Source: Dokdonia sinensis (lineage in GTDB: Bacteria > Bacteroidota > Bacteroidia > Flavobacteriales > Flavobacteriaceae). Taken from it: 64,000 nt of DNA. Both the position numbers and the translations under genes were made by a program. Every line of letters starts with the position of its first letter. Within the stretch, counting starts at the first letter, position 1. Positions 1 to 64,000 of the stretch are shown in pieces. The DNA lies in contig NZ_REFV01000001.1 of assembly GCF_003688895.1 (NCBI RefSeq), positions 165,503 through 229,502 on the forward strand, read 5' to 3'. The notes below the pieces were generated by a model. It did not search any database. It had not been told where the DNA came from and saw only the letters and a program-made list of their open reading frames with translations.

Positions 1-207
1 TCCCGCCACAAGCGGGACACTTTAACCGGACTAAGCTACTACCCGTAATTCAATAAACAAAGACAGAAACAAATCCGATCTTCCCGCCACAAGCGGGACA
101 CTTTAACCGGACTAAGCTACTACCCGTAATTCAATAAACAAAGACAGAAACAAATCCGATCTTCCCGCCACAAGCGGGACACTTTAACCGGACTAAGCTA
201 CTACCCG
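1..207 (-). repeat. 81-bp tandem repeat with tRNA-like 5' halves
   Basis: Two full 81-bp units (from 1 and 82) and a third that breaks off at 207; the array may continue left of the window. Read on the minus strand, each unit has a tRNA-like order: a seven-base acceptor-like stretch, TA, a D arm (GCTT/AAGT stem, loop with GG), then an anticodon-like arm TCCCG-CTTGTGG-CGGGA with a 7-base loop. The variable-loop-like AGATC follows, but there is no T arm (no GTTCRA); instead a T-rich stretch leads to the next unit. By loop position the anticodon would be TGT, but without a T arm or acceptor partner this is not a working tRNA. The copies I compared are identical. Confidence 0.85.
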
Positions 208-220
208 TTTTTTATAGGCG

Positions 221-228
221 CAAATATA
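221..228 (-). promoter_or_regulatory. -7 promoter box for the tRNA-like array
   Basis: Minus-strand TATATTTG matches the Bacteroidetes consensus TAnnTTTG exactly and is followed by GCGCC, much as the tRNA-Pro box in this window is followed by CACCCC. It lies 14 bases before the first tRNA-like unit. I see no clear -33 TTG at the usual spacing. Confidence 0.55.
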
Positions 229-351
229 AAGAATAGCCCCTGTTACATTAAAACAAACACCCAAAGAATATTCACAAGTGTATCAAATTTAAATTTTGTA
301 AATTATAGTATTGAAAATCAAACAATTAATTTAACCTCAAAATAAAACACT
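229..351. other. AT-rich intergenic region
   Basis: Non-coding stretch between the repeat array and the first gene. It holds upstream promoter sequence for both directions. No ORF, RNA fold or further repeat is evident, and no clean TAnnTTTG box for the rightward gene. Confidence 0.4.
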
Positions 352-798
352 ATGAAGACCTTAATGATGATTAGCTTTTATTTGATGAGTGCTACCCTAT
401 TTCTTGGGGATGGATTAAAAACTGACACGTTAGAACTTACTCTAGAAGGCGTTTGGGAACTCGAGAATCAGCAATTATATGAAGATGGGATGCTATCTGA
501 AACGATTTCAAATGAAAATGGATATAGGCAAGTAAAAATGTATAGTAAGGGCAAGGTAATGTGGACTCGCAACGATCCTACAGATTCAAATGAGTGGTTC
601 GGTTATGGAACATATACGGTTGCAGATGGTGTTTTAGAAGAACGACTAGAATATGCCTCTGGACCTATGATGAAGATTGTAGATACTACGCAAGTATTCC
701 GTTTTGAGCTTCTTCTTGGGGCAAAAAGTTACCAGCAAATTCGGATAGATAAAGATGGTGAACGTTCTCAGGGAGAGAGCTATATACGCCTAGAATAG
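352..798 (+). CDS. Small secreted hypothetical protein
   Basis: Encodes 148 residues. The N-terminus (about residues 1-18) is hydrophobic and reads as a signal peptide without a lipobox cysteine, so the product is probably periplasmic. The rest (GVWELENQQLYEDG..., repeated aromatic and charged strands) resembles small lipocalin-like beta-barrel proteins of Bacteroidetes that begin with an x-G-x-W motif, but I do not recognise a family with certainty. It stands alone between the repeat array and the convergent tRNA-Pro gene and shares a terminator with that tRNA. The start is the only ATG before the hydrophobic segment. Function unknown. Confidence 0.75.
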   Translation: MKTLMMISFYLMSATLFLGDGLKTDTLELTLEGVWELENQQLYEDGMLSETISNENGYRQVKMYSKGKVMWTRNDPTDSNEWFGYGTYTVADGVLEERLEYASGPMMKIVDTTQVFRFELLLGAKSYQQIRIDKDGERSQGESYIRLE

Positions 799-834
799 TA
801 TATCGCATAAAGTAATTGTAACTACATAAAATAA

Positions 835-862
835 AAAAACCACAGATTGCTCTGTGGTTTTT
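835..862. terminator. Bidirectional intrinsic terminator
   Basis: Stem AACCACAGA / TCTGTGGTT with loop TTGC, an A-tract on the left and a T-tract on the right. It serves the rightward small gene and the leftward tRNA-Pro gene. Confidence 0.85.
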
Positions 863-864
863 GT

Positions 865-938
865 CGGGGTAGCAAGATTCGAACTTGCGACCTCCTCGTC
901 CCAAACGAGGCGCGATAACCGGGCTACGCTATACCCCG
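865..938 (-). tRNA. tRNA-Pro (anticodon TGG)
   Basis: Full cloverleaf of 74 bases on the minus strand: acceptor CGGGGTA pairs with TACCCCG, D arm GCGT/TCGC (G-C, C-G, G-C, T-T), anticodon arm CCTCG-TTTGGGA-CGAGG giving TGG, and a canonical T arm GCAAG-TTCGAAT-CTTGC. CCA is not encoded. It reads CCA codons, with wobble on other proline codons. Confidence 0.97.
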
Positions 939-954
939 AATAATTACCGGGGTG

Positions 955-962
955 CAAATATA
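955..962 (-). promoter_or_regulatory. -7 promoter box of tRNA-Pro
   Basis: Minus-strand TATATTTG matches TAnnTTTG exactly and is followed by CACCCC. It lies 16 bases upstream of the mature tRNA 5' end. Confidence 0.7.
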
Positions 963-1005
963 ATTAAATTAAACAGATGAAAAAGTAATTTCCAAAATCT
1001 TTTTT

Positions 1006-1023
1006 ACGCTTTCGCGAAAGCGC
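1006..1023. repeat. Dispersed palindrome, intergenic copy
   Basis: Contains CGCTTTCGCGAAAGCG (core 1008-1021). It lies between the divergent tRNA-Pro and udk promoters. Confidence 0.95.
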
Positions 1024-1042
1024 AATCAATCCCCTATTTTTC

Positions 1043-1050
1043 TACCTTTG
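1043..1050 (+). promoter_or_regulatory. -7 promoter box of udk
   Basis: TACCTTTG matches TAnnTTTG. It ends 15 bases before the udk ATG at 1066, giving a very short 5' leader. The TTG inside this box could be taken for a start codon but is better explained as promoter. Confidence 0.6.
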
Positions 1051-1065
1051 TACAAATACTTTTTT

Positions 1066-1674
1066 ATGCTCATTATAGGAATAGGTGGTGGCACCGGTAG
1101 CGGTAAAACAACGGTTGTAGAACAGATAATCTCACATTTTCCAGATGGCGAGGTAGCGGTTATTTCGCAAGACTCCTATTACAAGGATTTATCACATCTT
1201 ACAAAAGAAGAGCGGACGAAGGTCAACTTTGACCACCCTAACGCAATAGATTTCCCGTTGCTTTGTGACCACTTGCGCGAGTTACGTGCGGGACGTTCTG
1301 TTTTACAACCAGTATATTCCTTTGTCGAGCATAATAGAACAAATGAAACTGTGCTCACCAGTCCCACACAAGTACTGGTTGTAGAGGGTATTCTCATCCT
1401 TACAGATGCCCAAATAAGAGAACTCTTTGACATTAAAGCCTTTGTCCACGCAGACAGTGATGAGCGTTTAATAAGACGCCTCAAAAGAGATATTGCAGAG
1501 CGTGGTCGCGACTTGCAAGAAGTATTAAATAGATACCAGACTACCCTTAAACCGATGCACCAGCAATTCATAGAGCCTACAAAGGAATTTGCAGATATTA
1601 TTATCCCAAATAACAAGTACAACACTGTTGCTGTAGACATAGTAAGAAGCATCATAAACGAGCGTTTATCATAG
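1066..1674 (+). CDS. udk: Uridine kinase
   Basis: Phosphorylates uridine and cytidine to UMP and CMP in cytoplasmic pyrimidine salvage. The protein is 202 residues, normal for Udk. It begins almost directly with the P-loop (GGGTGSGKTT, about residues 6-15), followed by the acceptor-site stretch QDSYYKDL, the NFDHPNAIDF region, the EGILIL Walker-B-like strand and the RRLKRDIAERGRD lid. I chose ATG 1066 rather than the in-frame TTG 18 bases upstream, because that TTG is part of a -7 box and family members start just before the P-loop. First gene of a rightward operon with the ftsB-like gene, mutA, a lipoprotein and mutB. Confidence 0.95.
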   Translation: MLIIGIGGGTGSGKTTVVEQIISHFPDGEVAVISQDSYYKDLSHLTKEERTKVNFDHPNAIDFPLLCDHLRELRAGRSVLQPVYSFVEHNRTNETVLTSPTQVLVVEGILILTDAQIRELFDIKAFVHADSDERLIRRLKRDIAERGRDLQEVLNRYQTTLKPMHQQFIEPTKEFADIIIPNNKYNTVAVDIVRSIINERLS

Positions 1675-1695
1675 GGAATTACTATCTTCGTCTAT

Positions 1696-2055
1696 ATGGG
1701 AATTCGCCAGAAAATAGAGCGTATAAAATCTAAAAATATCATCCTAGGAACACTCCTTTCTGGGTTGCTTAATAAGTATGTGCTCATATTTATGATATTT
1801 CTCGTTTGGATGATATTCTTCGATGGAAGTTCGTGGCTTTTGCATAGAGAACTAGATGGAGAAATAGAAAAACTGGAAGGCAACAAGGAATATTTTGAGA
1901 ACGAGATAGCAACCGATAAATCGCAGATTAAAAAACTGACCGATAGCGCAGGGCTAGAACGATTTGCTCGCGAAGAATATCTTATGAAAAAGGATAATGA
2001 AGAAATTTATATCATAGAATACGAAGACAGCATCTCTCCCAATGACAAAAAGTAA
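1696..2055 (+). CDS. FtsB/DivIC-like septum formation initiator
   Basis: Small bitopic membrane protein of 119 residues, the size and layout of FtsB/DivIC. It has a basic cytoplasmic N-terminus, one transmembrane helix (about 27-45), then a coiled coil (about 50-85: RELDGEIEKLEGNKEYFENEI) and a conserved-looking ERFAREEYLMKK stretch typical of the family before an acidic tail. FtsB-type proteins bind FtsL and FtsQ and help activate septal wall synthesis. It starts 21 bases after udk and its 3' end overlaps the mutA start by 14 bases, so translation of the two may be coupled. Confidence 0.85.
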   Translation: MGIRQKIERIKSKNIILGTLLSGLLNKYVLIFMIFLVWMIFFDGSSWLLHRELDGEIEKLEGNKEYFENEIATDKSQIKKLTDSAGLERFAREEYLMKKDNEEIYIIEYEDSISPNDKK

Positions 2056-3418
2056 TCTCTTTCAAGATTTTGATCCCGTTTCGGCAAAGGCGTTCAAGCA
2101 AAAAATTCAGTTTGACTTGAAAGGAGCCTCTTATAATGACACCTTGATCTGGCATACTAATGAGGGAATAGACGTTAAGCCTTTTTATCACGGAGATGAT
2201 ATAGATGAATCCCAGCTTACCACTCCTCAAACTCCTGAGCAATGGTACATAAGCGAGGCGATATTTATTCTCGACCCTGCCCAAAGCGCCGTCACGGCAA
2301 ATACAGCGATTGAAGCTGGCGCAGAAGCAATTTATTTCACTGCAAATGAGCCATTTGACATTGAGGTGCTCTATAATCATTTGTCCGAAAGAGAAATCCC
2401 GCTTTACTTTAATCTTCGGTTTCTAGATGAAGATTTTTGTGTGAGGTTTTACGCTTTCGCGAAAGCGTATAAAAACACCACCTTAAAACTAGACCTCATT
2501 CATCACCTTATAGAAGATGGAAACTGGTTCCACTCGATGGAACGAGACCATAAAATATTAAACACGATTCTTAACTCCGAAGGTCAAAAAAACATTACCA
2601 TAGATACCACATTCTACCAAAATGCTGGCGCTACAATGGTACAGCAACTGGCTTACGGTATTTCCCACCTTAACGAATACCTCAACCATATAGAGCAACA
2701 GAAAATAGAGTGCCCACACATCACTTTTGAGGTAGCCGTGGGGACAAATTATTTTTTTGAAATAGCAAAACTGCGTGCCTTAAGACAACTTACAGCCATA
2801 TTACTATCTGAATACGGTTTTTCTGAATCGACCAGAGTACATATAATTGCGCATCCTACTAGACGTAATAAAACGATTTACGATTATAACACGAATATGC
2901 TACGCACTACAACGGAGTGTATGAGCGCCATACTAGGAGGCGCAAATGTGGTGGTAAATCAGCCTTACGATGCCATTTATCATAAAACAAACAACTTTGG
3001 TCAGCGCATTTCCAGAAATCAACTCATTATCTTAAAAGAAGAAAGTTATTTTGATGCCGTGAGCAATCCAGCAGATGGAGCATATTATATCGAATCGATC
3101 ACATCACAACTCGCTCAAAAATCTCTTGACCTCTTTAAGGAAATTGAGCAAAAAGGTGGTTTTCTCAAGCAACTTAAAGAAGGAACGATACAACGTAAAA
3201 TAAAAGAAAGTGACGCTCGAGAGCAAGAGCAGTTTAATAATAAAGAGCTTATACTGCTAGGAACAAATAAACATCCCAATTTAACAGACAAGATGAAAGA
3301 TGAATTAGAGTTGTTCCCGTTTGTAAAAAGAAACCCTCGGAAAACCATCATCACTCCTATCATCCCAAGGAGACTGTCCGAAATTATCGAGCAAGAAAGA
3401 CTAAAAAATGAAGTGTAA
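2042..3418 (+). CDS. mutA: Methylmalonyl-CoA mutase small (beta) subunit
   Basis: Non-catalytic partner of MutB in the B12-dependent interconversion of succinyl-CoA and methylmalonyl-CoA (propionate metabolism). The 458 residues align in character with the TIM-barrel part of the large subunit (YNTNMLRTTTECMSAILGGA, DPADGAYYIES). It lacks a C-terminal cobalamin domain with DxHxxG, as expected for short Bacteroidetes small subunits. Its start overlaps the ftsB-like gene. A copy of the dispersed palindrome (core 2453-2466) is read in frame as AFAKA. A lipoprotein gene separates it from mutB. Confidence 0.93.
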   Translation: MTKSNLFQDFDPVSAKAFKQKIQFDLKGASYNDTLIWHTNEGIDVKPFYHGDDIDESQLTTPQTPEQWYISEAIFILDPAQSAVTANTAIEAGAEAIYFTANEPFDIEVLYNHLSEREIPLYFNLRFLDEDFCVRFYAFAKAYKNTTLKLDLIHHLIEDGNWFHSMERDHKILNTILNSEGQKNITIDTTFYQNAGATMVQQLAYGISHLNEYLNHIEQQKIECPHITFEVAVGTNYFFEIAKLRALRQLTAILLSEYGFSESTRVHIIAHPTRRNKTIYDYNTNMLRTTTECMSAILGGANVVVNQPYDAIYHKTNNFGQRISRNQLIILKEESYFDAVSNPADGAYYIESITSQLAQKSLDLFKEIEQKGGFLKQLKEGTIQRKIKESDAREQEQFNNKELILLGTNKHPNLTDKMKDELELFPFVKRNPRKTIITPIIPRRLSEIIEQERLKNEV

Positions 3419-3437
3419 TTTTAATATCAATACCACA

Positions 3438-4037
3438 ATGAGAATCCTTTTATTTTTATGTGCCACATTTTTAGCAACAAGCTGTGAGACTGGAAAAAAA
3501 ACTCCCGCTTTAGAATATAAATATGCAGATAAAGAGCAAAGTATAAACTGTACAGGTCAAAAAAATGCCTTGCTCAACGAAGCCCTGTATAGTTTTGAAC
3601 AGGACATCACGCGTAACTATGATCCAGAAACCCAACGCACTACCGTAGCCTATGCGCGATTTATAGTCCCTGGTCTATCAGGTACTGCAGAGTTTAACAG
3701 ATTACCCAGTGATCACTCAAAAGCTATTTTAGAAAAACTCAAGGAAGAAAAAATCATTGTAATGAACCTGGAAGGTAAAAGTAATCTCAACTATGATCAT
3801 CCAGCAGTCACTTGTCTTTTGGACAACTTGGAAGATGGTGCCATAATGAAAACCCTAAAGGCGCTTATTGAGACAGGAAGTATGGATCCTAAGTTAATGG
3901 ATACCCGTATGCGCAATAAAGGACGTGATCTCGACAGACAGCGTAATCTCGCTTTATATGTTGCTCTAGACGCATACTATCAAAACCTTGCAAATATAGA
4001 TTGGGATGCAATACCATCTGAAACGACAACAGAGTAA
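3438..4037 (+). CDS. Lipoprotein of unknown function inside the mut operon
   Basis: Encodes 199 residues from ATG 3438. An upstream in-frame ATG at 3408 would overlap mutA and put ten polar residues before the signal, so I prefer the later start. Residues 1-16 form a lipoprotein signal ending in LATSC, so the mature protein is lipid-anchored. The body has two further cysteines (NCTGQ, VTCLL) that could pair. No catalytic motif is recognised. Its stop overlaps the mutB start by one base (TAATG), implying co-translation with a cytoplasmic enzyme, an odd partner for an envelope protein. Confidence 0.8.
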
Positions 4038-6181
4038 TGGCAAGACGCAATGTGCAACATATTGATCTGAGTACGCTTTCGCGAAAGCAAAAAATAACTT
4101 CGTCACAAAAGTTAAAAACAACAAAAACCGCTGAGCAAATATCGCTCAAGAAGAGATATCGTAAAGATGATCTTGAAACAGTTGAGCATCTTGATTTTGT
4201 TGCAGGATTACCACCATATCTAAGGGGACCATACAGTACCATGTACGTGCGACGGCCCTGGACAATTCGTCAGTACGCAGGATTCTCCACTGCTCAGGAT
4301 AGCAATGATTTTTATCGTCGCAATCTTGCTGCAGGACAAAAAGGGCTCTCGGTAGCCTTCGACCTGGCTACACATCGCGGTTATGATAGCGATCACGAGC
4401 GGGTCGTTGGGGACGTAGGGAAAGCTGGAGTTGCCATAGACTCGGTTGAGGATATGAAAGTCCTTTTTGATCAGATTCCGCTGGATCAAATGTCGGTATC
4501 GATGACTATGAACGGAGCCGTGCTGCCCATAATGGCTTTTTACATTGTGGCTGCCGAAGAACAAGGAGTCTCTCTAGAAAAACTTTCAGGGACAATCCAG
4601 AACGACATTCTTAAGGAATTTATGGTCCGTAATACCTATATCTATCCTCCTACTCCATCTATGCGTATCATCTCGGATATTTTTGAATTTACGGCTGAGA
4701 AAATGCCTAAGTTCAACAGTATTTCCATATCAGGATATCATATGCAAGAAGCGGGTGCTACCTGCGACATCGAACTTGCATATACGCTAGCAGATGGTCT
4801 TGAGTATCTAAGGACAGGTATTGCTGCAGGAATGGATATCGATCACTTTGCTCCTAGATTATCTTTTTTCTGGGCGATTGGGATGAACCATTTTATGGAA
4901 GTGGCAAAGATGAGAGCAGCCAGAATGCTCTGGTCTAAAATTGTTTCCCAGTTCAACCCAAAGAATCAAAAATCACTGGCGCTCAGGACCCACTGCCAGA
5001 CCAGCGGATGGAGCCTTACAGAGCAAGACCCCTTTAACAATGTTGCCCGAACGTGTATCGAAGCCGCCGCTGCTGCTTTTGGAGGGACCCAGAGTTTACA
5101 TACAAACGCGCTAGATGAAGCCATAGCGCTTCCTACAGATTTTTCTGCACGTATTGCTCGTAATACTCAAATCTTCCTGCAAGAAGAAACTCATATAACT
5201 AAAACTGTCGATCCTTGGGCGGGAAGCTATTATGTAGAATCACTTACAAACGAAATAGCGCATAAAGCGTGGAAACTCATCGAGGAAGTAGAGGAACTGG
5301 GCGGTATGACAAAAGCTATAGAAGCTGGAATCCCTAAGCTTCGCATAGAGGAAGCCGCTGCACGTAAGCAAGCCCGTATCGATAGTGGACAAGATATCAT
5401 TGTAGGTGTAAACAAATACCGACTTACGGAGGAGGAACACCTAGATATCCTAGATATAGATAATACTAAAGTAAGGGAAGGTCAGCTCAAACAACTTGCA
5501 ACAATCAAAGCAAGTAGGAATACAGCTAAGGTCACGGGAACTTTAGAAAAAATAACCCAAGCGGCTCGTGCTAAAAGTGGAAATTTACTAGCTTTAGCCG
5601 TCGAGGCGGCTAGGGAAAGAGCAACTCTGGGTGAGATTTCAGATGCTCTAGAGGAAGTTTATGGACGTCATAAGGCGGTAATTCAATCATTTAGTGGAGT
5701 GTATAGCAAGGAAGTAAAAAAGGATCCCGCTTTCGCGAAAGCGCAACAACTCGCAGATCAGTTTGCAAAAATTGATGGAAGACGACCACGCATTATGGTT
5801 GCAAAAATGGGTCAAGACGGTCACGACCGTGGTGCAAAAGTAGTAGCAACGGGTTATGCAGATATTGGTTTTGACGTAGACATTGGTCCTTTATTTCAAA
5901 CGCCTAAAGAAGCTGCAAAACAGGCGATGGAAAATGATGTACACATTCTTGGAGTATCGTCACTTGCCGCAGGACATAAAACATTAGTACCACAAGTCAT
6001 AGAAGAACTCAAAGCATTAGGAAGAGAGGATATAATGGTCATCGTTGGAGGTGTAATACCTCAGCAAGATTATCAATTTTTGTTTGATGCTGGAGCTGCT
6101 GCAGTTTTTGGGCCGGGCACTAAAATTAGTGAGGCGGCCATTGCGCTACTTAAGCTAATGATAGGTTCGGAAGATATATAA
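4037..6181 (+). CDS. mutB: Methylmalonyl-CoA mutase large (alpha) subunit
   Basis: Catalytic, adenosylcobalamin-dependent subunit, 714 residues, the usual length. The N-terminal TIM barrel binds the CoA ester ([32 protein letters not shown]). The C-terminal B12 domain carries DGHDRG with D594, H596 and G599, where His is the lower cobalt ligand. Translation is coupled to the preceding lipoprotein gene by a TAATG overlap. Two copies of the dispersed palindrome lie inside the gene: core 4075-4088 near the N-terminus (read TLSRK) and core 5729-5742 in the linker before the B12 domain (read AFAKA). Both fall where the family is variable. Confidence 0.97.
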
Positions 6182-6224
6182 TTTAATGTCTCTGAAAACT
6201 AGGTCTACTCTTTGGAAATAACCT

Positions 6225-7175
6225 CTAGACATCAAAATTTTCAATTTGAGATAACGCCATCTTAGCCTCATTAAATTCTGTAATCATATCCTTAACGATT
6301 TGTCCTGCTGGTTTTATATCATTTATGAGTGCAGAAATTTGACCAATTTCTAATTCACCTTCAACTAAATCCCCTTCAAACATTCCTTTTTTGGCTCGAG
6401 CGCGGCCTAGCAATTCTTTTAACTGATCTGGTGTAGGCGAGCTTTTATAAAGTTGAGCCACATCATTGTAAAACTTATTTTTTATTAATCGTACTGGTGC
6501 GAGTTCTTTTAAAGTTAAAGTCGTGTCCCCTTCCTTTGCATTTACAATTATCTCTTTAAAAGCCTGATGTGCGCTTGATTCTATACTCGCAGCAAAGCGA
6601 CTTCCTACTTGAACTCCATCTGCTCCCAGAACCATTGCGGCAAGCATTCCTCTTCCTGTTGCAATACCTCCAGCAGCGATGAGTGGCACTTTGAGTTGCG
6701 CTTTTACCATAGGAATAAGTGTGAGCGTTGTAGTTTCTTCCCTACCATTATGACCTCCAGCCTCAAAACCTTCTGCAACGATAGCATCTACTCCTGCTTC
6801 TTGAGCCTTTAGTGCAAACTTCACACTACTTACAACATGTACGACTTTAATTCCGTGGGCCTTGAGATGTTGTGTCCATAGTTTTGGATTACCAGCACTA
6901 GTAAATACAATGGGAACCTTATGCGAGATTATGGTTTCCATATGCTCCTCGATATTAGGATAAAGCATCGGAATATTTACCGCAAAAGGTTTGCTTGTTG
7001 CTATTTGACATTTTTTTACGTGTTCTCTGAGCACCTCTGGATACATAGATGCGGCACCTATAATGCCCAACCCACCAGCGTTACTCACAGCGCTTGCTAG
7101 TCTCCAACCGCTGTTCCATATCATTCCGCCCTGAATGAGAGGATATTTTACGCCAAATAATTCCGTGATACGATT
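6225..7175 (-). CDS. Nitronate monooxygenase (2-nitropropane dioxygenase) family FMN enzyme
   Basis: FMN-dependent TIM-barrel enzyme of the NMO/FabK-like superfamily, 317 residues counting the GTG start, whose codon covers 7176-7178. N-terminal GVKYPLIQGGMIWNSG is the typical first strand. GGHNGRE and the phosphate-binding strands AAGGIATGRG and GADGVQVGSRF are clear. Members oxidise nitronates or reduce enoyl-ACP; the sequence alone does not decide, and I prefer NMO. The GTG start overlaps the stop of the upstream subtilase gene (TAGTG), so the two are co-transcribed. It converges on mutB with 43 bases between. Confidence 0.85.
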   Translation of the reverse strand, partial: NRITELFGVKYPLIQGGMIWNSGWRLASAVSNAGGLGIIGAASMYPEVLREHVKKCQIATSKPFAVNIPMLYPNIEEHMETIISHKVPIVFTSAGNPKLWTQHLKAHGIKVVHVVSSVKFALKAQEAGVDAIVAEGFEAGGHNGREETTTLTLIPMVKAQLKVPLIAAGGIATGRGMLAAMVLGADGVQVGSRFAASIESSAHQAFKEIIVNAKEGDTTLTLKELAPVRLIKNKFYNDVAQLYKSSPTPDQLKELLGRARAKKGMFEGDLVEGELEIGQISALINDIKPAGQIVKDMITEFNEAKMALSQIENFDV

Positions 7176-7177
7176 CA

Positions 7178-8773
7178 CTATTTTTTGATGATTTTAATGG
7201 TGCTTGAAAGATTTGTGCTCTCCAGTCTTGCTAGATAAATGCCCAATTTTAATTCCGAAATATCTACCCATTGATTATCATTTTTGATGAACTCACGATG
7301 TACTTCTTGACCTATTATATTAAATAATCGTAACGAAGCTTCATTCACTCCTTCTGGAAGTCCGACTTGAAAACGATCTGAAGTTGGGATGGGTTGTAGG
7401 GTGTACGCTTTCGCGAAAGCGGAGTCATCTACACTCAACAACGTTTCTAGCAACGCTCCGAAATCGGGGATACCATACCCAAACTGAGGTGTAGGATTGT
7501 CAAAGGTGCTACTCACCTCACGTATAAATTGCATAAGCTCCGCGTTTGTGAGATTAGGGTTTGCTTGCCAAATACTTGCCACGGCACCCGCCATAATAGG
7601 CGAACTAAAACTTGTGCCGCTACTCGTGGTGATTGTACCATTAGATCTTATAACTGCAGCACTCGCTCCCTTTGCCATAACATCTGGCTTTACTCGACCG
7701 TCTGAAGATGGGCCTATACTACTAAAACTGGCATAGTTCCCCTCACTATCTACTGCTCCTACAGTAAGAGCTCCTACGGCATCTGCTGGTGCCGAAATCA
7801 TTCCGCTACCCGAATTTCCAGCACTTGTTACGACCAACATCCCTTTTTCAAAAGCTATAGTTGTCCCTCTAGAGATAAAAGCGGTCTCCCCATCCATATC
7901 TTCATAGGTAAGATCATACGGATCAAAATCATAGTTTCTGTACCCTAGGGAGGTATTAATAATATCTACTCCTAAACTATCTGCTCGCTCTGCTGCTTCT
8001 ACCCAATTTGATTCTTCGACAGGGTTTTCACTTGCAACATCTTCTGTTCTAAAACAATAAATTGCTGCGTCTGGTCCTGTTCCTACAAACTGATTTTGGA
8101 CAAAACCTGCAATATTACTTACTACACGCGTACCGTGATCGCTACCTTGAAAAGCAAATACGTCTTCTGTTTTAGAAACAAAATCATAACCTCCCAAGAG
8201 CTTTCCATTATCACGTATTCTTGCAAATCCGTCTTGAGTGTCTACTCCCGAGAATCCAGAATCCATAATGGCGACAATCATTCCCTCACCAGTATAATCC
8301 TGAAGATGCACCTCATCTACAGAAAGCATCGTTACTTGATTTTCTGTTGTTCCGTATGTAAAGTCTACCCGCTGCTCTGGAGCTTCCTTTTGGAAATAAA
8401 AATTATCTGGATTCCTATTTCTCGACCTATCTGCATACTCAATACTGCTTACAAATGAAAGGTCAAGTAGGTTTTGGATATTTTCTAAACTTCCGCGTAC
8501 ATGCACACAATTAAACCATTTTGACTTAGCCAATACCGCTATACCATCTTGATTTTTAATCTCTGATATATAATCTTCGTTAACCGGCACATCACGCTCA
8601 TCTATAGGCGTGTTGTGCATGGCCTTTCGGTCTATGGCTTCTTGGGTAAGAATAGATATAGGGTTATCTATACTAGTCTGAACGTTTTCTTTGTCCGTAA
8701 AATATACCCAAGCATCTTGCTGAGCGTAGGTACTAGTTGTTACTAAGAAGAGTAAGAGTAGGATTTTTTTCAT
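7178..8773 (-). CDS. Secreted subtilisin-like serine protease with T9SS sorting domain
   Basis: Family S8 peptidase of 531 residues. Signal peptide about 1-17 (ends TYAQ), a propeptide region to about 150, then the catalytic domain with D171 (VAIMDSG), H213 (DHGTRV), oxyanion N320 (SAGNSGS) and S388 (SGTSFSSP), so the triad is intact. The last 75 residues (LQPIPTSDRFQV..., ending in TIKIIKK) are a type IX secretion C-terminal sorting domain, so the enzyme is probably exported to the cell surface or medium. A palindrome copy (core 7407-7420) lies in the linker before the sorting domain, read SAFAKAY. Its stop overlaps the following gene's GTG. Confidence 0.93.
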   Translation of the reverse strand: MKKILLLLFLVTTSTYAQQDAWVYFTDKENVQTSIDNPISILTQEAIDRKAMHNTPIDERDVPVNEDYISEIKNQDGIAVLAKSKWFNCVHVRGSLENIQNLLDLSFVSSIEYADRSRNRNPDNFYFQKEAPEQRVDFTYGTTENQVTMLSVDEVHLQDYTGEGMIVAIMDSGFSGVDTQDGFARIRDNGKLLGGYDFVSKTEDVFAFQGSDHGTRVVSNIAGFVQNQFVGTGPDAAIYCFRTEDVASENPVEESNWVEAAERADSLGVDIINTSLGYRNYDFDPYDLTYEDMDGETAFISRGTTIAFEKGMLVVTSAGNSGSGMISAPADAVGALTVGAVDSEGNYASFSSIGPSSDGRVKPDVMAKGASAAVIRSNGTITTSSGTSFSSPIMAGAVASIWQANPNLTNAELMQFIREVSSTFDNPTPQFGYGIPDFGALLETLLSVDDSAFAKAYTLQPIPTSDRFQVGLPEGVNEASLRLFNIIGQEVHREFIKNDNQWVDISELKLGIYLARLESTNLSSTIKIIKK

Positions 8774-8796
8774 ATCGTAAGTTTTGAAATGCCACC

Positions 8797-8817
8797 TACC
8801 TAATATAAAATTAGGTA
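8797..8817. other. Inverted repeat upstream of the subtilase gene
   Basis: Perfect arms TACCTAAT / ATTAGGTA around a 5-base loop, 24 bases upstream of the subtilase start and downstream of mnmA. There is no T-tract, so it looks more like an operator or mRNA 5' hairpin than a terminator. Confidence 0.5.
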
Positions 8818-8870
8818 CTGTGGGCGTAACGTAAATTTACGATTTTTAAATTTTAAGATTTTCTAAATCC

Positions 8871-10085
8871 CTAAGAAATGACTCCAGATCCCAGACATTC
8901 TTCACCATCGTACCAAGCTACAAATTGTCCTTCCTGTATCGCAGACTGGGGTTCTTCAAAGATAATATACAGCCCATTTTCAACACGATGTAATCGGGCT
9001 GGTGTAAGGGCTTGCCTATAACGTATCCGAGCTTTAACATCCATAGTGTCGCTTACTGTGAGTTCTAGATCTTTACGTATCCAATGGATTTCAGCTTCTT
9101 TCACAAATAAGCCATTTCTGTATAATCCTGGATGATCTTTGCCCTGTCCTGTGTATATAATATTTTCATTTACATCGGTCTCAATGACGAATAGAGGTTC
9201 TGGAGTTCCACCTACTCCTAAGCCTTTACGCTGGCCTTTTGTAAAAAAATGAGCGCCTTGATGTTTTCCTACAATTTTCCCGTCGGCCTTGGTGAAAACC
9301 GGCTTTTCGGCAAGTAGCGAGAGATCTGATGAGGATATTGTGTTTAAATCTAATTTCGCGTAAGCGTTATCTTTTCCTACGATTTGCAAAACGGGAACCC
9401 GTTCCTTCGGAACTTCGATAATGACACCTTCTTTAGCCTTGAGTTTTTGTTGTAAGAAGTCTGGAAGTCTCACTTTACCTATAAAGCAGAGTCCCTGAGA
9501 ATCTTTTTTTCCAGCAGTTATCAAGTCTTGGGCAGCTGCAATCTCACGAACCTCACTTTTCTGTAAATGGCCTATAGGAAAAAGTGTTTTTGCAAGTTGA
9601 TCTTGAGATAGCTGACATAAAAAATAAGACTGATCCTTATTATTATCTGCGCCAGCAATTAATTGGTGAATCTCCTTACCCTCTTTTATGATAGTAGATT
9701 TCTGACAGTAGTGACCAGTAGCGACATAGTCTGCACCTAGACTCAATGCTATCTTTAAAAAAACATCAAATTTTATCTCGCGATTGCACAAAACGTCCGG
9801 GTTAGGTGTTCTCCCCATCTCATACTCGCGGAACATATAATCTACAATGCGCTCTCGGTATTGCTCACTTAAATCAATAGTCTGGAATGGAATCCCTAGC
9901 TTATCAGCCACAAGCATCGCATCATTACTATCATCTAGCCACGGACATTCATCTGAGATTGTCACAGAGTCATCGTGCCAGTTTTTCATAAAAAGGCCTA
10001 TTACCTCGTACCCCTGCTCCTTAAGCAGGTGTGCGGTCACACTGCTATCTACACCACCACTAAGCCCTACAACTACTCTTTTCAT
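8871..10085 (-). CDS. mnmA: tRNA-specific 2-thiouridylase
   Basis: Makes the 2-thio group of U34 in tRNA-Lys, -Glu and -Gln using ATP and relayed sulfur. The 404 residues are close to the family size, with a long C-terminal part. PP-loop SGGVDSS lies at about residues 8-14. The catalytic cysteine lies in [12 protein letters not shown] and the second in QGLCFIGKV. The C-terminal beta-barrel [16 protein letters not shown] is canonical. I start at ATG 10085 and not at the GTG just before it. A -7 box, TAATTTTG on the minus strand, lies at 10106-10113. The tRNA-Glu pair at the right end of the window is a likely substrate. Confidence 0.97.
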
Positions 10086-10105
10086 CACTACAAATTATCA
10101 AATTA

Positions 10106-10113
10106 CAAAATTA
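10106..10113 (-). promoter_or_regulatory. -7 promoter box of mnmA
   Basis: Minus-strand TAATTTTG matches TAnnTTTG, about 20 bases before the mnmA ATG. No clear -33 TTG is seen. Confidence 0.45.
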
Positions 10114-10175
10114 CGGAAATATAAAAAGGTAGACGCTAGATCTACCTTTTGTATTGTTTCTTACAGCCCAAGCTG

Positions 10176-10868
10176 CTAGTGGCGGATACCAATTTTATTT
10201 TGCGGAAATTTAACCTCTTTATCCAGTTTCCCATTTTTATAGTATTTCCAGGTGCCGTGCTTTTTATTGCTTTTGTAATTTCCCTCTCGTTCTAAGTTTC
10301 CCTCGCTATCATAGAGGGTTGCCCAACCCTCTAGCAAGCCATTCTTATAAGTGTAAGACTTAAGCAAAACACCGTTCTCATTGTAGTGTTCGTCTATCCC
10401 ATCTTCCTTTCCTTCGATAAAGTAATGTTTCTGGGCAATCTGGCCGTTTGGAAAATAGACTTTTCTCTCTCCATTAATATTGCCATTTACATACTCTTCT
10501 GTAGTCATAAGCGTGGTACCATCCTCCTGATAATATTTCCAAGTGCCTATTCTATTCCGTTTTTTCATCTGACCTTGAGAGATTTTTTTTCCGCTTTCGC
10601 GAAAGTAAACTACCTCCGCAAGATCACTCCCGTCTATGTAACTCATAGTGACCACAGGTTGCTTACCACTCGTCTCTGAATAAAATTTAAAAGTGCCTAC
10701 CTCTTTACCATGTTCAAATGTACCTTCATATCGCAACTGTTGCGTTCCATCAAAAAATTTACGCCAAGCTCCATGACGGTGGCCATCCTTATCATTTTTA
10801 TTATAATCTTGAGCTATGCATTGCCCTGTTAAGAGCAAAGCAATAGAGAATATTAATTTAAAAGCCAT
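10176..10868 (-). CDS. Secreted YwqK-type MORN-repeat protein
   Basis: Protein of 230 residues with a signal peptide (about 1-19, ends CIAQ) followed by about eight MORN-like units with the pattern G-x-W-K-x-Y/F-x-x-x-G (HGAWRKFF, IGTWKYYQEDG, EGWATLYDSEG, HGTWKYYKNG). Such proteins are often annotated 'toxin-antitoxin system YwqK family antitoxin', but a secreted MORN protein with no toxin next to it is unlikely to be an antitoxin, so that name should not be used to infer function. A degenerate palindrome copy (10592-10605) lies inside. Monocistronic; the mnmA promoter follows. Confidence 0.8.
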   Translation of the reverse strand: MAFKLIFSIALLLTGQCIAQDYNKNDKDGHRHGAWRKFFDGTQQLRYEGTFEHGKEVGTFKFYSETSGKQPVVTMSYIDGSDLAEVVYFRESGKKISQGQMKKRNRIGTWKYYQEDGTTLMTTEEYVNGNINGERKVYFPNGQIAQKHYFIEGKEDGIDEHYNENGVLLKSYTYKNGLLEGWATLYDSEGNLEREGNYKSNKKHGTWKYYKNGKLDKEVKFPQNKIGIRH

Positions 10869-11080
10869 TTACTTAGTAATAAAATTTTACAATCATATAT
10901 AAGTGACATATCCTCACTTGGATAATTATAAGTTAACGTAATAGTCCGTTTAATGTTATTAAGCGTATATAAATAACTCTATAACAATATGAGCTTGTTA
11001 TGCACTAAAAATTAATTAGTTAAATCTTTCCTAATTAAAGGTACTTGAAAAAGGTTTAACGGTTCTTTATGTTTTTATTC

Positions 11081-11110
11081 TGTTTAACAAAACTAAATTT
11101 GTCTTAAACA
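11081..11110. promoter_or_regulatory. TGTTTAA-N16-TTAAACA inverted repeat (putative CarH-type operator)
   Basis: Perfect 7-bp arms at 11081-11087 and 11104-11110, with the gene's -7 box between them. The arms and 16-base spacing are identical to the repeat before the carotenoid regulator gene at 20102-20131. Binding here would block the fasciclin promoter. Confidence 0.6.
11094..11101 (+). promoter_or_regulatory. -7 promoter box of the fasciclin gene
   Basis: TAAATTTG matches TAnnTTTG exactly, 24 bases before the ATG, and is enclosed by the inverted repeat. Confidence 0.6.
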
Positions 11111-11125
11111 AAAATCCTATTAATT

Positions 11126-12496
11126 ATGAAAACACTCTTTAAAATTTCAAAAATGGCTGTAATGGCTCTAACTCTCGTTGTGGCTACTTCGTGTGGTGAT
11201 GATGATGATAATGGAAATATTATAACTCCAGAACAGAACACTATTGCAGATTTTGTGATTGAAAATGAAAATTACAGTTTATTAGAAGAAGCTTTAGTCA
11301 GAACTGGATTAGATGCTACTCTTGACGCTAGTGGAACATTTACAGTTTTTGCACCAGACAACGCAGCCTTTACTGCCTTTTTAAATGGGGCTCAATTAGA
11401 AGATGTAGACAATGATGTATTAACGCAAGTTTTACTAAATCACGTCCTCGATATCGAAGCACCTTCCACATCACTTACAACTGGATATGTAAAAAACCTT
11501 GCGACAGAAGCTTCAACTGGAGCAAATTTAGATATGTATATAGATACGACAAGCGGAGTCGTCATAAATGGACAGTCTACCGTAGTTTCTGCCAACATTG
11601 AAACTGACAATGGTATTATACACGCTGTAAATACTGTCATAGAGTTACCTACAATCGTAACTTTTGCAACAACAAATCCAGCATTATCCAGTCTTGTAGG
11701 AGCACTTACAGCGGGAGGTAACACAACGTTTACAGATCTCCTTGGAAATTCTGAACTAGACTTTACAGTATTTGCGCCTACTAACGATGCTTTTGGAGCT
11801 TTTACAAATCCCGCAAGTAATGATCTTGCGCAGATCCTTTCTAATCACGTAATTACTGGCACCGTGGCTTTGTCTTCTGGATTAGTTAATGGATATGTTA
11901 ATACAGAAGCTGTCTTTAATGAAGAAGATGATGCTAAGCTAAGTTTATATGTTAATACAGATGATGGTGTTGTACTTAATGGAGCATCTACTGTTGCTCA
12001 GGCAGATATTGTAGCTTCTAATGGTGTTGTGCACGTGGTAGATACCGTGATAGACTTGCCTACCGTTGTCACATTTGCTACTGCAGATCCTACATTTGAT
12101 ACTTTAGAGGCTGCTCTTACTGCAGACCCAGCTTTTACTTTTGTCTCAACGTTACAAACAGCTAACGGAACAAGCCCTGCACCTTTTACAGTATTTGCGC
12201 CTACAAATGATGCGTTCGGAAACCTACTAACTGATCTTGGTATTTCTGGATTAGACGAAATTGATAGTGACACACTTGCGGCTACACTTTCTCTACACGT
12301 TATTGCTGGGGCAAATGTTCGAGCAGAAGACTTAGAAAATGGAGTCGTGACATCACTTGGAGGAGATATTACCATAGATGCTGATAACACAGCAGTTATA
12401 GATCCTGATGGCGGTGCAAATCCCATTGTAGTAACAAATGTTCAAGCAGCTAATGGAGTGGTACACGCTGTAAGTCGCGTCTTGAGAGATTTATAA
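11126..12496 (+). CDS. Triple FAS1 (fasciclin) domain lipoprotein
   Basis: Protein of 456 residues. A lipoprotein signal ends in VVATSC (about residue 23), followed by an acidic DDDD stretch. Three FAS1 domains follow, about 35-172, 178-313 and 318-456. Each shows the hallmark TVFAPxNxAF and a late NGVVHxVxxV strand. FAS1 domains mediate adhesion to matrix or partner proteins at the surface. Monocistronic, with a terminator directly behind. The promoter lies inside an inverted repeat shared with the carotenoid regulator, so expression may follow light and B12 state. Confidence 0.93.
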   Translation: MKTLFKISKMAVMALTLVVATSCGDDDDNGNIITPEQNTIADFVIENENYSLLEEALVRTGLDATLDASGTFTVFAPDNAAFTAFLNGAQLEDVDNDVLTQVLLNHVLDIEAPSTSLTTGYVKNLATEASTGANLDMYIDTTSGVVINGQSTVVSANIETDNGIIHAVNTVIELPTIVTFATTNPALSSLVGALTAGGNTTFTDLLGNSELDFTVFAPTNDAFGAFTNPASNDLAQILSNHVITGTVALSSGLVNGYVNTEAVFNEEDDAKLSLYVNTDDGVVLNGASTVAQADIVASNGVVHVVDTVIDLPTVVTFATADPTFDTLEAALTADPAFTFVSTLQTANGTSPAPFTVFAPTNDAFGNLLTDLGISGLDEIDSDTLAATLSLHVIAGANVRAEDLENGVVTSLGGDITIDADNTAVIDPDGGANPIVVTNVQAANGVVHAVSRVLRDL

Positions 12497-12516
12497 TAGT
12501 AATCCCATTTCAAAAG

Positions 12517-12555
12517 AAAGAGCTTTATCTACAAATTAGATAAAGCTCTTTTTAT
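12517..12555. terminator. Bidirectional terminator between the fasciclin and tamL genes
   Basis: 14-bp stem AAAGAGCTTTATCT / AGATAAAGCTCTTT with loop ACAAATT, flanked by A and T runs. It ends the two convergent genes. Confidence 0.9.
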
Positions 12556-12567
12556 TTAAATTATCCA

Positions 12568-14838
12568 TTAAAAAGGATACCCGATAGCAAAATTTAGCAC
12601 AGGATTAGAAATATCAAAATCAAATCGTTCACCTTCTTGCTTGCGAGGATCTCGCAATGGAGCAGCGAGGTCAAAACGAATTACAAAGTTCTGTATATCC
12701 ACACGCAATCCAGCACCTACGCCCATTCCCAGCTGATTGATAAAGTCACCCGTAAATTTTCCACCAGGCAAAGCGTCATTTTCATTTAGGAGCCACACGT
12801 TTCCTGCGTCTGCAAACAGTGCTCCTTTAAAGTATGTAATTATAGGGAAACGATACTCTAGATTTGCCTCCAGTCGTATGTCTCCAGATTGATCAAAGAA
12901 TGAACCCTGATCACCATTTTCTGGCCTATACGTCCCTGGTCCTAAAGATCTTATCCTAAAAGAACGCACACTATATGGCCCGCCAGCAAAGAATTGTTTG
13001 GAAAAAGGAAGCACATCACTATTGCCATAAGGTAGGCCTATACCTGCAAAAAGACGAGAAACTATTTTGTTATCATTCCCTAGATTGAAATAATAACGAA
13101 AATCCATATCCAGCTTTGCATACTGCGCATACTCTAAGCCCAAAAACTCCTTATTGCCATCCTCATTCACTTTTGAACTCAATAAATCAATCGTATTTCC
13201 TGCAACATCAAAATTAGAATTAAAGTACAGTGAGTTCTTTCGGCCAGAAACGCCCAGCTCGCTATAAGTAAAAGAGTACGTTAGTCCAGCGATAAATTGC
13301 TGTTCAAAACTATTTCTTAAGAAAGGATTATCATTAAGAATGGCTTCAAACTCGGGAGTGGTATTCCCTAAACTCACATAATTGAGACTAATCGGATTAA
13401 GCTGGTGGTACACGTACTTATTTGCATTCCAAGTATAACCAAAACTACTTTTAAAAGAAGTCAGGCTGTATAACTTACTCCTATTCAAATACTCTGCCCC
13501 CAGACTGACAATGGTTTTAGGTATTGCATACTCAAAACGGTCTACAAGTTTTATGGGAAATAAAAGTCTTGGGAAAATTAAGTCCGTATTCAATCCTAAT
13601 TGCGTGCTACTCAATCCAGCATTGTCACCGCCAGAGACTTGGGTTTCATAAGCCACGTTACCAGTAACATTAAGCGTCTCTCCTCCTTTAAAAAGATTTC
13701 TGTTGCTATAAACGACGGCGAGTCCAGGTCCCGTAAAGTCATTTGACTTTGTTACTGCCTGCAATTCGGTACGAATGGCTCTTTTATTAAGTGGAGAAAG
13801 TAATATCCTAGAAGATAATTTTCCAGTATCATAAGGGGAGGTAATAGAATCTACCGTTTCATATTTTATATTAATAAACTTATAAGTTCCTATAGAAGCG
13901 AGTCTGTTGCTCGTAAGTCTAGATGCAGTGGGATTATATTTTTTGCCTGGCTCAAAGAGTACGTAAGGCTCTAGATGTTTAGGCTTAAAAAACTCTGGAC
14001 GCTGTATAAAATTAATTCCATTTACAACTGTCGTATCGAGCACTTTGTCATCAGTCTCTAGATTATATTCAGGAAATACATTTACAGTTTCTACCACATA
14101 GGGAACCATAGATTTGAGTGGCACTTGCTTTTTTAAGCGTACGTAAAGATCATAACGCTTATCCTTATAACGATTTGTATCCACCTCAAAAATCAAGAAG
14201 TCTGCATTAAAATTGTAATATCCCCGTTCTTTAAGATACTTGTCTATGCGTTCTCTCTCCTTCTTAAAAACAGCTAGGTCATATCGCACCCCTTTGTTTA
14301 TGGGACTCTCAGCTAAAGCATTCTTTATTTCCCTATGAATAGGTAATGAGTCAGAATCTACCTCATAACTTTCTAGTTTATATGGCTTGCGCACCATTAT
14401 CTCATACGTCACACTACCTGTGCGCTCCTTTTCATCTACTTTGGCAATAATTTCGTTGCGGTAAAAACCTCTATTTTCTAATCTATTGTCCAGTAATTCC
14501 TTAGTACGCTCTACATCCAGGTCAGACATATAAACAGGCTCCTCGCCTATTCTCTTATTCAGAAATTTATTTAAGAAACCAGGTTTTTCTCGCTGTGCTT
14601 TATAGTGAGCCCGCAGTCCCAAACGCATCCCTAATATTTTAGAATTAGGTTCTGGACGCGTGACAGATGTTAGTTCTGTCTCAATGATATCCAGACCCTT
14701 TTCGGCGGTCTCACTAGTTAAGTTTATGACCGCACCTGTGTACAATTTTTCGTCCTCTGGCACATATTTCATAGCACTACAGCCAGCTAAAAGCGCAACC
14801 GCTAGAGCAATTAGTATGGATTTCAAATACAATTTCAT
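12568..14838 (-). CDS. TamL: lipidated TamA/BamA-family outer membrane assembly protein
   Basis: Omp85-family protein of 756 residues. N-terminal lipoprotein signal ends in LLAGC (about residue 20), which marks it as TamL, the Bacteroidetes lipoprotein counterpart of TamA. POTRA-like repeats follow to about residue 350 (ERTKELLDNRLENRGFYRN, ERERIDKYLKERGYYNF), then a 16-strand-type barrel with the family element GGPYSVRSFRIRSLGPG. It ends in an aromatic strand (...VLNFAIGYPF), the usual outer membrane barrel signal. It lies immediately downstream of tamB on the same strand, and the two are expected to work together in envelope biogenesis. Confidence 0.92.
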   Translation of the reverse strand: MKLYLKSILIALAVALLAGCSAMKYVPEDEKLYTGAVINLTSETAEKGLDIIETELTSVTRPEPNSKILGMRLGLRAHYKAQREKPGFLNKFLNKRIGEEPVYMSDLDVERTKELLDNRLENRGFYRNEIIAKVDEKERTGSVTYEIMVRKPYKLESYEVDSDSLPIHREIKNALAESPINKGVRYDLAVFKKERERIDKYLKERGYYNFNADFLIFEVDTNRYKDKRYDLYVRLKKQVPLKSMVPYVVETVNVFPEYNLETDDKVLDTTVVNGINFIQRPEFFKPKHLEPYVLFEPGKKYNPTASRLTSNRLASIGTYKFINIKYETVDSITSPYDTGKLSSRILLSPLNKRAIRTELQAVTKSNDFTGPGLAVVYSNRNLFKGGETLNVTGNVAYETQVSGGDNAGLSSTQLGLNTDLIFPRLLFPIKLVDRFEYAIPKTIVSLGAEYLNRSKLYSLTSFKSSFGYTWNANKYVYHQLNPISLNYVSLGNTTPEFEAILNDNPFLRNSFEQQFIAGLTYSFTYSELGVSGRKNSLYFNSNFDVAGNTIDLLSSKVNEDGNKEFLGLEYAQYAKLDMDFRYYFNLGNDNKIVSRLFAGIGLPYGNSDVLPFSKQFFAGGPYSVRSFRIRSLGPGTYRPENGDQGSFFDQSGDIRLEANLEYRFPIITYFKGALFADAGNVWLLNENDALPGGKFTGDFINQLGMGVGAGLRVDIQNFVIRFDLAAPLRDPRKQEGERFDFDISNPVLNFAIGYPF

Positions 14839-14856
14839 TTAATGCTTTTTAAGTTT

Positions 14857-14898
14857 TTACGCTCCTGCCTGCCGGCAGGCAGGTTCGCGAAAGCGTAA
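14857..14898. repeat. Dispersed palindrome split by a second perfect palindrome
   Basis: Left arm TTACGCT (14857-14863) and right part TTCGCGAAAGCGTAA (14884-14898) join to a full 22-bp copy of the dispersed palindrome. Between them lies an exact 20-bp palindrome, CCTGCCTGCC plus its reverse complement (14864-14883). It sits in the 84-bp gap between tamB and tamL. Confidence 0.95.
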
Positions 14899-14922
14899 CC
14901 CAATACAATCCCAACTACACCA

Positions 14923-17900
14923 CTAATTATCCCCATCTTTCTCCCAATCGTCTGCCTTCTTTTCCTTTTCTTTTTGCTCCTCTTTCTCCTTTTGAGCCTC
15001 GGTCTTTTCAACCTCCTCAACGATAGGCTTCCTGAATAGTTCACTGAATTTATTGAACTCTCGATTAAAGATGAGCGCAATCCCAGTCACGATAAGTTGT
15101 CCATCAATTACGCTTTCAAATTCGTTTCTTCTAAAACCTTTCAAACGATACCGCCCATTCTCTGTAAGTAGATACTCTAAACTCACGTTCCCAATAACTG
15201 GTGCTCCTTCTCCAGATGCCTGACTGCTTCCTTCGAGATCTACAGCACTTCCCACCTGCACGATAAGTCTATCGTTAAGTAATTTCTTACTCGCGCTTAT
15301 GTCCAATTGTGTCCTACTTTGAGGAGCATCACCTTGATAATCTGTATAACTATCAAGGCCAAAATCTAGCTTCACTCCTGTACCGCCTATCAACTTATCT
15401 GAAAAATTATTGAGCTGTCCCGCAAGTACATTGTTTACGTTATCTCTCGCGATTGAGGCAGGACCTCCTGCACTACCATCACTTCCAGAACCTGGGAAGA
15501 ATCGATTGAGCACTAATAAAGAGAAGACCTGTTTGTTCAATTCATCCTCTTGATTGTTAAGTTGCTGTACCTGTCCATATACCTCGCCTCCCAGCTGTCC
15601 TTGCTCGTCCTCTGGCATATCCAGTGCAAAGGATATATCAGGACTAAGAAGTTCTCCATCTACATTGAGGTACACTAGGAAATTCAGTTTTTGCTGATAT
15701 TTATTTGTTATTCCTGTGCTCTCTCCAGCCGTACGCACCGCCATAAGTCCAGATGCCGAGGTTTCAAGTTCGTAAATTGCCCTAACATCCATAGATGCAT
15801 CTAGTGGGTCTCCTTGCCAAGTGATGGTACTTCCCGGTGCAATTCTAAATCTTCTTTTTACAAGGCCATAAAGACTTGCTTCATAGTGACCATCATCTAC
15901 CGTGTAGCGACCAGATAACGTGGTGCGCCCATTAGGCTCCAAACCTGCCTGAAAATCTCCCGAGCCCGATACTTGGAAATTATCCCCACTACGCTCGTCA
16001 ATAATAATTTTAAGTGTTGAATTTTTATCTACTCGTGCGGTGACATCTACATCGTATCCAGTGAGTGTGGCATTTGCTACCTCATCGTCTTTGCGGGTCA
16101 TAATATCATCTGGATTCTCCTTGTTTACAAAAATGACGACGCCTTCTCGTTCCTGGACATCGAGTTGTGACTCTGGAACAGTCATTGTAAAATTTGAACC
16201 TTCGTTTACTTTCATACTTCCGCGTACTTTAGGAATATTTAAGTCTCCTGTAATAGCTAAGTCTGCAGTTACAGCTACTTTTCCATAGAAAAAATCATAG
16301 TCCTCTGCGGTAGAATTTAAGGCTTGAAAGTCGTTTGCCTTAAGTGTCAAGTTAAATTTAGGGTTTGCTATATCTTCAGTAAGAATACCTCCATCTACTA
16401 TAAATGAATTATCTGCCCCATCCTTAATGGTAAATTGATTCAAATAAATACCAGAATTATCCACTTTAATCTGCTCTTCAGGCAACTTGAACGTGGAGTT
16501 GAACGCGTTTACCAGTAAGCTCGCGTTATTAAAGTTGATTGTTCCCTTATAATCGGGGGCATTTGGAATACCGTCTATTTTAATTTTACCTGAGAGGCTT
16601 CCTTCGGTTTGCGCTATGGATTCATCTAGAAAACCTTCTACAACCTTCATTTTTACTTTGTTAATATCTAAAAGTAAATTGAGTGCCGCGCCTTCGGCCG
16701 AGGCTACATAATCACCTTTTAAGTCTACATCTACATTATCACCTTTTACGGCCACCGCCATATCATATTTACCACTTAAATTTTGTGCCGCTTTGACGGT
16801 CATTGTTCCTAGTGGTACCGTCGCTGCTTTAAAGTCATTCACCGTAACATCTGCCACAATACCTGCATCCATAAATGGATCCTCTACGATAAATGAACCT
16901 TGTGCAAGACCATTTACGAGCGGTTCTTCGGGATTGAGCAAACTTGTGAGTGTGGACAGTTTAAAATTCTCAAAAAGTAATCCTATATGATATTTATCTC
17001 TGCCTGCAACTGATGAAGAAACCTCAAAGCGTTGCGCATTTCGCGAAAGCGTAAAATCCTCAAATCGTATATGATTCTCTGCCAATCGCATTTTATTACT
17101 AGCGCCTATCTCCCACTCTTTCTTATTAAAGATGAGGTCTTTTGGGTTAATGTGAAAGACAATCGTATCATTTTCAGATCGAGTTTCTGACTGGATATGG
17201 GCTAGTCTTTCCTCTCCTTGATACGCATTAAAATCTAAGAATAATGTCTGGTCACTCACGCTCCCATCCAGAAATGTACGTTGCATTGCGAGCGGACCTG
17301 CGGTTAGATTTGCCAGTCCGGATTCAAAAACGAGATTTTTTTCATCACCTTTTAAATGCACATAAACACTATCAATAATACTAGAACCGTATTTTATATA
17401 GGGCGCCTCAATATCTGCCACTAGCGTTCCCGCTCCTTCGTCAAACTGGATATTCCCAGAAATAGAATCTAAACGATCCAGCCCCGGGAGCAACACCTCG
17501 GAGAGTAACGTAGTTTGCCTCGCATACAGTTTAAGCTCCATAGACGCAGGATTTACAAGCGTGTCCATATAGGTACTATCAGTCACGTAACTCTTGAATT
17601 TACGCTGTAAAGCGGTCGCCAGCGCTTGCGGGCTCACGTTAGATTTTAAATCTGCATTTATGATTTGACTTTTAAACTGTACGTCTGTCGAGTCCTGTCG
17701 TATTCTAGCATCTAGTGTAATATCTCCCAGATAATACGGCTCGTTACCGTATACTGCGAGGCCTTCGGTAATGTGAGATTCTACATTAAAACGCTCTGCA
17801 TTTCCTATGAATGTGGCGTCCAGTTTGAACTTTGCTTTTATGTTTTCTTGAGTGATGCCTAATTTTTCTAAATCGGCGCCTTTTAGATTGAGGTCTACGT

Positions 17901-19968
17901 CAAATGCCGGGTTTACGGAGTCCAACTTCACCTTTGTATTCATCACCAAATCCAAATTTTCATCCTTAAAATCTAGATCTATATCTCCTTTTCCGTTTTT
18001 GATATTTCCTCTCAATTTCAAAGCCGAAAAGTCATATCCAGCATATTCCAATTTCTCAAACTGAGAATCCAGCACGACATCCAGCGTGTTTACATTGCTT
18101 CCACTACCGCGCGCCATGGCGTTAAAGGTGAGGGTTCCTATTTTTTCGTTTTGGAGAATTTTCCCTAATTGTAATTCTTGCACCGCAATTTTGGTGTCAA
18201 AAGCGATGTCATTCTGGTTTTTAAATGTGCCATCTACTATCACAACACCTTCAGGAATGGTGAGCGTGGCCTTTGCTTTAAGGTCATCCATAGCACCTCT
18301 AACGTTACCCGCGAGACGCATCGTTGCGGGAAGTTTTATTCCCAGCGAATCTTCATTTACAAATTGTAAAAGGTCTTCTCTGGTGGTCGAGGCTGTTAAT
18401 GATGGTAAATATAACCCCAGATTTTCTACATCTGTCGGATTTTCAATCGTTCCGTTAAGGGCGATTTTTGTTTGTCCCCAAGAAGCGTTAGACGGGTCTA
18501 TTTGTAATTGCTGTAAGGTTCCTTGGAGCTTGAGATTTGTGTTTATACGCTTTCGCGAAAGCGTACTAAAATATTCATTCTTCCGTAGGTCTGGCTGAAA
18601 CTGAAATGCAGTCGTTAGATCTACCGAAGCTTCTGGAAGGTCAATTGCCACTCGCACAATTTCTGGTTTATTAATGAGCGCGTTAAATGATGGATAATCT
18701 AAGTTGATATCGCCCGAAATATAACTGCTGTTTACCCCTGCATACAACCCTCTAGCCGAAAGTTTATTCTTATCCCATTTAAAATCTGTTTCTAGACGGT
18801 TTACTTTAAAACCACTTCGGTCTGTAAAAGAAACTTCTTGTAGGTTTATAAGGACATTTTCTGGTTCGTAGTTGATGTCCTGTGCTTTCAGGTTTATTGC
18901 CGTGAGCTGGAGATTTTCTGGATTAAAAACTCCAGGGACGTTAGGCGTTGTGCCTATTTTAGAAGAAAAGGCTACGTTTTCAAATATAAACGAGTTTCCT
19001 TTTACCGCCAGCGGTGGCCACGGTATTAACTGCTCCTCGCCCGCTACTGGTGTTGTGTTTGTATTTTCTGTGGATATTCCTTCAAACGCCATAACAGCAT
19101 CTTTAAGAAAAAGGCTGTTTGCTTCATATCGCTGGTCAGAAAGTGTGATAGCCATTTCTGAACCCTCAATTTCTGGAAAGAATCCTTCGAAATCTATGTT
19201 GTCAACTTTTGAGGAAAAGTCAAGGTCAAAATTGGTAATATTTAAATCTCCCACTTCAAAATACGGGAGCGCACTTTCGGTTGTATCTGAAACCACGGTG
19301 GGCGGTAGTTGGGTGACTTTTACTTGGGTGTTACTTAAAGTAAGATCACCTGCTGTAAAACGCATATTCTCAAGGTCGAGTTTATCCATCTCAAGATTGA
19401 GCTTGCCTATTTTAAAAGAACTAACGATTTCGCCAGTGTAGTCGTTGAACTCGATGTCAAAGTTTGAAAAGTCCAATGTGCCTATTTCAATTTCGGGGTT
19501 TGTGGTTTGCTCTTTCGCGACAGCGGTAGTATCAGCTGTGGCAAAGGCATCCATTAAAAATTGATAATTGAATTGTTCTGAGATGGAGTCTTTCTCGATT
19601 TTGGCGACTAAACCGTCCCAAGTGGCGCTCTTTAAATGATATTTTGTTCCTTTTATGAGAGGCATTAACTCAACGGACGCCTCAAGCGAATTAGAATAAA
19701 TTAACGTATCTCCTGCGGTGTCTTCTAGGTATAAGCCCTCTATCTGTAGATTCCCATCAAATGTTAGAAATAGCCTTTCTATCTCAACCCTTGTATTTGT
19801 TTTGTTTGAAACATAAGAAGTTGCCTTGTTTACGATTATATTTTGTCCCCACTCGCTTCGTATGGCGAGTACTAAAAGAAGAAATAGCACTAAAAATACC
19901 AGCACTACTTTTCCCAATATGCGCAACCACTTATATGCTTTTTTCTTTTTTGTTTGGGGTTTGTTCAT
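14923..19968 (-). CDS. tamB: Translocation and assembly module protein TamB
   Basis: Very large protein (1681 residues) with a basic N-terminus and a single signal-anchor helix (about 14-33, VVLVFLVLFLLLVLAI). A long repetitive beta-rich (beta-taco) periplasmic body follows, typical of AsmA/TamB lipid-transport-like proteins. The DUF490/TamB C-terminal domain is roughly 1180-1640 (DIMTRKDDEV, GRYTVDDGHYEASLYG, TGVKLDFGLDSYTD). The last 30 residues are a Lys/Glu-rich charged tail. A palindrome copy (core 18549-18562) is read STLSRKRI inside the body. A minus-strand -7 box, TAGCTTTG, lies at 19991-19998. Forms an envelope-spanning pair with TamL. Confidence 0.93.
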   Translation of the reverse strand: MNKPQTKKKKAYKWLRILGKVVLVFLVLFLLLVLAIRSEWGQNIIVNKATSYVSNKTNTRVEIERLFLTFDGNLQIEGLYLEDTAGDTLIYSNSLEASVELMPLIKGTKYHLKSATWDGLVAKIEKDSISEQFNYQFLMDAFATADTTAVAKEQTTNPEIEIGTLDFSNFDIEFNDYTGEIVSSFKIGKLNLEMDKLDLENMRFTAGDLTLSNTQVKVTQLPPTVVSDTTESALPYFEVGDLNITNFDLDFSSKVDNIDFEGFFPEIEGSEMAITLSDQRYEANSLFLKDAVMAFEGISTENTNTTPVAGEEQLIPWPPLAVKGNSFIFENVAFSSKIGTTPNVPGVFNPENLQLTAINLKAQDINYEPENVLINLQEVSFTDRSGFKVNRLETDFKWDKNKLSARGLYAGVNSSYISGDINLDYPSFNALINKPEIVRVAIDLPEASVDLTTAFQFQPDLRKNEYFSTLSRKRINTNLKLQGTLQQLQIDPSNASWGQTKIALNGTIENPTDVENLGLYLPSLTASTTREDLLQFVNEDSLGIKLPATMRLAGNVRGAMDDLKAKATLTIPEGVVIVDGTFKNQNDIAFDTKIAVQELQLGKILQNEKIGTLTFNAMARGSGSNVNTLDVVLDSQFEKLEYAGYDFSALKLRGNIKNGKGDIDLDFKDENLDLVMNTKVKLDSVNPAFDVDLNLKGADLEKLGITQENIKAKFKLDATFIGNAERFNVESHITEGLAVYGNEPYYLGDITLDARIRQDSTDVQFKSQIINADLKSNVSPQALATALQRKFKSYVTDSTYMDTLVNPASMELKLYARQTTLLSEVLLPGLDRLDSISGNIQFDEGAGTLVADIEAPYIKYGSSIIDSVYVHLKGDEKNLVFESGLANLTAGPLAMQRTFLDGSVSDQTLFLDFNAYQGEERLAHIQSETRSENDTIVFHINPKDLIFNKKEWEIGASNKMRLAENHIRFEDFTLSRNAQRFEVSSSVAGRDKYHIGLLFENFKLSTLTSLLNPEEPLVNGLAQGSFIVEDPFMDAGIVADVTVNDFKAATVPLGTMTVKAAQNLSGKYDMAVAVKGDNVDVDLKGDYVASAEGAALNLLLDINKVKMKVVEGFLDESIAQTEGSLSGKIKIDGIPNAPDYKGTINFNNASLLVNAFNSTFKLPEEQIKVDNSGIYLNQFTIKDGADNSFIVDGGILTEDIANPKFNLTLKANDFQALNSTAEDYDFFYGKVAVTADLAITGDLNIPKVRGSMKVNEGSNFTMTVPESQLDVQEREGVVIFVNKENPDDIMTRKDDEVANATLTGYDVDVTARVDKNSTLKIIIDERSGDNFQVSGSGDFQAGLEPNGRTTLSGRYTVDDGHYEASLYGLVKRRFRIAPGSTITWQGDPLDASMDVRAIYELETSASGLMAVRTAGESTGITNKYQQKLNFLVYLNVDGELLSPDISFALDMPEDEQGQLGGEVYGQVQQLNNQEDELNKQVFSLLVLNRFFPGSGSDGSAGGPASIARDNVNNVLAGQLNNFSDKLIGGTGVKLDFGLDSYTDYQGDAPQSRTQLDISASKKLLNDRLIVQVGSAVDLEGSSQASGEGAPVIGNVSLEYLLTENGRYRLKGFRRNEFESVIDGQLIVTGIALIFNREFNKFSELFRKPIVEEVEKTEAQKEKEEQKEKEKKADDWEKDGDN
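18546..18565. repeat. Dispersed palindrome inside tamB
   Basis: Perfect 20-bp copy (TACGCTTTCG plus its reverse complement). It is translated in frame as TLSRKR in the middle of the TamB body. Confidence 0.95.
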
Positions 19969-19990
19969 CGAGCGTGTTTGTAATAGAATT

Positions 19991-19998
19991 CAAAGCTA
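19991..19998 (-). promoter_or_regulatory. -7 promoter box of tamB-tamL
   Basis: Minus-strand TAGCTTTG matches TAnnTTTG, 22 bases before the tamB ATG. Confidence 0.5.
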
Positions 19999-20095
19999 AA
20001 ATGTTAAAGCTTATTAATAGTGAAATCTATCATAAAAAGAGTAATCTTCACCATTGTGATATCCTTTAAATACAGGGCGAAAGCAAGAACACTAT

Positions 20096-20103
20096 TAGTT
20101 TTG
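20096..20103 (+). promoter_or_regulatory. -7 promoter box of the carotenoid operon
   Basis: TAGTTTTG matches TAnnTTTG exactly. Its last two bases are shared with the left arm of the inverted repeat at 20102-20131, so an operator-bound repressor would sit at the transcription start. Confidence 0.55.
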
Positions 20104-20131
20104 TTTAAAATTTAACTACAAAACTTAAACA
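20102..20131. promoter_or_regulatory. TGTTTAA-N16-TTAAACA inverted repeat (putative CarH operator)
   Basis: Perfect 7-bp arms at 20102-20108 and 20125-20131, between the -7 box and the regulator ATG at 20176. Same arms and spacing as at 11081-11110. It fits autorepression of the regulator-crtI-crtB-crtZ operon. Confidence 0.6.
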
Positions 20132-20175
20132 GCGATTAATGATTTTATTAAATTTACAAGATCAACATTTGTTCA

Positions 20176-21105
20176 ATGGATAATATTGTTAAGACAAAAT
20201 TCAGCATTAAAGACTTAGAGGGATTAAGTGGGATTAAAGCCCATACGATACGCATCTGGGAGAAACGCTACACACTTTTGGAGCCACGCAGGACAAGCAC
20301 AAACATAAGAACATACTCACTTGCAGATTTACAAAAATTACTAAATGTTGTTTTCCTATTAGAAAATGGACATAAAATTTCTAAAATAGCTCAGAAATCT
20401 ACTAGTGAGATTGCAAGTACAGTAGCAACTATTGTTGCAGACCAAAGCTTGAGCAACAAAAACCACGCAATCAACTCATTTAAGATTGCAATGATGAATT
20501 TTGATCAAGCTCTGTTTCATAAGACCTTTGATACGCTAATAAAGGAAAAGACCTTTGCCGAAATCTTTTATGAGTCTTTTCTGCCATTATTACACGAGAT
20601 AGGATTGTTATGGCAAACGGATACCATCAATCCGTCCCACGAACATTTTATTTTTAATCTGATAAAGCAAAAAATACTTTTAAGCATTGAAAGAAAACAG
20701 AGAGAGGTAAAACCTGATGAATCTAAAACGTTTGTACTTTTTCTTCCAGAAAATGAGATACACGAATTAGGCTTACTTTTTCTGAATTATGAAATTGTAA
20801 GTCAAGGATTTAAAGTTATTTACTTAGGACAAAGTATAGAATTAAACAGTCTCCAATACTTATCACTCAATCATCCTAATATTTCTTTTGTCACTTACTT
20901 TACTGTAAAACCAGATAACGAAGACTTACCAGCATATTTTGACGAATACGATGATATGTTCGGAAAGCAAAACATACCTTTATATGTATTAGGAACAAAA
21001 TCGGATCATATAGATGAGCCGAGTCTTCCCAAGAGTATAAGAGTAATGCTAAGTATAAGAGAATTTGTAAACATTATTAAAAAGGACACGCCTGTATATG
21101 CCTAA
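20176..21105 (+). CDS. MerR/CarH-type regulator with B12-binding light-sensor domain
   Basis: Transcription factor of 309 residues. N-terminal MerR winged helix about 8-75 (FSIKDLEGLSGIKAHTIRIWEKRY). A four-helix cobalamin-cap domain about 95-175 contains W146-x9-E156-H157. A Rossmann-like B12 domain from about 184 contains E194-x-H196-x-x-G199. These are the two signature motifs of CarH, which holds DNA in the dark as an adenosylcobalamin-bound tetramer and is released by light. All named residues are present, so B12 binding is likely. It heads the carotenoid operon and overlaps crtI by 8 bases. B12-independent relatives exist, so photochemistry needs testing. Confidence 0.88.
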   Translation: MDNIVKTKFSIKDLEGLSGIKAHTIRIWEKRYTLLEPRRTSTNIRTYSLADLQKLLNVVFLLENGHKISKIAQKSTSEIASTVATIVADQSLSNKNHAINSFKIAMMNFDQALFHKTFDTLIKEKTFAEIFYESFLPLLHEIGLLWQTDTINPSHEHFIFNLIKQKILLSIERKQREVKPDESKTFVLFLPENEIHELGLLFLNYEIVSQGFKVIYLGQSIELNSLQYLSLNHPNISFVTYFTVKPDNEDLPAYFDEYDDMFGKQNIPLYVLGTKSDHIDEPSLPKSIRVMLSIREFVNIIKKDTPVYA

Positions 21106-22555
21106 AAAAGTTATCGTAGTAGGTTCAGGATTCTCCTCCCTGTCTGCCTCTTGCTATCTTGCCAAAGATGGTTATGATGTACATCTTTATGAAAAGAATG
21201 ACACACTAGGAGGTAGAGCGCGACAATATAAAAGAGATGGTTTCACCTTTGATATGGGACCGAGTTGGTACTGGATGCCAGATATTTTTGAGAAGTTCTT
21301 TAGAGATTTTGGCAAAAAAGTCTCAGATTATTACAGTTTAGAAAAATTAGACCCAGCTTATTACGTATGGTTTAAGGATGAAGTGGTAACCATAGGCGAT
21401 ACAATAGAAAAAATTGCAACTGAGTTTGAGCGTATTGAGCCAGGGAGTTCTCCTAAGCTTAAGAAATTTATTAAGAAAGCTGGAAAGAACTACGATATCG
21501 CTATAAACGATGTAGTAAATAAGCCTGGGCTTTCTCCTTTCGAACTGGTTACACCAGAGACAGCAGTACGCGTAGGTCAATTTTTTAAAACCATAAGCGA
21601 TGACGTGCGCAAGGAATTTAAAAATGAAAAATTGGTTTCCATTCTAGAGTTTCCAGTCTTGTTTTTAGGTGCAAAACCTAATAAAACGCCTGCATTTTAT
21701 AGATTTATGAATTACGCAGATTTCGGATTGGGCACTTGGCATCCTAAAGGCGGAATGCATGAGGTTATCAAAGGAATGATTACACTGGCAGAATCACTTG
21801 GAGTGATGATGACAACAGGTGCTGGAGTAGAAAAAATTTCTGTAAAAAATGGGCAAGCAAATGGTGTTTATATAGACGGGAAATTCATAGAAGCAGATTT
21901 TGTATTATCTGGGGCAGATTACCATCATACGGAGACCTTATTAGAATCTGAGCATAGACAGTACTCAGAAAAATACTGGGACTCACGCACATTTGCTCCT
22001 TCTTCCCTACTTTTTTATGTTGGGTTTGACAAGAAATTTAATACTGTAGCACACCATAATTTGTTTTTTGATACTGATTTTGATGAGCACGCACGTACGA
22101 TTTATGATGATTTAACGTGGCCTGAAGAACCTTTGTTTTATGCTAATTTCCCTTCGGCAAATGATGAGACTATGGCTCCAGAAGGAAAAGAAAATGGTTT
22201 CTTTTTAATCCCAATCGCCCCAGGAGTCGAAGATACAGAGGAACTTAGAGAAGAATATTTCCACATCATAATGGAACGTTTAGAGGAGCTTTCAGGAGAA
22301 AATTTCCGCGAAAGCATCCTTTTTAAAGAGTCATTTTGTGTTAAAGATTTTATAAAAGAATACAATTCATATAAGGGCAACGCGTACGGAATGGCGAATA
22401 CGTTGAAACAGACGGCCTTTTTACGTCCTGGACTACGTAGTAAAAAAGTAAAAAATTTGTATTTTACTGGACAATTGACAGTTCCTGGACCTGGAGTTCC
22501 TCCAGCACTCATATCTGGTAAGCTATCTGCTCAATTAATTGCAAAAAAGAATTAG
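21098..22555 (+). CDS. crtI: Phytoene desaturase
   Basis: FAD-dependent desaturase that introduces double bonds into phytoene to give lycopene. The 485 residues match the family. The N-terminal dinucleotide-binding motif VVGSGFSSLSASCYLAKDG (about 6-24) is followed by LYEKNDTLGGRA. The conserved FTFDMGPSWYWMPD and the C-terminal carotenoid signature (NLYFTGQLTVPGPGVPPALISGKLSA) are clear. It overlaps the regulator gene by 8 bases and crtB follows after 7 bases, so the genes are one operon. Membrane-associated. The short gap to a strong crtB context supports balanced expression. Confidence 0.95.
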   Translation: MPKKVIVVGSGFSSLSASCYLAKDGYDVHLYEKNDTLGGRARQYKRDGFTFDMGPSWYWMPDIFEKFFRDFGKKVSDYYSLEKLDPAYYVWFKDEVVTIGDTIEKIATEFERIEPGSSPKLKKFIKKAGKNYDIAINDVVNKPGLSPFELVTPETAVRVGQFFKTISDDVRKEFKNEKLVSILEFPVLFLGAKPNKTPAFYRFMNYADFGLGTWHPKGGMHEVIKGMITLAESLGVMMTTGAGVEKISVKNGQANGVYIDGKFIEADFVLSGADYHHTETLLESEHRQYSEKYWDSRTFAPSSLLFYVGFDKKFNTVAHHNLFFDTDFDEHARTIYDDLTWPEEPLFYANFPSANDETMAPEGKENGFFLIPIAPGVEDTEELREEYFHIIMERLEELSGENFRESILFKESFCVKDFIKEYNSYKGNAYGMANTLKQTAFLRPGLRSKKVKNLYFTGQLTVPGPGVPPALISGKLSAQLIAKKN

Positions 22556-22562
22556 AAGTACT

Positions 22563-23402
22563 ATGAAATCATTATTTGACACCGTTTCAAAAAGCTGTGC
22601 TAAGGTTGTAACCCAATCTTACAGTACTTCTTTTGCCAGCGCGACAAAAATGCTTGACCCGTCTATAAGGCAAGATATTTATAACATTTACGGATTTGTG
22701 CGCTTTGCAGATGAGATCGTAGATTCCTTTCACGATTATAATAAAGAGGTGCTTTTTGAGCGATTTGAGCAAGACCTGCGCCACGCTCTCGAGGATAAAA
22801 TTAGCTTGAATCCTATACTAAATGCCTTTCAAGAGACGGTTCATAAATTTGATATAGAGCAGGAGCATATAGACGCTTTTATGAAAAGTATGCGTCTAGA
22901 CTTAACAAAGTCAGACTACCTGACAGATGCAGAATATAGAGAATACATTTACGGAAGTGCAGATGTTGTAGGTCTTATGTGTCTTACCGTTTTTGTGCAA
23001 GGTGACAAATTAAAATTCAATACACTTAAGGAAAGCGCGATGAGTCTAGGCTCCGCTTTCCAAAAGGTGAATTTCTTGCGTGACCTCAAAGCGGACTTTG
23101 AAGGATTGAGTAGAACGTATTTTCCAAATACAAACCTCGCAGACCTAGACGAAGCGGCAAAACAAAATATTATTGCAGACATAGAGGCCGATTTTGCCAA
23201 AGGACTAGCAGGAATAAACAAACTTCCGATAGAGGCAAAGTTTGGAGTGTATACGGCCTATCGCTATTACAAAAAGCTTCTTACAAAACTCAAAAAAGTC
23301 CCCTCTGCCGAAATTAAAAATACCCGCGTACGCGTGCCAGACTACGTCAAAGCTAGTCTTCTCGCTCGTAGCTATGTAAAATATCGTTTAAACTTAATTT
23401 AA
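22563..23402 (+). CDS. crtB: Phytoene synthase
   Basis: Condenses two geranylgeranyl diphosphates into phytoene, the first committed carotenoid step. From ATG 22563 the protein has 279 residues, typical for CrtB; starting further upstream would overlap crtI. The two Mg-binding aspartate motifs are present: DEIVD in YGFVRFADEIVDSF (about 50-54) and DLKAD in NFLRDLKADF (about 180-184). SYSTSFASATKML near the start matches squalene/phytoene synthases. Lies between crtI and crtZ. Confidence 0.95.
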   Translation: MKSLFDTVSKSCAKVVTQSYSTSFASATKMLDPSIRQDIYNIYGFVRFADEIVDSFHDYNKEVLFERFEQDLRHALEDKISLNPILNAFQETVHKFDIEQEHIDAFMKSMRLDLTKSDYLTDAEYREYIYGSADVVGLMCLTVFVQGDKLKFNTLKESAMSLGSAFQKVNFLRDLKADFEGLSRTYFPNTNLADLDEAAKQNIIADIEADFAKGLAGINKLPIEAKFGVYTAYRYYKKLLTKLKKVPSAEIKNTRVRVPDYVKASLLARSYVKYRLNLI

Positions 23403-23421
23403 AAGAATACCCCTTATACTC

Positions 23422-23889
23422 ATGCAAACACTACTTTGGATACTCGTTTTTTTAATGACATTCGTCGTGATGGAATTTCTCGCTTGGGCAACGCATAAAT
23501 ATGTGATGCACGGCTTTTTGTGGTCATTGCATCAAGACCATCATCATAAGAAACACAACTCGTGGTGGGAAAAAAATGATCTATTTTTCATTTTTTACGC
23601 TTTGGTTTCTATAGGCTGTTTCTTGCTTTGGAGCTTTGAAGGTGTTTGGATAGGATTGCCTATCGGGCTTGGTATTTTTGCTTATGGACTTGCCTATTTT
23701 GGCGTGCACGATATCTTTATTCACCAGCGTTTTAAGCTGTTCCGCAATGCAAATGGCTGGTATGGAAAAGCCTTGAGACGCGCGCACAAAATGCACCATA
23801 AACATTTGGGAAAAGATGACGGAGAATCCTTTGGAATGCTCTTTCCTCCTATTAAGTATTTTAAGCAGGCGAGGGCGAGTAAGCGGTAG
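23422..23889 (+). CDS. crtZ: Beta-carotene hydroxylase
   Basis: Di-iron membrane hydroxylase that converts beta-carotene to zeaxanthin. The 155 residues are hydrophobic with about four membrane segments and the full histidine set: HKYVMHG, HQDHHHKKH, HDIFIHQRF and HKMHHKH. Last gene of the operon, 19 bases after crtB. No lycopene cyclase (crtY) follows, so beta-carotene must be made with a cyclase encoded elsewhere. Confidence 0.95.
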   Translation: MQTLLWILVFLMTFVVMEFLAWATHKYVMHGFLWSLHQDHHHKKHNSWWEKNDLFFIFYALVSIGCFLLWSFEGVWIGLPIGLGIFAYGLAYFGVHDIFIHQRFKLFRNANGWYGKALRRAHKMHHKHLGKDDGESFGMLFPPIKYFKQARASKR

Positions 23890-23898
23890 TTTCTATTC

Positions 23899-23920
23899 AC
23901 CCTTCGGCTACGCTCAGGGT
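23899..23920. repeat. TTCGGCTNCGCTCA hairpin repeat, intergenic copy
   Basis: Imperfect palindrome with outer arms ACCCT / AGGGT around TTCGGCTACGCTC. A second copy with compensating arm changes lies at 24741-24760. Found just after crtZ; no T-tract. Confidence 0.7.
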
Positions 23921-24030
23921 TCGAGATTATTTGATATTTCCGTTTGGAAACGCTTTATTTTATTCCCGCTTTCGCGAAAGTTTACTCCTTTTTACTATCA
24001 TCTACTGACTAAGGACTACCGACTAATCAC

Positions 24031-24038
24031 TACGTTTG
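24031..24038 (+). promoter_or_regulatory. -7 promoter box of the epimerase gene
   Basis: TACGTTTG matches TAnnTTTG. Its last base is only 5 bases before the ATG at 24043, so the transcript may be leaderless. Confidence 0.45.
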
Positions 24039-24042
24039 CACT

Positions 24043-25062
24043 ATGCAACACACATCACTCGTCACCGGCGGAGCAGGATTTATAGGAAGTCACGTAGCAC
24101 GCCAATTACTTAAACTGAACCATCAGGTTATTATACTTGATGATTTGTCTGGTGGTTTTAAAGAGAACATTCCCGAAGGTTGCATTTTTATACAAGGTTC
24201 GATCACAGATGTCGATCTAGTCAATGCCATTTTTGAGAAATATAATTTTGATTACGTCTATCACTTAGCGGCATACGCCGCCGAAGGCTTGAGCCATTTT
24301 ATTAGAAGGTTTAATTACCAAAACAACCTCATCGGGAGCGTTAATCTTATCAATGCTTCAGTAAATCACAACATCAAATGTTTCATTTTTACGAGTTCAA
24401 TCGCCGTCTACGGGACACAAGATTTACCGCTTAAAGAATCTCAAAAACCACAACCCGAAGACCCTTATGGGATCGCCAAATACGCCGTGGAAATGGATCT
24501 CGAGAACGCCCACAAAATGTTTGGCTTAGATTATATCATATTCCGACCGCATAATGTATATGGTCCTGGACAGAATATAGGCGACAAGTACCGCAATGTT
24601 GTGGGAATTTTTATGAATCAGATACTTAAGGGTGAACCCTTGACTATTTTTGGCGATGGAGAACAGACGCGCGCGTTTACATATATAGACGATGTGGCTC
24701 CGTATATTGCTGGAAGTTTCGACTTATTAAACAAAACGGACACTTCGGCTCCGCTCAGTGGCCGTGAGGCTATTTTTAATATAGGTTCTGATTCTGAAAT
24801 TACGGTGAAGAAATTGGCTCTAGAAATAGGTAAAGCGATGCAAAAAGAAGCGCAAATAACCCATCTAGACCAACGTGAAGAAGTAGTACACGCCTACTCC
24901 GACCATTCCCATTTCAATAGGGTGTTTAACCCAAAACCCTCCACCTCTCTCGCCGAAGGTCTGGCTAAAACCGTTGCGTGGGTTAAAAAGCACGGAGCAA
25001 GAGAAAGTAGTACTTTTAAGAATATAGAAATCCAGAAAAATCTTCCTAAGTCTTGGCAGTAA
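24043..25062 (+). CDS. NAD-dependent epimerase/dehydratase (UDP-glucose 4-epimerase-like)
   Basis: Extended short-chain dehydrogenase of 339 residues acting on a nucleotide sugar in the cytoplasm. NAD-binding motif TGGAGFIGSH lies at about 7-16, the catalytic Ser in FTSSIAVYG and the YxxxK pair in DPYGIAKYAVE. FRPHNVYGPGQN and FTYIDDVA are typical of UDP-sugar epimerases; the exact sugar cannot be read from sequence. The following glycosyltransferase gene overlaps by 10 bases. A TTCGGCTNCGCTCA hairpin repeat lies within the coding region at 24741-24760 (reads DTSAPLSG). Likely makes the donor for the neighbouring transferase. Confidence 0.9.
   Translation: MQHTSLVTGGAGFIGSHVARQLLKLNHQVIILDDLSGGFKENIPEGCIFIQGSITDVDLVNAIFEKYNFDYVYHLAAYAAEGLSHFIRRFNYQNNLIGSVNLINASVNHNIKCFIFTSSIAVYGTQDLPLKESQKPQPEDPYGIAKYAVEMDLENAHKMFGLDYIIFRPHNVYGPGQNIGDKYRNVVGIFMNQILKGEPLTIFGDGEQTRAFTYIDDVAPYIAGSFDLLNKTDTSAPLSGREAIFNIGSDSEITVKKLALEIGKAMQKEAQITHLDQREEVVHAYSDHSHFNRVFNPKPSTSLAEGLAKTVAWVKKHGARESSTFKNIEIQKNLPKSWQ
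24741..24760. repeat. TTCGGCTNCGCTCA hairpin repeat inside the epimerase gene
   Basis: CACTTCGGCTCCGCTCAGTG. Compared with the copy at 23899-23920 one arm base and its partner differ in a compensating way. Confidence 0.7.
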
Positions 25063-26069
25063 ATCAACCCCTCGTTTCCATCATAATGGCGGTAAAGGAC
25101 ACGGCTCCTTATCTGCACGACTGTATTAATTCGATTATCAATCAGACGTATCAAAACTGGGAACTTATTGCCGTAAATGACCATAGTACCGATGAGACAC
25201 CAGATATTTTAGACGCTTTCGCGAAAGCGGACAAAAGAATACGCGTTTTTAATAGCGATGGTTACAAGTTGATTCCAACACTCCAATGCGGGTACCGCGA
25301 AGTAAAAGGTACACTCATTAACCGTATGGATAGCGATGATAAAATGCCTGATTATAAAATTCAGGTTTTGGTAAATGAGTGGCTCAAATACGGTAAAGGT
25401 CACGTGATTGCGGGCGGTACGGAACATTTTGTAGATGAAGGTGAAGTAGGCGATGGTTTCTTGCGCTATGAGCGATGGCTTAATGAGGTGGCGAGAACGA
25501 GCACACATTACGAACAGATTTACAAGGAATGCGTGATTCCATCACATTGCTGGTTGATTCACAAAGATGATTTTGACGCCGTGGGCGCTTTTGACCCCAT
25601 TGTGTATCCGGAAGATTACGACTTATGTTTTAGAATGTACCGTCACGGTCTAAAAGTTATAGGCATTGATGTCGTGTTACACCATTGGCGAGACCGCTCA
25701 AACCGTATTTCACGTACTTGGGACGAATATAAAGACAATCGCTATTTTGATTTAAAAATGCGCTTCTTTTACGAGATTGATAGGGATAAGTCTAGACCTT
25801 TAGTTCTTTGGGGTGCTGGCCGAAATGGGAAGGATATGGCAAAAATCATACAATCGTACGATGATACATTTCACTGGGTTTCTAACAATGAGAAGCAAAT
25901 AGGCAAGGATATTTACGATGTGCGTATGCAATCTTTTGAGGAGATTCCGTCCATTGAAAACGCGCAGATAATGATTGTGGTTTCGTCTCCTGACGGAAAG
26001 AAAGAAATTCAGGCGTTACTAGATAGTTGGGGAAAGGTGGCTGTTCAGGATTATTGGTTTTTTGCTTAA
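25053..26069 (+). CDS. Family 2 glycosyltransferase with C-terminal Rossmann-like domain
   Basis: Protein of 338 residues. The GT2 domain (about 1-225) starts at once with PLVSIIMAVKDTAPYL and has the DxD-type metal site in NRMDSDDKM, plus GAFDPIVYPEDYDLCFRM. A C-terminal segment (about 250-338, RPLVLWGAGRNGKDMAKII) looks like a small nucleotide-binding or sugar-linked Rossmann domain. The start is TTG, overlapping the epimerase by 10 bases; the first ATG would cut into the first conserved strand. A palindrome copy (core 25215-25228) is read DAFAKAD between two GT2 strands. Acceptor unknown; no export or polymerase gene adjoins. Confidence 0.88.
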   Translation: MAVNQPLVSIIMAVKDTAPYLHDCINSIINQTYQNWELIAVNDHSTDETPDILDAFAKADKRIRVFNSDGYKLIPTLQCGYREVKGTLINRMDSDDKMPDYKIQVLVNEWLKYGKGHVIAGGTEHFVDEGEVGDGFLRYERWLNEVARTSTHYEQIYKECVIPSHCWLIHKDDFDAVGAFDPIVYPEDYDLCFRMYRHGLKVIGIDVVLHHWRDRSNRISRTWDEYKDNRYFDLKMRFFYEIDRDKSRPLVLWGAGRNGKDMAKIIQSYDDTFHWVSNNEKQIGKDIYDVRMQSFEEIPSIENAQIMIVVSSPDGKKEIQALLDSWGKVAVQDYWFFA

Positions 26070-26129
26070 AGAACTTATCTGTTATGGGTTGCATATAATA
26101 CATTAACTTTACTAGACAACCATCGTCTT

Positions 26130-27794
26130 ATGAAAACATTTAATGCATTCCTTTATCTTTTATTAGTTCTCCTGTTAAGTTGTCAAGATGACCATAAACA
26201 ACAAGCTACTTCCTCACAAGAATACGCCTCTACGCAGTATGACGATGTAGTATCGCTGTTTCACGAGTGGCGCGCTTTTGAGAATCCACCATTATTAGAG
26301 GGTGCTCCAGATTATACGGTATCTACTTTCAAAAAACGCTTACCACGGTTTAAAGAGTTGCAATCTCAATTAAAAGCAATTGACACCTCAAACTGGCCAG
26401 TAAATCAGCAGGTAGATTGGATGATCATTTGGGCCGAAATGAACGGATACGACTTTAACCAGCGAGTCTTAAAACCCTGGACGCGGGACCCAGCCTTTTA
26501 CAAGGCTGTCTGGTCTAATCGTAGTGATGTTCCAGCTCACGAAGGACCAACGAACCACGGCACCACAGAGTTATGGACCTACGAGTTTCCACTATCAGTA
26601 ATTGAAAGAGAACGCTTCTTATCGGACCTTAAGAAAATAAAACCCTTAAATAAGCAGGCGCAAAAAAATCTAACGGGCAATGCTCGTGACCTTTGGATAA
26701 CAGGAATAAGAGATATTAAACATCAAAGTACTGTTTTAAGAGGTTTAAAAGAACAAGATTACATAAAAAGTGATACGGAAATTGTCGCAATAATCAACGA
26801 AGCCATAACTTCCACAGATGAGTTTGTGAGTTGGCTAGAAACCGAATCCAAATCTAAAACCGGTCCCTCGGGAATAGGAAAGGAAAATTACACTTGGTAT
26901 TTACAAAATGTACATCTCGTTCCATTAACTTGGGAAGATGAAGTGATGATTTTAAAACGCGAGCTTGCTCGCGCTTGGTCCACTCTCAAATTAGAGGAAC
27001 ATCGCAATAGAAAGTTACCTGAGCTGGTTGACGCAAGTTCTCCGGAATCCTACAATAAAATGGCAGATGAAGCTGCAAAAAGCTTGATGAACTTCTTAGA
27101 TAATGAGGATATCGTAACAGTAAAACCATATTTTGATCCTGCCCTACGTGAGCATTTAGGGGAATTTATCCCTGAGGAAAAACGAAACTTTTTCTCAATA
27201 GGTGAGCATTATGATCCTAGACCTTTATATTCCCATTTTTACCACTGGTTTGAACTTGCCAGGATGGATAATGAGCCTAACAAAAGTGAAGTTCGTAAAG
27301 GTCCTGTACTATACAACATCTATGATTCTAGAAATGAAGGCACCGCTACTGCCGTAGAGGAAATGTTTATGCACGCTGGATTGTATGAAGACAGCCCACG
27401 GTCGAGAGAGATTGTATATATTATGATTGCCCAACGTGCGGCTAGAGGCCTTGGGTCTTTATATGCTCACGCAAACGAAATGACAATGGAAGAAGCTGGT
27501 TCAATTCACAGTGAATACACGCCACGTGGGTGGATGAAAACCGAAAAAGAGCTTCTCATTTTTGAGCAACATTTGTATTTACGTCAGCCAGGTTATGGCA
27601 CTAGCTATATTACTGGAAAATATCTTTTAGAACAAGCGATGGCAGATTATGCCAAACTCAAAGAGACCAAAAATGAACTCTTTGTATTAAAGGATTTTTT
27701 TGATGCGCTTAATAGTGCCGGAAACATCCCTATTGCTTTGGTAAACTGGGAAATGACTGGGAATAAGGAAGGACTCAATTTGATCATAGAGTAA
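26130..27794 (+). CDS. DUF885 family lipoprotein
   Basis: Protein of 554 residues with a lipoprotein signal ending in LLLSC (about residue 18). The rest matches in character the all-helical DUF885 family, distantly related to metallocarboxypeptidases. The family region [19 protein letters not shown] lies where related proteins carry EGWALYxE; here Gly-Trp is replaced by Gly-Thr. Activity is unproven. Monocistronic, following the glycosyltransferase by 60 bases. Predicted to be anchored on the periplasmic face or cell surface. Confidence 0.8.
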
Positions 27795-27930
27795 ACGCTT
27801 TTTATATCTATTTCTTTTCCTTGATTTTGAAAATTAAAAAGAATGAGGCATTCTTAAAATTTAGCGCTCATATTTAAGTATTAGTACTCCCATCAGCACT
27901 GTATGATTGTCACCTTATGATTTGTGATAG

Positions 27931-27947
27931 TTACGCTTTCGCGAAAA
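27931..27947. repeat. Degenerate dispersed palindrome
   Basis: TTACGCTTTCGCGAAAA: left arm intact, right arm decayed. It lies in the 227-bp gap between the DUF885 gene and the GMC gene, where I see nothing else clear. Confidence 0.7.
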
Positions 27948-28021
27948 CTTGTTCCGAATTTATTTCGGGAGCCTACAACTCCTAATTATTTCTTAAATTA
28001 CAGGAATCAAATTTACTTTCT

Positions 28022-29740
28022 ATGCAAATCAAAGAATCTCCGGACGTGTATGATGTAATTATCGTAGGTTCTGGAGCGGGTGGCGGGATGGCTACCAAGC
28101 AACTTGCAGATGCAGGTTTTAACATAGCCGTGGTTGAAGCAGGACCTTTTTTTGACCCCGCAGATCCCAAAACAATGACCCAGATGAAATGGCCCCACGC
28201 TTCTCCCAGACGCGGTGCGGGGACAGATAGAGCCTTTGGCGAATTTGATATGGCCTACGGAGGCTGGGAAATAGAAGGTGAACCATATACCCACGAGCCA
28301 GGAACAGACTTCAGATGGTTTCGCTCCCATATGTTAGGGGGAAGGACAAATCATTGGGGACGGATTTCTCTACGTTTTGGTCCAAAAGATTTTAAAGGAA
28401 AAACACGTGACGGTTATGGTGAAGACTGGCCACTAGGTTATGATGACGTAAAACCGTATTACGATAAAGTTGATAAGTTGATCGGGGTCTTCGGCACAAA
28501 TGAAGGGCTAGAGAATGACCCGGATGGTTTCTTCCTACCACCGCCAAAACCACGTTTACACGAGCTTTTTTATATAAAAGGAGCTAGAAAATCTGGAGTT
28601 CCTGTAATCCCGAGCAGGATGTCTATGCTTACCAAACGTATTAATAATGAGCGTGGCGTTTGTTTTTATTGCGGGCAGTGCTCCCGCTCCTGCTCTGCCT
28701 ATGCAGATTTTTCTTCAGGAAGTTGCCTTATTTTCCCAGCACAGAAAAGCGGTGGGAAAGTTCGCTTATATACAAATTCTGTGGTACGTGAAGTAACGAC
28801 TAATGAGGAAGGGAAAGCAACTGGAGTTTCTTACATCAGTAAGGATGACCGTAAAGAATATAAATTAAAGGCGCGCGTAGTAGTGCTCGCCGCTTCGGCG
28901 TGTAGCTCAGCTCGTATCTTATTAAATAGCAAAAGTAAGCAACACCCTAACGGATTAGGAAATAGTTCTGACGTGGTGGGTAAATATCTGCACGATTCTA
29001 CGGGTTCTAGTCGCGCTGGGTTTATACCCGCTTTGATGAACCGCAAACCCTCATACAATGAAGACGGCGTGGGCGGACTGCACGTATACTCACCCTGGTG
29101 GGGCGATAATTCCAAGCTGGATTTCCCGCGTGGCTACCACATCGAAGTTTGGGGCGGTATGGGAATGCCTAGTTATGGTTTTGGCTTTAATGCAAATGAG
29201 TTTAATAAATTCTTCGGCACAAAGGTGGGCGGTTATGGTGATGTACTTCGTGATGATGTAAAGAAATATTATGGTGCCGTAGTTGGGATGGCTGGACGTG
29301 GAGAAGGTATTGCCCGCAAGGATAATTACTGTGAGATAGATAAAACCACAGTAGACCAGTTTGGAATTCCAGTCCTCAAATTCAATTATAAATGGAGTGA
29401 TTTAGAACGTAGGCAGGCGACGCATATGCAACAAACCTTTGAAGAAATCATTCATAATATGGGTGGTGAAGTTTTGGGCGATCGTCCTGGCGGGCCCGAT
29501 AATGGGCTCAACAAGCCTGGCGAAATCATTCACGAGGTAGGAACTACACGTATGGGCAATGACCCGAAAACGAGTGTTACTAATAAATACAATCAACTGC
29601 ACGATGTAGATAATGTGTTCATCGTAGATGCTGGACCTTTTGTCTCTCAAGCAGATAAAAACTGTACGTGGACAATACTGGCGCTCTCGTGGCGAGCGAG
29701 TGATTATATTATTGAGCAGTTAAAGGCGCAGAATATCTAG
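28022..29740 (+). CDS. GMC-family FAD oxidoreductase with cysteine cluster
   Basis: Flavoprotein dehydrogenase of 572 residues. FAD motif VGSGAGGG at about 15-22, then VEAGP. The substrate domain holds NHWGRISLRF, and the C-terminal block HEVGTTRMGNDPKTSV carries the expected catalytic His, with a second conserved-position polar residue in DAGPFVSQADKNCTW. C214, C217, C220 and C224, with C235 behind, form a C-x2-C-x2-C-x3-C cluster that resembles the Fe-S region of membrane-bound FAD sugar dehydrogenases. The small-subunit gene follows at 29959. Substrate probably a sugar or sugar acid; not resolved. Confidence 0.9.
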   Translation: MQIKESPDVYDVIIVGSGAGGGMATKQLADAGFNIAVVEAGPFFDPADPKTMTQMKWPHASPRRGAGTDRAFGEFDMAYGGWEIEGEPYTHEPGTDFRWFRSHMLGGRTNHWGRISLRFGPKDFKGKTRDGYGEDWPLGYDDVKPYYDKVDKLIGVFGTNEGLENDPDGFFLPPPKPRLHELFYIKGARKSGVPVIPSRMSMLTKRINNERGVCFYCGQCSRSCSAYADFSSGSCLIFPAQKSGGKVRLYTNSVVREVTTNEEGKATGVSYISKDDRKEYKLKARVVVLAASACSSARILLNSKSKQHPNGLGNSSDVVGKYLHDSTGSSRAGFIPALMNRKPSYNEDGVGGLHVYSPWWGDNSKLDFPRGYHIEVWGGMGMPSYGFGFNANEFNKFFGTKVGGYGDVLRDDVKKYYGAVVGMAGRGEGIARKDNYCEIDKTTVDQFGIPVLKFNYKWSDLERRQATHMQQTFEEIIHNMGGEVLGDRPGGPDNGLNKPGEIIHEVGTTRMGNDPKTSVTNKYNQLHDVDNVFIVDAGPFVSQADKNCTWTILALSWRASDYIIEQLKAQNI

Positions 29741-29855
29741 AGAAGTTGAAGATGAATTTGAGGCCTAATTAAAGGTGGTTGAATTATTTTAGCCGTAGTA
29801 ATAGCGTAGGCTAAAATTGTATGGAAACTACTGGAACTGGATTAAATTATGTTGT

Positions 29856-29875
29856 TTACGCTTTCGCGAAAGCGT
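29856..29875. repeat. Dispersed palindrome between GMC and small-subunit genes
   Basis: Near-complete copy (core 29860-29873) in a 218-bp gap within the presumed two-gene unit. Confidence 0.95.
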
Positions 29876-29958
29876 GAAAAGAAAACTATAACAAGTTACC
29901 CGCCAAAGTTTATGCTGAGTGTAGACGAAGTGCGGGTATGACAAAGAAATCCTATAAT

Positions 29959-30675
29959 ATGGACAGAAGAAAAAGTATACAAGCAATGCTGTTAGGAACG
30001 GGAGCCGTGGCTCTAGGTTTGCATAGTTGCGTAGGTGAAGGAGAACCTGAAATAGAACAGCAAATTATTGAGAGTGCCGATGGGTATTTTGGCCGTACAC
30101 CAGAAGAGTTAGAACGCATCGAAAAACTGAATGCGGAGGAACTTTTTAACGATCACGAACTAGAAACCATTGCCGTTTTGAGTGAAGTCATTCTGCCCCC
30201 AAAACCCAAAGTAGGCGGTCCGCTAGAGGCTGGCGTGCCAGAATTTATTGAGTTTATGGGTAAAGATAGACCTAGGATGCAGAATACGCTTTTGGGTGGA
30301 TTGCTTTGGCTTGATAGTCAGTCGCGAGAATTATTTGATAAAGAATTCAAGTCGCTTGAACTCGAGCAACAAAAGCAGATACTCGATCCTATAGCTTTTT
30401 ATGACCCAGAAATACCTTCTTACAAACGCCCTTTTGAAATTCAATGGTTTAGCTTGATGCGCAATCTTACGGTCACAGGGTATTACACTTCTGAAATGGG
30501 GATTAAAGATTTGGGATATAAAGGAAATCAACCTAATGTCTGGGATGGCGTGCCTCAAGACGTGCTAGATCAACACGGCGTAGCTTACGATCCTGAGTGG
30601 ATTGCAAAGTGTATTGATCAGAGTACGCGTGGTGATATTGCAACTTGGGATGAGAATGGGAATTTGCTTACCTGA
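29959..30675 (+). CDS. Gluconate 2-dehydrogenase subunit 3 family protein
   Basis: Small partner subunit of a membrane-bound GMC dehydrogenase, 238 residues from ATG 29959; an ATG 21 bases upstream is possible. The N-terminus MDRRKSIQAMLLGTGAVALG is a twin-arginine-type export signal, with a cysteine in LHSC that may also be lipidated. The middle (ELETIAVLSEVILPPKP, GAPEFIEFM-like GVPEFIEFMGKD) is typical of this subunit, which helps export and hold the FAD subunit. The cytochrome c subunit of classical complexes is not nearby. Confidence 0.88.
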   Translation: MDRRKSIQAMLLGTGAVALGLHSCVGEGEPEIEQQIIESADGYFGRTPEELERIEKLNAEELFNDHELETIAVLSEVILPPKPKVGGPLEAGVPEFIEFMGKDRPRMQNTLLGGLLWLDSQSRELFDKEFKSLELEQQKQILDPIAFYDPEIPSYKRPFEIQWFSLMRNLTVTGYYTSEMGIKDLGYKGNQPNVWDGVPQDVLDQHGVAYDPEWIAKCIDQSTRGDIATWDENGNLLT

Positions 30676-30703
30676 AACTGCGCTCCAGAAATGTATTAGT
30701 ATT

Positions 30704-31903
30704 TTAGAATGCCTCGGCAATACTTAGATAAAATTCGTTCGACCCTCTCCCGAAGCCAGCGTCAAAACGAAGATTTAGCCTTTCTTCTTTGTCTATCATA
30801 AAACGAAGACCCGCTCCATACGAAGGTTTGATATTTTTGAACTGAAAATTTTCCACGTGGTTGTAAACATCTCCAGCACCTGCAAAGGCAACTGCTCCCC
30901 AACGTGAATTTTTAAACGTCTTCCTATATTCAACCTGGCTTGCTAGCAAGTCACGGTCTACGTATCGACCCTCACGGTATCCTCTCATAATCTCACTTCC
31001 TCCCAAAAATGAGAATTCGGAAAAAGGTAGGCCGCCACGCGTAAATCTTCCTACAAATTGAAAAGCAAGTACATCATCATTGTTATCAAAGGGTTTTACA
31101 AAATGTCTCAAATCAAAACGTGTGAGGTCAAAATTATGCGTACCTCCAAGCGCCTTAAAATACTCGCCACGAGTAAATTCAAGGTACCAGCCGTTTTGTG
31201 CATTGAGTACATTGTTTCTGCTATCATATAGAACCGCAGCTTCTGCTCCCAATGATGTTGAACCATCAAAACCTGTAAGCCTTTCTTGATCTATGAGTCC
31301 ACCTTGTTCTATTTCTGTTTTGTAAATATGGTTATAACGAACTCCAGCACCTATGAAGAGATATCTAGCAAATGCCTGTTTTAAAAAAATAGGTTCTACA
31401 AGAAGCTGATAATAATTATACTCCTCCTCTGCACTTTCTGGTGAGTTTGTGCCGAGACCATAATACAATCGAGGGTAGTTTTGAAATAGAATATTTCCCT
31501 CAATAACCCACTTTTCTTGGTTTGTAAAAATCTCAAAACCAGAGTAAAGAAAAAATTGGCTATTAAGTGTATACTGGAGCGTGATGGGCATATTAGAAAC
31601 ACGAGTTTCTTCTCCACTACCATTGAATTTAAATAGAAACTTGGCCCCGGTGCCAAAAGCAAAATTTGTCTCTGGACTATAACTTACTACTGGTGCGGCG
31701 ATAAACTTAGACAGATATAAGGTAGAATCTCTCTCAACAGCTTTCTTGTTAGGATAGATTGTAAAAAAGTCTTTTAATTTTTCAAAGTTTTGAGCCTTTA
31801 ATCCACTAGACAGTCCTAAAGTAAACAAGACTACAATCCCGTAAGAGATTAATGAAGAAGCATAATTTCTATTCAAAGTACTATTTTTGGCTAAAGATAA
31901 CAA
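30704..31903 (-). CDS. Outer membrane beta-barrel (bacterial surface antigen/Omp85-like)
   Basis: Protein of 399 residues with an N-terminal signal (ends LKAQ, about residue 38) and no visible POTRA repeats. The rest is a beta-barrel of the D15/surface antigen type: GFEIFTNQEKWVIEGN, RGGLPFSEFSFLGGSEIMRGYREGRY (the family (G/V)RGY-type element) and an aromatic C-terminus (FYLSIAEAF). The start is a TTG; there is no in-frame ATG before the signal, so the exact start is uncertain. Converges on the GMC small-subunit gene with 28 bases between. Role in export or surface display unknown. Confidence 0.82.
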   Translation of the reverse strand: MLSLAKNSTLNRNYASSLISYGIVVLFTLGLSSGLKAQNFEKLKDFFTIYPNKKAVERDSTLYLSKFIAAPVVSYSPETNFAFGTGAKFLFKFNGSGEETRVSNMPITLQYTLNSQFFLYSGFEIFTNQEKWVIEGNILFQNYPRLYYGLGTNSPESAEEEYNYYQLLVEPIFLKQAFARYLFIGAGVRYNHIYKTEIEQGGLIDQERLTGFDGSTSLGAEAAVLYDSRNNVLNAQNGWYLEFTRGEYFKALGGTHNFDLTRFDLRHFVKPFDNNDDVLAFQFVGRFTRGGLPFSEFSFLGGSEIMRGYREGRYVDRDLLASQVEYRKTFKNSRWGAVAFAGAGDVYNHVENFQFKNIKPSYGAGLRFMIDKEERLNLRFDAGFGRGSNEFYLSIAEAF

Positions 31904-32007
31904 GGTAAGCTGGACAGACAGAACCTTGATTCGCTTTTGTGAAAATATTAATATCTCTTTAGATCCTTGAGAAGGTCATACATCCAGAATAAATTTACGC
32001 CTTTCCT

Positions 32008-32460
32008 ATGCTTAATATAGTCCTCATTCATCCAGAAATACCAAATAACACAGGAAATATAGGTCGTCTAGCGTTGGGGTCTGGGTGCAGATTACACTTG
32101 GTAAAACCCTTTGGTTTTGAGATAGACGATACACGTTTAAAGCGGGCTGGACTCGACTACTGGAAGCATTTAGATGTGCAGTATTATGAGAATATTGATA
32201 TATTTTTTGAGCAACACGCTTTCGCGAAAATGGCTTTCCTTTCCAGTCATGGCACAAAATCACATTATGAAATTCCCTTTGAAGATGAACTGTTTCTCGT
32301 TTTTGGGAAGGAGTCTAAAGGATTACCCTCAGAGATTACCCAGAAATATCCAGATCAACTATATACCATCCCGATGTTTAGTGAGCACATTAGGAGTTTT
32401 AATCTAGCAAATGCTGTAGGGATTGTGGTGTATGAGGGGATTAGGCAGTTGGCAAAATAA
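32008..32460 (+). CDS. trmL: tRNA (cytidine/uridine-34-2'-O)-methyltransferase TrmL
   Basis: SPOUT methyltransferase of 150 residues that methylates the wobble ribose of tRNA-Leu. Whole-length match to TrmL/YibK: HPEIPNNTGNIGRLALGSG (about 8-26), RAGLDYW, LVFGKESKGLP and the knot region FNLANAVGIVVYEGIRQL. Acts in the cytoplasm with S-adenosylmethionine. A degenerate palindrome copy (32216-32229) is read HAFAKM. A small secreted protein gene follows 8 bases later. Confidence 0.95.
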   Translation: MLNIVLIHPEIPNNTGNIGRLALGSGCRLHLVKPFGFEIDDTRLKRAGLDYWKHLDVQYYENIDIFFEQHAFAKMAFLSSHGTKSHYEIPFEDELFLVFGKESKGLPSEITQKYPDQLYTIPMFSEHIRSFNLANAVGIVVYEGIRQLAK

Positions 32461-32468
32461 TCATAATT

Positions 32469-32996
32469 ATGAAATATATTTTTAACCTATTATTCCTGAT
32501 TTGTTGCACACTTACATATGGTCAAGATACTTTATCTCTTAAAAAACTTTCCTATGAAAATAATCTAGCTTACAGCGACATAGACGATAATTTATTTACA
32601 GGAGTGGCGCAAAAGGTCAGAAAAAATGGACACGTCGTGTTCGAAGAATTGTATCGTGATGGAGTGATTTTGGAATATCGAGAATATTATAATTTTCACA
32701 GCAAAACCCTTGCAAAAAAAATACACTATCATGAAGAAAATCCGTTTAGGAAAAAAGAACAAATACGATACTACACAAATAACAAAGACTCCATTACCGA
32801 ATACACTTTTTACGATAAAAACCAATTAAAGACTCTAGTCAAACGGTACAGAGACACAACTTTAATATATAGTATACCCTACCTCAATGGTAAAAAAAAT
32901 GGACAAGAGTTTTGTTTTGATAATGAAGGAAAACCAATGATTACCGAGTTTGTTAATGGTAAGAAGGTCGAAAAACAAAAAATACCACTTCCCTAA
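32469..32996 (+). CDS. Secreted MORN/YwqK-like hypothetical protein
   Basis: Protein of 175 residues with a signal peptide (about 1-18, ends TYGQ). The body shows weak MORN-like units (NLFTGVAQKVRKNGHVVFEELYRDG, YLNGKKNGQEFCFDNEGKP, FVNGKKVEKQ) like those of the protein at 10176-10868, but more divergent. No enzyme motif. It starts 8 bases after trmL and is probably read from the same promoter, though the products have no obvious link. Confidence 0.7.
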   Translation: MKYIFNLLFLICCTLTYGQDTLSLKKLSYENNLAYSDIDDNLFTGVAQKVRKNGHVVFEELYRDGVILEYREYYNFHSKTLAKKIHYHEENPFRKKEQIRYYTNNKDSITEYTFYDKNQLKTLVKRYRDTTLIYSIPYLNGKKNGQEFCFDNEGKPMITEFVNGKKVEKQKIPLP

Positions 32997-33069
32997 TTCA
33001 TAGAGATCATTCACTCATTACTCCGCTATAAGCGCCCTTAATAGACTTACTTTTACCAAAAATAAGAAT

Positions 33070-33690
33070 ATGAGAATAATACTTATTCTATTTTATTTCT
33101 TAAGCTTTACAGTTGCTAATGCACAGAACTGGAGTGTAATAAATGCTGACTTAAACTTATCAGACTCTCTAACCTTTCCTACTGAAATTAGAATATATCA
33201 AGGCGGAGGGATTACGAACTATAATTCCGTTTTCAGAATGTATGAAGATGGCCCAAACAATTGGACCGCTGAGTTTCACGAACATTGGACAAAAATAGAC
33301 GGAGTTATGGATAAGAAAATTGCAAAAAGAAATATTCAATCTAAGAGCGATATAGAGTATGTGCACTTAAACATACGTAGAAGCTACATATATAATTTAC
33401 CAAGTCGAAAGGATATACAATGGAAACTAATGCAAAGAGGCGAAATAAAAAAAGTAGAACGATTTAAGCGTGGTAAAACAATACAAGAGTATGACATATT
33501 AAGCAAGGTTATTATGCCACTGGACGGAACAGGGTATTATTTCCAAGCTAAAAGTCCTTACGAATCTAACGAATTTGAATTTGGAAATCCAGAAAGATTT
33601 AAAGAACTATATCCAGAAATTGATGAACCAAAATATGTATGTGAATTAATCGAAATAATTCGTTCTGAATTTGGAATCTGGCAGAAGTAG
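33070..33690 (+). CDS. Secreted hypothetical protein
   Basis: Protein of 206 residues with a clear signal peptide (about 1-18, ends ANAQ). No family recognised. The body is rich in aromatic and charged residues with predicted beta strands (PTEIRIYQGGGITNYNSVFRMYEDG) and no conserved cysteine pair. Converges with bshC, 5 bases apart. AT-rich relative to its neighbours, which could mean looser constraint or acquisition. Confidence 0.65.
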   Translation: MRIILILFYFLSFTVANAQNWSVINADLNLSDSLTFPTEIRIYQGGGITNYNSVFRMYEDGPNNWTAEFHEHWTKIDGVMDKKIAKRNIQSKSDIEYVHLNIRRSYIYNLPSRKDIQWKLMQRGEIKKVERFKRGKTIQEYDILSKVIMPLDGTGYYFQAKSPYESNEFEFGNPERFKELYPEIDEPKYVCELIEIIRSEFGIWQK

Positions 33691-33695
33691 AACCT

Positions 33696-35291
33696 CTACA
33701 AAGTAACCACAGTAAACTCCCCACCCAGCGGCTCTAGCGCATTGACCAACTCAGGTATCAAATCCTCTCCAAACTCTAGATAGAACTCTGCAAAGTTCGT
33801 ATTACGCTCCTGCAAGCTTTGCATTGGGAATACGTCATTTTGTAAATCTACAAGGCGTTGTACGTGATCGCTTAGTTTGCGTTTCTGGGCGCGCAAGAGT
33901 CTAGATTCAAGATTATCTAGACCTTTAAGTTGTTTTACTTCCTGAGCTTTTACTGCTCCTTTGAAAGAAGCATCGGTCTCACCGGCAATGAGATATAGCG
34001 CTCTAAACTGTTCTTTTAAAAAGCTGCGCTGCTCAGAAAAGTCTATCTCAATATTAGATATCGCTCTTATCTTTCGGTTAATGAGTTCGTTTTGTTTTAA
34101 GAATAAGTTTGGTAACGATACTCCTAGGCTTTCGGCTTTCTTGCGATGTTTTTCGGTACGTATTAATACCGAGTTACGCAGTAATAATGTGGGAAATGGC
34201 ACTCCTACTTCTTCAAAATACGTTTTGAGTTGAAACCAATACGCCAGCTCTCCTCCTCCACCTATGTAGCAAAGGTTTGGTAAGATTACTTCTTGAAAAA
34301 GTGGTCTTAGTAATGCATTTGGCGAGAATCGTTCTGGATGGTTTTCTAGTTCGCTGAGTATTTCACTTTCGCTTAAGCGGACATCCATATCATTCACCAC
34401 ATACACATCATCCATTTTAATAATGCGTTCTCGAATGCCATCCTTAATGTAAAATAAATTTATCTCTCGAGGATGCACTTGTTCTGGATATCCCAACTCG
34501 GTAAGTTGTGCCGTTTGTTCTGTCACTTTCTTATGAGAAATTTCTTCTAGTAATTCTCGTTTTACGTAAGGAGTAAAAAGTGATTTGAGTCCAGCATCGT
34601 TACCATCTACGATAATGAGTCCGTAGTCTTTAAAAAGTTCATTAGCCAGATATCGCGTGGCATCTGCCAGATTGTTGTGATTGAGATAAGTATTTTCAAA
34701 TAAGTCTGATAGAAACTGAGCATTTTTTGAAGAGCCTAATTGCGCTTTAAAAAGCTCCAAAACTTCAGCTAGCCCTTGGGTGGAGAGTTCTCCGACGGCA
34801 CCGCTGGCTTCTCTATTCCACTGCACTTTCTTTCCTTGGAAGTTAAAATAATTTATTTCGTCAAAATCGTGATCCTCCGTTGCCATCCAGTATACGGGAA
34901 TATAATGACGCGTTTCATCTTTTTCAGATAGTTCCTTGCAGAGATTAATGACGGAAATGATTTTATACAAAAAATAAAGTGGTCCCGTAAAAAGATTGAG
35001 TTGATGACCTGTGGTTATGGTGAAGCTATTTTCTTCGGCGAGACGTTCTAGGTTTAAAAGTGTCTCTGCAGAGGTGTCTGTGTTCTTGTATTGCTCAAGT
35101 AGAGCTGAATGTAACCGCTTTCGCGAAAGCGTAGAAAAGAAATCTCCCTTTTCGTCCGCCTGCGCTATTAAATTATCTACCGAAGGGAATCTATGATAAA
35201 AGGATTTTAAGGCATCATTTTGATCCAAATAATCACAAATAAGCTTCGAAAAATACCCCGTTTCTCGGTACGGCAGACAGTCGGTAGGCAT
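33696..35291 (-). CDS. bshC: Bacillithiol biosynthesis cysteine-adding enzyme
   Basis: Predicted to add cysteine to glucosaminyl-malate, the last step of bacillithiol synthesis. From ATG 35291 the protein has 531 residues; the family N-terminus CLPYRETGYFSKLICDYL follows the Met directly, so an upstream ATG at 35327 is rejected. Other landmarks are TITTGHQLNLFTGPLYFLYKIIS, PVYWMATEDHDFDEINYF and YIGGGGELAYWFQL. A palindrome copy (core 35117-35130) is read STLSRKRL in a helical spacer. bshA and bshB are not in the window. Confidence 0.94.
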   Translation of the reverse strand: MPTDCLPYRETGYFSKLICDYLDQNDALKSFYHRFPSVDNLIAQADEKGDFFSTLSRKRLHSALLEQYKNTDTSAETLLNLERLAEENSFTITTGHQLNLFTGPLYFLYKIISVINLCKELSEKDETRHYIPVYWMATEDHDFDEINYFNFQGKKVQWNREASGAVGELSTQGLAEVLELFKAQLGSSKNAQFLSDLFENTYLNHNNLADATRYLANELFKDYGLIIVDGNDAGLKSLFTPYVKRELLEEISHKKVTEQTAQLTELGYPEQVHPREINLFYIKDGIRERIIKMDDVYVVNDMDVRLSESEILSELENHPERFSPNALLRPLFQEVILPNLCYIGGGGELAYWFQLKTYFEEVGVPFPTLLLRNSVLIRTEKHRKKAESLGVSLPNLFLKQNELINRKIRAISNIEIDFSEQRSFLKEQFRALYLIAGETDASFKGAVKAQEVKQLKGLDNLESRLLRAQKRKLSDHVQRLVDLQNDVFPMQSLQERNTNFAEFYLEFGEDLIPELVNALEPLGGEFTVVTL

Positions 35292-35413
35292 ATAAAATGG
35301 TTTAGTATGTAAATATAAAAGGTGCAAATAGCGGTGTTTCCCAAATTTACGTTAAAACGCCGATTTCTTCCGCCTTGATTTTAGTAGCTTTAGCATTCAT
35401 AAAAACCAACCGT

Positions 35414-37912
35414 ATGCGTACTTATTTAAGCCTGTTTGTCGCTGTATTCCTAACCACATTACTTACCGCTCAAATCCAATCTCCCGCCGAATTTTTAGGC
35501 TATGAAATAGGCACCGAGTTCTCTCGGCACGCAGACGTGGTGCGCTACTTTGAACATGTTGCTGAAAATAGTGATCTAGTGACTTACCATCAGTACGGAA
35601 AAACGAATGAGCGCAGACCACTTACGTATGCTGTAGTTACAAGTAAGGCAAATCACAATAATCTAGATAATATTCGTAAGACAAACCTTGAGCAAACGGG
35701 GATTTTAAGCGGGAATGCTCAAGCCAGAGGTGACAAAGCTATCGTATGGCTCTCCTATAATGTTCACGGCAATGAAGCCTCCTCAACCGAAGCATCTATG
35801 GTTACATTGTATGATCTTGTAACTAAAAAGCAAGCGTGGCTAGAAAACACAGTGGTCATTATAGACCCTTGTGTAAATCCAGACGGACGTGACCGCTATG
35901 CAAACTGGTACAACCAAGTAAAATCCACACCCTACGACCCTCTACAAGTGGCCGCCGAACACAACGAGCCGTGGCCGGGAGGACGTCCCAACCACTACCT
36001 CTTTGATCTCAACCGTGACTGGATGTGGGCGTCTCAAGTAGAGTCTCAGGCACGTTTAAAAATTTATAATAAGTGGATGCCACACGTACATGTAGATTTT
36101 CACGAGCAGGGCATAAACAATCCTTATTACTTTGCTCCCGCCGCAGAGCCGTACCACGAAGTGATTACAGATTTTCAACGAGATTTCCAGACGACCATTG
36201 GGAAGAATCATGCAAGATATTTTGACGAGCAGGGATGGTTATTTTTTACAAAAGAACGTTTTGATCTATTGTATCCCAGTTATGGAGACACTTACCCTAT
36301 TTTTATGGGAGCCATTGGGATGACCTATGAACAGGCTGGTCACGGGATGGCAGGTCTCGGAATCAATACAGATGAGGGTTATGAACTCACTCTAGTGGAT
36401 CGCGTTGCGCATCACAAGACCACAGGACTCTCCACTGTTGAAGTTGCTTATAATAACGTAGACAAACTCAACACAGAATTTTCAAGTTTCTTTAAAAATG
36501 ACAACTTGAAATATAAGAGCTACGTCCTGTCTGGAAATATGGACAACTTAAAGACACTAGCAAACTTACTTGACAAACACGAAATCAAATACGGTTTTAC
36601 CACAAAAGGAAAAGCATCTGGTTTTAGCTATGCATCAAACGGTCAGGGAAGTATGAACTATGATATGGCAATGGTGGTAAGTACGAATCAACCCAAAGGT
36701 AAAATGGTGAAAGTACTTATGGAGCCAAATGCTAAATTAAGCAACCCGCTCACCTATGACATCACCGCCTGGAGTTTGCCACACGCCTACGGTCTTGATG
36801 CTGTTGCAAGTACTTCGCTTATAACCGCAAACGCATCAAGTCCATTTAAAACACAGAATACTGTTCTTACGCCAAATGCTGCAGGATACATCGCAAAATG
36901 GGATAGTATGGAAGACGCACAATTCCTCGCCTCACTTTTAAAAGAAGGCATCAAAGTGCGTTTTTCTGAAAAACCCTTTTCCAGCAATGGGCAGGATTTT
37001 GACCGAGGGTCACTCATCATTACTAAAAGTGATAACCGTACTAATGAAAACTTTACAACAATCGTAGGGCAACTTGCGGTAAAGCATAATAGAAATGTTG
37101 TGGCAACTCCTAGCTCGTTTGCAACCTCAGGTCCAGATTTTGGCTCTCCAGATGTAAAGCTTATTAATCCGCCCAGGATTGCACTCCTTAAAGGTGACGG
37201 AACGTCTAGCTTGAGTTATGGGGCAACGTGGCACTTCTTTGAACAAACGCTTCATTATCCTGTAACGTCCATAGACACAGGCAGTATGGGTCGTGTTTCT
37301 CTAAATCAATTTGATGTGCTCATTATGCCTAGTGGATGGTATGGAAGCGTTCTAAATGATAGCGCTTTAGATAAAGTAAAAGACTTCGTACGTGGTGGCG
37401 GGAAAATTATTGCAATAGGTAGCGCGGTAGGAAGTTTTGCAGGTAAATCTGGTTTTAGCTTAAAGCGAAATAGTACCTCTAACGATGAAGATAGTGAAGA
37501 CGAAATAAGTAGTGATAACCTCACACCCTATTCAGAACGTGAATCCTCAAGCACCACAAATTTTATAACAGGAGCTATTTTTAAAACCAAAGTAGACAAA
37601 ACACACCCAATGGCCTACGGCTATGGAGATACTTATTATACCTTAAAGTTGGGAAGCAGTTCTTATAAATATTTAGATAACGGTTATAATGTTGCCTGGA
37701 TTCCTGAAGAAGTAACCAGTGTTTCTGGATTTGCCGGTGACAGTGCAAAAGCAAAACTGAGCAAATCCTTAATTTTTGGAGAAGAGCGTATGGGAAGTGG
37801 TAGCATCATCTATATGGTGGACGACCCACTTTTTAGAGCCTTCTGGCAAAATGGGAAGTTGTTCTTTACGAATGCTATCTTCTTTGCAAATAATAATAGG
37901 TTTCGATTGTAG
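35414..37912 (+). CDS. Secreted M14 family zinc carboxypeptidase-like protein
   Basis: Protein of 832 residues from ATG 35414; an ATG 39 bases upstream would add a polar leader before the signal peptide (RTYLSLFVAVFLTTLLTAQ). The peptidase domain has the zinc ligands of HGNEAS (H and E) and HVDFHEQG (H), and the expected NPDGRDRYANW and DLNRDW segments between. A long C-terminal region with a flavodoxin-like fold (NQFDVLIMPSGWYGSVLND, GGGKIIAIGSAVG) is typical of the large Bacteroidetes M14 proteins. No T9SS sorting domain, so it is probably periplasmic. Confidence 0.9.
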   Translation: MRTYLSLFVAVFLTTLLTAQIQSPAEFLGYEIGTEFSRHADVVRYFEHVAENSDLVTYHQYGKTNERRPLTYAVVTSKANHNNLDNIRKTNLEQTGILSGNAQARGDKAIVWLSYNVHGNEASSTEASMVTLYDLVTKKQAWLENTVVIIDPCVNPDGRDRYANWYNQVKSTPYDPLQVAAEHNEPWPGGRPNHYLFDLNRDWMWASQVESQARLKIYNKWMPHVHVDFHEQGINNPYYFAPAAEPYHEVITDFQRDFQTTIGKNHARYFDEQGWLFFTKERFDLLYPSYGDTYPIFMGAIGMTYEQAGHGMAGLGINTDEGYELTLVDRVAHHKTTGLSTVEVAYNNVDKLNTEFSSFFKNDNLKYKSYVLSGNMDNLKTLANLLDKHEIKYGFTTKGKASGFSYASNGQGSMNYDMAMVVSTNQPKGKMVKVLMEPNAKLSNPLTYDITAWSLPHAYGLDAVASTSLITANASSPFKTQNTVLTPNAAGYIAKWDSMEDAQFLASLLKEGIKVRFSEKPFSSNGQDFDRGSLIITKSDNRTNENFTTIVGQLAVKHNRNVVATPSSFATSGPDFGSPDVKLINPPRIALLKGDGTSSLSYGATWHFFEQTLHYPVTSIDTGSMGRVSLNQFDVLIMPSGWYGSVLNDSALDKVKDFVRGGGKIIAIGSAVGSFAGKSGFSLKRNSTSNDEDSEDEISSDNLTPYSERESSSTTNFITGAIFKTKVDKTHPMAYGYGDTYYTLKLGSSSYKYLDNGYNVAWIPEEVTSVSGFAGDSAKAKLSKSLIFGEERMGSGSIIYMVDDPLFRAFWQNGKLFFTNAIFFANNNRFRL

Positions 37913-37929
37913 GAGTATTGCTTTTGAAC

Positions 37930-38090
37930 TCGGAGGTTTCGATACAACTCCCAAACCCTGAACGTTGTTCAAGATTTGTAAACCACTCGACCACCTTAGA
38001 TTGCTATATTAAACAGCATAATCTAAGGTGCTTGAGTGGTTTTTTAAAAATGCGACAAGGATTTTTAAAAAATTGTATCGAAACCTCCGA
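37930..38090. repeat. 18-bp inverted repeat enclosing a terminator hairpin
   Basis: Perfect arms at 37930-37947 (TCGGAGGTTTCGATACAA) and 38073-38090, 125 bases apart, with the strong terminator hairpin in the middle. It fills the gap between two convergent genes and could be a small mobile or REP-like element. No target duplication is clear. Confidence 0.75.
37981..38046. terminator. Long terminator hairpin between convergent genes
   Basis: Stem in two parts: AACCACTC/GAGTGGTT and CACCTTAGATT/AATCTAAGGTG, separated by a 3-base internal loop and followed by six T. Lies after the M14 peptidase gene. Confidence 0.85.
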
Positions 38091-38104
38091 CTTGGAATGA
38101 AAAC

Positions 38105-39352
38105 CTAATTTATTTTAAACGAAACCATCTTCACTTGAGAAGCGTCATCTTCTAAATCTGTCCACGCCACAAAAACGGTTTTTCCAGCAACTTCGAGTTG
38201 TGGGAATCCGCTCTGTCGCTCTGAAGATGTGTTTGTAATCGTGATAGGCTCTTCGTGGTGCCCATCTTTATAAACTCGCGCAACTTGCAGGACTACGTTT
38301 TCACCTTTTGGCTCCAGCCAAGAAACTAAAGCGCTCCCATCCCACAAGAATTGCGTGTCGACACGACCTATGGCATTGCCACTATCTATACGTATGGGTG
38401 CTCCAAATTTCTCGCCGTTAGTTATAGAAAATGCAGTCATCACACGAGGATTATCATTTGAAGCCGTAAACCACGAGACAACGACCTTTTCTTCTTGAGT
38501 ATCAATAGCAGGACCATTTACGGGGCATCCTGTTAATTGCCAATTGTCATTTCCTATACTCTGTGGCGTGCTCCACTGCCCATCTACCCACCGCACGATG
38601 GTCATATCGCGCATCTCTGGTTTAGCATCAGAGCGGTCGCGATATACTACTATTGGTCCGTTCAAGGTTATTGCGGTAGCCGTATTACAACAATCACAAA
38701 CGCGCGCATCGATTTCGGTTTCTTGAGAGATTTCCCCATCTAGACTTACAAACGCATTGCGCAACGTCATTTGGTTTTCTTCGGGATTTTCATTTTTTGT
38801 GTTTCGACCGTCGAGCCAACTCACATAAAACCCACCATCATAAGCCGCCGAAGAAACAAATCCGTGTTCGGCAGGAATGCCATCTGTATTGAGGAGGAAA
38901 TTAGTTTTACGCTTTCGCGAAAGCGTACTTTCAGTACTATTCTCCGTACGATTGAACAAATGTAACTTCACATCGTAATCGTATGTACCCTCTGCCGATT
39001 TTTCCAGGATGTTTGTAAGTACCGTTTCTCCATTGACCGCAAGTGACGGGAAGTCTGCCCAGTTTACAAACCAGTCTGTTCCTGAAGTGATTGTTGCAGG
39101 AGTAGACCATTTTTCGTTTTCGTAAAAAGCATATTTCAGTATCGCGAGGCTGTCTTCTTGTTCAACCCAAGTCATATGCAGAACATCGTTTACCGCCTTT
39201 AATCGCGGTAAGTGCGATTTTCCTTGTGTGGGACTTTCTAAAGATTTTAGAACGATAGCGCTGGGTACGACCTCATCATAAGGCTCTATGGGTTTTGGTT
39301 TTTCTTTACAAGCTACTAGAAGAAAAACGAAAGCAAAAATGGCACAACGCAT
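38105..39352 (-). CDS. Sialidase-like beta-propeller lipoprotein
   Basis: Protein of 415 residues with a lipoprotein signal ending in LLVAC (about residue 15). The body reads as a six-bladed propeller of BNR/sialidase-superfamily type with repeats such as GGFYVSWLDGRNT and VVVSWFTASNDNPRVMTAFSI. A cysteine motif DARVCDCCNTATA lies mid-protein. Catalytic sialidase residues (Arg triad, FRIP) are not visible, so enzymatic activity is doubtful. A palindrome copy (core 38911-38924) is read STLSRKRK in a loop. It starts 5 bases from the rimO stop; probably cotranscribed with rimO. Confidence 0.72.
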   Translation of the reverse strand: MRCAIFAFVFLLVACKEKPKPIEPYDEVVPSAIVLKSLESPTQGKSHLPRLKAVNDVLHMTWVEQEDSLAILKYAFYENEKWSTPATITSGTDWFVNWADFPSLAVNGETVLTNILEKSAEGTYDYDVKLHLFNRTENSTESTLSRKRKTNFLLNTDGIPAEHGFVSSAAYDGGFYVSWLDGRNTKNENPEENQMTLRNAFVSLDGEISQETEIDARVCDCCNTATAITLNGPIVVYRDRSDAKPEMRDMTIVRWVDGQWSTPQSIGNDNWQLTGCPVNGPAIDTQEEKVVVSWFTASNDNPRVMTAFSITNGEKFGAPIRIDSGNAIGRVDTQFLWDGSALVSWLEPKGENVVLQVARVYKDGHHEEPITITNTSSERQSGFPQLEVAGKTVFVAWTDLEDDASQVKMVSFKIN

Positions 39353-39357
39353 AGTCC

Positions 39358-40710
39358 CTACTTTTTTGCAGTGCGTTTTGCGTGTAAAGGTTGTGGCCTT
39401 TCGATTGCTACCAGTGGTTCTGCATATAAATCAAAATCTTCGGCCTCAGTGACTTTTACCATTGCATAGTCTCCCGTTTTTAGGTAAAATTTTGTCGCAT
39501 CGACAAGTACCTCGTTGTCTACGTCTGGAGAGTCAAACTCGGTACGACCTATAAAGAAATTGCCTTCCTTACGGTCTACAACGATTTTAAATTCTTGACC
39601 TATCTTCTGTTGGTTAAGCTCCCAGGAAATTTGGCTTTGGATTTCCATAATCTGGTTTGCTCGATCCATTTTCATCTCTTCTGGGACATCATCTTCCAGA
39701 TTAAAAGCGTGAGTGTTCTCCTCGTGAGAATATGTAAAACAACCTAAACGTTCAAAACGCTGGTCTTTTACCCACTGCTTCAACGTTTGGAAATCTTCTT
39801 CGGTTTCTCCAGGATACCCTACGATAAGTGTTGTGCGTATGGTCATCTCTGGTACGCTTTCGCGAAAGCGGTCTAACAGAGCATTTGTCTTTGCCATAGT
39901 AGTACCCCGGCGCATCGATTTTAGGATACTGTCAGAAATATGTTGTAAAGGGATATCAATGTAGTTACAAACTTTAGGCTCGCGTTTCATCACGTCCAGC
40001 ACTTCCATCGGGAAGCCTGTAGGAAAGGCATAATGCAATCGTATCCACTCGATTCCCTCTACTTTTACAAGGTTTTCAAGGAGTTCTGCAAGGTTGCGCT
40101 TTTTATATAAATCGAGACCGTAATAGGTAAGGTCTTGTGCGATCAATATCAATTCTGAAACTCCGTTTGCAGCTAGTTTCTTTGCTTCTGTCACAAGATG
40201 CTCAATAGGTTTTGACTTGTGTCCACCACGCATAAGGGGTATGGCGCAGAATGAACACGGGCGATCACAGCCTTCGGCTATTTTTAGGTACGCATAATTT
40301 TTTGGGGTTGTCGTCACCCGTTCTCCTATGAGCTCGTGCTTATAATCTGCACCTAGTGCTTTTAATAATCCTGGCAATTCTGTGGTTCCAAAGTACTGAT
40401 CTACATCAGGAATTTCTTTTTGAAGGTCCGGTTTGTAACGCTCAGAGAGGCATCCTGTTACAAAAACTTTATCCACATCTCCCTGCTCTTTTTGCCTTAC
40501 GTATTCCAGAATGGTGTTTACAGATTCCTCTTTTGCATTGTCAATGAAACCGCAGGTATTTATCACGACAATATTACCCTCTTGCTCGTGTACCACATCC
40601 ATCTCATTTGCTTTGAGCTGTCCCATAAGGACCTCGCTGTCATAAACATTTTTAGAACACCCGAGGGTGACTACGTTTATCTTGTTCTTTTTCAATGATT
40701 TGGTACGCAT
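39358..40710 (-). CDS. rimO: Ribosomal protein S12 methylthiotransferase
   Basis: Radical-SAM methylthiotransferase that modifies an aspartate of ribosomal protein S12. The 450 residues have three domains. The N-terminal UPF0004 domain holds LGCSKN, NTCGFI and TGCLSERY, whose cysteines bind an extra Fe-S cluster. The radical SAM core has the CDRPCSFC motif. The C-terminal TRAM domain starts about 385 (GQEFKIVVDRKEGNFFIGRTEFDSPDVD), where the acidic DSPDVD motif favours RimO over MiaB. A palindrome copy (core 39856-39869) is read DRFRESVP, the only copy in that frame among the perfect ones. Confidence 0.95.
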   Translation of the reverse strand: MRTKSLKKNKINVVTLGCSKNVYDSEVLMGQLKANEMDVVHEQEGNIVVINTCGFIDNAKEESVNTILEYVRQKEQGDVDKVFVTGCLSERYKPDLQKEIPDVDQYFGTTELPGLLKALGADYKHELIGERVTTTPKNYAYLKIAEGCDRPCSFCAIPLMRGGHKSKPIEHLVTEAKKLAANGVSELILIAQDLTYYGLDLYKKRNLAELLENLVKVEGIEWIRLHYAFPTGFPMEVLDVMKREPKVCNYIDIPLQHISDSILKSMRRGTTMAKTNALLDRFRESVPEMTIRTTLIVGYPGETEEDFQTLKQWVKDQRFERLGCFTYSHEENTHAFNLEDDVPEEMKMDRANQIMEIQSQISWELNQQKIGQEFKIVVDRKEGNFFIGRTEFDSPDVDNEVLVDATKFYLKTGDYAMVKVTEAEDFDLYAEPLVAIERPQPLHAKRTAKK

Positions 40711-40818
40711 AGCCTAATTATTTTGGGAGTGCAAAGATACGGGGTTTCGGTACAAATGATATGGTCGTAACAACATTTATCTAAACCATAAAAATATATT
40801 GACTGTCGACTAGGTTTT

Positions 40819-41157
40819 TTATCCAAAAGGATTTATCCACATCAAAAACCCATAGATATAAAACTTCATAGATTCAAATACAAAGGCAGCAAGTACTGGC
40901 ATCCACCATTTATTCGGATTATAATCTCCTTTAAGAAACTTCCAGACTAGCCAGATTATTACTAAATAAAAAGTAATAAATACGTAGCGCGGAAAAGATT
41001 CGTAAGCTGCTAAGTTTTTTGGGATTAATGGATTTGAGTCTACTGTGGCGTACGAATTGTAAATACTCCAAGCATTAACGATTATAAACCCAATTAATAA
41101 CACCCTGAGCGTGCGCAAGGCAAGTTCAGGAAGCCAAGAAATGATGGTCTTGATATT
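40819..41157 (-). CDS. Small membrane protein of unknown function
   Basis: Protein of 113 residues with three predicted transmembrane helices (about 14-34, 55-73, 86-108) and little loop sequence. The start codon is GTG (41158-41160), with no ATG nearby before the first helix. No family recognised. Lies between ftsY and rimO on the same strand, in a region rich in translation and secretion genes, but nothing shows a functional link. Confidence 0.6.
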   Translation of the reverse strand, partial: NIKTIISWLPELALRTLRVLLIGFIIVNAWSIYNSYATVDSNPLIPKNLAAYESFPRYVFITFYLVIIWLVWKFLKGDYNPNKWWMPVLAAFVFESMKFYIYGFLMWINPFG

Positions 41158-41225
41158 CACTTAGTGATTTGGGTCTAACTCCAGAGTATTTTTCTCTCGA
41201 AGAGATTCCTTCCTTCGCAGGAATT

Positions 41226-42179
41226 TTACTTAAAAAAACTATCTACAAACTCAATCTTGTTAAATACTTGAAGATCTTCTATGCCCTCACCTACTCCTAT
41301 ATATTTTACAGGAATCTGGAACTGATCTGAGATGCCGATAACTACACCGCCTTTTGCGGTTCCATCCAGCTTTGTAACGGCTAGCGAAGTTACTTCTGTA
41401 GCGGCTGTAAATTGTTTTGCTTGTTCAAAGGCGTTTTGACCTGTAGAACCATCGAGTACTAGAAGTACGTCGTGAGGCGCATCTCCAATTACCTTTTGCA
41501 TAACGCGCTTCACTTTTGTAAGCTCGTTCATCAGATTTACTTTGTTATGTAGTCTTCCTGCGGTATCAATAATTATTACATCTGCCCCCCGTGTTACTCC
41601 GCTCTCTAGTGCGTCAAAAGCAACCGATGCTGGGTCACTTCCCATACTTTGTTTTACAATAGGGACATCTACCCGATCTGCCCATACTTGAAGTTGGTCT
41701 ATTGCCGCCGCCCTAAAGGTATCTCCAGCGCCTAAAACCACTTTAAGACCTTGTTTCTTAAATTGATAAGCTAGTTTCCCAATAGTGGTGGTCTTCCCTA
41801 CTCCGTTTACGCCCACAACCATAATCACGTGAGGTTTTGTACCTGATGGGATTTCAAAATCGGTTGCATTACCGACGTTGGTCTCACTCAATAATCCTGC
41901 AATTTCTTCTCTTAAAATTTTATTGAGTTCGTCTGTACCTACATACTTATCTCTGGCTACGCGCTCCTCTATTCTGGTAATTACTTTAAGCGTAGTTTTT
42001 ACTCCAACATCACTTGTTACGAGTACTTCTTCTAGATTATCTAGTACATCATCATCTACCTTTGACTTTCCAGCAACGGCTTTACTCATCTTATCAAAGA
42101 AACTTGTCTTGGTTTTCTCAAGACCCTTGTCTAAGGTTTCCTTTTTTTCTTTGGTAAAAATTTTTTTGAAGAAGCTCAT
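41226..42179 (-). CDS. ftsY: Signal recognition particle receptor FtsY
   Basis: GTPase that docks ribosome-SRP complexes at the membrane. The 317 residues have a short basic N-terminus without a long acidic A domain, the N domain helices and the G domain: G1 GVNGVGKTTTIGKL (about 123-136), the DTFRAAA insertion, G3 DTAGR and G4 TKLDG. The C-terminal membrane-facing helix GVGEGIEDLQVFN is intact. Neighbouring rimO and the small membrane gene are on the same strand downstream. Confidence 0.97.
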   Translation of the reverse strand: MSFFKKIFTKEKKETLDKGLEKTKTSFFDKMSKAVAGKSKVDDDVLDNLEEVLVTSDVGVKTTLKVITRIEERVARDKYVGTDELNKILREEIAGLLSETNVGNATDFEIPSGTKPHVIMVVGVNGVGKTTTIGKLAYQFKKQGLKVVLGAGDTFRAAAIDQLQVWADRVDVPIVKQSMGSDPASVAFDALESGVTRGADVIIIDTAGRLHNKVNLMNELTKVKRVMQKVIGDAPHDVLLVLDGSTGQNAFEQAKQFTAATEVTSLAVTKLDGTAKGGVVIGISDQFQIPVKYIGVGEGIEDLQVFNKIEFVDSFFK

Positions 42180-42272
42180 TAGTTGGTTGGTTTAGGCATT
42201 ATAATTAGGTTCTGGCAAAAATAGTGCCTTTTGAGCAAAGTGTCGTTATGTCATAGTTTACTAGATACATCA

Positions 42273-42707
42273 TTAGTTATCTACTCCCGTTTTATCCAGA
42301 AAACTTTGGATAGCTAGATTATAGCTCCTTAGGCCAAAACCTAAAATAACTCCAGCGGCATATTTAGAAATATAGGAATGGTGTCTAAACTCTTCTCTCT
42401 TAAAGGTGTTTGAAATATGCACTTCAACTACAGGAACAGAGATTCCTGCAACAGCGTCTCCTATTCCCACAGAAGTATGAGTATATGCCGCAGCATTTAG
42501 AATTACCCCGTCAAAATCCTCATTTGCCTCGTGTAGTTTTGAAATCAACTCTCCTTCTATATTGGATTGAAAATAAGACAGCTCCGTCTCCTTGAAGTGA
42601 AATTGAAGCTTAGTAAAATGGTCTTCAAATGTTTCAGAACCATATATTTCTGGTTCTCGTTTTCCAAGTAAGTTAAGATTAGGACCGTTTATGATGAGTA
42701 TTTTCAT
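42273..42707 (-). CDS. aroQ: 3-dehydroquinate dehydratase, type II
   Basis: Dehydrates 3-dehydroquinate to 3-dehydroshikimate in the shikimate pathway. The 144 residues show the type II features: NGPNLNLLGKREPEIYG (about 6-22) with the catalytic Tyr, SNIEGELI, DGVILNAAAYTHTSVGIGDAV and the EVHISN strand with the catalytic His. A full 22-bp copy of the dispersed palindrome lies right upstream (42722-42743). Divergent from xerD. Confidence 0.96.
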   Translation of the reverse strand: MKILIINGPNLNLLGKREPEIYGSETFEDHFTKLQFHFKETELSYFQSNIEGELISKLHEANEDFDGVILNAAAYTHTSVGIGDAVAGISVPVVEVHISNTFKREEFRHHSYISKYAAGVILGFGLRSYNLAIQSFLDKTGVDN

Positions 42708-42721
42708 AGCATTCTGATTAT

Positions 42722-42743
42722 TTACGCTTTCGCGAAAGCGTAA
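42722..42743. repeat. Full-length dispersed palindrome before aroQ
   Basis: Perfect 22-bp palindrome, TTACGCTTTCG plus its reverse complement, in the divergent aroQ/xerD spacer; longest intact copy in the window. Confidence 0.97.
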
Positions 42744-42864
42744 CCTTCACTAAAACTAGAGTAAAAATAGCGATAAGCTGGGTCATAAAAAAAACGTCTA
42801 GAAAAAGTGTTTTTTAAAGATTAATCCAGAATAAAAAATTGTTATAAACTGTATCTTCACTTTT

Positions 42865-43767
42865 GTGAAATGGGAATCTGCAATAAAAGACTACATATCG
42901 TATTTGAGAATAGAGCGAGGCTTGTCTCAAAATACACTCGAAAATTACAAACGTGATCTTACTAAACTACAGCGATATCTCGACACAAACGAAATAAGAA
43001 TATCTCCTATTAAGGCAGATAAAACGTTACTTCAAGAATTTATTTATACCGTAGCAAAAGAAGTAAAACCCCGCTCACAGGCTCGAGTCATTTCTGGTTT
43101 AAGAGGTTTTTTTAATTACTTGGTTTTTGAAGAATATCGTGAGGACAATCCTATGGAACTTATAGAGTCCCCAAAAATAGGACGCAAGTTACCAGACACG
43201 CTATCACTAGAAGAGATAGATAAACTCATTGCTGCTATAGATCTAAGCAAACCTCAAGGAGAGCGCAATCGAACAATACTGGAAACGTTATATGCCTGCG
43301 GATTACGTGTCACGGAGTTAACGACGCTCAAACTATCTGACTTATACTTTAAAGAAGGTTTTATAAGTGTTACTGGAAAGGGAGATAAACAACGATTTGT
43401 ACCTATAAGCGAGCATACTCAGAAATATATCAACATCTATATAGACGAGATACGAACCCATATTCCGGTTCAAGCAGCGTCTACAGATACACTATTTTTA
43501 AATAGGAGAGGAAAGCAATTAACCAGGGCAATGATTTTTACCATTATAAAGGATCTTGCTATTAAAGCCGGAATAAAGAAAAACATCAGCCCGCATACGT
43601 TTCGTCATAGTTTTGCTACTCATTTATTACAAAATGGAGCAGACTTAAGAGCTATCCAGCAAATGTTAGGACACGAGAGCATTACAACAACAGAGATTTA
43701 TATGCACTTAGACCGAAACCATCTTGCAGATGCGCTCTTACAATACCACCCGAGATCAAGTCATTGA
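42865..43767 (+). CDS. xerD: Tyrosine recombinase XerD
   Basis: Site-specific recombinase that with a partner resolves chromosome dimers at dif. The 300 residues are the standard Xer length. N-terminal SAM-like DNA-binding domain about 1-105. The catalytic set is complete: R148 (ACGLRVTEL), K172 (GKGDKQR), H244 and R247 (HTFRH), H270 (LGHES) and nucleophile Y279. Start is GTG at 42865. Nothing next to it looks like an integrated element, so it is the housekeeping enzyme. Its end overlaps the stop region of the convergent patatin gene by 7 bases. Confidence 0.94.
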   Translation: MKWESAIKDYISYLRIERGLSQNTLENYKRDLTKLQRYLDTNEIRISPIKADKTLLQEFIYTVAKEVKPRSQARVISGLRGFFNYLVFEEYREDNPMELIESPKIGRKLPDTLSLEEIDKLIAAIDLSKPQGERNRTILETLYACGLRVTELTTLKLSDLYFKEGFISVTGKGDKQRFVPISEHTQKYINIYIDEIRTHIPVQAASTDTLFLNRRGKQLTRAMIFTIIKDLAIKAGIKKNISPHTFRHSFATHLLQNGADLRAIQQMLGHESITTTEIYMHLDRNHLADALLQYHPRSSH

Positions 43768-46700
43768 TTTGATAATGTATCCTGTCTCATTATTTTTTTA
43801 TTGGGTGTTCTACGATATCCAGAAGTTTTCATAATATTTTGATCTTTAATATTTACTTCATTATCATCCACTAAGTAGTCCAGGATACGCTGTATTGCAA
43901 ATTGCACATCTGGATGATGCTTAACCATTGCTTCCTGATACCGCACCGCTGGCGTACTTAACAATCTAGCAAGTGGCGGCTCCACAACACCCCATTTTTT
44001 CTTGTTGTATTTTGAGTAGGCTTTCAAGGCCATATCGATACTGTCATTGTGGGTTTTTATCTTTTCCAGTAAGTCTAGTGGGTCTGCGACCTCTCCTCTA
44101 AACTGTGCTTCCACATCTGAAAGATGAATTTTATGTGGCATAAAAACTTCCTCTAGGATATATTTTTTGTTTCTAATTTTTGCAGATACATATCTGGGAA
44201 ACTTATCTATAGAAATAACTGTTTCGAGTATCGCTGAAATCTGCCCAACACCAGGGTCTTTTGCTTCTCTAGTGACTCCCCATTCTTTAATCTTCTTTGC
44301 GGTGTAGTAATTTTTAGAATTTATGATGTTTATAAACACAGGGTTCATTTCTTTTACCGCAGCATTTTCTTTAGCGAGAAATGTAAAATGATCGTGAAGT
44401 TCTAATACACTTAATAGGCCTGAGTTATCAAAATATCCTCCATCTAGATAGTGTCCTTTAGAGGGAACTTCGGCCGTTGGACTAAAGAGCGGAAATCTAT
44501 TTGTAGTAGATAATGCTCCAAAATATGTAAGGGATTTATCTCTGTTTACTCCTTCAAAATCAAGAATATTATCTGCTCCAGAAAATATGCTGTCTGGGAC
44601 TTTTAATGAGCTAGCTACGCCTTGTTTCCCTAGTGTAGAGGTAGTATTTGTTATGAGTATAGGAAAACTAGCTTTTTCGTACGCATACATATCCTGCCAG
44701 TAATCACGATAGGTGACATTATTAAATAATCCTTTCTTCATACCAACCATACGAGAATGCTCGCGCATAGAATAGTAACTTCTGTCTCTACCCTTAAATA
44801 TGTTAAATGGAATGGGTTCTCTAAAAAAATCTGCTCCTAGCCAGAGGGCGAGTTCGTAAGAGAGCACATTAGACTGACCGATCTCCTCTATGGCTTGTCT
44901 CATTTTTACGGGATCACCTTGAGCGTTGTATCTTAAAGCAGAATAGTTGCCTATTCCTACGGCACCACCAGAGACTCCAGACATCGCAACGGTTTTGTGC
45001 AGGAAACGCTTTCGCGAAAGCGAATCTAACTCAAATAATAAAAGGTTGTTCCACAGATTTGCCTTAAGACCACCTCCATAAGAGCCTATGTAAAAATAAT
45101 TGTTGCCTGTGCTCTGCCTATCTGAAGATTGCAATCTTTTGAGAAAAGTTATTCTGGACATTGTATCCTTCTTTTCTATAGGGACTAAAGTGAGTTCGTG
45201 CAGATCAGAATCCTCTTTTGAAGTAATGGACACTACAATTAGAATTACTAAAGCAATGATTGGGATAAGTAATGGACGTGTAAAATGAACTTTTAATATG
45301 TCCTTATTGCGGTTGTAGTATAGGACGTGTTTAAATACTATGAATACAGCTGCATAAATAAGAATGATGTATAAAAGGATAACATTAATAGGGTTAATAT
45401 AAGCGGCAATATCAAAGCTAATATTTACGAGCAGCAATACAAGTAGTGAAAAAAAACCACTTGCACTCATAATTTTTATAAAAGCCACATTGTTACTTAA
45501 ATTCCCAATTAAAGTGCGTAACCAGCCATCTTTTCTCTTTTTCACTCGGTGTTTTTCAAAGAGGTAGGCGGTGGCTGGATTAAACATAGACGCTTGACGC
45601 CTGCACAATTCGTTAGTAAAAAATACATATTTTAAATAAGTCCGACATATTTTAAAATACATATAGAGATAGAGATGTGCAGCTAGAGTAATGAATGCAA
45701 AAACTAAGGTAATACCTGACCATCCTACGAAGTGAGCGAGTAATGAGGTAATCAGACTCAGCCCTATAGAAATTAGTATAAAGTAAGGGAAGAACGTGCA
45801 ATAGTCCTGTATTTCCTTAAGAACATCTTTTACGGGTCGCGGCGGTTGGTCACCTGTCTTATGATTTCCAAGTGCTTCTGCAATGGAGATTTTCCAACCA
45901 TTATACATCTCACCGTGAAAATGATAAATTACCAGGCTTCCTATTAAAATAAATATGGTCAGTCCAATTACATTAATATCCTTTTCAAAATACTGCGCAG
46001 CCACTCTGAAAAAAATATTAAATACTGCGATATATAATAGTATTCCTAAGCTCCTACGCCAGCGTTTTATTGTTTCGTCATTGTATAACCGCTTCCCTTC
46101 TGGGGTACCCTGACTTGTATCATAATAAATGAATCCCCAGCCAAAAAAGTTAAAACTTCCTGCCTCCTCTGTAGTAAGCTCATCTATCGTTTGCCTAGAC
46201 AGTACACGTTCTTGCTCCAAGTCTTTGTCTGGGTTCTCTTTTTCCTTTAAGGCTTTGCGACCTGTTTCCATAATAGAATCACAAGTTGCATCACCTCTAG
46301 GTTTCCAGTAAGCCATCTTTAAACGCCATACATTATTGCTTCCGTACCACCAAAGCTCTGCGTAGGTAGGATAATGGGCTAATATTATAGCAAGAAAAAT
46401 AAGTAAGAAAAAAAAGCCAAATGTATTCCAGAAGCTATCTAGCATAGATACAACAAGAGTCCCACCTTGAGGCATTAGTGTAAGTAGTCCGTAGATAAAC
46501 GCAATAAAGATTAAACTTACTATGGATGTGATGATAAAGCGCGCTACCGTACGATACTTTTTGAGAACTAAGTTTTTGAATACATAAATGATTATGAAGA
46601 AACTACAGAAGAAATAGACTCCAATCTTTACGAAATATAATATCTCTAATCCATCTCCCTCAAAAATCATATAACGAAGGACATTTTCAATAAATTCTAG

Positions 46701-47018
46701 AATCAGGACTACTACAACTCCCACATTATAAACGCGTACAAGCTTATTATCCATCGTCTTAATCCATCTGGCTCCTATATAGAGAGATAACGCAATGAAG
46801 ACAAGCTCAATAATAAAATAAGAATAGTATGCAAGAATTGTGGAGCGTGAACTAGATTTTATTACAGCACTTACAGCATCAAATGTTTCAAAATGACCGT
46901 GCTGCGGAATATCTATATAATCGTTTATACGAAATATAGATTGTATAAATCCTATTAAAGCGACTAAGATTATCCAATAGAGATAATATGAGAAATTAGG
47001 CCTCTTGCTGATTATCAT
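43761..47018 (-). CDS. Patatin-like phospholipase fused to a multi-span membrane domain
   Basis: Large protein of 1085 residues. The N-terminal 620 residues hold some twelve or more hydrophobic helices in two groups, with a cytoplasmic-looking stretch at about 230-320. The C-terminal part is a patatin hydrolase: oxyanion GGGLKAN, nucleophile S683 in GVSGG, and D859 in LDGGYFDNSG, so the Ser-Asp dyad is intact. It should act on lipids at the inner membrane; substrate unknown. A palindrome copy (core 45008-45021) is read DSLSRKRF just before the nucleophile elbow. Convergent with xerD. Confidence 0.85.
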   Translation of the reverse strand: MIISKRPNFSYYLYWIILVALIGFIQSIFRINDYIDIPQHGHFETFDAVSAVIKSSSRSTILAYYSYFIIELVFIALSLYIGARWIKTMDNKLVRVYNVGVVVVLILEFIENVLRYMIFEGDGLEILYFVKIGVYFFCSFFIIIYVFKNLVLKKYRTVARFIITSIVSLIFIAFIYGLLTLMPQGGTLVVSMLDSFWNTFGFFFLLIFLAIILAHYPTYAELWWYGSNNVWRLKMAYWKPRGDATCDSIMETGRKALKEKENPDKDLEQERVLSRQTIDELTTEEAGSFNFFGWGFIYYDTSQGTPEGKRLYNDETIKRWRRSLGILLYIAVFNIFFRVAAQYFEKDINVIGLTIFILIGSLVIYHFHGEMYNGWKISIAEALGNHKTGDQPPRPVKDVLKEIQDYCTFFPYFILISIGLSLITSLLAHFVGWSGITLVFAFITLAAHLYLYMYFKICRTYLKYVFFTNELCRRQASMFNPATAYLFEKHRVKKRKDGWLRTLIGNLSNNVAFIKIMSASGFFSLLVLLLVNISFDIAAYINPINVILLYIILIYAAVFIVFKHVLYYNRNKDILKVHFTRPLLIPIIALVILIVVSITSKEDSDLHELTLVPIEKKDTMSRITFLKRLQSSDRQSTGNNYFYIGSYGGGLKANLWNNLLLFELDSLSRKRFLHKTVAMSGVSGGAVGIGNYSALRYNAQGDPVKMRQAIEEIGQSNVLSYELALWLGADFFREPIPFNIFKGRDRSYYSMREHSRMVGMKKGLFNNVTYRDYWQDMYAYEKASFPILITNTTSTLGKQGVASSLKVPDSIFSGADNILDFEGVNRDKSLTYFGALSTTNRFPLFSPTAEVPSKGHYLDGGYFDNSGLLSVLELHDHFTFLAKENAAVKEMNPVFINIINSKNYYTAKKIKEWGVTREAKDPGVGQISAILETVISIDKFPRYVSAKIRNKKYILEEVFMPHKIHLSDVEAQFRGEVADPLDLLEKIKTHNDSIDMALKAYSKYNKKKWGVVEPPLARLLSTPAVRYQEAMVKHHPDVQFAIQRILDYLVDDNEVNIKDQNIMKTSGYRRTPNKKIMRQDTLSNQ

Positions 47019-47126
47019 AATTGTGAGATTAATTATTATTTATACCAGGTGAGGGAGATACCAAAGTACAAAAAAATTAAAATAAATATCACAAAAAATT
47101 ATAAATCAGATAGTTGCGCTATGGTT

Positions 47127-48440
47127 TTAATTAATTAAAATGAGTTCCTCTTGTCGCCCATCTACATATCTAAATCCATCTTTACCCCAAAATCCAGCTT
47201 CTTCTAACATTATCCTAATATCCTTTTCCCATTCTGGAATTGTTACAGTAGTGTTGAGTTCTATGGCGTAGACTGTGTTTTCATAAAGAGGGTAATCCCC
47301 GCTACCAGGCACACCTCCTTGAGAATCCCACATTCCAATCGTCGGGCCTGCAGCGTGACCATATAACCCGAGTGGATGTGTATAGATAGAAGGACGTAAA
47401 CCTTCGGCTTTGCCCTGTTTTAGAGCGTTGAGCAGAATCGTATTGCCAGAATCTCCAGTCTTAAAGTTTGTGGTAAGAATGTCTTGCACACGGTTTCCTT
47501 TTGCAAAAGCGTTAACCAGAAAATCTGGAGCTTCAGTTTCATTATCATTTAAAACATAAGCGTGCTGCTGGCAATCTGTATTTAGCCTAAGATAAGTGAT
47601 CCCAAAATCACAATGCAATAAATCACCTTTCTGGATCACCTTACCCTCTGGCCTATTAGAAAAGGAGACGATATGACTCTCGAGCTGCTCGTCTGTGCGC
47701 TGTATATCTACCGTAGGGTGAAACCAAGTCTCTAGTCCAAGGTCTGTTACTTTCTGCCGTAAGAACCACACCACGTCATCTGTAGTTGTAGTTCCAGGAG
47801 TAATGGTTTTACTACTAAATGCTTCTGCAATGATATTATGTGTGATCGACACAAGCTGCTCATAGTAGTCCATTTCTCTAGCGGTTCTTGTTTCTAACCA
47901 TCCTACCGCAAGTTCCTGAGCACTCACAATCTTATTGTGAATTTCTGTTGGCGTAGCAGCTATAAATTCTTCATAATCTGTTTTTACAACACCATCTGCA
48001 AGTCCATAATCGTCAGAGTAGTTCATTCCGATTTTTTTTGGATTGCGTGCCTTTATAATGTCTACCAAAGCCTTCCATTGGTTTGGCTCTTTTTCCTTGT
48101 CCCAGGCAGAGTTGATATTCTTTCCAACGTTGTATCGGGCTATTGCAAGCTTCTCGATGGTATCATCCTTCTGATTACGATAAAAAACTAGAATAGTCCT
48201 GCGCCTCGCATTTAACCAGGTTGAAGGAAGCATAGTCTTGAGCACTGGGTCTTCATTATACTCACGAGAGATGAGTAACCACATATCTATACCTGCCCTA
48301 TCCATTAACTCGGGTAAAAGTGAATTAAAACGTTCCTCAAGAATATCATCTATAACTTGTGCTCTTTCCCTTTCTGGAAGCACCTGCGCACTTAGGGAGC
48401 ACGCGATAAACATTATTACAAAAGAAAAGATCTTAAACAT
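47127..48440 (-). CDS. Secreted M24 family metallopeptidase (Xaa-Pro aminopeptidase-like)
   Basis: Protein of 437 residues with a signal peptide (about 1-18, ends SLSAQ). The pita-bread metallopeptidase domain occupies the C-terminal half, with ligand-bearing segments HCDFGITYLRLNTD (two Asp), THPLGLYGHAAGP (His), YAIELNTTV (Glu) and IMLEEAGFW (Glu). The N-terminal domain LIPELMDRAGIDMWLLISREYNEDP matches the creatinase-like region of these enzymes. Likely removes N-terminal residues before proline in the periplasm. Monocistronic. Confidence 0.88.
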   Translation of the reverse strand: MFKIFSFVIMFIACSLSAQVLPERERAQVIDDILEERFNSLLPELMDRAGIDMWLLISREYNEDPVLKTMLPSTWLNARRRTILVFYRNQKDDTIEKLAIARYNVGKNINSAWDKEKEPNQWKALVDIIKARNPKKIGMNYSDDYGLADGVVKTDYEEFIAATPTEIHNKIVSAQELAVGWLETRTAREMDYYEQLVSITHNIIAEAFSSKTITPGTTTTDDVVWFLRQKVTDLGLETWFHPTVDIQRTDEQLESHIVSFSNRPEGKVIQKGDLLHCDFGITYLRLNTDCQQHAYVLNDNETEAPDFLVNAFAKGNRVQDILTTNFKTGDSGNTILLNALKQGKAEGLRPSIYTHPLGLYGHAAGPTIGMWDSQGGVPGSGDYPLYENTVYAIELNTTVTIPEWEKDIRIMLEEAGFWGKDGFRYVDGRQEELILIN

Positions 48441-48477
48441 ATCAATAGGGTTTTATATAAGGTCTTAAAGTAACAAA

Positions 48478-48505
48478 AAAAAGACTGCCGTGGGGCAGTC
48501 TTTTT
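48478..48505 (-). terminator. Terminator of the polybasic-tail protein gene
   Basis: Stem GACTGCC / GGCAGTC with a 4-base loop, flanked by A5 and T5 that extend the stem. It lies directly after the leftward gene 48520-48993. Confidence 0.9.
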
Positions 48506-48519
48506 AATCAAGTGGGATA

Positions 48520-48993
48520 TTATCCCTTACGTTTCTTTTTGTTTTTCTTTTTGCGCTTCTTTTTCTCTTTCTTAATTTTCTCTGCGCCTATGTCTTCAAA
48601 TGCCAGAATCTGACTAACGTTTTCTTCCGAAAATACTGGAGCCATTTGTTTTTCAAACTTAACTTTAGCCGCATCTAGCAGCTTCCTCTTTTCTATAGAT
48701 TCTAAAGTGGTACTATAGGTAACGTCAAATTTCTGGATGTAATAATCTTTAAGGTAATTTTTGAGCACCTCTTTTTTAAAAGCATCTATGCCCAGCTCTT
48801 CTGCATAAAGATTTGCATTTTCTTGAGCCCGTTCCCCTGCATCTGGCTTTTCTGCTTCATAAGAAATGTTACTTCCTTGACCAACACCATAACCACGTTG
48901 CTGCGACCTTTGGGAACCACCTATTTGTGCTACAAGTGACTGCGCCCCAAAAATGGCAATTACAGATAAAAGAACAATTTTATAAAATCTCAT
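48520..48993 (-). CDS. Secreted protein with polybasic C-terminal tail
   Basis: Protein of 157 residues. Signal peptide about 1-22 (ends LVAQ), a Gly/Gln/Ser-rich linker, then a helical segment (about 50-138) and a C-terminal tail of almost only Lys and Arg (about 17 of the last 21). The helical part recalls small periplasmic proteins of Bacteroidetes with a repeated 'LxxYLxDYYxQ' helix, but no family is named with confidence. A -7 box TATATTTG lies 18 bases upstream and a strong terminator follows. The tail could bind nucleic acid, LPS or the membrane. Confidence 0.72.
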   Translation of the reverse strand: MRFYKIVLLSVIAIFGAQSLVAQIGGSQRSQQRGYGVGQGSNISYEAEKPDAGERAQENANLYAEELGIDAFKKEVLKNYLKDYYIQKFDVTYSTTLESIEKRKLLDAAKVKFEKQMAPVFSEENVSQILAFEDIGAEKIKKEKKKRKKKNKKKRKG

Positions 48994-49010
48994 ACTTTTA
49001 AAAATTTTTG

Positions 49011-49018
49011 CAAATATA
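49011..49018 (-). promoter_or_regulatory. -7 promoter box of the polybasic-tail gene
   Basis: Minus-strand TATATTTG, an exact TAnnTTTG match, followed by a short AT-rich leader to the ATG. Confidence 0.5.
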
Positions 49019-49097
49019 TCATTTATTAATCTATGGATCAGTTATCAACAACGGTGCCTAAAATAGCCTTTAATAAAAAAATAAAAAGTTTCAAATA

Positions 49098-49730
49098 CTA
49101 ATTTTTTATAATCGTCAGGATTTCTGGTAATATACTTAATGCAGTAAGAGCTATGGCTCCTCCAATCTTTGGATTATTAGACACTCGACCTGTTTTATCA
49201 TTGCTCTCGGCATTACCCTGGAGACTACTCTTTGATTTACTCGTTACCATACTCTCTATATTATCATTGCGCATCATTATTACAGAATTTAATGCTCCTG
49301 GCTCATATTGGGTTTGAGCCAGGTTAAATGCTTGATCAATTCCATCTTTTACCTCAGTATTTCTTATAGGTTGTGACAATACTTGAACCATCTCCATAAT
49401 TTTTTTTTCATTTTTTATTTTGGTGTATGGTAATAATACTTCGTTGCGGCTACCATAAGTGCCTAAGGCAATTAGATCGTCTGGCTTTAATCTTTTGAGT
49501 AACAAACTCAAACCCTGCTCAAGGTAAAAACGCGCATCAGTATATATTCCATTTTCACTAGCTTCTATCAAAAGAAAAAGCTTTTGTTTTTCTTGAGTAG
49601 GATAATTTGTTGCCGCGTGAGTTATGAGTCCTTCAATCGTAATCATTGTAGATTTAATTTCCTGTTCTGTTTGTGCGCTTGCTTGCAAGGTTAATAATAC
49701 AATTGCGCATAATTTTAATAGATTTTTCAT
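49098..49730 (-). CDS. Secreted protein resembling a degenerate vWA domain
   Basis: Protein of 210 residues with a signal peptide (about 1-19, ends ASAQ). Residues about 50-160 follow the von Willebrand A pattern: strand FLLIEASENG where a MIDAS DxSxS would sit, helix RFYLEQGLSLLLKRLKPDD, strand LIALGTYGS and a later IDQAFNLAQTQ helix. The metal-site aspartate is replaced by Glu and the spacing is altered, so metal binding is doubtful. It ends with a hydrophobic helix (about 188-205), possibly a membrane anchor. Family assignment is tentative. Confidence 0.65.
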   Translation of the reverse strand: MKNLLKLCAIVLLTLQASAQTEQEIKSTMITIEGLITHAATNYPTQEKQKLFLLIEASENGIYTDARFYLEQGLSLLLKRLKPDDLIALGTYGSRNEVLLPYTKIKNEKKIMEMVQVLSQPIRNTEVKDGIDQAFNLAQTQYEPGALNSVIMMRNDNIESMVTSKSKSSLQGNAESNDKTGRVSNNPKIGGAIALTALSILPEILTIIKN

Positions 49731-49905
49731 TGCCTATGTTTTTAAAGTTTATCTAAAACTACTAATGGCAATAAGGTATTACAATGCAAGATTAGGGAAT
49801 GCTCGATATCATTGAGGGAACAGGGGTTTGAAAGTTAGATGTGCCAGCAAAGACTCCAGCTTCTAAGAAAAAGGACCGCTGTTTACAGTTTTATAAATCT
49901 AATCA

Positions 49906-50997
49906 TCAATGCTCCAAAGCTTTTCTCACCGTTTGGCCTCGTTGTAACTTTCCATTATCTGTGCGTTCAAATCTAGGAAGCGTGATTATGACCTTCGGAA
50001 ACTCATAGGGTTCAAAATGAGTAAGGTCCAAATCCGCTTTTGCGAAAGCAAACTCCTCCTCCTGTTCTACAAATAACACCAGCTTCTCTCCTAATGCATC
50101 ATCGGGAACTCCAGCGACAAAATAGGAACTGTCAATCATCGTTGCAAGCTTTGCTTCTATCTGTTCTGGATGCAACTTTACACCACCACTATTAATCACG
50201 TTATCAATACGTCCCAACCAGATAAATTTTTTAAAGGTCTCCAGTTTTACGATATCGTTAGTAATCACAGGGTCGGTACTGACAGCAGGTGCTTTTATAA
50301 CGAGGCAATTACGATTATCTACAGAAATGGTAACCTTAGGCAAGGTTTTAAAAGGAATAATATCTTGCGTAGATTTCTTAGGGTTTATGCGCCTAGCGGC
50401 AATATGAGTGACAGTTTCGGTCATTCCATAAGTTTCATAAATCTTTGTAGAAAGACTTTGCAGGCGGCTTACTAAGGATGGTGCTATAGCGCCACCGCCT
50501 ACGATGAGTTTTTTAAGGAGGTGCATTCTTCCTAATGAGTTATCTAACTGAAAAGGTGTCATCGCACAAAAATCATAACGTCTATAAACATTATCCAGAG
50601 GATTAGATTTAGGTTGAGCCATATCGATATGCCAGCCCTGTGTGAGCGCACGTACCAACATCATTTTACCGGCAATAAAATGAGCAGGAAGACAGAGTAA
50701 GGCTGTTGTCTTTTCTGGTAGGTCAAAATGCTTTGCAGTTGCTTTTGCACTATTAACCATATGCATCTTGAGGATTTTTATTGCCTTAGGAGAACCTGTA
50801 GATCCAGAAGTATGTACCGTTATATATCTTTTATCGTTAAGCCAGTCTAATAAAAAATTACCCACGGCTTCTTCATAAGGCTCACCTTCTTTAATAAATT
50901 CGTAGGCTTGCGCTTTTAATTTTTCAATAGAAAATTTTTCTCCATTGAGTTTAAATTTTGGGTGTACCCGCGCATATCGATCTTGAAACTCTACCAT
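49906..50997 (-). CDS. menE: o-Succinylbenzoate-CoA ligase
   Basis: ANL-superfamily acyl-CoA ligase of 363 residues, short as in Bacteroidetes MenE. AMP-binding motif VHTSGSTGSPKAIKI at about 60-74, YGMTETVTH in the middle, WLGRIDNVINSGGVKLHPEQIE (hinge and A10 region) and the C-terminal catalytic Lys in RTDNGKLQR. Activates o-succinylbenzoate for menaquinone synthesis. On the same strand as menC and menA; a CPBP protease gene separates it from menC. A degenerate palindrome at 50036-50054 reads FAFAKAD. Confidence 0.93.
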   Translation of the reverse strand: MVEFQDRYARVHPKFKLNGEKFSIEKLKAQAYEFIKEGEPYEEAVGNFLLDWLNDKRYITVHTSGSTGSPKAIKILKMHMVNSAKATAKHFDLPEKTTALLCLPAHFIAGKMMLVRALTQGWHIDMAQPKSNPLDNVYRRYDFCAMTPFQLDNSLGRMHLLKKLIVGGGAIAPSLVSRLQSLSTKIYETYGMTETVTHIAARRINPKKSTQDIIPFKTLPKVTISVDNRNCLVIKAPAVSTDPVITNDIVKLETFKKFIWLGRIDNVINSGGVKLHPEQIEAKLATMIDSSYFVAGVPDDALGEKLVLFVEQEEEFAFAKADLDLTHFEPYEFPKVIITLPRFERTDNGKLQRGQTVRKALEH

Positions 50998-51054
50998 ATT
51001 TGTGAAAGTATAAACAACACGTAAACTTTGAGTTAAGAGCGTATTATCGTTGCT

Positions 51055-51984
51055 TTAAATTTCTTCTGTCTTACTCGTGACTGGTACAGGAGGCATTACT
51101 TTTCCTGTGAGTTTTTCTCTCCAGTTTGTCCATTTGTATTTTTTGGCTAGGACTAAGAGAAATATTGGATAAACTATAAGAACTGGTAATATCAATTCAA
51201 CCCCCGCTCCCGTAGGAGCTACAGATTTGAATAAAGCATCAGTTTGGAGTGCAGAATATTCAAACGTTAGTAAAGTCGCGGCAAGAAGATTATTCCCAAA
51301 GTGGAAACCCAACGCAAGTTCAAGTCCGTCATCCATAAGAGTCATTATTCCTAAAAGTAATCCCGTTCCTATGTAGAAGACCATTATAATTGGTCCAATC
51401 TCTGCTACTTCTGGATTGGCTGAATGAAAGACACCAAACATTATCGATGTGATTAATAGAGGCATCCATTTATTACGTACTGCAATTCCAATTTGTTGCA
51501 TCAAATAGCCTCTGAATAGCCATTCTTCGAGTCCAATTTGAAATGGAAATAAAATCAACCCAATAAGAACAAGAATTGAGAATTTTGAAGCATCAAATTG
51601 CCAGACATAATCATCTGGACTGGCATAATAAGCAACTACAAAAGTTACTATTGTGTATATAAAAACCATCATAAAAGAGAATAAGATCCTCTTAAAATCG
51701 ACTTTTTCTCGTGCAGTTGTCAAACTCAGAATACTTCTTTGATGTAGCGCCCAAACGAGTAAAAATAGCAAAAATAATATGGCCGCAAACGGCGCAAGAT
51801 TGAAAGCGAGAAGTAGATTTTTACTTTTGAACAACTCCATCATTGCATCCATTTCTGCCTGGACATCTAAGTCCATAGTCAGAAACATTATAAGGTTCAA
51901 TATAAATAATCCAGTACCGAATAATGTGACTATGACAACTCTCCACCATTCATTTATACCCTTATATGCCTGTTCTATAAACAT
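51055..51984 (-). CDS. CPBP family intramembrane glutamic endopeptidase
   Basis: Membrane protein of 309 residues with about eight hydrophobic helices. The CPBP/Rce1 motifs are intact: E153-E154 and R158 in EEWLFRG, H187 in FGVFHSAN, and a third motif GFHFGNN. Rce1-like members cleave membrane or prenylated proteins; bacterial substrates are mostly unknown. Its start codon ends one base from the menC stop, and menE follows, so it is embedded in the menaquinone gene row. Confidence 0.88.
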   Translation of the reverse strand: MFIEQAYKGINEWWRVVIVTLFGTGLFILNLIMFLTMDLDVQAEMDAMMELFKSKNLLLAFNLAPFAAILFLLFLLVWALHQRSILSLTTAREKVDFKRILFSFMMVFIYTIVTFVVAYYASPDDYVWQFDASKFSILVLIGLILFPFQIGLEEWLFRGYLMQQIGIAVRNKWMPLLITSIMFGVFHSANPEVAEIGPIIMVFYIGTGLLLGIMTLMDDGLELALGFHFGNNLLAATLLTFEYSALQTDALFKSVAPTGAGVELILPVLIVYPIFLLVLAKKYKWTNWREKLTGKVMPPVPVTSKTEEI

Positions 51985-53025
51985 TTATTTGATGTTATTT
52001 AAATCCCAAGACAAGTTGGGATTGTATGAAATTTTTCCCTCTTTGACCATCAAAGGAGAAGGGATGTTATTTGTGTAAAGGCTTCCTGTACCTAGACCTT
52101 GATGCCCTTTTGCTCCAATGATATACGTCCATTGAGCTATAGCGCTAAGCCCTACATTACTCTCTAGGGCAGAGGTTATCCACCAGCCTATCCCGAGTGT
52201 ATTTGCTATATCAATCCATTCCTGACTACCACGGAAACCACCTACAAAACTAGGCTTTAAGATAATAAATTGTGGGTTTACAGTTTCTAGTAATTCTTTC
52301 TTTTCTTGTCTCGTTGTAATTCCTATAAGTTCCTCATCTAGTGCAATAGGTACAGGCGTCGTTTTACATAGTAAACGCATCGCATCATTTTGCCCAGCTT
52401 TTATAGGCTGCTCTATAGAGTGTATATTGAGCTCAGATAGTTCTTTTAAAACAAACGGTGCTTCTTTTGGGGTAAAAGCTCCATTTGCATCTACCCGCAA
52501 TGTCATTTGTTCTGGAGAACAATGCTTCCTGATAAAAGAAAGTAATTTTAGCTCATTATCCAGATCAATGGCTCCTATTTTCATCTTAATGCAATTAAAG
52601 CCACTCTCTAGTTTCTCGTCTATTTGATCCTTCATAAACGCTTCATCGCCCATCCAGATCAAACCATTTATGTCAATTGCCTCTTGGCCACGAGTAAATG
52701 CTGAAGGAAAAAGCTCAAAAGGATGTGCAGCTTCAAGGGACATAAAGGCCATCTCTACTCCTGCCTGGATACTTGGAAATTCTGCAAGCTGCTCCCACAA
52801 TTTATACATTCCTAAGGCAATGTTTTTGCAGGTCCACTTTAGTTTCTCTTCATAATCAGGACGGTCATCGTAGCTCAGTCCTCTTAAAATCCCACACTCT
52901 CCTATTCCGCACTTTCCCTCACTTTCTATGTTAATAAACCAAGTTTCCTTAGTTTTTAATATTCCACGAGATGTGCCGCTGGGGCGTTTAAATTCTAAGA
53001 TATACTTTTGGTAAGTAGCTGTCAT
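51985..53025 (-). CDS. menC: o-Succinylbenzoate synthase
   Basis: Enolase-superfamily enzyme of 346 residues that dehydrates SHCHC to o-succinylbenzoate in menaquinone synthesis. The acid/base Lys is in CIKMKIG, metal ligands lie in LRVDANGAF (Asp), HSIEQPI (Glu) and ALDEELI (Asp/Glu), and the second Lys is in FIILKPSFVGG. Relatives include dipeptide epimerases, but neighbouring menE settles the role. A palindrome copy lies just upstream at 53035-53055. Confidence 0.92.
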   Translation of the reverse strand: MTATYQKYILEFKRPSGTSRGILKTKETWFINIESEGKCGIGECGILRGLSYDDRPDYEEKLKWTCKNIALGMYKLWEQLAEFPSIQAGVEMAFMSLEAAHPFELFPSAFTRGQEAIDINGLIWMGDEAFMKDQIDEKLESGFNCIKMKIGAIDLDNELKLLSFIRKHCSPEQMTLRVDANGAFTPKEAPFVLKELSELNIHSIEQPIKAGQNDAMRLLCKTTPVPIALDEELIGITTRQEKKELLETVNPQFIILKPSFVGGFRGSQEWIDIANTLGIGWWITSALESNVGLSAIAQWTYIIGAKGHQGLGTGSLYTNNIPSPLMVKEGKISYNPNLSWDLNNIK

Positions 53026-53034
53026 TTTTGATTT

Positions 53035-53055
53035 TTACGCTTTCGCGAAAGCGTA
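53035..53055. repeat. Dispersed palindrome between menC and the UPF0173 gene
   Basis: Near-full copy (core 53039-53052), 10 bases upstream of the menC ATG and just after the UPF0173 gene's stop. Confidence 0.95.
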
Positions 53056-53058
53056 TAT

Positions 53059-53739
53059 CTACACCTCCAATACTTCATTAATATCCAGTAAGATAAGTTC
53101 CTTTCCTTTCTCCGAAAAAGTTGTTACCGCCTTATCCTTATCTATTTTTATATAGCCAAAGGTATCATAGTGGCAACCAACAATACGATCGCAATCGATA
53201 AAATCGGAAGCTATAACTGCATCATCTACTCCCATTGTAAAATTATCACCTATGGGAAGTATTGCTAGATCAAGCTTGTAGGACATTGGGATAAGTTTCA
53301 TATCCATCGTTAGAGCAGTATCACCAGCAATATATATCGTCTTTTCTGAAGTTTTTATTATAAACCCACCAGGTTGTCCTCCGTAGGTACCATCTTCAAA
53401 AGAACTGGTATGAATCGCATTTACGTATTTTACCTCGCCAAAGGGAAATTTCCACTTCCCACCGTGGTTCATAGGGTGTGTCTGGAAGCCCTTTGTCTCA
53501 TAATATTTTGTTATTTCATAATTGCTTACGATGGTAGCTCCTGTGTTTTTTGCAATAGCAGCTGCATCTAGAACGTGGTCTTGATGCGCGTGCGTGAGTA
53601 GTATAAAATCTGCTTTGAGGTCATTTATATCTACTTTATCTTTAGAAAGATCATTTCCAGAAATGAAAGGATCTACAATAATGTTTATATCCCCAATAGC
53701 AATATGAAAGGCATTTTGACCAAAAAAAGTTAGTTTCAT
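53059..53739 (-). CDS. UPF0173 family metal-dependent hydrolase
   Basis: Metallo-beta-lactamase-fold protein of 226 residues from ATG 53739; an upstream in-frame ATG would add a non-conserved leader. The metal-binding motif THAHQDHV matches HxHxDH, with further ligands in AIHTSSFEDG, AGDTALTMDM and the C-terminal VGCHYDTFG. Cytoplasmic; substrate unknown. It begins the row of leftward genes that includes menC and menE. MBL hydrolases of this family often sit near menaquinone genes in flavobacteria, by my recollection. Confidence 0.9.
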   Translation of the reverse strand: MKLTFFGQNAFHIAIGDINIIVDPFISGNDLSKDKVDINDLKADFILLTHAHQDHVLDAAAIAKNTGATIVSNYEITKYYETKGFQTHPMNHGGKWKFPFGEVKYVNAIHTSSFEDGTYGGQPGGFIIKTSEKTIYIAGDTALTMDMKLIPMSYKLDLAILPIGDNFTMGVDDAVIASDFIDCDRIVGCHYDTFGYIKIDKDKAVTTFSEKGKELILLDINEVLEV

Positions 53740-53811
53740 TATAATAGGTTTTAAGTTAAAATTACGGTTAGTCCTAAGAACAAGAGAGTGCATTAAGACT
53801 TTTTTAATACA

Positions 53812-53841
53812 AAAGCCCCGTGACCAAAGTCACGGGGCTTT
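53812..53841 (-). terminator. Terminator of the P-domain protein gene
   Basis: 13-bp perfect stem AAAGCCCCGTGAC / GTCACGGGGCTTT with loop CAAA. Followed on the minus strand by a T-containing run. Confidence 0.9.
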
Positions 53842-53866
53842 CTTAATAATGATTTACTTATAATTC

Positions 53867-55867
53867 CTATTGCTTTACAATACGTTTTACAGTAGTTGCA
53901 TTTCCAGTGGTTATTTGTGCAAAATAAATTCCGCTTGCATAACCAGAAATATTAATTTGCTTCTCTGTAGCCATATCGCTAAGTGCTATTACTTCGATCA
54001 CACGTCCGTTTACATCAGACATTGTGATTGTTTGTAATTGAGCATTAGATCCATTGCGAAGTGTAAACTGACTTGCAACCGGATTAGGATAAACAGAGAT
54101 TGCGCTATCAAGTGCAAAATCGTTTGTGCTTAACGTTTCATCTACAGTAAGAACAAATGAGCATTCTGTAACGTTTCCAGCAGCATCTGTGGCTGTAAAT
54201 GTTACGTCTGTCATACTTCCATCTGCTACAGTTTCTCCTGCAGCTGGTACTTGAACAAACTCGAGTTCATCACCAGAAGAACAGTTATCAGAAGCTAGTG
54301 CACTCCAATCTGGAATTGTATAAACCGCCGCTCCGTCATCTGGAGATACTGCAAAGTCACCTGGACAATCTATAGCTGGGAAAGCTGTATCTGTAACTGT
54401 CACGTCAAAGGTATAAGTATCTAAAACGGTTCCGTCCATAGCTTGAGCTTCGTAAGATACAGTTGTAGTTCCTACCGGGAATTCTTCTCCACTTTCAAAA
54501 CCTTCTGTAAGTACTAAAGTGGCTTCTCCATCACAACCTACAACCTCACCAGTCAAGTCATAGTTAATAACTCTACTACATTCTACAGTATCACCAGTAC
54601 CTATAAACAAGTCACTAGGACCGTCAAATTGGACACCAGCAAGTACTGTAAGTACAGCTGTACAAGTTTCTCCACCTGCCGTTATTGTGACTGTGTTGTC
54701 TCCCGTTGTCATACAGTCAAAGGAATTAGGACTAAATGTAACCAGAGCATCCCCACAAGTACTAGGAGCATAGACATTTTTCTGTAGTTCCTCAAAGGCA
54801 ATAGAAAAATTATTAATTGTTCCTGTGTCGCCTCCTGTATCATCCGTTACAAATAATGACCAAGTTCCGTCAACATCAGCTCCAGCAAGAATGGTCGCAA
54901 AATCTCCTTCTTGGGCGCTAAATGATCCATTAAATGGCGGTGCTCCAGTAGTTATACTCGCATTTCCGTCTTGAAATACGGTAGTAGAATAATTATCCCC
55001 AGAACCACCCAGACCATCGGCTAATTCTACTTCAGAACCGTCAGGAGATATTAAGGTTAATGTTAAATCACTATCCCAAGTGTGAGTAATATCAATAGTC
55101 ACTACAGGTAAATATTCTGTACCTATAGACCCTCCAATACCAGAAACATCTACTGTAGCAGTTGCACCAGCAGGATTTGAATCTGGAATTGCTAATGGTG
55201 TGTCTCCAGAAGCTACAGCCGCGGTAGTAGTCCCATTACTTTCAAATCTCACCTCTGCATTCTGAACAAGATCTTCAAAAGGTCCTTCCAACATTCCATT
55301 CTCATCTAGATTAGCGGTTGCATCTTGACATTGTAAATCTACTACACACTCTATAAAAGTAATCTCATAAGAGAGTAGCGTTCCCGTATCTCCACCTGTA
55401 TCGTCACAAACAGAAAGTTGCCATATACCTCCAGCATTCTCACCTGCAAAGGTCTCTGCAAAGGTTCCTCCTTCTGGAGCAAATGTACCTGTAAAAGGAG
55501 CACTTGCATCAGTTATATCATCACCACCATCTTGAAAAACAGTATTCGTGTAATTGTCACCAGTACCTCCATTATCAGACGATAAGTCTAATGAAGTTCC
55601 ATCAGGAGAAACTAAACTTATATCTAAATCTGAATCCCAAGTGTGCGTTAAATCAATTGTGACGTTATCAATACCCCAATCTGTGCCTATTGTTCCTGTG
55701 AGTGTCGAGGTAGCATCAGATGTTGTAGCTGTAGAACAAGTAGCCGTCCCAGTCCCCGTTGCTGGAATAGGCGTAGGTGTGCCCGCACCCGTAAACGTGG
55801 TTTGAGCATTCATACCACCCATAAGGCAGAATAATGCTGCTGTTAGCATCAAAGTAATTTTTTTCAT
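53867..55867 (-). CDS. T9SS-exported protein with two proprotein-convertase P domains
   Basis: Protein of 666 residues. Signal peptide about 1-21 (ends GMNAQ). Two P-domain-like jelly rolls, about 30-175 and 230-365, each with THTWDSDLxxxLxSPDG and the TVFQDG and W-x-L-x-V-x-DDTGGDTG blocks. A HYR-type Ig domain follows (about 490-580, DCPGDFAVSPDDGAAVY, FTATDAAGNVTEC). The C-terminus (about 590-666, SVYPNPVASQFTLRNG, ending KRIVKQ) is a type A sorting domain. No protease domain; probably an adhesion or structural surface protein. Its own terminator isolates it. Confidence 0.93.
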   Translation of the reverse strand: MKKITLMLTAALFCLMGGMNAQTTFTGAGTPTPIPATGTGTATCSTATTSDATSTLTGTIGTDWGIDNVTIDLTHTWDSDLDISLVSPDGTSLDLSSDNGGTGDNYTNTVFQDGGDDITDASAPFTGTFAPEGGTFAETFAGENAGGIWQLSVCDDTGGDTGTLLSYEITFIECVVDLQCQDATANLDENGMLEGPFEDLVQNAEVRFESNGTTTAAVASGDTPLAIPDSNPAGATATVDVSGIGGSIGTEYLPVVTIDITHTWDSDLTLTLISPDGSEVELADGLGGSGDNYSTTVFQDGNASITTGAPPFNGSFSAQEGDFATILAGADVDGTWSLFVTDDTGGDTGTINNFSIAFEELQKNVYAPSTCGDALVTFSPNSFDCMTTGDNTVTITAGGETCTAVLTVLAGVQFDGPSDLFIGTGDTVECSRVINYDLTGEVVGCDGEATLVLTEGFESGEEFPVGTTTVSYEAQAMDGTVLDTYTFDVTVTDTAFPAIDCPGDFAVSPDDGAAVYTIPDWSALASDNCSSGDELEFVQVPAAGETVADGSMTDVTFTATDAAGNVTECSFVLTVDETLSTNDFALDSAISVYPNPVASQFTLRNGSNAQLQTITMSDVNGRVIEVIALSDMATEKQINISGYASGIYFAQITTGNATTVKRIVKQ

Positions 55868-55910
55868 AAAATTTTAGTTTAAATTATTATCCAGTAGGAA
55901 AAATAAGAAT

Positions 55911-55945
55911 AATTGTTAAGCCATTTTAATATAAACTTAACAATT
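55911..55945. promoter_or_regulatory. AATTGTTAAG-N15-CTTAACAATT inverted repeat
   Basis: Perfect 10-bp arms, 44 bases upstream of the P-domain gene start. Probably an operator, since no T-tract follows. It resembles but is not identical to the TGTTTAA-N16-TTAAACA sites. Confidence 0.5.
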
Positions 55946-55990
55946 CGATAAAATGCACTTATAGAACGCTAAAAGGTTAGCGACTCAAAC

Positions 55991-56914
55991 CTAACCTATT
56001 ACGAGTTGAGGCAAAATGAGACATAAGACAAAGAAGACAGAAGCTATAGTAAAAGTCACTAAAGCCACTTTCTTTAATTCAGGGTCGTAAGCCTTAGGTT
56101 GCTCAACCAGAATCACCTTACGAATGTGGATACCTAAAACTAAAAAAGGCAGGATCGTTAAGAAATATACTTCAGGTACTTTTGAAACAAAAAGAAATAC
56201 ATTCCAAGCAACAAAAGCAACCATAATAACAACTATATGGTACCTTTTAGACCCACTTTTTCCCATCAAAACCGCAAGTGTTTTCTTTCCAACTTTCTCA
56301 TCTTCTACCCGATCTCTCATGTTATTAAGATGTAACACTGCGGTTGCAAGTAAACCAATGGTGGCAGCTGGTAAAACTTTTACAATATCTAGTTGCCTCG
56401 TGAACAGAAAATAACTACCCATAACAGCCACTAAGCCAAAAAAAATAAAAACGAAAAAATCACCCAATCCCCGATAACCATAAGCACTTTTACCCACCGT
56501 ATATTTTACCGCGGCAATAATTGCAGTAATGCCCAAGAAGAGAAAAAGTAAAGACAACATTAAATCATCTGCACCAAATGCGGTATAGATTAATGCAATA
56601 ACAGCCATCATCGTGAGTACGGTAATCACTATCATTCCTCTTATAAGATCTGATGTAGTCAGTAGGCCACTCTGCATAGCTCTTGCCGGACCAACACGAT
56701 GTTCATTATCTGTCCCTTTTACTCCGTCGCCATAATCATTTGCAAAGTTTGATAAGACCTGGAATCCCAGGGTTGAGAGCAGGGCAAGCACAAAAATTTC
56801 CCATTTAAAAAGTCCTTCCATCTGGGCTAAACCCGAACCTACGAGAATACCAGATATAGATAGCGGCAAAGTGCGTAAGCGAGCAGCAAGTAACCAAGAG
56901 GAAATGGATGGCAT
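55991..56914 (-). CDS. menA: 1,4-Dihydroxy-2-naphthoate polyprenyltransferase
   Basis: UbiA-superfamily membrane prenyltransferase of 307 residues that attaches the isoprenoid tail to DHNA. Eight or nine membrane helices. The prenyl-diphosphate site is NFANDYGDGVKGTDNEHRVGP (about 58-78), with the second Asp-rich loop LNNMRDRVEDEKVGKKTLAV. A -7 box TATTTTTG lies at 56932-56939. Separated from menC by the P-domain gene, so it has its own promoter. Confidence 0.95.
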   Translation of the reverse strand: MPSISSWLLAARLRTLPLSISGILVGSGLAQMEGLFKWEIFVLALLSTLGFQVLSNFANDYGDGVKGTDNEHRVGPARAMQSGLLTTSDLIRGMIVITVLTMMAVIALIYTAFGADDLMLSLLFLFLGITAIIAAVKYTVGKSAYGYRGLGDFFVFIFFGLVAVMGSYFLFTRQLDIVKVLPAATIGLLATAVLHLNNMRDRVEDEKVGKKTLAVLMGKSGSKRYHIVVIMVAFVAWNVFLFVSKVPEVYFLTILPFLVLGIHIRKVILVEQPKAYDPELKKVALVTFTIASVFFVLCLILPQLVIG

Positions 56915-56931
56915 AGAAGTAAATTGTGCAT

Positions 56932-56939
56932 CAAAAATA
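56932..56939 (-). promoter_or_regulatory. -7 promoter box of menA
   Basis: Minus-strand TATTTTTG matches TAnnTTTG, 17 bases before the ATG. An inverted repeat TTTCGCTT-A-AAGCGAAA (56947-56963) lies just upstream, in the -33 zone. Confidence 0.55.
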
Positions 56940-57018
56940 CATTTTCTTTCGCTTAAAGCGAAAACACAAGAGTTCTCAATTCAATTTACTAGCTTCGTAA
57001 CAACAAAACTTAGCATTT

Positions 57019-58689
57019 ATGAAAACCTTCTTACCCCTCTCCATCTTATTATTAGCAATTACGTTTGTAGGTTGCAAGTCTGATAACTCTCCGAAGAACA
57101 ATTCTGAACTTGCAGAAACAGAAGTAAAAACCCCGTTTGTCTGGGAAGGAGCAAATGTATATTTCCTGATGACAGATCGTTTCAGTAATGGAGACAGCTC
57201 AAACGATACCAACTTTGACCGTACAAAAGAAACAGCAGTCTTAAGAGGTTTTATGGGTGGTGATCTTAAAGGAATCACTCAAAAAATAAATGAGGGATAT
57301 TTTACAGATTTAGGCGTTAATGCCATCTGGTTTACACCCGTCGTAGAGCAAATACACGGTGGTGTAGATGAAGGTACGGGGCTTACATACGGATTCCACG
57401 GATACTGGACTAAGGACTGGACCGCACTAGACCCAAATTTTGGCACGATGGAAGATTTACAAGAGGTTGTAACTTCCGCTCACAAGAATAACATTCGTAT
57501 TGTGATGGATGTCGTTCTCAATCATACAGGGCCGGTTACAGAACAAGATCCGTTCTGGGGATCAGACTGGGCAAGAGAAGACCCTAATTGTGCTTTTACA
57601 ACTTATGAAAACACAATTAAATGTAGTCTAGTAGAAAACCTCCCAGATATCCTCACCGAAAGCGAAGAAGAAGTTCAACTCCCAGAACACCTCATCGCTA
57701 AGTGGAAAAAAGAAGGCCGCTACCAGCAAGAAATAGAAGAACTAGAAAACTACTTCACAAGTAACAATCTTAAAAAAACACCCCGTAATTATATTATAAA
57801 GTGGCTTACCGATTACGTGAGAGAACTTGGAATAGATGCCTTTAGAGTAGATACTACAAAGCACGTAGAGGAAGGAGCTTGGGATGTACTGCGTGAGCAA
57901 GCAGAAATAGCCTTTAGTACGTTTAAAAAAGAAAATCCTGAAAAAACGATGGATGACACACCATTTTTTATGCTTGGAGAAGTCTATAATTATATGGCAA
58001 GCAATGGTCGTGATTTTAACTTAGGTGACAAGAAAGTAGATTACTTTGCACACGGTTTTGACAATCTTATAAATTTTGAATTTAAATACGACGCGCTACA
58101 AGACTATGAGACCTTGTTTTCTAAGTACGATAGCATTCAGCACATCTCACATAAAGGAAAAAGCATTATGAATTATGCTACTTCTCACGATGACGGACAA
58201 CCTTTTGACAAAGACCGCACAAAACCACTAGAAACAGCAACCAAGCTGCTCCTCACACCAGGACTATCACAAATTTATTACGGGGATGAAAGCGCACGTG
58301 ACCTCACGATTGAAGGTACTCAAGGCGACGCTACCCTAAGAAGTTTTATGAATTGGGAACAGCAATCAGAACAAGAGACTAAAAAAATATTAAATCATTG
58401 GCAAAAACTGGGGTACTTTAGAGGGTCACATCCCGCAATAGGCGCCGGAAAGCACAAAATGTTAAGTCAAGCTCCATATATCTTTTCTAGAACTTTTGAG
58501 AATAATGATTTTAAAGACGTTGTGATTGTTGGTCTAGATTTACCACCTGGAAAGAAGGAGATTTATGTAGGTGACGCTTTCGCGAAAGCGGAAACCCTCA
58601 CAGACACTTATTCAGGGCAAGAAGTAGCTATTACTGACGGCAAAGTAACGGTAGACTCGCCCTATAATATTGTGCTCTTAGAAGAATAA
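57019..58689 (+). CDS. GH13 alpha-amylase family lipoprotein
   Basis: Protein of 556 residues with a lipoprotein signal ending in TFVGC (about residue 19). The (beta/alpha)8 barrel carries the four GH13 regions: DVVLNHT, FRVDTTKHV with nucleophile D278, LGEVYNY with acid/base E321, and SHDDG with H390 and D391. Acts on alpha-glucans (amylase or neopullulanase type) in the periplasm or at the surface. A palindrome copy (core 58576-58589) is read DAFAKAE in the C-terminal beta domain. Converges on the FMN reductase with one base between the stops. Confidence 0.92.
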   Translation: MKTFLPLSILLLAITFVGCKSDNSPKNNSELAETEVKTPFVWEGANVYFLMTDRFSNGDSSNDTNFDRTKETAVLRGFMGGDLKGITQKINEGYFTDLGVNAIWFTPVVEQIHGGVDEGTGLTYGFHGYWTKDWTALDPNFGTMEDLQEVVTSAHKNNIRIVMDVVLNHTGPVTEQDPFWGSDWAREDPNCAFTTYENTIKCSLVENLPDILTESEEEVQLPEHLIAKWKKEGRYQQEIEELENYFTSNNLKKTPRNYIIKWLTDYVRELGIDAFRVDTTKHVEEGAWDVLREQAEIAFSTFKKENPEKTMDDTPFFMLGEVYNYMASNGRDFNLGDKKVDYFAHGFDNLINFEFKYDALQDYETLFSKYDSIQHISHKGKSIMNYATSHDDGQPFDKDRTKPLETATKLLLTPGLSQIYYGDESARDLTIEGTQGDATLRSFMNWEQQSEQETKKILNHWQKLGYFRGSHPAIGAGKHKMLSQAPYIFSRTFENNDFKDVVIVGLDLPPGKKEIYVGDAFAKAETLTDTYSGQEVAITDGKVTVDSPYNIVLLEE

Positions 58690-58690
58690 T

Positions 58691-59233
58691 TTAACCCTCT
58701 AGCTCATTTAAAAACGAAGCAATAACTTCTTGAATACCCATCTGTAAAAGCGGATCAGTAATCTCCTGAGCATCGACATTAAAATGTTGCTGAAACGAAG
58801 GAAAGCTAAAACGCTCCACCACATTTGCACCAAAACGAGGCAAGGTTTTCTCGGTGTATTCAAGTGCACTAGACCCACCACGTGCACCTGGAGATGTACT
58901 TATAAGCAAGACCTTTTTGTCCTCAAGAAAATTACGGTCTGCCCGCGATAGCCAGTCTATGATATTCTTGAAAAACGCAGACACCATGCCATTATGTTCG
59001 TTTACGGCTATTATCACACCATCTGCCCTTGATATTTCTGCCTTAAGGAGGTTTATATCTATGGGAATTCCGCTAGATTGCTCTATATCTATATTGTACA
59101 TCGGCAGATTATAATCTGTGAGCAAGAGCATCTTTTTGTCTGCTCCAGAGCAATGGTTGAGCACATAGTTAGCGAGCTGTACATTTATAGAACTACTACT
59201 ATTACTACCCGCAAATGCAAGAACCCTTTTCAT
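58691..59233 (-). CDS. NADPH-dependent FMN reductase
   Basis: Flavodoxin-like oxidoreductase of 180 residues. FMN phosphate loop GSNSSSSINVQLANY (about 9-23), and the flavin-side strands GVIIAVNEHNGMVSAFFKN and LLISTSPGARGGSSALE are characteristic. Reduces FMN or quinone-like substrates with NADPH in the cytoplasm. Its short spacing from the porin gene's terminator suggests independent transcription. Confidence 0.9.
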   Translation of the reverse strand: MKRVLAFAGSNSSSSINVQLANYVLNHCSGADKKMLLLTDYNLPMYNIDIEQSSGIPIDINLLKAEISRADGVIIAVNEHNGMVSAFFKNIIDWLSRADRNFLEDKKVLLISTSPGARGGSSALEYTEKTLPRFGANVVERFSFPSFQQHFNVDAQEITDPLLQMGIQEVIASFLNELEG

Positions 59234-59265
59234 ACAACTATTGTTTACAGTTACAAATTAAGCAT

Positions 59266-59288
59266 AAAAAAAGCAGCACGAGGCTGCT
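59266..59288 (-). terminator. Terminator of the FadL-like porin gene
   Basis: On the minus strand: stem AGCAGC/GCTGCT, loop CTCGT, followed by seven T. Lies after the stop at 59316. Confidence 0.8.
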
Positions 59289-59315
59289 CTATATAATCTT
59301 ATATGTAAAATATTA

Positions 59316-60830
59316 CTACAAATTAAATGTAAGTGTAGCAATTACTGCTCTGTTTGTTCTATTATTAGAAGGAGCATTAGTAAGCCCAGTAGAATATAAG
59401 GACTGATTAAGATCTTGTTCTGTGCTATCGTATGCAAGGTCTAACTTTACATTCCCAAAATTATATCCTAAACCTAATGAATATCCAGTAAGTGCTCCTA
59501 TGGTAAATTCATTCTCATACGGGCTTTCAATAAACCTGTAGCCACCTCTAAAACTCCAGTCTTCATAGCGGTACTCCCCACCTAACTTATAAGTTCCTGC
59601 ACCCCTTAACTCATTATCTATAGCTGCATTCTGAACAGCAAAAAACGGGTCGCCCTTAGGCCTAAAAGAAAGCTGAGAATAATCCGTGTAAGAATAATCA
59701 AAGCTTATGAGCCCCTGCTGTCCAAATAAATAAGCTACACTTCCGGTGTATTTCCCTGGAGTTGAAATTTCATAATCTTGATAAATATTAAGGACACGAG
59801 GATCGATATCTTGAGTGATCATCTGATCATCTTCGATACGGTCTGTGATTAATCGCTGGCTTCCTTCTTCAGAAATGGTAAACCACGTAGGAGAATCATA
59901 GGTAAACCCGAGTCTTATGTCATTCCCTACTCGAGCAATAGTTCCTAGTTGAAAAGAGAAACCACTTCCGAATGTTCTTAGGTTATTATCAAATCGAATA
60001 GCCGTAATACCTTCAGCATTAGCATTAGTCTCTACTAAACTATTAGATTGTTCGAAATCAAAAAAATGCGAATTTAAATTGAGGCCAAAGTATACATTAT
60101 CCCCATACTGAGCACCTATGTTAAAGGCTGCTTTTCCATTGTAACCCACACTACTTGAAAGATAGTCCTGTGTAAAAGAATTACCTCCTACATTAGATAT
60201 ATAAGCTGTTCCATCAGGATTATCAAAATCTACAGGATCTATTAAGAAAGATTGAAAACCTAGAAAAGCCTGCTGTGCACCGAAACCTTGATTTTCACCT
60301 AAGAATTGGTACAGATCTGCCGTGGTCTCATTGTCACGTAGCTCCAGTAAGTCTAAAGGTACGCCCTGCGCAAAATTTAAAAAATAATCTCCTATAGTTT
60401 GTCCACTTGTCCCAAACGCTGCAAATTGATCATCAAAATTCTGGGTGCGGTCATAATTTAGTCCAATAGTAAATTTTTTCCATTTTGAGTTCCCATTCCC
60501 TTCGAAGACAAAAACACCGCCGATTTGATTAAATGAGATACTACTATCATCGCTTTCGCGAAAATCACCATTGTAACCTACCTCATTAGTAACATTATCA
60601 TTTGCTAAGGAAAAGGTAAAAGCACTTTTAGTAAAAACGGCACTACTTGCAGGGTTTATAGAAATTGCACTCATATCTCCTCCCAGAGCGCCAAAGGCTC
60701 CGCCGAGCGCCCGATATCTAGCCGTTCCCGTGGTGTTTGTTTGGCTATATCGTAATGCATCTTGTATAGACTGCGCATAGCTTAGTTGTGCAACCGCAAT
60801 AGTTGCAATAATTAAGAATATCTTTTTCAT
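59316..60830 (-). CDS. OmpP1/FadL/TodX family outer membrane transporter
   Basis: Beta-barrel of 504 residues. Signal peptide about 1-19 (ends SYAQ). The N-terminal plug motif ALGGAFGALGGDMSAISINPASSAVF (FadL NPA region) is diagnostic, and alternating hydrophobic strands run to an aromatic end (VIATLTFNL). Members move long-chain fatty acids or other hydrophobics across the outer membrane. A degenerate palindrome (60551-60563) reads FRESDDS. The gene starts 25 bases after the Ser/Arg-rich lipoprotein gene and is probably co-transcribed with it. Confidence 0.9.
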   Translation of the reverse strand: MKKIFLIIATIAVAQLSYAQSIQDALRYSQTNTTGTARYRALGGAFGALGGDMSAISINPASSAVFTKSAFTFSLANDNVTNEVGYNGDFRESDDSSISFNQIGGVFVFEGNGNSKWKKFTIGLNYDRTQNFDDQFAAFGTSGQTIGDYFLNFAQGVPLDLLELRDNETTADLYQFLGENQGFGAQQAFLGFQSFLIDPVDFDNPDGTAYISNVGGNSFTQDYLSSSVGYNGKAAFNIGAQYGDNVYFGLNLNSHFFDFEQSNSLVETNANAEGITAIRFDNNLRTFGSGFSFQLGTIARVGNDIRLGFTYDSPTWFTISEEGSQRLITDRIEDDQMITQDIDPRVLNIYQDYEISTPGKYTGSVAYLFGQQGLISFDYSYTDYSQLSFRPKGDPFFAVQNAAIDNELRGAGTYKLGGEYRYEDWSFRGGYRFIESPYENEFTIGALTGYSLGLGYNFGNVKLDLAYDSTEQDLNQSLYSTGLTNAPSNNRTNRAVIATLTFNL

Positions 60831-60855
60831 AATATGATTGAATGAATGTTAAGGA

Positions 60856-61986
60856 CTATTTAATTCCCCCACCTCTTCTAGAAGATCCACCAGATCTAGA
60901 ACTTGAACGACTTCCACTAGAACGACTACTGCTTGAACTTCTGGCGCTTGAGCTTCTAGATGATGAAGAAGGTCTAGAGTAAGAAGGACGAGAAGATGAA
61001 CTAGATCGAGCTGTGCTAGATCTTGAAGTACGAGTTGCAGGTCTTGCATTACCGCGCGAACGAGATGTAGAGGATCTTGCAGTGTTAGGACTAGATGGGC
61101 GTGCCCCACTAGCAGGTCTAGAATAACTAGGTCTTGATGTACGAGCACTGTTAGTCGATCTTCTAACGCTAGAGCGTGCATCACCTCTATTACCAGAAGA
61201 TGGGCGCACTGTTCCTCTATCTCTAGAGTATACAGAACGGCTTCGGCTGCTTTCGCGCAAGCGAGCACGAGAAGCTGCTATAGCACTTGAAGCACTATTT
61301 CTTCTTCCTCTAGAATATGCTATACCGTTACCACCACGTCCAAATCCGTTATTAAAATGTTGATTACCGAACGGTCTGTTATAAAAAGGTCGGTTAAATC
61401 CGTAACAGAATGGATTCCAAGGTGCTCCAAATCCATATCCGAAACCACCGAAGCCCCACCCATTATAAAACGGGCCGAAAAAAGGGTCATAGTAACCCCA
61501 TCCTCCACCAAAGCCACCCCAACCAAAACGGTTAAAGCCCCATTGATTAAAGCCAAAACCACCTCCCCAGAATCCTCCAGCGTAGCTAGGGTAAACGTTT
61601 ACTACTATATCAGACACCTCTTCTCCCCAAGCGGCGTTACCTACGCGATACCCAGTACCCTCTGAGAAGTCATCATAGTACTCTTCATCTTGAAGATCAC
61701 CCTCAGTAGATGTATAAGACTCAATATCAGTAAAAATAGCTCCCTCTTCTGGGATCTGACCGAGAGCGTCTGCTTTTTGTTCAAAATAGTTTTTATAAGC
61801 AACTCCTGTACTTGTTACACCAGAATTATCTGTAATTACGACCTCAGTTTCAGATGCAGGATTGCTATAAATACCATCTTCATCATAAACCGTCTGAGAC
61901 GAACTACAAGAAATAAGCGCAATGGCTCCTAGAACCGCAATTGCAAGTGGTTTAATTGATCTATGTAAGGGAGAATAAAGTTCCAT
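60856..61986 (-). CDS. Lipoprotein with Gly/Phe/Trp-rich core and Ser/Arg-rich tail
   Basis: Protein of 376 residues. Signal with lipobox LISC (about residue 27). An acidic region to about 135 (DLQDEEYYDDF) is followed by a Gly/Phe/Trp/Tyr/Asn-rich stretch about 135-220 (GGFWGGGFGFNQWGFNRFGWGG) and then about 150 residues made mostly of Ser and Arg with repeated RSSSARSSSS, PSYSRP units and a GG(I)K end. No catalytic motif. The tail is strongly basic and probably disordered. Similar low-complexity lipoproteins occur in flavobacteria, to my knowledge without assigned function. Followed by the FadL-like porin. Confidence 0.82.
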   Translation of the reverse strand: MELYSPLHRSIKPLAIAVLGAIALISCSSSQTVYDEDGIYSNPASETEVVITDNSGVTSTGVAYKNYFEQKADALGQIPEEGAIFTDIESYTSTEGDLQDEEYYDDFSEGTGYRVGNAAWGEEVSDIVVNVYPSYAGGFWGGGFGFNQWGFNRFGWGGFGGGWGYYDPFFGPFYNGWGFGGFGYGFGAPWNPFCYGFNRPFYNRPFGNQHFNNGFGRGGNGIAYSRGRRNSASSAIAASRARLRESSRSRSVYSRDRGTVRPSSGNRGDARSSVRRSTNSARTSRPSYSRPASGARPSSPNTARSSTSRSRGNARPATRTSRSSTARSSSSSRPSYSRPSSSSRSSSARSSSSSRSSGSRSSSRSGGSSRRGGGIK

Positions 61987-62099
61987 AACTATATTGGGTT
62001 TTATTGTTGCTTGTTGTAAAAATAAGTAGTTTTGTGCTGTAAAATTAACTCGATTAACACCTTAACATAGTCACAATATTTGTGCCAAAGTCACCAAAT

Positions 62100-63578
62100 A
62101 TGGGGAAGAACTTAACAACTAGAAGTGAAGATTATTCTAAATGGTACAATGAGCTTGTCGTAAAGGCCGACCTTGCAGAAAATTCTGCCGTGCGCGGATG
62201 TATGGTGATTAAACCTTATGGTTACGCCATTTGGGAAAAAATGCAGGCAGAGCTAGATCGTATGTTTAAGGAAACAGGACACGAGAATGCCTACTTCCCT
62301 CTATTTGTCCCCAAAAGCCTTTTTGAAGCAGAAGAAAAAAATGCTGAAGGATTTGCAAAAGAATGTGCTGTAGTAACGCATTATCGTCTACAAAACGACC
62401 CTGACAATCCAGGAAAACTCCGCGTAGACCCTGCAGCAAAACTTGAGGAGGAACTTGTTGTAAGACCTACGAGTGAAGCTATTATCTGGAATACATACAA
62501 GGGGTGGATACAATCCTATAGAGACCTACCACTTCTTATTAACCAATGGGCCAATGTTGTGCGATGGGAGATGAGAACCCGACTTTTTCTTAGAACAGCA
62601 GAGTTCCTTTGGCAAGAAGGGCATACCGCTCACGCCACAAAAGCCGAGGCACTTGAAGAAGCGCAACTTATGAATAGGGTCTATGCAGAATTTGCAGAAA
62701 ATTTTCTCGCAATGCCTGTTATACAAGGAACCAAAACGGAAAGTGAACGATTTGCAGGAGCAGATGAGACTTACTGTATAGAAGCGCTTATGCAAGACGG
62801 CAAAGCTCTTCAAGCAGGAACTTCACACTTTTTAGGGCAGAACTTTGCAAAAGCGTTTGACGTTAAGTTTACAAACAATCAAGGGAAACAAGATTTTGTA
62901 TGGGCAACCTCTTGGGGCGTATCCACACGTCTTATGGGAGCTCTTATTATGACTCACAGTGATGATAATGGCCTTGTCCTCCCACCAAATCTCGCACCTC
63001 ATCAAGTTGTAATTGTCCCTATTTACAAAGGTCAGGAGCAGCTTGAAGCAATAAGCCAAGTAGCTAATGAAATTGTAAAAGATTTAAGAATGCGAGGTAT
63101 ATCTGTAAAATATGATAATAGAGATACACATAAGCCCGGTTGGAAATTTAATGAGTACGAACTTAAGGGTGTTCCTTTACGTATAGGTATAGGACCTAAA
63201 GATCTGGAAAAACGCACCGTAGAACTTGCTCGACGCGATACGCTTACAAAAGAATTTGTAGCAAAAGATGAAGTTGTAGATAGAGTTGCTTTACTTCTTC
63301 AGGAAATTCAAGAAGCACTTTACACAAAGGCAAAAAACTTTAGAGACTCTCACATCACTACCGTAAACACCTTTGATGAGTTTAAAGAGGTCCTAGAAAA
63401 TAAAACAGGATTTATAAGTGCGCACTGGGACGGAACGTCAGAGACTGAAGATAAGATTAAGGAGCTTACTAAAGCCACCATACGCTGCATCCCCATGGAT
63501 GCAGAACAAGAAGAAGGAACCTGCGTATATAGCGGGAAACCAAGCCCTCAGCGTGTGCTTTTTGCAAAGGCATATTAA
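62100..63578 (+). CDS. proS: Prolyl-tRNA synthetase
   Basis: Charges tRNA-Pro. From ATG 62100 the protein has 492 residues and begins [20 protein letters not shown]; an upstream GTG start is not needed. The class II motifs are present: [14 protein letters not shown], motif 2 [24 protein letters not shown], and motif 3 with a [12 protein letters not shown] strand. The short, archaeal/eukaryotic-type ProRS with a C-terminal zinc-ribbon-like end ([11 protein letters not shown]) is usual in Bacteroidetes. Uses the tRNA-Pro at 865-938, among others. Divergent from the Ser/Arg-rich lipoprotein gene. Confidence 0.96.
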
Positions 63579-63604
63579 GTTTTAAAAAAAACTTTGTTCA
63601 GGGT

Positions 63605-63634
63605 TTGCGCCATTTAAAAATAGTTGTATTTTTG
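63605..63634 (+). promoter_or_regulatory. Promoter of the tRNA-Glu genes
   Basis: TTG at 63605-63607 and TATTTTTG at 63627-63634, with a 19-base spacer, match the full Bacteroidetes consensus. GCATCC follows, as in the other stable-RNA promoters here. Confidence 0.75.
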
Positions 63635-63660
63635 CATCCGCAATTTGAGCAATTGTTCTA

Positions 63661-63732
63661 GGCCCGTTCGTCTATCGGCTAGGACGCATGGTTTTCATCC
63701 ATGTAAGAGGGGTTCGATTCCCCTACGGGCTA
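63661..63732 (+). tRNA. tRNA-Glu (anticodon TTC), copy 1
   Basis: Complete cloverleaf of 72 bases: acceptor GGCCCGT/ACGGGCT, anticodon arm CATGG-TTTTCAT-CCATG giving TTC, T arm AGGGG-TTCGATT-CCCCT. CCA is not encoded. Identical to the second copy. Confidence 0.97.
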
Positions 63733-63742
63733 CTAAAATATT

Positions 63743-63767
63743 TCAGAAGAGGTATTTCTGATTTTTT
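63743..63767 (+). terminator. Weak terminator or processing hairpin between the tRNA-Glu copies
   Basis: Stem TCAGAA/TTCTGA, 7-base loop, then six T. May end some transcripts after copy 1 or serve as a processing site. Confidence 0.45.
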
Positions 63768-63779
63768 AATTGTTCAAAT

Positions 63780-63851
63780 GGCCCGTTCGTCTATCGGCTA
63801 GGACGCATGGTTTTCATCCATGTAAGAGGGGTTCGATTCCCCTACGGGCTA
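63780..63851 (+). tRNA. tRNA-Glu (anticodon TTC), copy 2
   Basis: Identical in all 72 positions to the copy at 63661-63732, 47 bases downstream. Probably read through from the same promoter, with rpsT behind it. Confidence 0.97.
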
Positions 63852-63887
63852 CAACTTTATTTATAAGTAAAAATTAATAACGAGAAG

Positions 63888-64000
63888 ATGGCAAATCACA
63901 AGTCAGCATTAAAGAGAATTAGAAATAGTGAGACAAAGCGTCTTAGAAACAAGTATCAGCATAAAACTACACGTAATGCTATAAAGAAGTTACGTGATGC
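63888..64000 (+). CDS. rpsT: 30S ribosomal protein S20 (partial, cut by window end)
   Basis: First 37 codons of S20. The N-terminus [20 protein letters not shown] and the following basic helix are diagnostic of the family (about 83 residues in full). S20 is a primary 16S rRNA binder. Starts 36 bases after the second tRNA-Glu; the 3' part lies outside the window. Confidence 0.95.

Follow-up and report, generated by a model that had tools for sequence, protein, structure and literature searches.

An evenly spaced palindrome in Dokdonia sinensis and related Flavobacteriaceae as a possible self-DNA address mark

Known Chi sites are short and oriented. The Rickettsia palindromic elements are insertions of ~100 bp that place palindromes inside reading frames, and parS/Noc sites are palindromes with TTTC and GAAA arms that occur in tens of copies. 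As described in parts of PMC1939737, known DNA uptake sequences, such as the DUS/USS of Neisseriaceae and Pasteurellaceae, are not palindromes; they are present in many copies, stand in reading frames, are in excess in non-coding DNA and are evenly spaced. HIP1 (GCGATCGC) of cyanobacteria is a highly iterated palindrome, lying in and between genes, whose deviations favour the first and last letters (from parts of PMC4390886).

The palindrome analyzed here was found in a 64-kb contig stretch of Dokdonia sinensis, referred to as the window. Its perfect 14-bp core is GCTTTCGCGAAAGC, and whole palindromes in the window are 12-22 bp long. Like HIP1 it is an iterated palindrome that favours deviation at the outer letters, but it is neither GCGATCGC nor an extension of it; it is longer, occurs about once per 4 kb and is evenly spaced. 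It shares over-representation with conservation, in-frame copies, even spacing and a non-coding excess with DUS/USS, which, in contrast to this 14-bp palindrome, are shorter oriented words. The exact strings of 12, 14 and 16 letters had no match in the open-access papers searched, and no recognizable description of the palindrome was present in the open-access literature searched. The explanation that we put first, tentatively and with slightly less than even confidence, is that the palindrome marks self DNA throughout the genome, as an address for a putative protein reader. By analogy, the best reading is that such a mark would work like an uptake sequence.

Number, placement and spacing of the copies

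The window contained 17 copies of CTTTCGCGAAAG, 15 of GCTTTCGCGAAAGC, and 14 of CGCTTTCGCGAAAGCG, spanning positions 1009 to 58588. The recount agreed in number and range with the first-pass annotation, which had reported 15 perfect 14-bp cores. As also claimed there, 11 of the 15 14-mers were located inside listed ORFs (four between genes); for the 12-mers, the corresponding numbers were 12 of 17 and five. The named host genes, i.e. those for methylmalonyl-CoA mutase subunits, TamB, BshC, RimO, a glycosyltransferase, and an alpha-amylase, were confirmed where tested. The individual copies were as follows.

1007..1022, unstranded: 16-bp palindrome, intergenic, between tRNA-Pro (863-938, minus strand) and the ORF at 1048
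2450..2469, unstranded: 20-bp palindrome in a methylmalonyl-CoA mutase subunit (458 aa), AFAKA frame
4075..4088, unstranded: 14-bp palindrome near the MutB start, LSRK frame, in a stretch variable among homologues
5728..5743, unstranded: 16-bp palindrome in MutB, AFAKA frame
7406..7421, unstranded: 16-bp palindrome in a subtilase with Por-type sorting domain, AFAKA frame
10594..10605, unstranded: 12-bp core (imperfect copy) in a MORN-repeat protein, FRES frame
18546..18565, unstranded: 20-bp palindrome in TamB, LSRK frame
23969..23980, unstranded: 12-bp core (imperfect copy), intergenic
25214..25229, unstranded: 16-bp palindrome in a family 2 glycosyltransferase, AFAKA frame
29858..29875, unstranded: 18-bp palindrome, intergenic
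35116..35131, unstranded: 16-bp palindrome in BshC, LSRK frame
38908..38927, unstranded: 20-bp palindrome in a 415-aa protein without Pfam or NCBIfam match, LSRK frame
39855..39870, unstranded: 16-bp palindrome in RimO, FRES frame
42722..42743, unstranded: 22-bp palindrome, intergenic, no terminator called
45007..45022, unstranded: 16-bp palindrome in a 1085-aa protein without NCBIfam match, LSRK frame
53036..53055, unstranded: 20-bp palindrome, intergenic, no terminator called
58575..58590, unstranded: 16-bp palindrome in alpha-amylase, AFAKA frame

The genome as a whole carried 857 GCTTTCGCGAAAGC cores in 3.65 Mb, about one per 4 kb, whereas a reversed control pattern had no copy genome-wide. 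A dinucleotide model, computed on 1 Mb of the congener G006, gave an expectation of 0.0026 copies per Mb, or ~0.0002 per 64 kb as the first-pass annotation had stated; against the 857 copies, ~0.01 were expected under this model. Chance was thus ruled out as the origin of the copies, the expectation being far under one, and the genome total together with this low expectation supported the earlier suggestion of a genome-wide role at a density of about one per 4 kb. The range was narrow among the sampled genomes: all 17 other congeners searched carried 369-905 core copies, and high copy number was seen in three genera of Flavobacteriaceae.

Intergenic sites made up 159 of 364, although only ~9% of bases are intergenic; the other 205 were coding. 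Convergent gene pairs flanked 24 of the intergenic copies. The gaps between sites were far more even than random, with a coefficient of variation (CV) of 0.49-0.65 in five samples, and 9 of 203 gaps were shorter than 0.3 of the mean compared with 52.6 expected. Site counts in 50 20-kb samples of G006 were likewise under-dispersed (P 0.002). In a control, E. coli Chi sites were spaced as at random (CV 1.00, 51 gaps). The even spacing, the intergenic excess and the constraint on the letters described below resemble features of an uptake signal, one of the roles suggested in the first-pass annotation.

Constraint, flank signature and copies in phages

The core is under strong constraint. Between two species 94% identical, it diverged at 2 of 848 positions (0.24%) compared with 4.7-5.5% in the flanks, and between two species 87% identical the values were 6.0% and 14-15%. 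For pairs 77-82% identical, 260 of 321 aligned site comparisons were perfect, a count in which comparisons overlap and to which 111 further, unalignable comparisons do not contribute. One-mismatch variants were few (42 vs 219 perfect copies in 1 Mb), and in 30 of these 42 the mismatch was in one of the two outermost letters of an arm.

On each side, the core is bordered by ~25 bp of C-poor/G-poor flank. On the 5' side C amounted to 6-8% compared with ~19%, and the composition was T-rich before the core and A-rich after it. This signature was present in all coding frames and between genes. A flank of this kind on each side suggests a symmetric reader that would bind the duplex. Divergence in the flanks was not reduced despite their biased composition; therefore, recognition of the flanks would be weak or the bias mutational. 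A 3-base rhythm of T in the flanks is at least partly due to the coding frame, and for this reason nothing was built on it. A longer hairpin formed from the flanks was rejected, as symmetric pairing at distances 11-30 did not exceed that of shuffled sequences at 19 of 20 distances; the exception was distance 23 (z 3.3, coding set), and at 11-13 pairing was below the shuffles.

Conserved copies were also carried by some phages and by a metal-resistance island, and islands held copies at syntenic places. Eight of 41 viral stretches were set aside as likely chance matches (G+C 48% or more, one copy each). The 33 phage-type loci of lower G+C, with 30 distinct sites, displayed the flank signature (C 9.5%). 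Among related phages the sites were conserved, core divergence being 3.4% compared with 15-35% around the core, and they were evenly spaced (CV 0.63, 28 gaps, 10 records, P 0.004). Neither of two relatives that infect other hosts carried a copy, as counted in all of Peternella_1 and in 25.6 of the 28.8 kb of phi39:1. A search of 22 carrier genomes for two phage marker proteins, run without positive control, found neither, and three of seven viral records tested had no structural gene. A 14-mer scan of IMG/VR returned mostly single matches among the matches listed. For 21 sites in additional loci of 30-48% G+C, flank C was 0.16-0.19 in 12 (three of them in multi-copy records), 0.22-0.28 in four and 0.03-0.12 in five. 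By these values, real and chance copies cannot be cleanly told apart from the flank C of one site alone.

Alternative roles and origins

A lineage-specific nucleoid protein or clamp could dock at each palindrome and organize a few kilobases, regular sites then serving compaction, supercoil control or replication-linked order. Such a site for chromosome architecture or segregation is unlikely but a serious contender. It fits the dimer that a palindrome suggests, the even spacing and the strong constraint, and also the outcome of the check for ori-ter bias that the first-pass annotation had proposed, which amounted to a slight excess towards the skew-defined origin (Spearman -0.29, P 0.04). However, chromosome order does not require the conserved, evenly spaced copies in phages or the syntenic copies in islands. 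ParB gave a single match in 23 of 24 genomes, with a second, weak match in one non-carrier, and one column of the ParB alignment separated carriers from non-carriers; we take this column to lie outside the HTH. Docking of a ParB/Noc-like protein was rejected, since each of the 12 carriers tested had one ParB, nearly the same as in non-carriers. The parS/Noc sites share the arms, but the copies here number hundreds and the centre of parS/Noc sites is two bases shorter. An architectural role would equally explain spacing and constraint, and this was counted against the address mark.

It is improbable that the palindrome is a classical DNA uptake sequence like those of Neisseria and Haemophilus, with a type IV pilus machine for competence as its reader and molecular drive as the sole cause of its spread. 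Abundance, even spacing, in-frame copies and non-coding excess match what parts of PMC1939737 report, but the uptake sequences of that account are not palindromes. In addition, the T4P/T2SS ATPase family PF00437 exceeded the Pfam cut-off in 4 of 14 carriers tested and was under the cut-off or absent in 10 (7 of 10 g1, 2 of 3 g11 and the one g210 genome tested), among them the single-contig genomes G006, G008, G009, G016, and G230; weaker matches below the cut-off occurred in 25 of 26 genomes. The site was abundant in carriers without a match over the cut-off, and T4P uptake was rejected on these grounds.

A functionless mutational or repair drive, like the methylation-dependent mismatch-repair model for HIP1 (parts of PMC4390886), would act on phages and islands as well as on chromosomes and would agree with sites arising by substitution and with the outer-position mismatches, which that source reports for HIP1 too. 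It gives no reason, however, for the missing short gaps, and near-misses are few beside the perfect copies; we regard it as quite improbable.

Poorer still are the prospects of a palindromic, bidirectional Chi-like site that would stop the host helicase-nuclease and load RecA on the C-poor strand 5' of the core. The density is near that of E. coli Chi in the stretches sampled (one per ~4.7 kb), the 5' flank is C-poor on both strands and phages would profit. Known Chi sites are oriented, whereas this core is a perfect palindrome without orientation, and its even spacing differs from the random spacing of E. coli Chi. RecBCD-Chi was rejected on this spacing and on the absence of the RecC family PF04257 from all 26 genomes tested, carriers and non-carriers.

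The first-pass annotation had also proposed a very successful small element that adds short loops to proteins. An inserted mobile palindrome, comparable to the Rickettsia elements or REP, is highly improbable and is largely refuted as the usual origin by the alignments at empty sites. Such an element would suit the copies inside genes, which are open in the reading frames used. In 40 comparisons at 21 empty sites, the core was free of gaps in 15, and a gap of 1-12 bases was needed in the core alignment in 25. Net length over the core ±30 was nevertheless unchanged in 23 of 30 coding comparisons. A net change of at least 12 bases was found at 2 of the 21 sites (G006 27458 and 78818, both badly aligned), which were 19-27 bases shorter in the region of the core, enough to accommodate an insertion. 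The other 19 sites have no length change fitting an inserted unit, as a Rickettsia-like element would leave, so that most copies did not originate by insertion; the spacing is also too even. In the cases that could be judged, the unit mostly replaces existing codons rather than adding a loop.

The MutB site at 5730 arose in place. It is common to Dokdonia L031, G003, G006, and G008 and to three g11 genomes, at the same place and in the same codons, and none of 80 loci had a gap. Three outgroups have S/TFAKA at this position in other codons, and no palindrome was seen in the outgroups shown. The first-pass annotation had held that the same residues in distant genera would make the copies ordinary coding sequence. 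Since MutB shares S/TFAKA without a gap, the first half of this proposition partly holds there; the second does not follow, as AFAKA peptides in the G006 sample were encoded exactly by the palindromic codons in 68 of 78 cases (0.36 expected) and AFAKA was absent from 78 outgroup loci that together encode 469,201 aa.

A transcription terminator or RNA hairpin is scarcely credible and was rejected by geometry, terminator scan and folding: the palindrome can fold and 24 copies lie between convergent genes, but the T-rich-before, A-rich-after order is the reverse of an intrinsic terminator, a scan of 40000-58000 called none of the three palindromes there, three intergenic copies folded with z 0.21, -1.78, and -0.73, and 205 of 364 copies are coding.

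A putative reader of self DNA

For the address mark, the following mechanism is proposed. A symmetric, probably dimeric protein would recognize the 14-bp duplex core with help from the strand-asymmetric flanks (~25 bp to either side). A site, once occupied, might serve a few kilobases around it. DNA so marked would be better taken up, recombined, established or spared than unmarked DNA. A site in reach would be an advantage, and site-bearing alleles, resident islands and temperate phages would therefore be favoured. Point substitution would be the main source of new sites, at places that are already similar in sequence and where the protein tolerates AFAKA, LSRK, or FRES. The benefit would saturate near an existing site, which would produce the even spacing. 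Recognition outside the cell (uptake) and inside it (establishment, protection) are about level. The comparisons of the T4P ATPase, RecC and ParB families among the genomes tested revealed no reader. Also counted against the address mark were the pilus ATPase below cut-off in most carriers tested, the non-palindromic form of known uptake sequences, the outcomes of the phage marker and structural-gene searches, the unreduced divergence of the flanks and the two empty sites with a length change. It is possible, though we hold it with reserve, that a new system of self/non-self DNA recognition exists in Flavobacteriaceae without a type IV pilus requirement. In such a system a putative dimeric reader would favour duplex DNA marked at intervals of ~4 kb, and the same marks would for this reason have evolved on chromosomes, in temperate phages and in a metal-resistance island.

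The presence of a letter-perfect 14-bp word at hundreds of evenly distributed places and in phages implies that nearly every few kilobases of DNA in these cells is probably acted on by a sequence-specific reader. Vector design for these strains could draw on the mark, which could also help in assigning phages and islands to hosts, and it offers a simple test case for the existence of highly iterated palindromes such as HIP1. The reader, once found, would reveal one of two things, an uptake signal of Bacteroidota that works independently of a pilus or a mark of self DNA inside the cell. It would also account for the filtering of gene flow, phage success and island transfer in this group of marine bacteria.

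Genomic distribution and spacing of the palindrome

A recount over the window gave 17 copies of the core CTTTCGCGAAAG, including 15 of GCTTTCGCGAAAGC and 14 of CGCTTTCGCGAAAGCG, in agreement with the fifteen perfect 14-bp cores reported in the first-pass annotation. The high density held genome-wide, in line with the genome-wide role suggested there: the 14-mer occurred 857 times in the 3,647,482 bases of the window's genome, where a reversed control pattern had 0 copies, and 369–905 times in all 17 other genomes of the genus searched. Among 397 sampled genomes of the family, 48 contained the 16-mer. Only six of them, from the Flavobacteriaceae genera g1 (the window's own), g11, and g210, had more than 100 copies; the remaining 42 had 1–13 each. 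In a class-level sample of 395 genomes, the window's own genome alone was palindrome-rich, and six more had one or two copies. A Dokdonia record (L031), whose mutB was closest to that of the g1 genome G006 (79.6%; eleven compared), contained five cores in 22 kb. Locus L260 (G116:C3:62001-82000) also had five cores in 20 kb, close to genes for an MksE-type condensin and a Fic-domain protein; its genus is otherwise poor in the palindrome (12–13 16-mers per genome), and the locus is possibly an imported defence island. The exact 14-, 16-, and 12-letter strings had no match in the open-access literature searched, and topic searches of the same scope returned no recognisable description. Among named palindromes, HIP1 (PMC4390886) is the nearest.

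The window also contained the following further features:
27934, imperfect copy sharing CGCTTTCGCGAAAA
32217, imperfect copy sharing CGCTTTCGCGAAAA
60551, imperfect copy sharing CGCTTTCGCGAAAA
1–208, perfect 81-bp tandem repeat of 2.6 copies, including CCCGCCACAAGCGGGA and truncated by the window edge

The palindrome was spaced far more regularly than random. The coefficient of variation (CV) of the gaps was 0.654 for the first 100 sites of G000 and 0.557, 0.500, 0.586, and 0.494 for four 200-kb stretches, which represent two pairs of relatives; in each of the five samples it was lower than in all 20,000 exponential simulations. In contrast, a CV of 1.00 (51 gaps) was obtained for the yardstick, Chi sites across 250 kb of E. 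coli K-12. Gaps shorter than 0.3 of the mean numbered 9 of 203 (G000, G016, and G006 pooled) against 52.6 expected. In fifty 20-kb samples of G006, site counts ranged from 1 to 7 with a dispersion of 0.52 (lower-tail P 0.002); away from the skew minimum, density dropped slightly, from 4.9 sites per 20 kb to 3.9 (P 0.04).

Constraint on the core and its origin

Between the congeners G016 and G003 (94% identity), the central 16 bp differed at 2 of 848 positions (0.24%), compared with 4.7–5.5% at positions 11–100 from the centre; between G006 and G008 (87%), core divergence was 6.0% against 14–15% around. In between-pair comparisons (77–82% identity), 260 of 321 aligned, partly overlapping site comparisons were perfect, 26 had one or two mismatches, 13 had at least three without a gap, and 22 had gaps; a further 111 sites without alignment lie outside the 321. 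One-mismatch variants were few (42 against 219 perfect copies in 1 Mb), and 30 of them carried the change in one of the two outermost positions of an arm. In G006, the most frequent such variant (14/42; GTTTTCGCGAAAGC on the opposite strand) is also the form of the imperfect copy at window 27934. In a 1-Mb sample of G006, 68 of 78 AFAKA peptides were spelled by the palindrome, with 0.36 expected from codon usage, and AFAKA was absent from 78 outgroup loci (469,201 residues).

A small inserted element, with clean insertions relative to kin, had been considered in the first-pass annotation. This proposal was not upheld when syntenic 200-kb stretches of the four congeners were aligned. The 16 bp were kept at 51/53 and 51/55 aligned sites for G016/G003, with single substitutions as the only changes, and at 35/50 and 35/52 for G006/G008, where differences were substitutions only in 12/15 and 16/17. 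For example, GCTTTCGCGAAAGCG at G008 74148 corresponds to GCTTTTGCAAAGGCA in G006, and both encode identical residues in the AFAKA frame. Empty sites, defined by at least three mismatches or any gap in the core, yielded 40 comparisons at 21 sites: 15 were gap-free, and 25 needed a gap of 1–12 bases. Over the core ±30, 23 of 30 coding comparisons showed no net change in length. Only two of the 21 sites lacked 19–27 bases, G006 27458, called as coding, and G006 78818, called as intergenic; local identity at both was 49–54%. Thus, small indels are common in diverged stretches and unit-sized insertion is rare, and the palindrome does not usually arise by insertion. The MutB site at window 5730 occurred at the same place and in the same codons in L031, G003, G006, G008, and three g11 genomes. 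All eight loci shown without the site were equal in length (three encode SFAKA or TFAKA through different codons, five had other residues), and none of 80 loci had a gap there. Two other sites, one at MutB residue 13 and one in the small mutase subunit, fall in variable, gappy stretches and are uninformative on insertion either way.

Copies in phages and a metal-resistance island

The 16-mer was found in 41 IMG/VR stretches, eight of which (G+C at least 48%, single copy) were excluded as likely chance; the other 33 represent 22 records with 1–7 14-mers each. Terminase, portal, capsid, or tape-measure genes were present in four of seven such records tested, and none was found in L118, L123, or L135 among the proteins tried. 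Record L116 encoded a tyrosine integrase. For L131, the closest cultured relative was Winogradskyella phage Peternella_1, with 54.5% identity in the terminase and with transposase genes and a Mu-like gene in its annotation; neither this phage nor 25.6 kb of Cellulophaga phage phi39:1 contained the core or its 10-mer. At orthologous viral sites, the core diverged by 3.4% against 15–35% around, and 56 of 78 comparisons, many overlapping, were perfect (19 with one or two mismatches, three worse). Ten viral records without closest kin held 38 sites in 284 kb, a density biased upwards because records were chosen for having a site; the sites were evenly spaced, with a gap CV of 0.63 (28 gaps, P 0.004), or 0.60 after adding two related records. 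Two phage marker proteins had no match in 22 carrier genomes in a search without positive control.

In other genera, where copies are few, several recurred at identical spacings (933, 2446, and 3460 bp). Ten stretches from nine such Flavobacteriaceae genomes (L192–L201) shared segments 67–98% identical, and the palindromes were kept at syntenic places in this related island. By Pfam, L192 encodes a Fur-type regulator, two E1-E2 ATPases (one with heavy-metal domains), an AcrB-type pump, an outer-membrane efflux protein, a multicopper oxidase, and an ArsP-type permease, a predicted metal-resistance cluster, probably for copper. One palindrome lies close to where the outer-membrane channel gene begins and encodes SAFAKAQ, which looks like a signal peptide.

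Proposed recognition of the site and its possible role

Intergenic sites made up 159 of 364 distinct carrier sites versus about 9% of bases, where intergenic means outside reading frames of at least 90 residues, so that smaller genes are missed. Intergenic copies were placed between tandem (73), divergent (25), or convergent (24) genes. Coding copies used the AFAKA (115), LSRK (61), and FRES (29) frames. In the ParB of one g11 genome (G433, L285), the linker residues DTLSRKRN match the LSRK-frame peptide. The consensus extends as TACGCTTTCGCGAAAGCGTA. Outside this consensus, as far as about ±26, the strand that enters the core in the 5' to 3' direction was T-rich and C-poor (6–8% C versus about 19%), and the leaving strand was G-poor (6–10% G), in every coding frame and at intergenic sites. 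Symmetric flank pairing beyond ±10 did not exceed shuffles, except at one distance in the coding set. This flank bias without symmetric pairing fits a symmetric protein on duplex DNA better than a hairpin.

The main rival to a self-DNA mark is a nucleoid role of the palindrome. ParB did not track palindrome carriage in the genomes compared. A RecBCD-Chi role is unlikely given the random spacing of E. coli Chi and the lack of the RecC family (PF04257) in 26 of 26 genomes. An intrinsic terminator was rejected, since T precedes and A follows the core, opposite to the order in a terminator; a scan of window 40000–58000 called none of the three palindromes there.

Uptake sequences are the nearest working model. 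PMC1939737 cites a significantly even spacing for them and reports copies inside reading frames together with a non-coding excess; it also states that they are not palindromes and are less evenly spaced than expected of compaction sites. A type IV pilus/type II secretion ATPase exceeded the cut-off in only four of 14 carriers tested; across 26 genomes, a full-length T2SSE/PilB-type ATPase did so only in G004, G013, G017, G281, and G035 and is thus patchily distributed in two of the carrier genera.

A self-DNA address mark best unites the constraint on an exact duplex palindrome with saturation over a few kilobases and with the copies in phages and islands. We infer a reader protein and a benefit of the site: DNA with a site in reach would fare better in these cells, and the benefit would saturate within a few kb.
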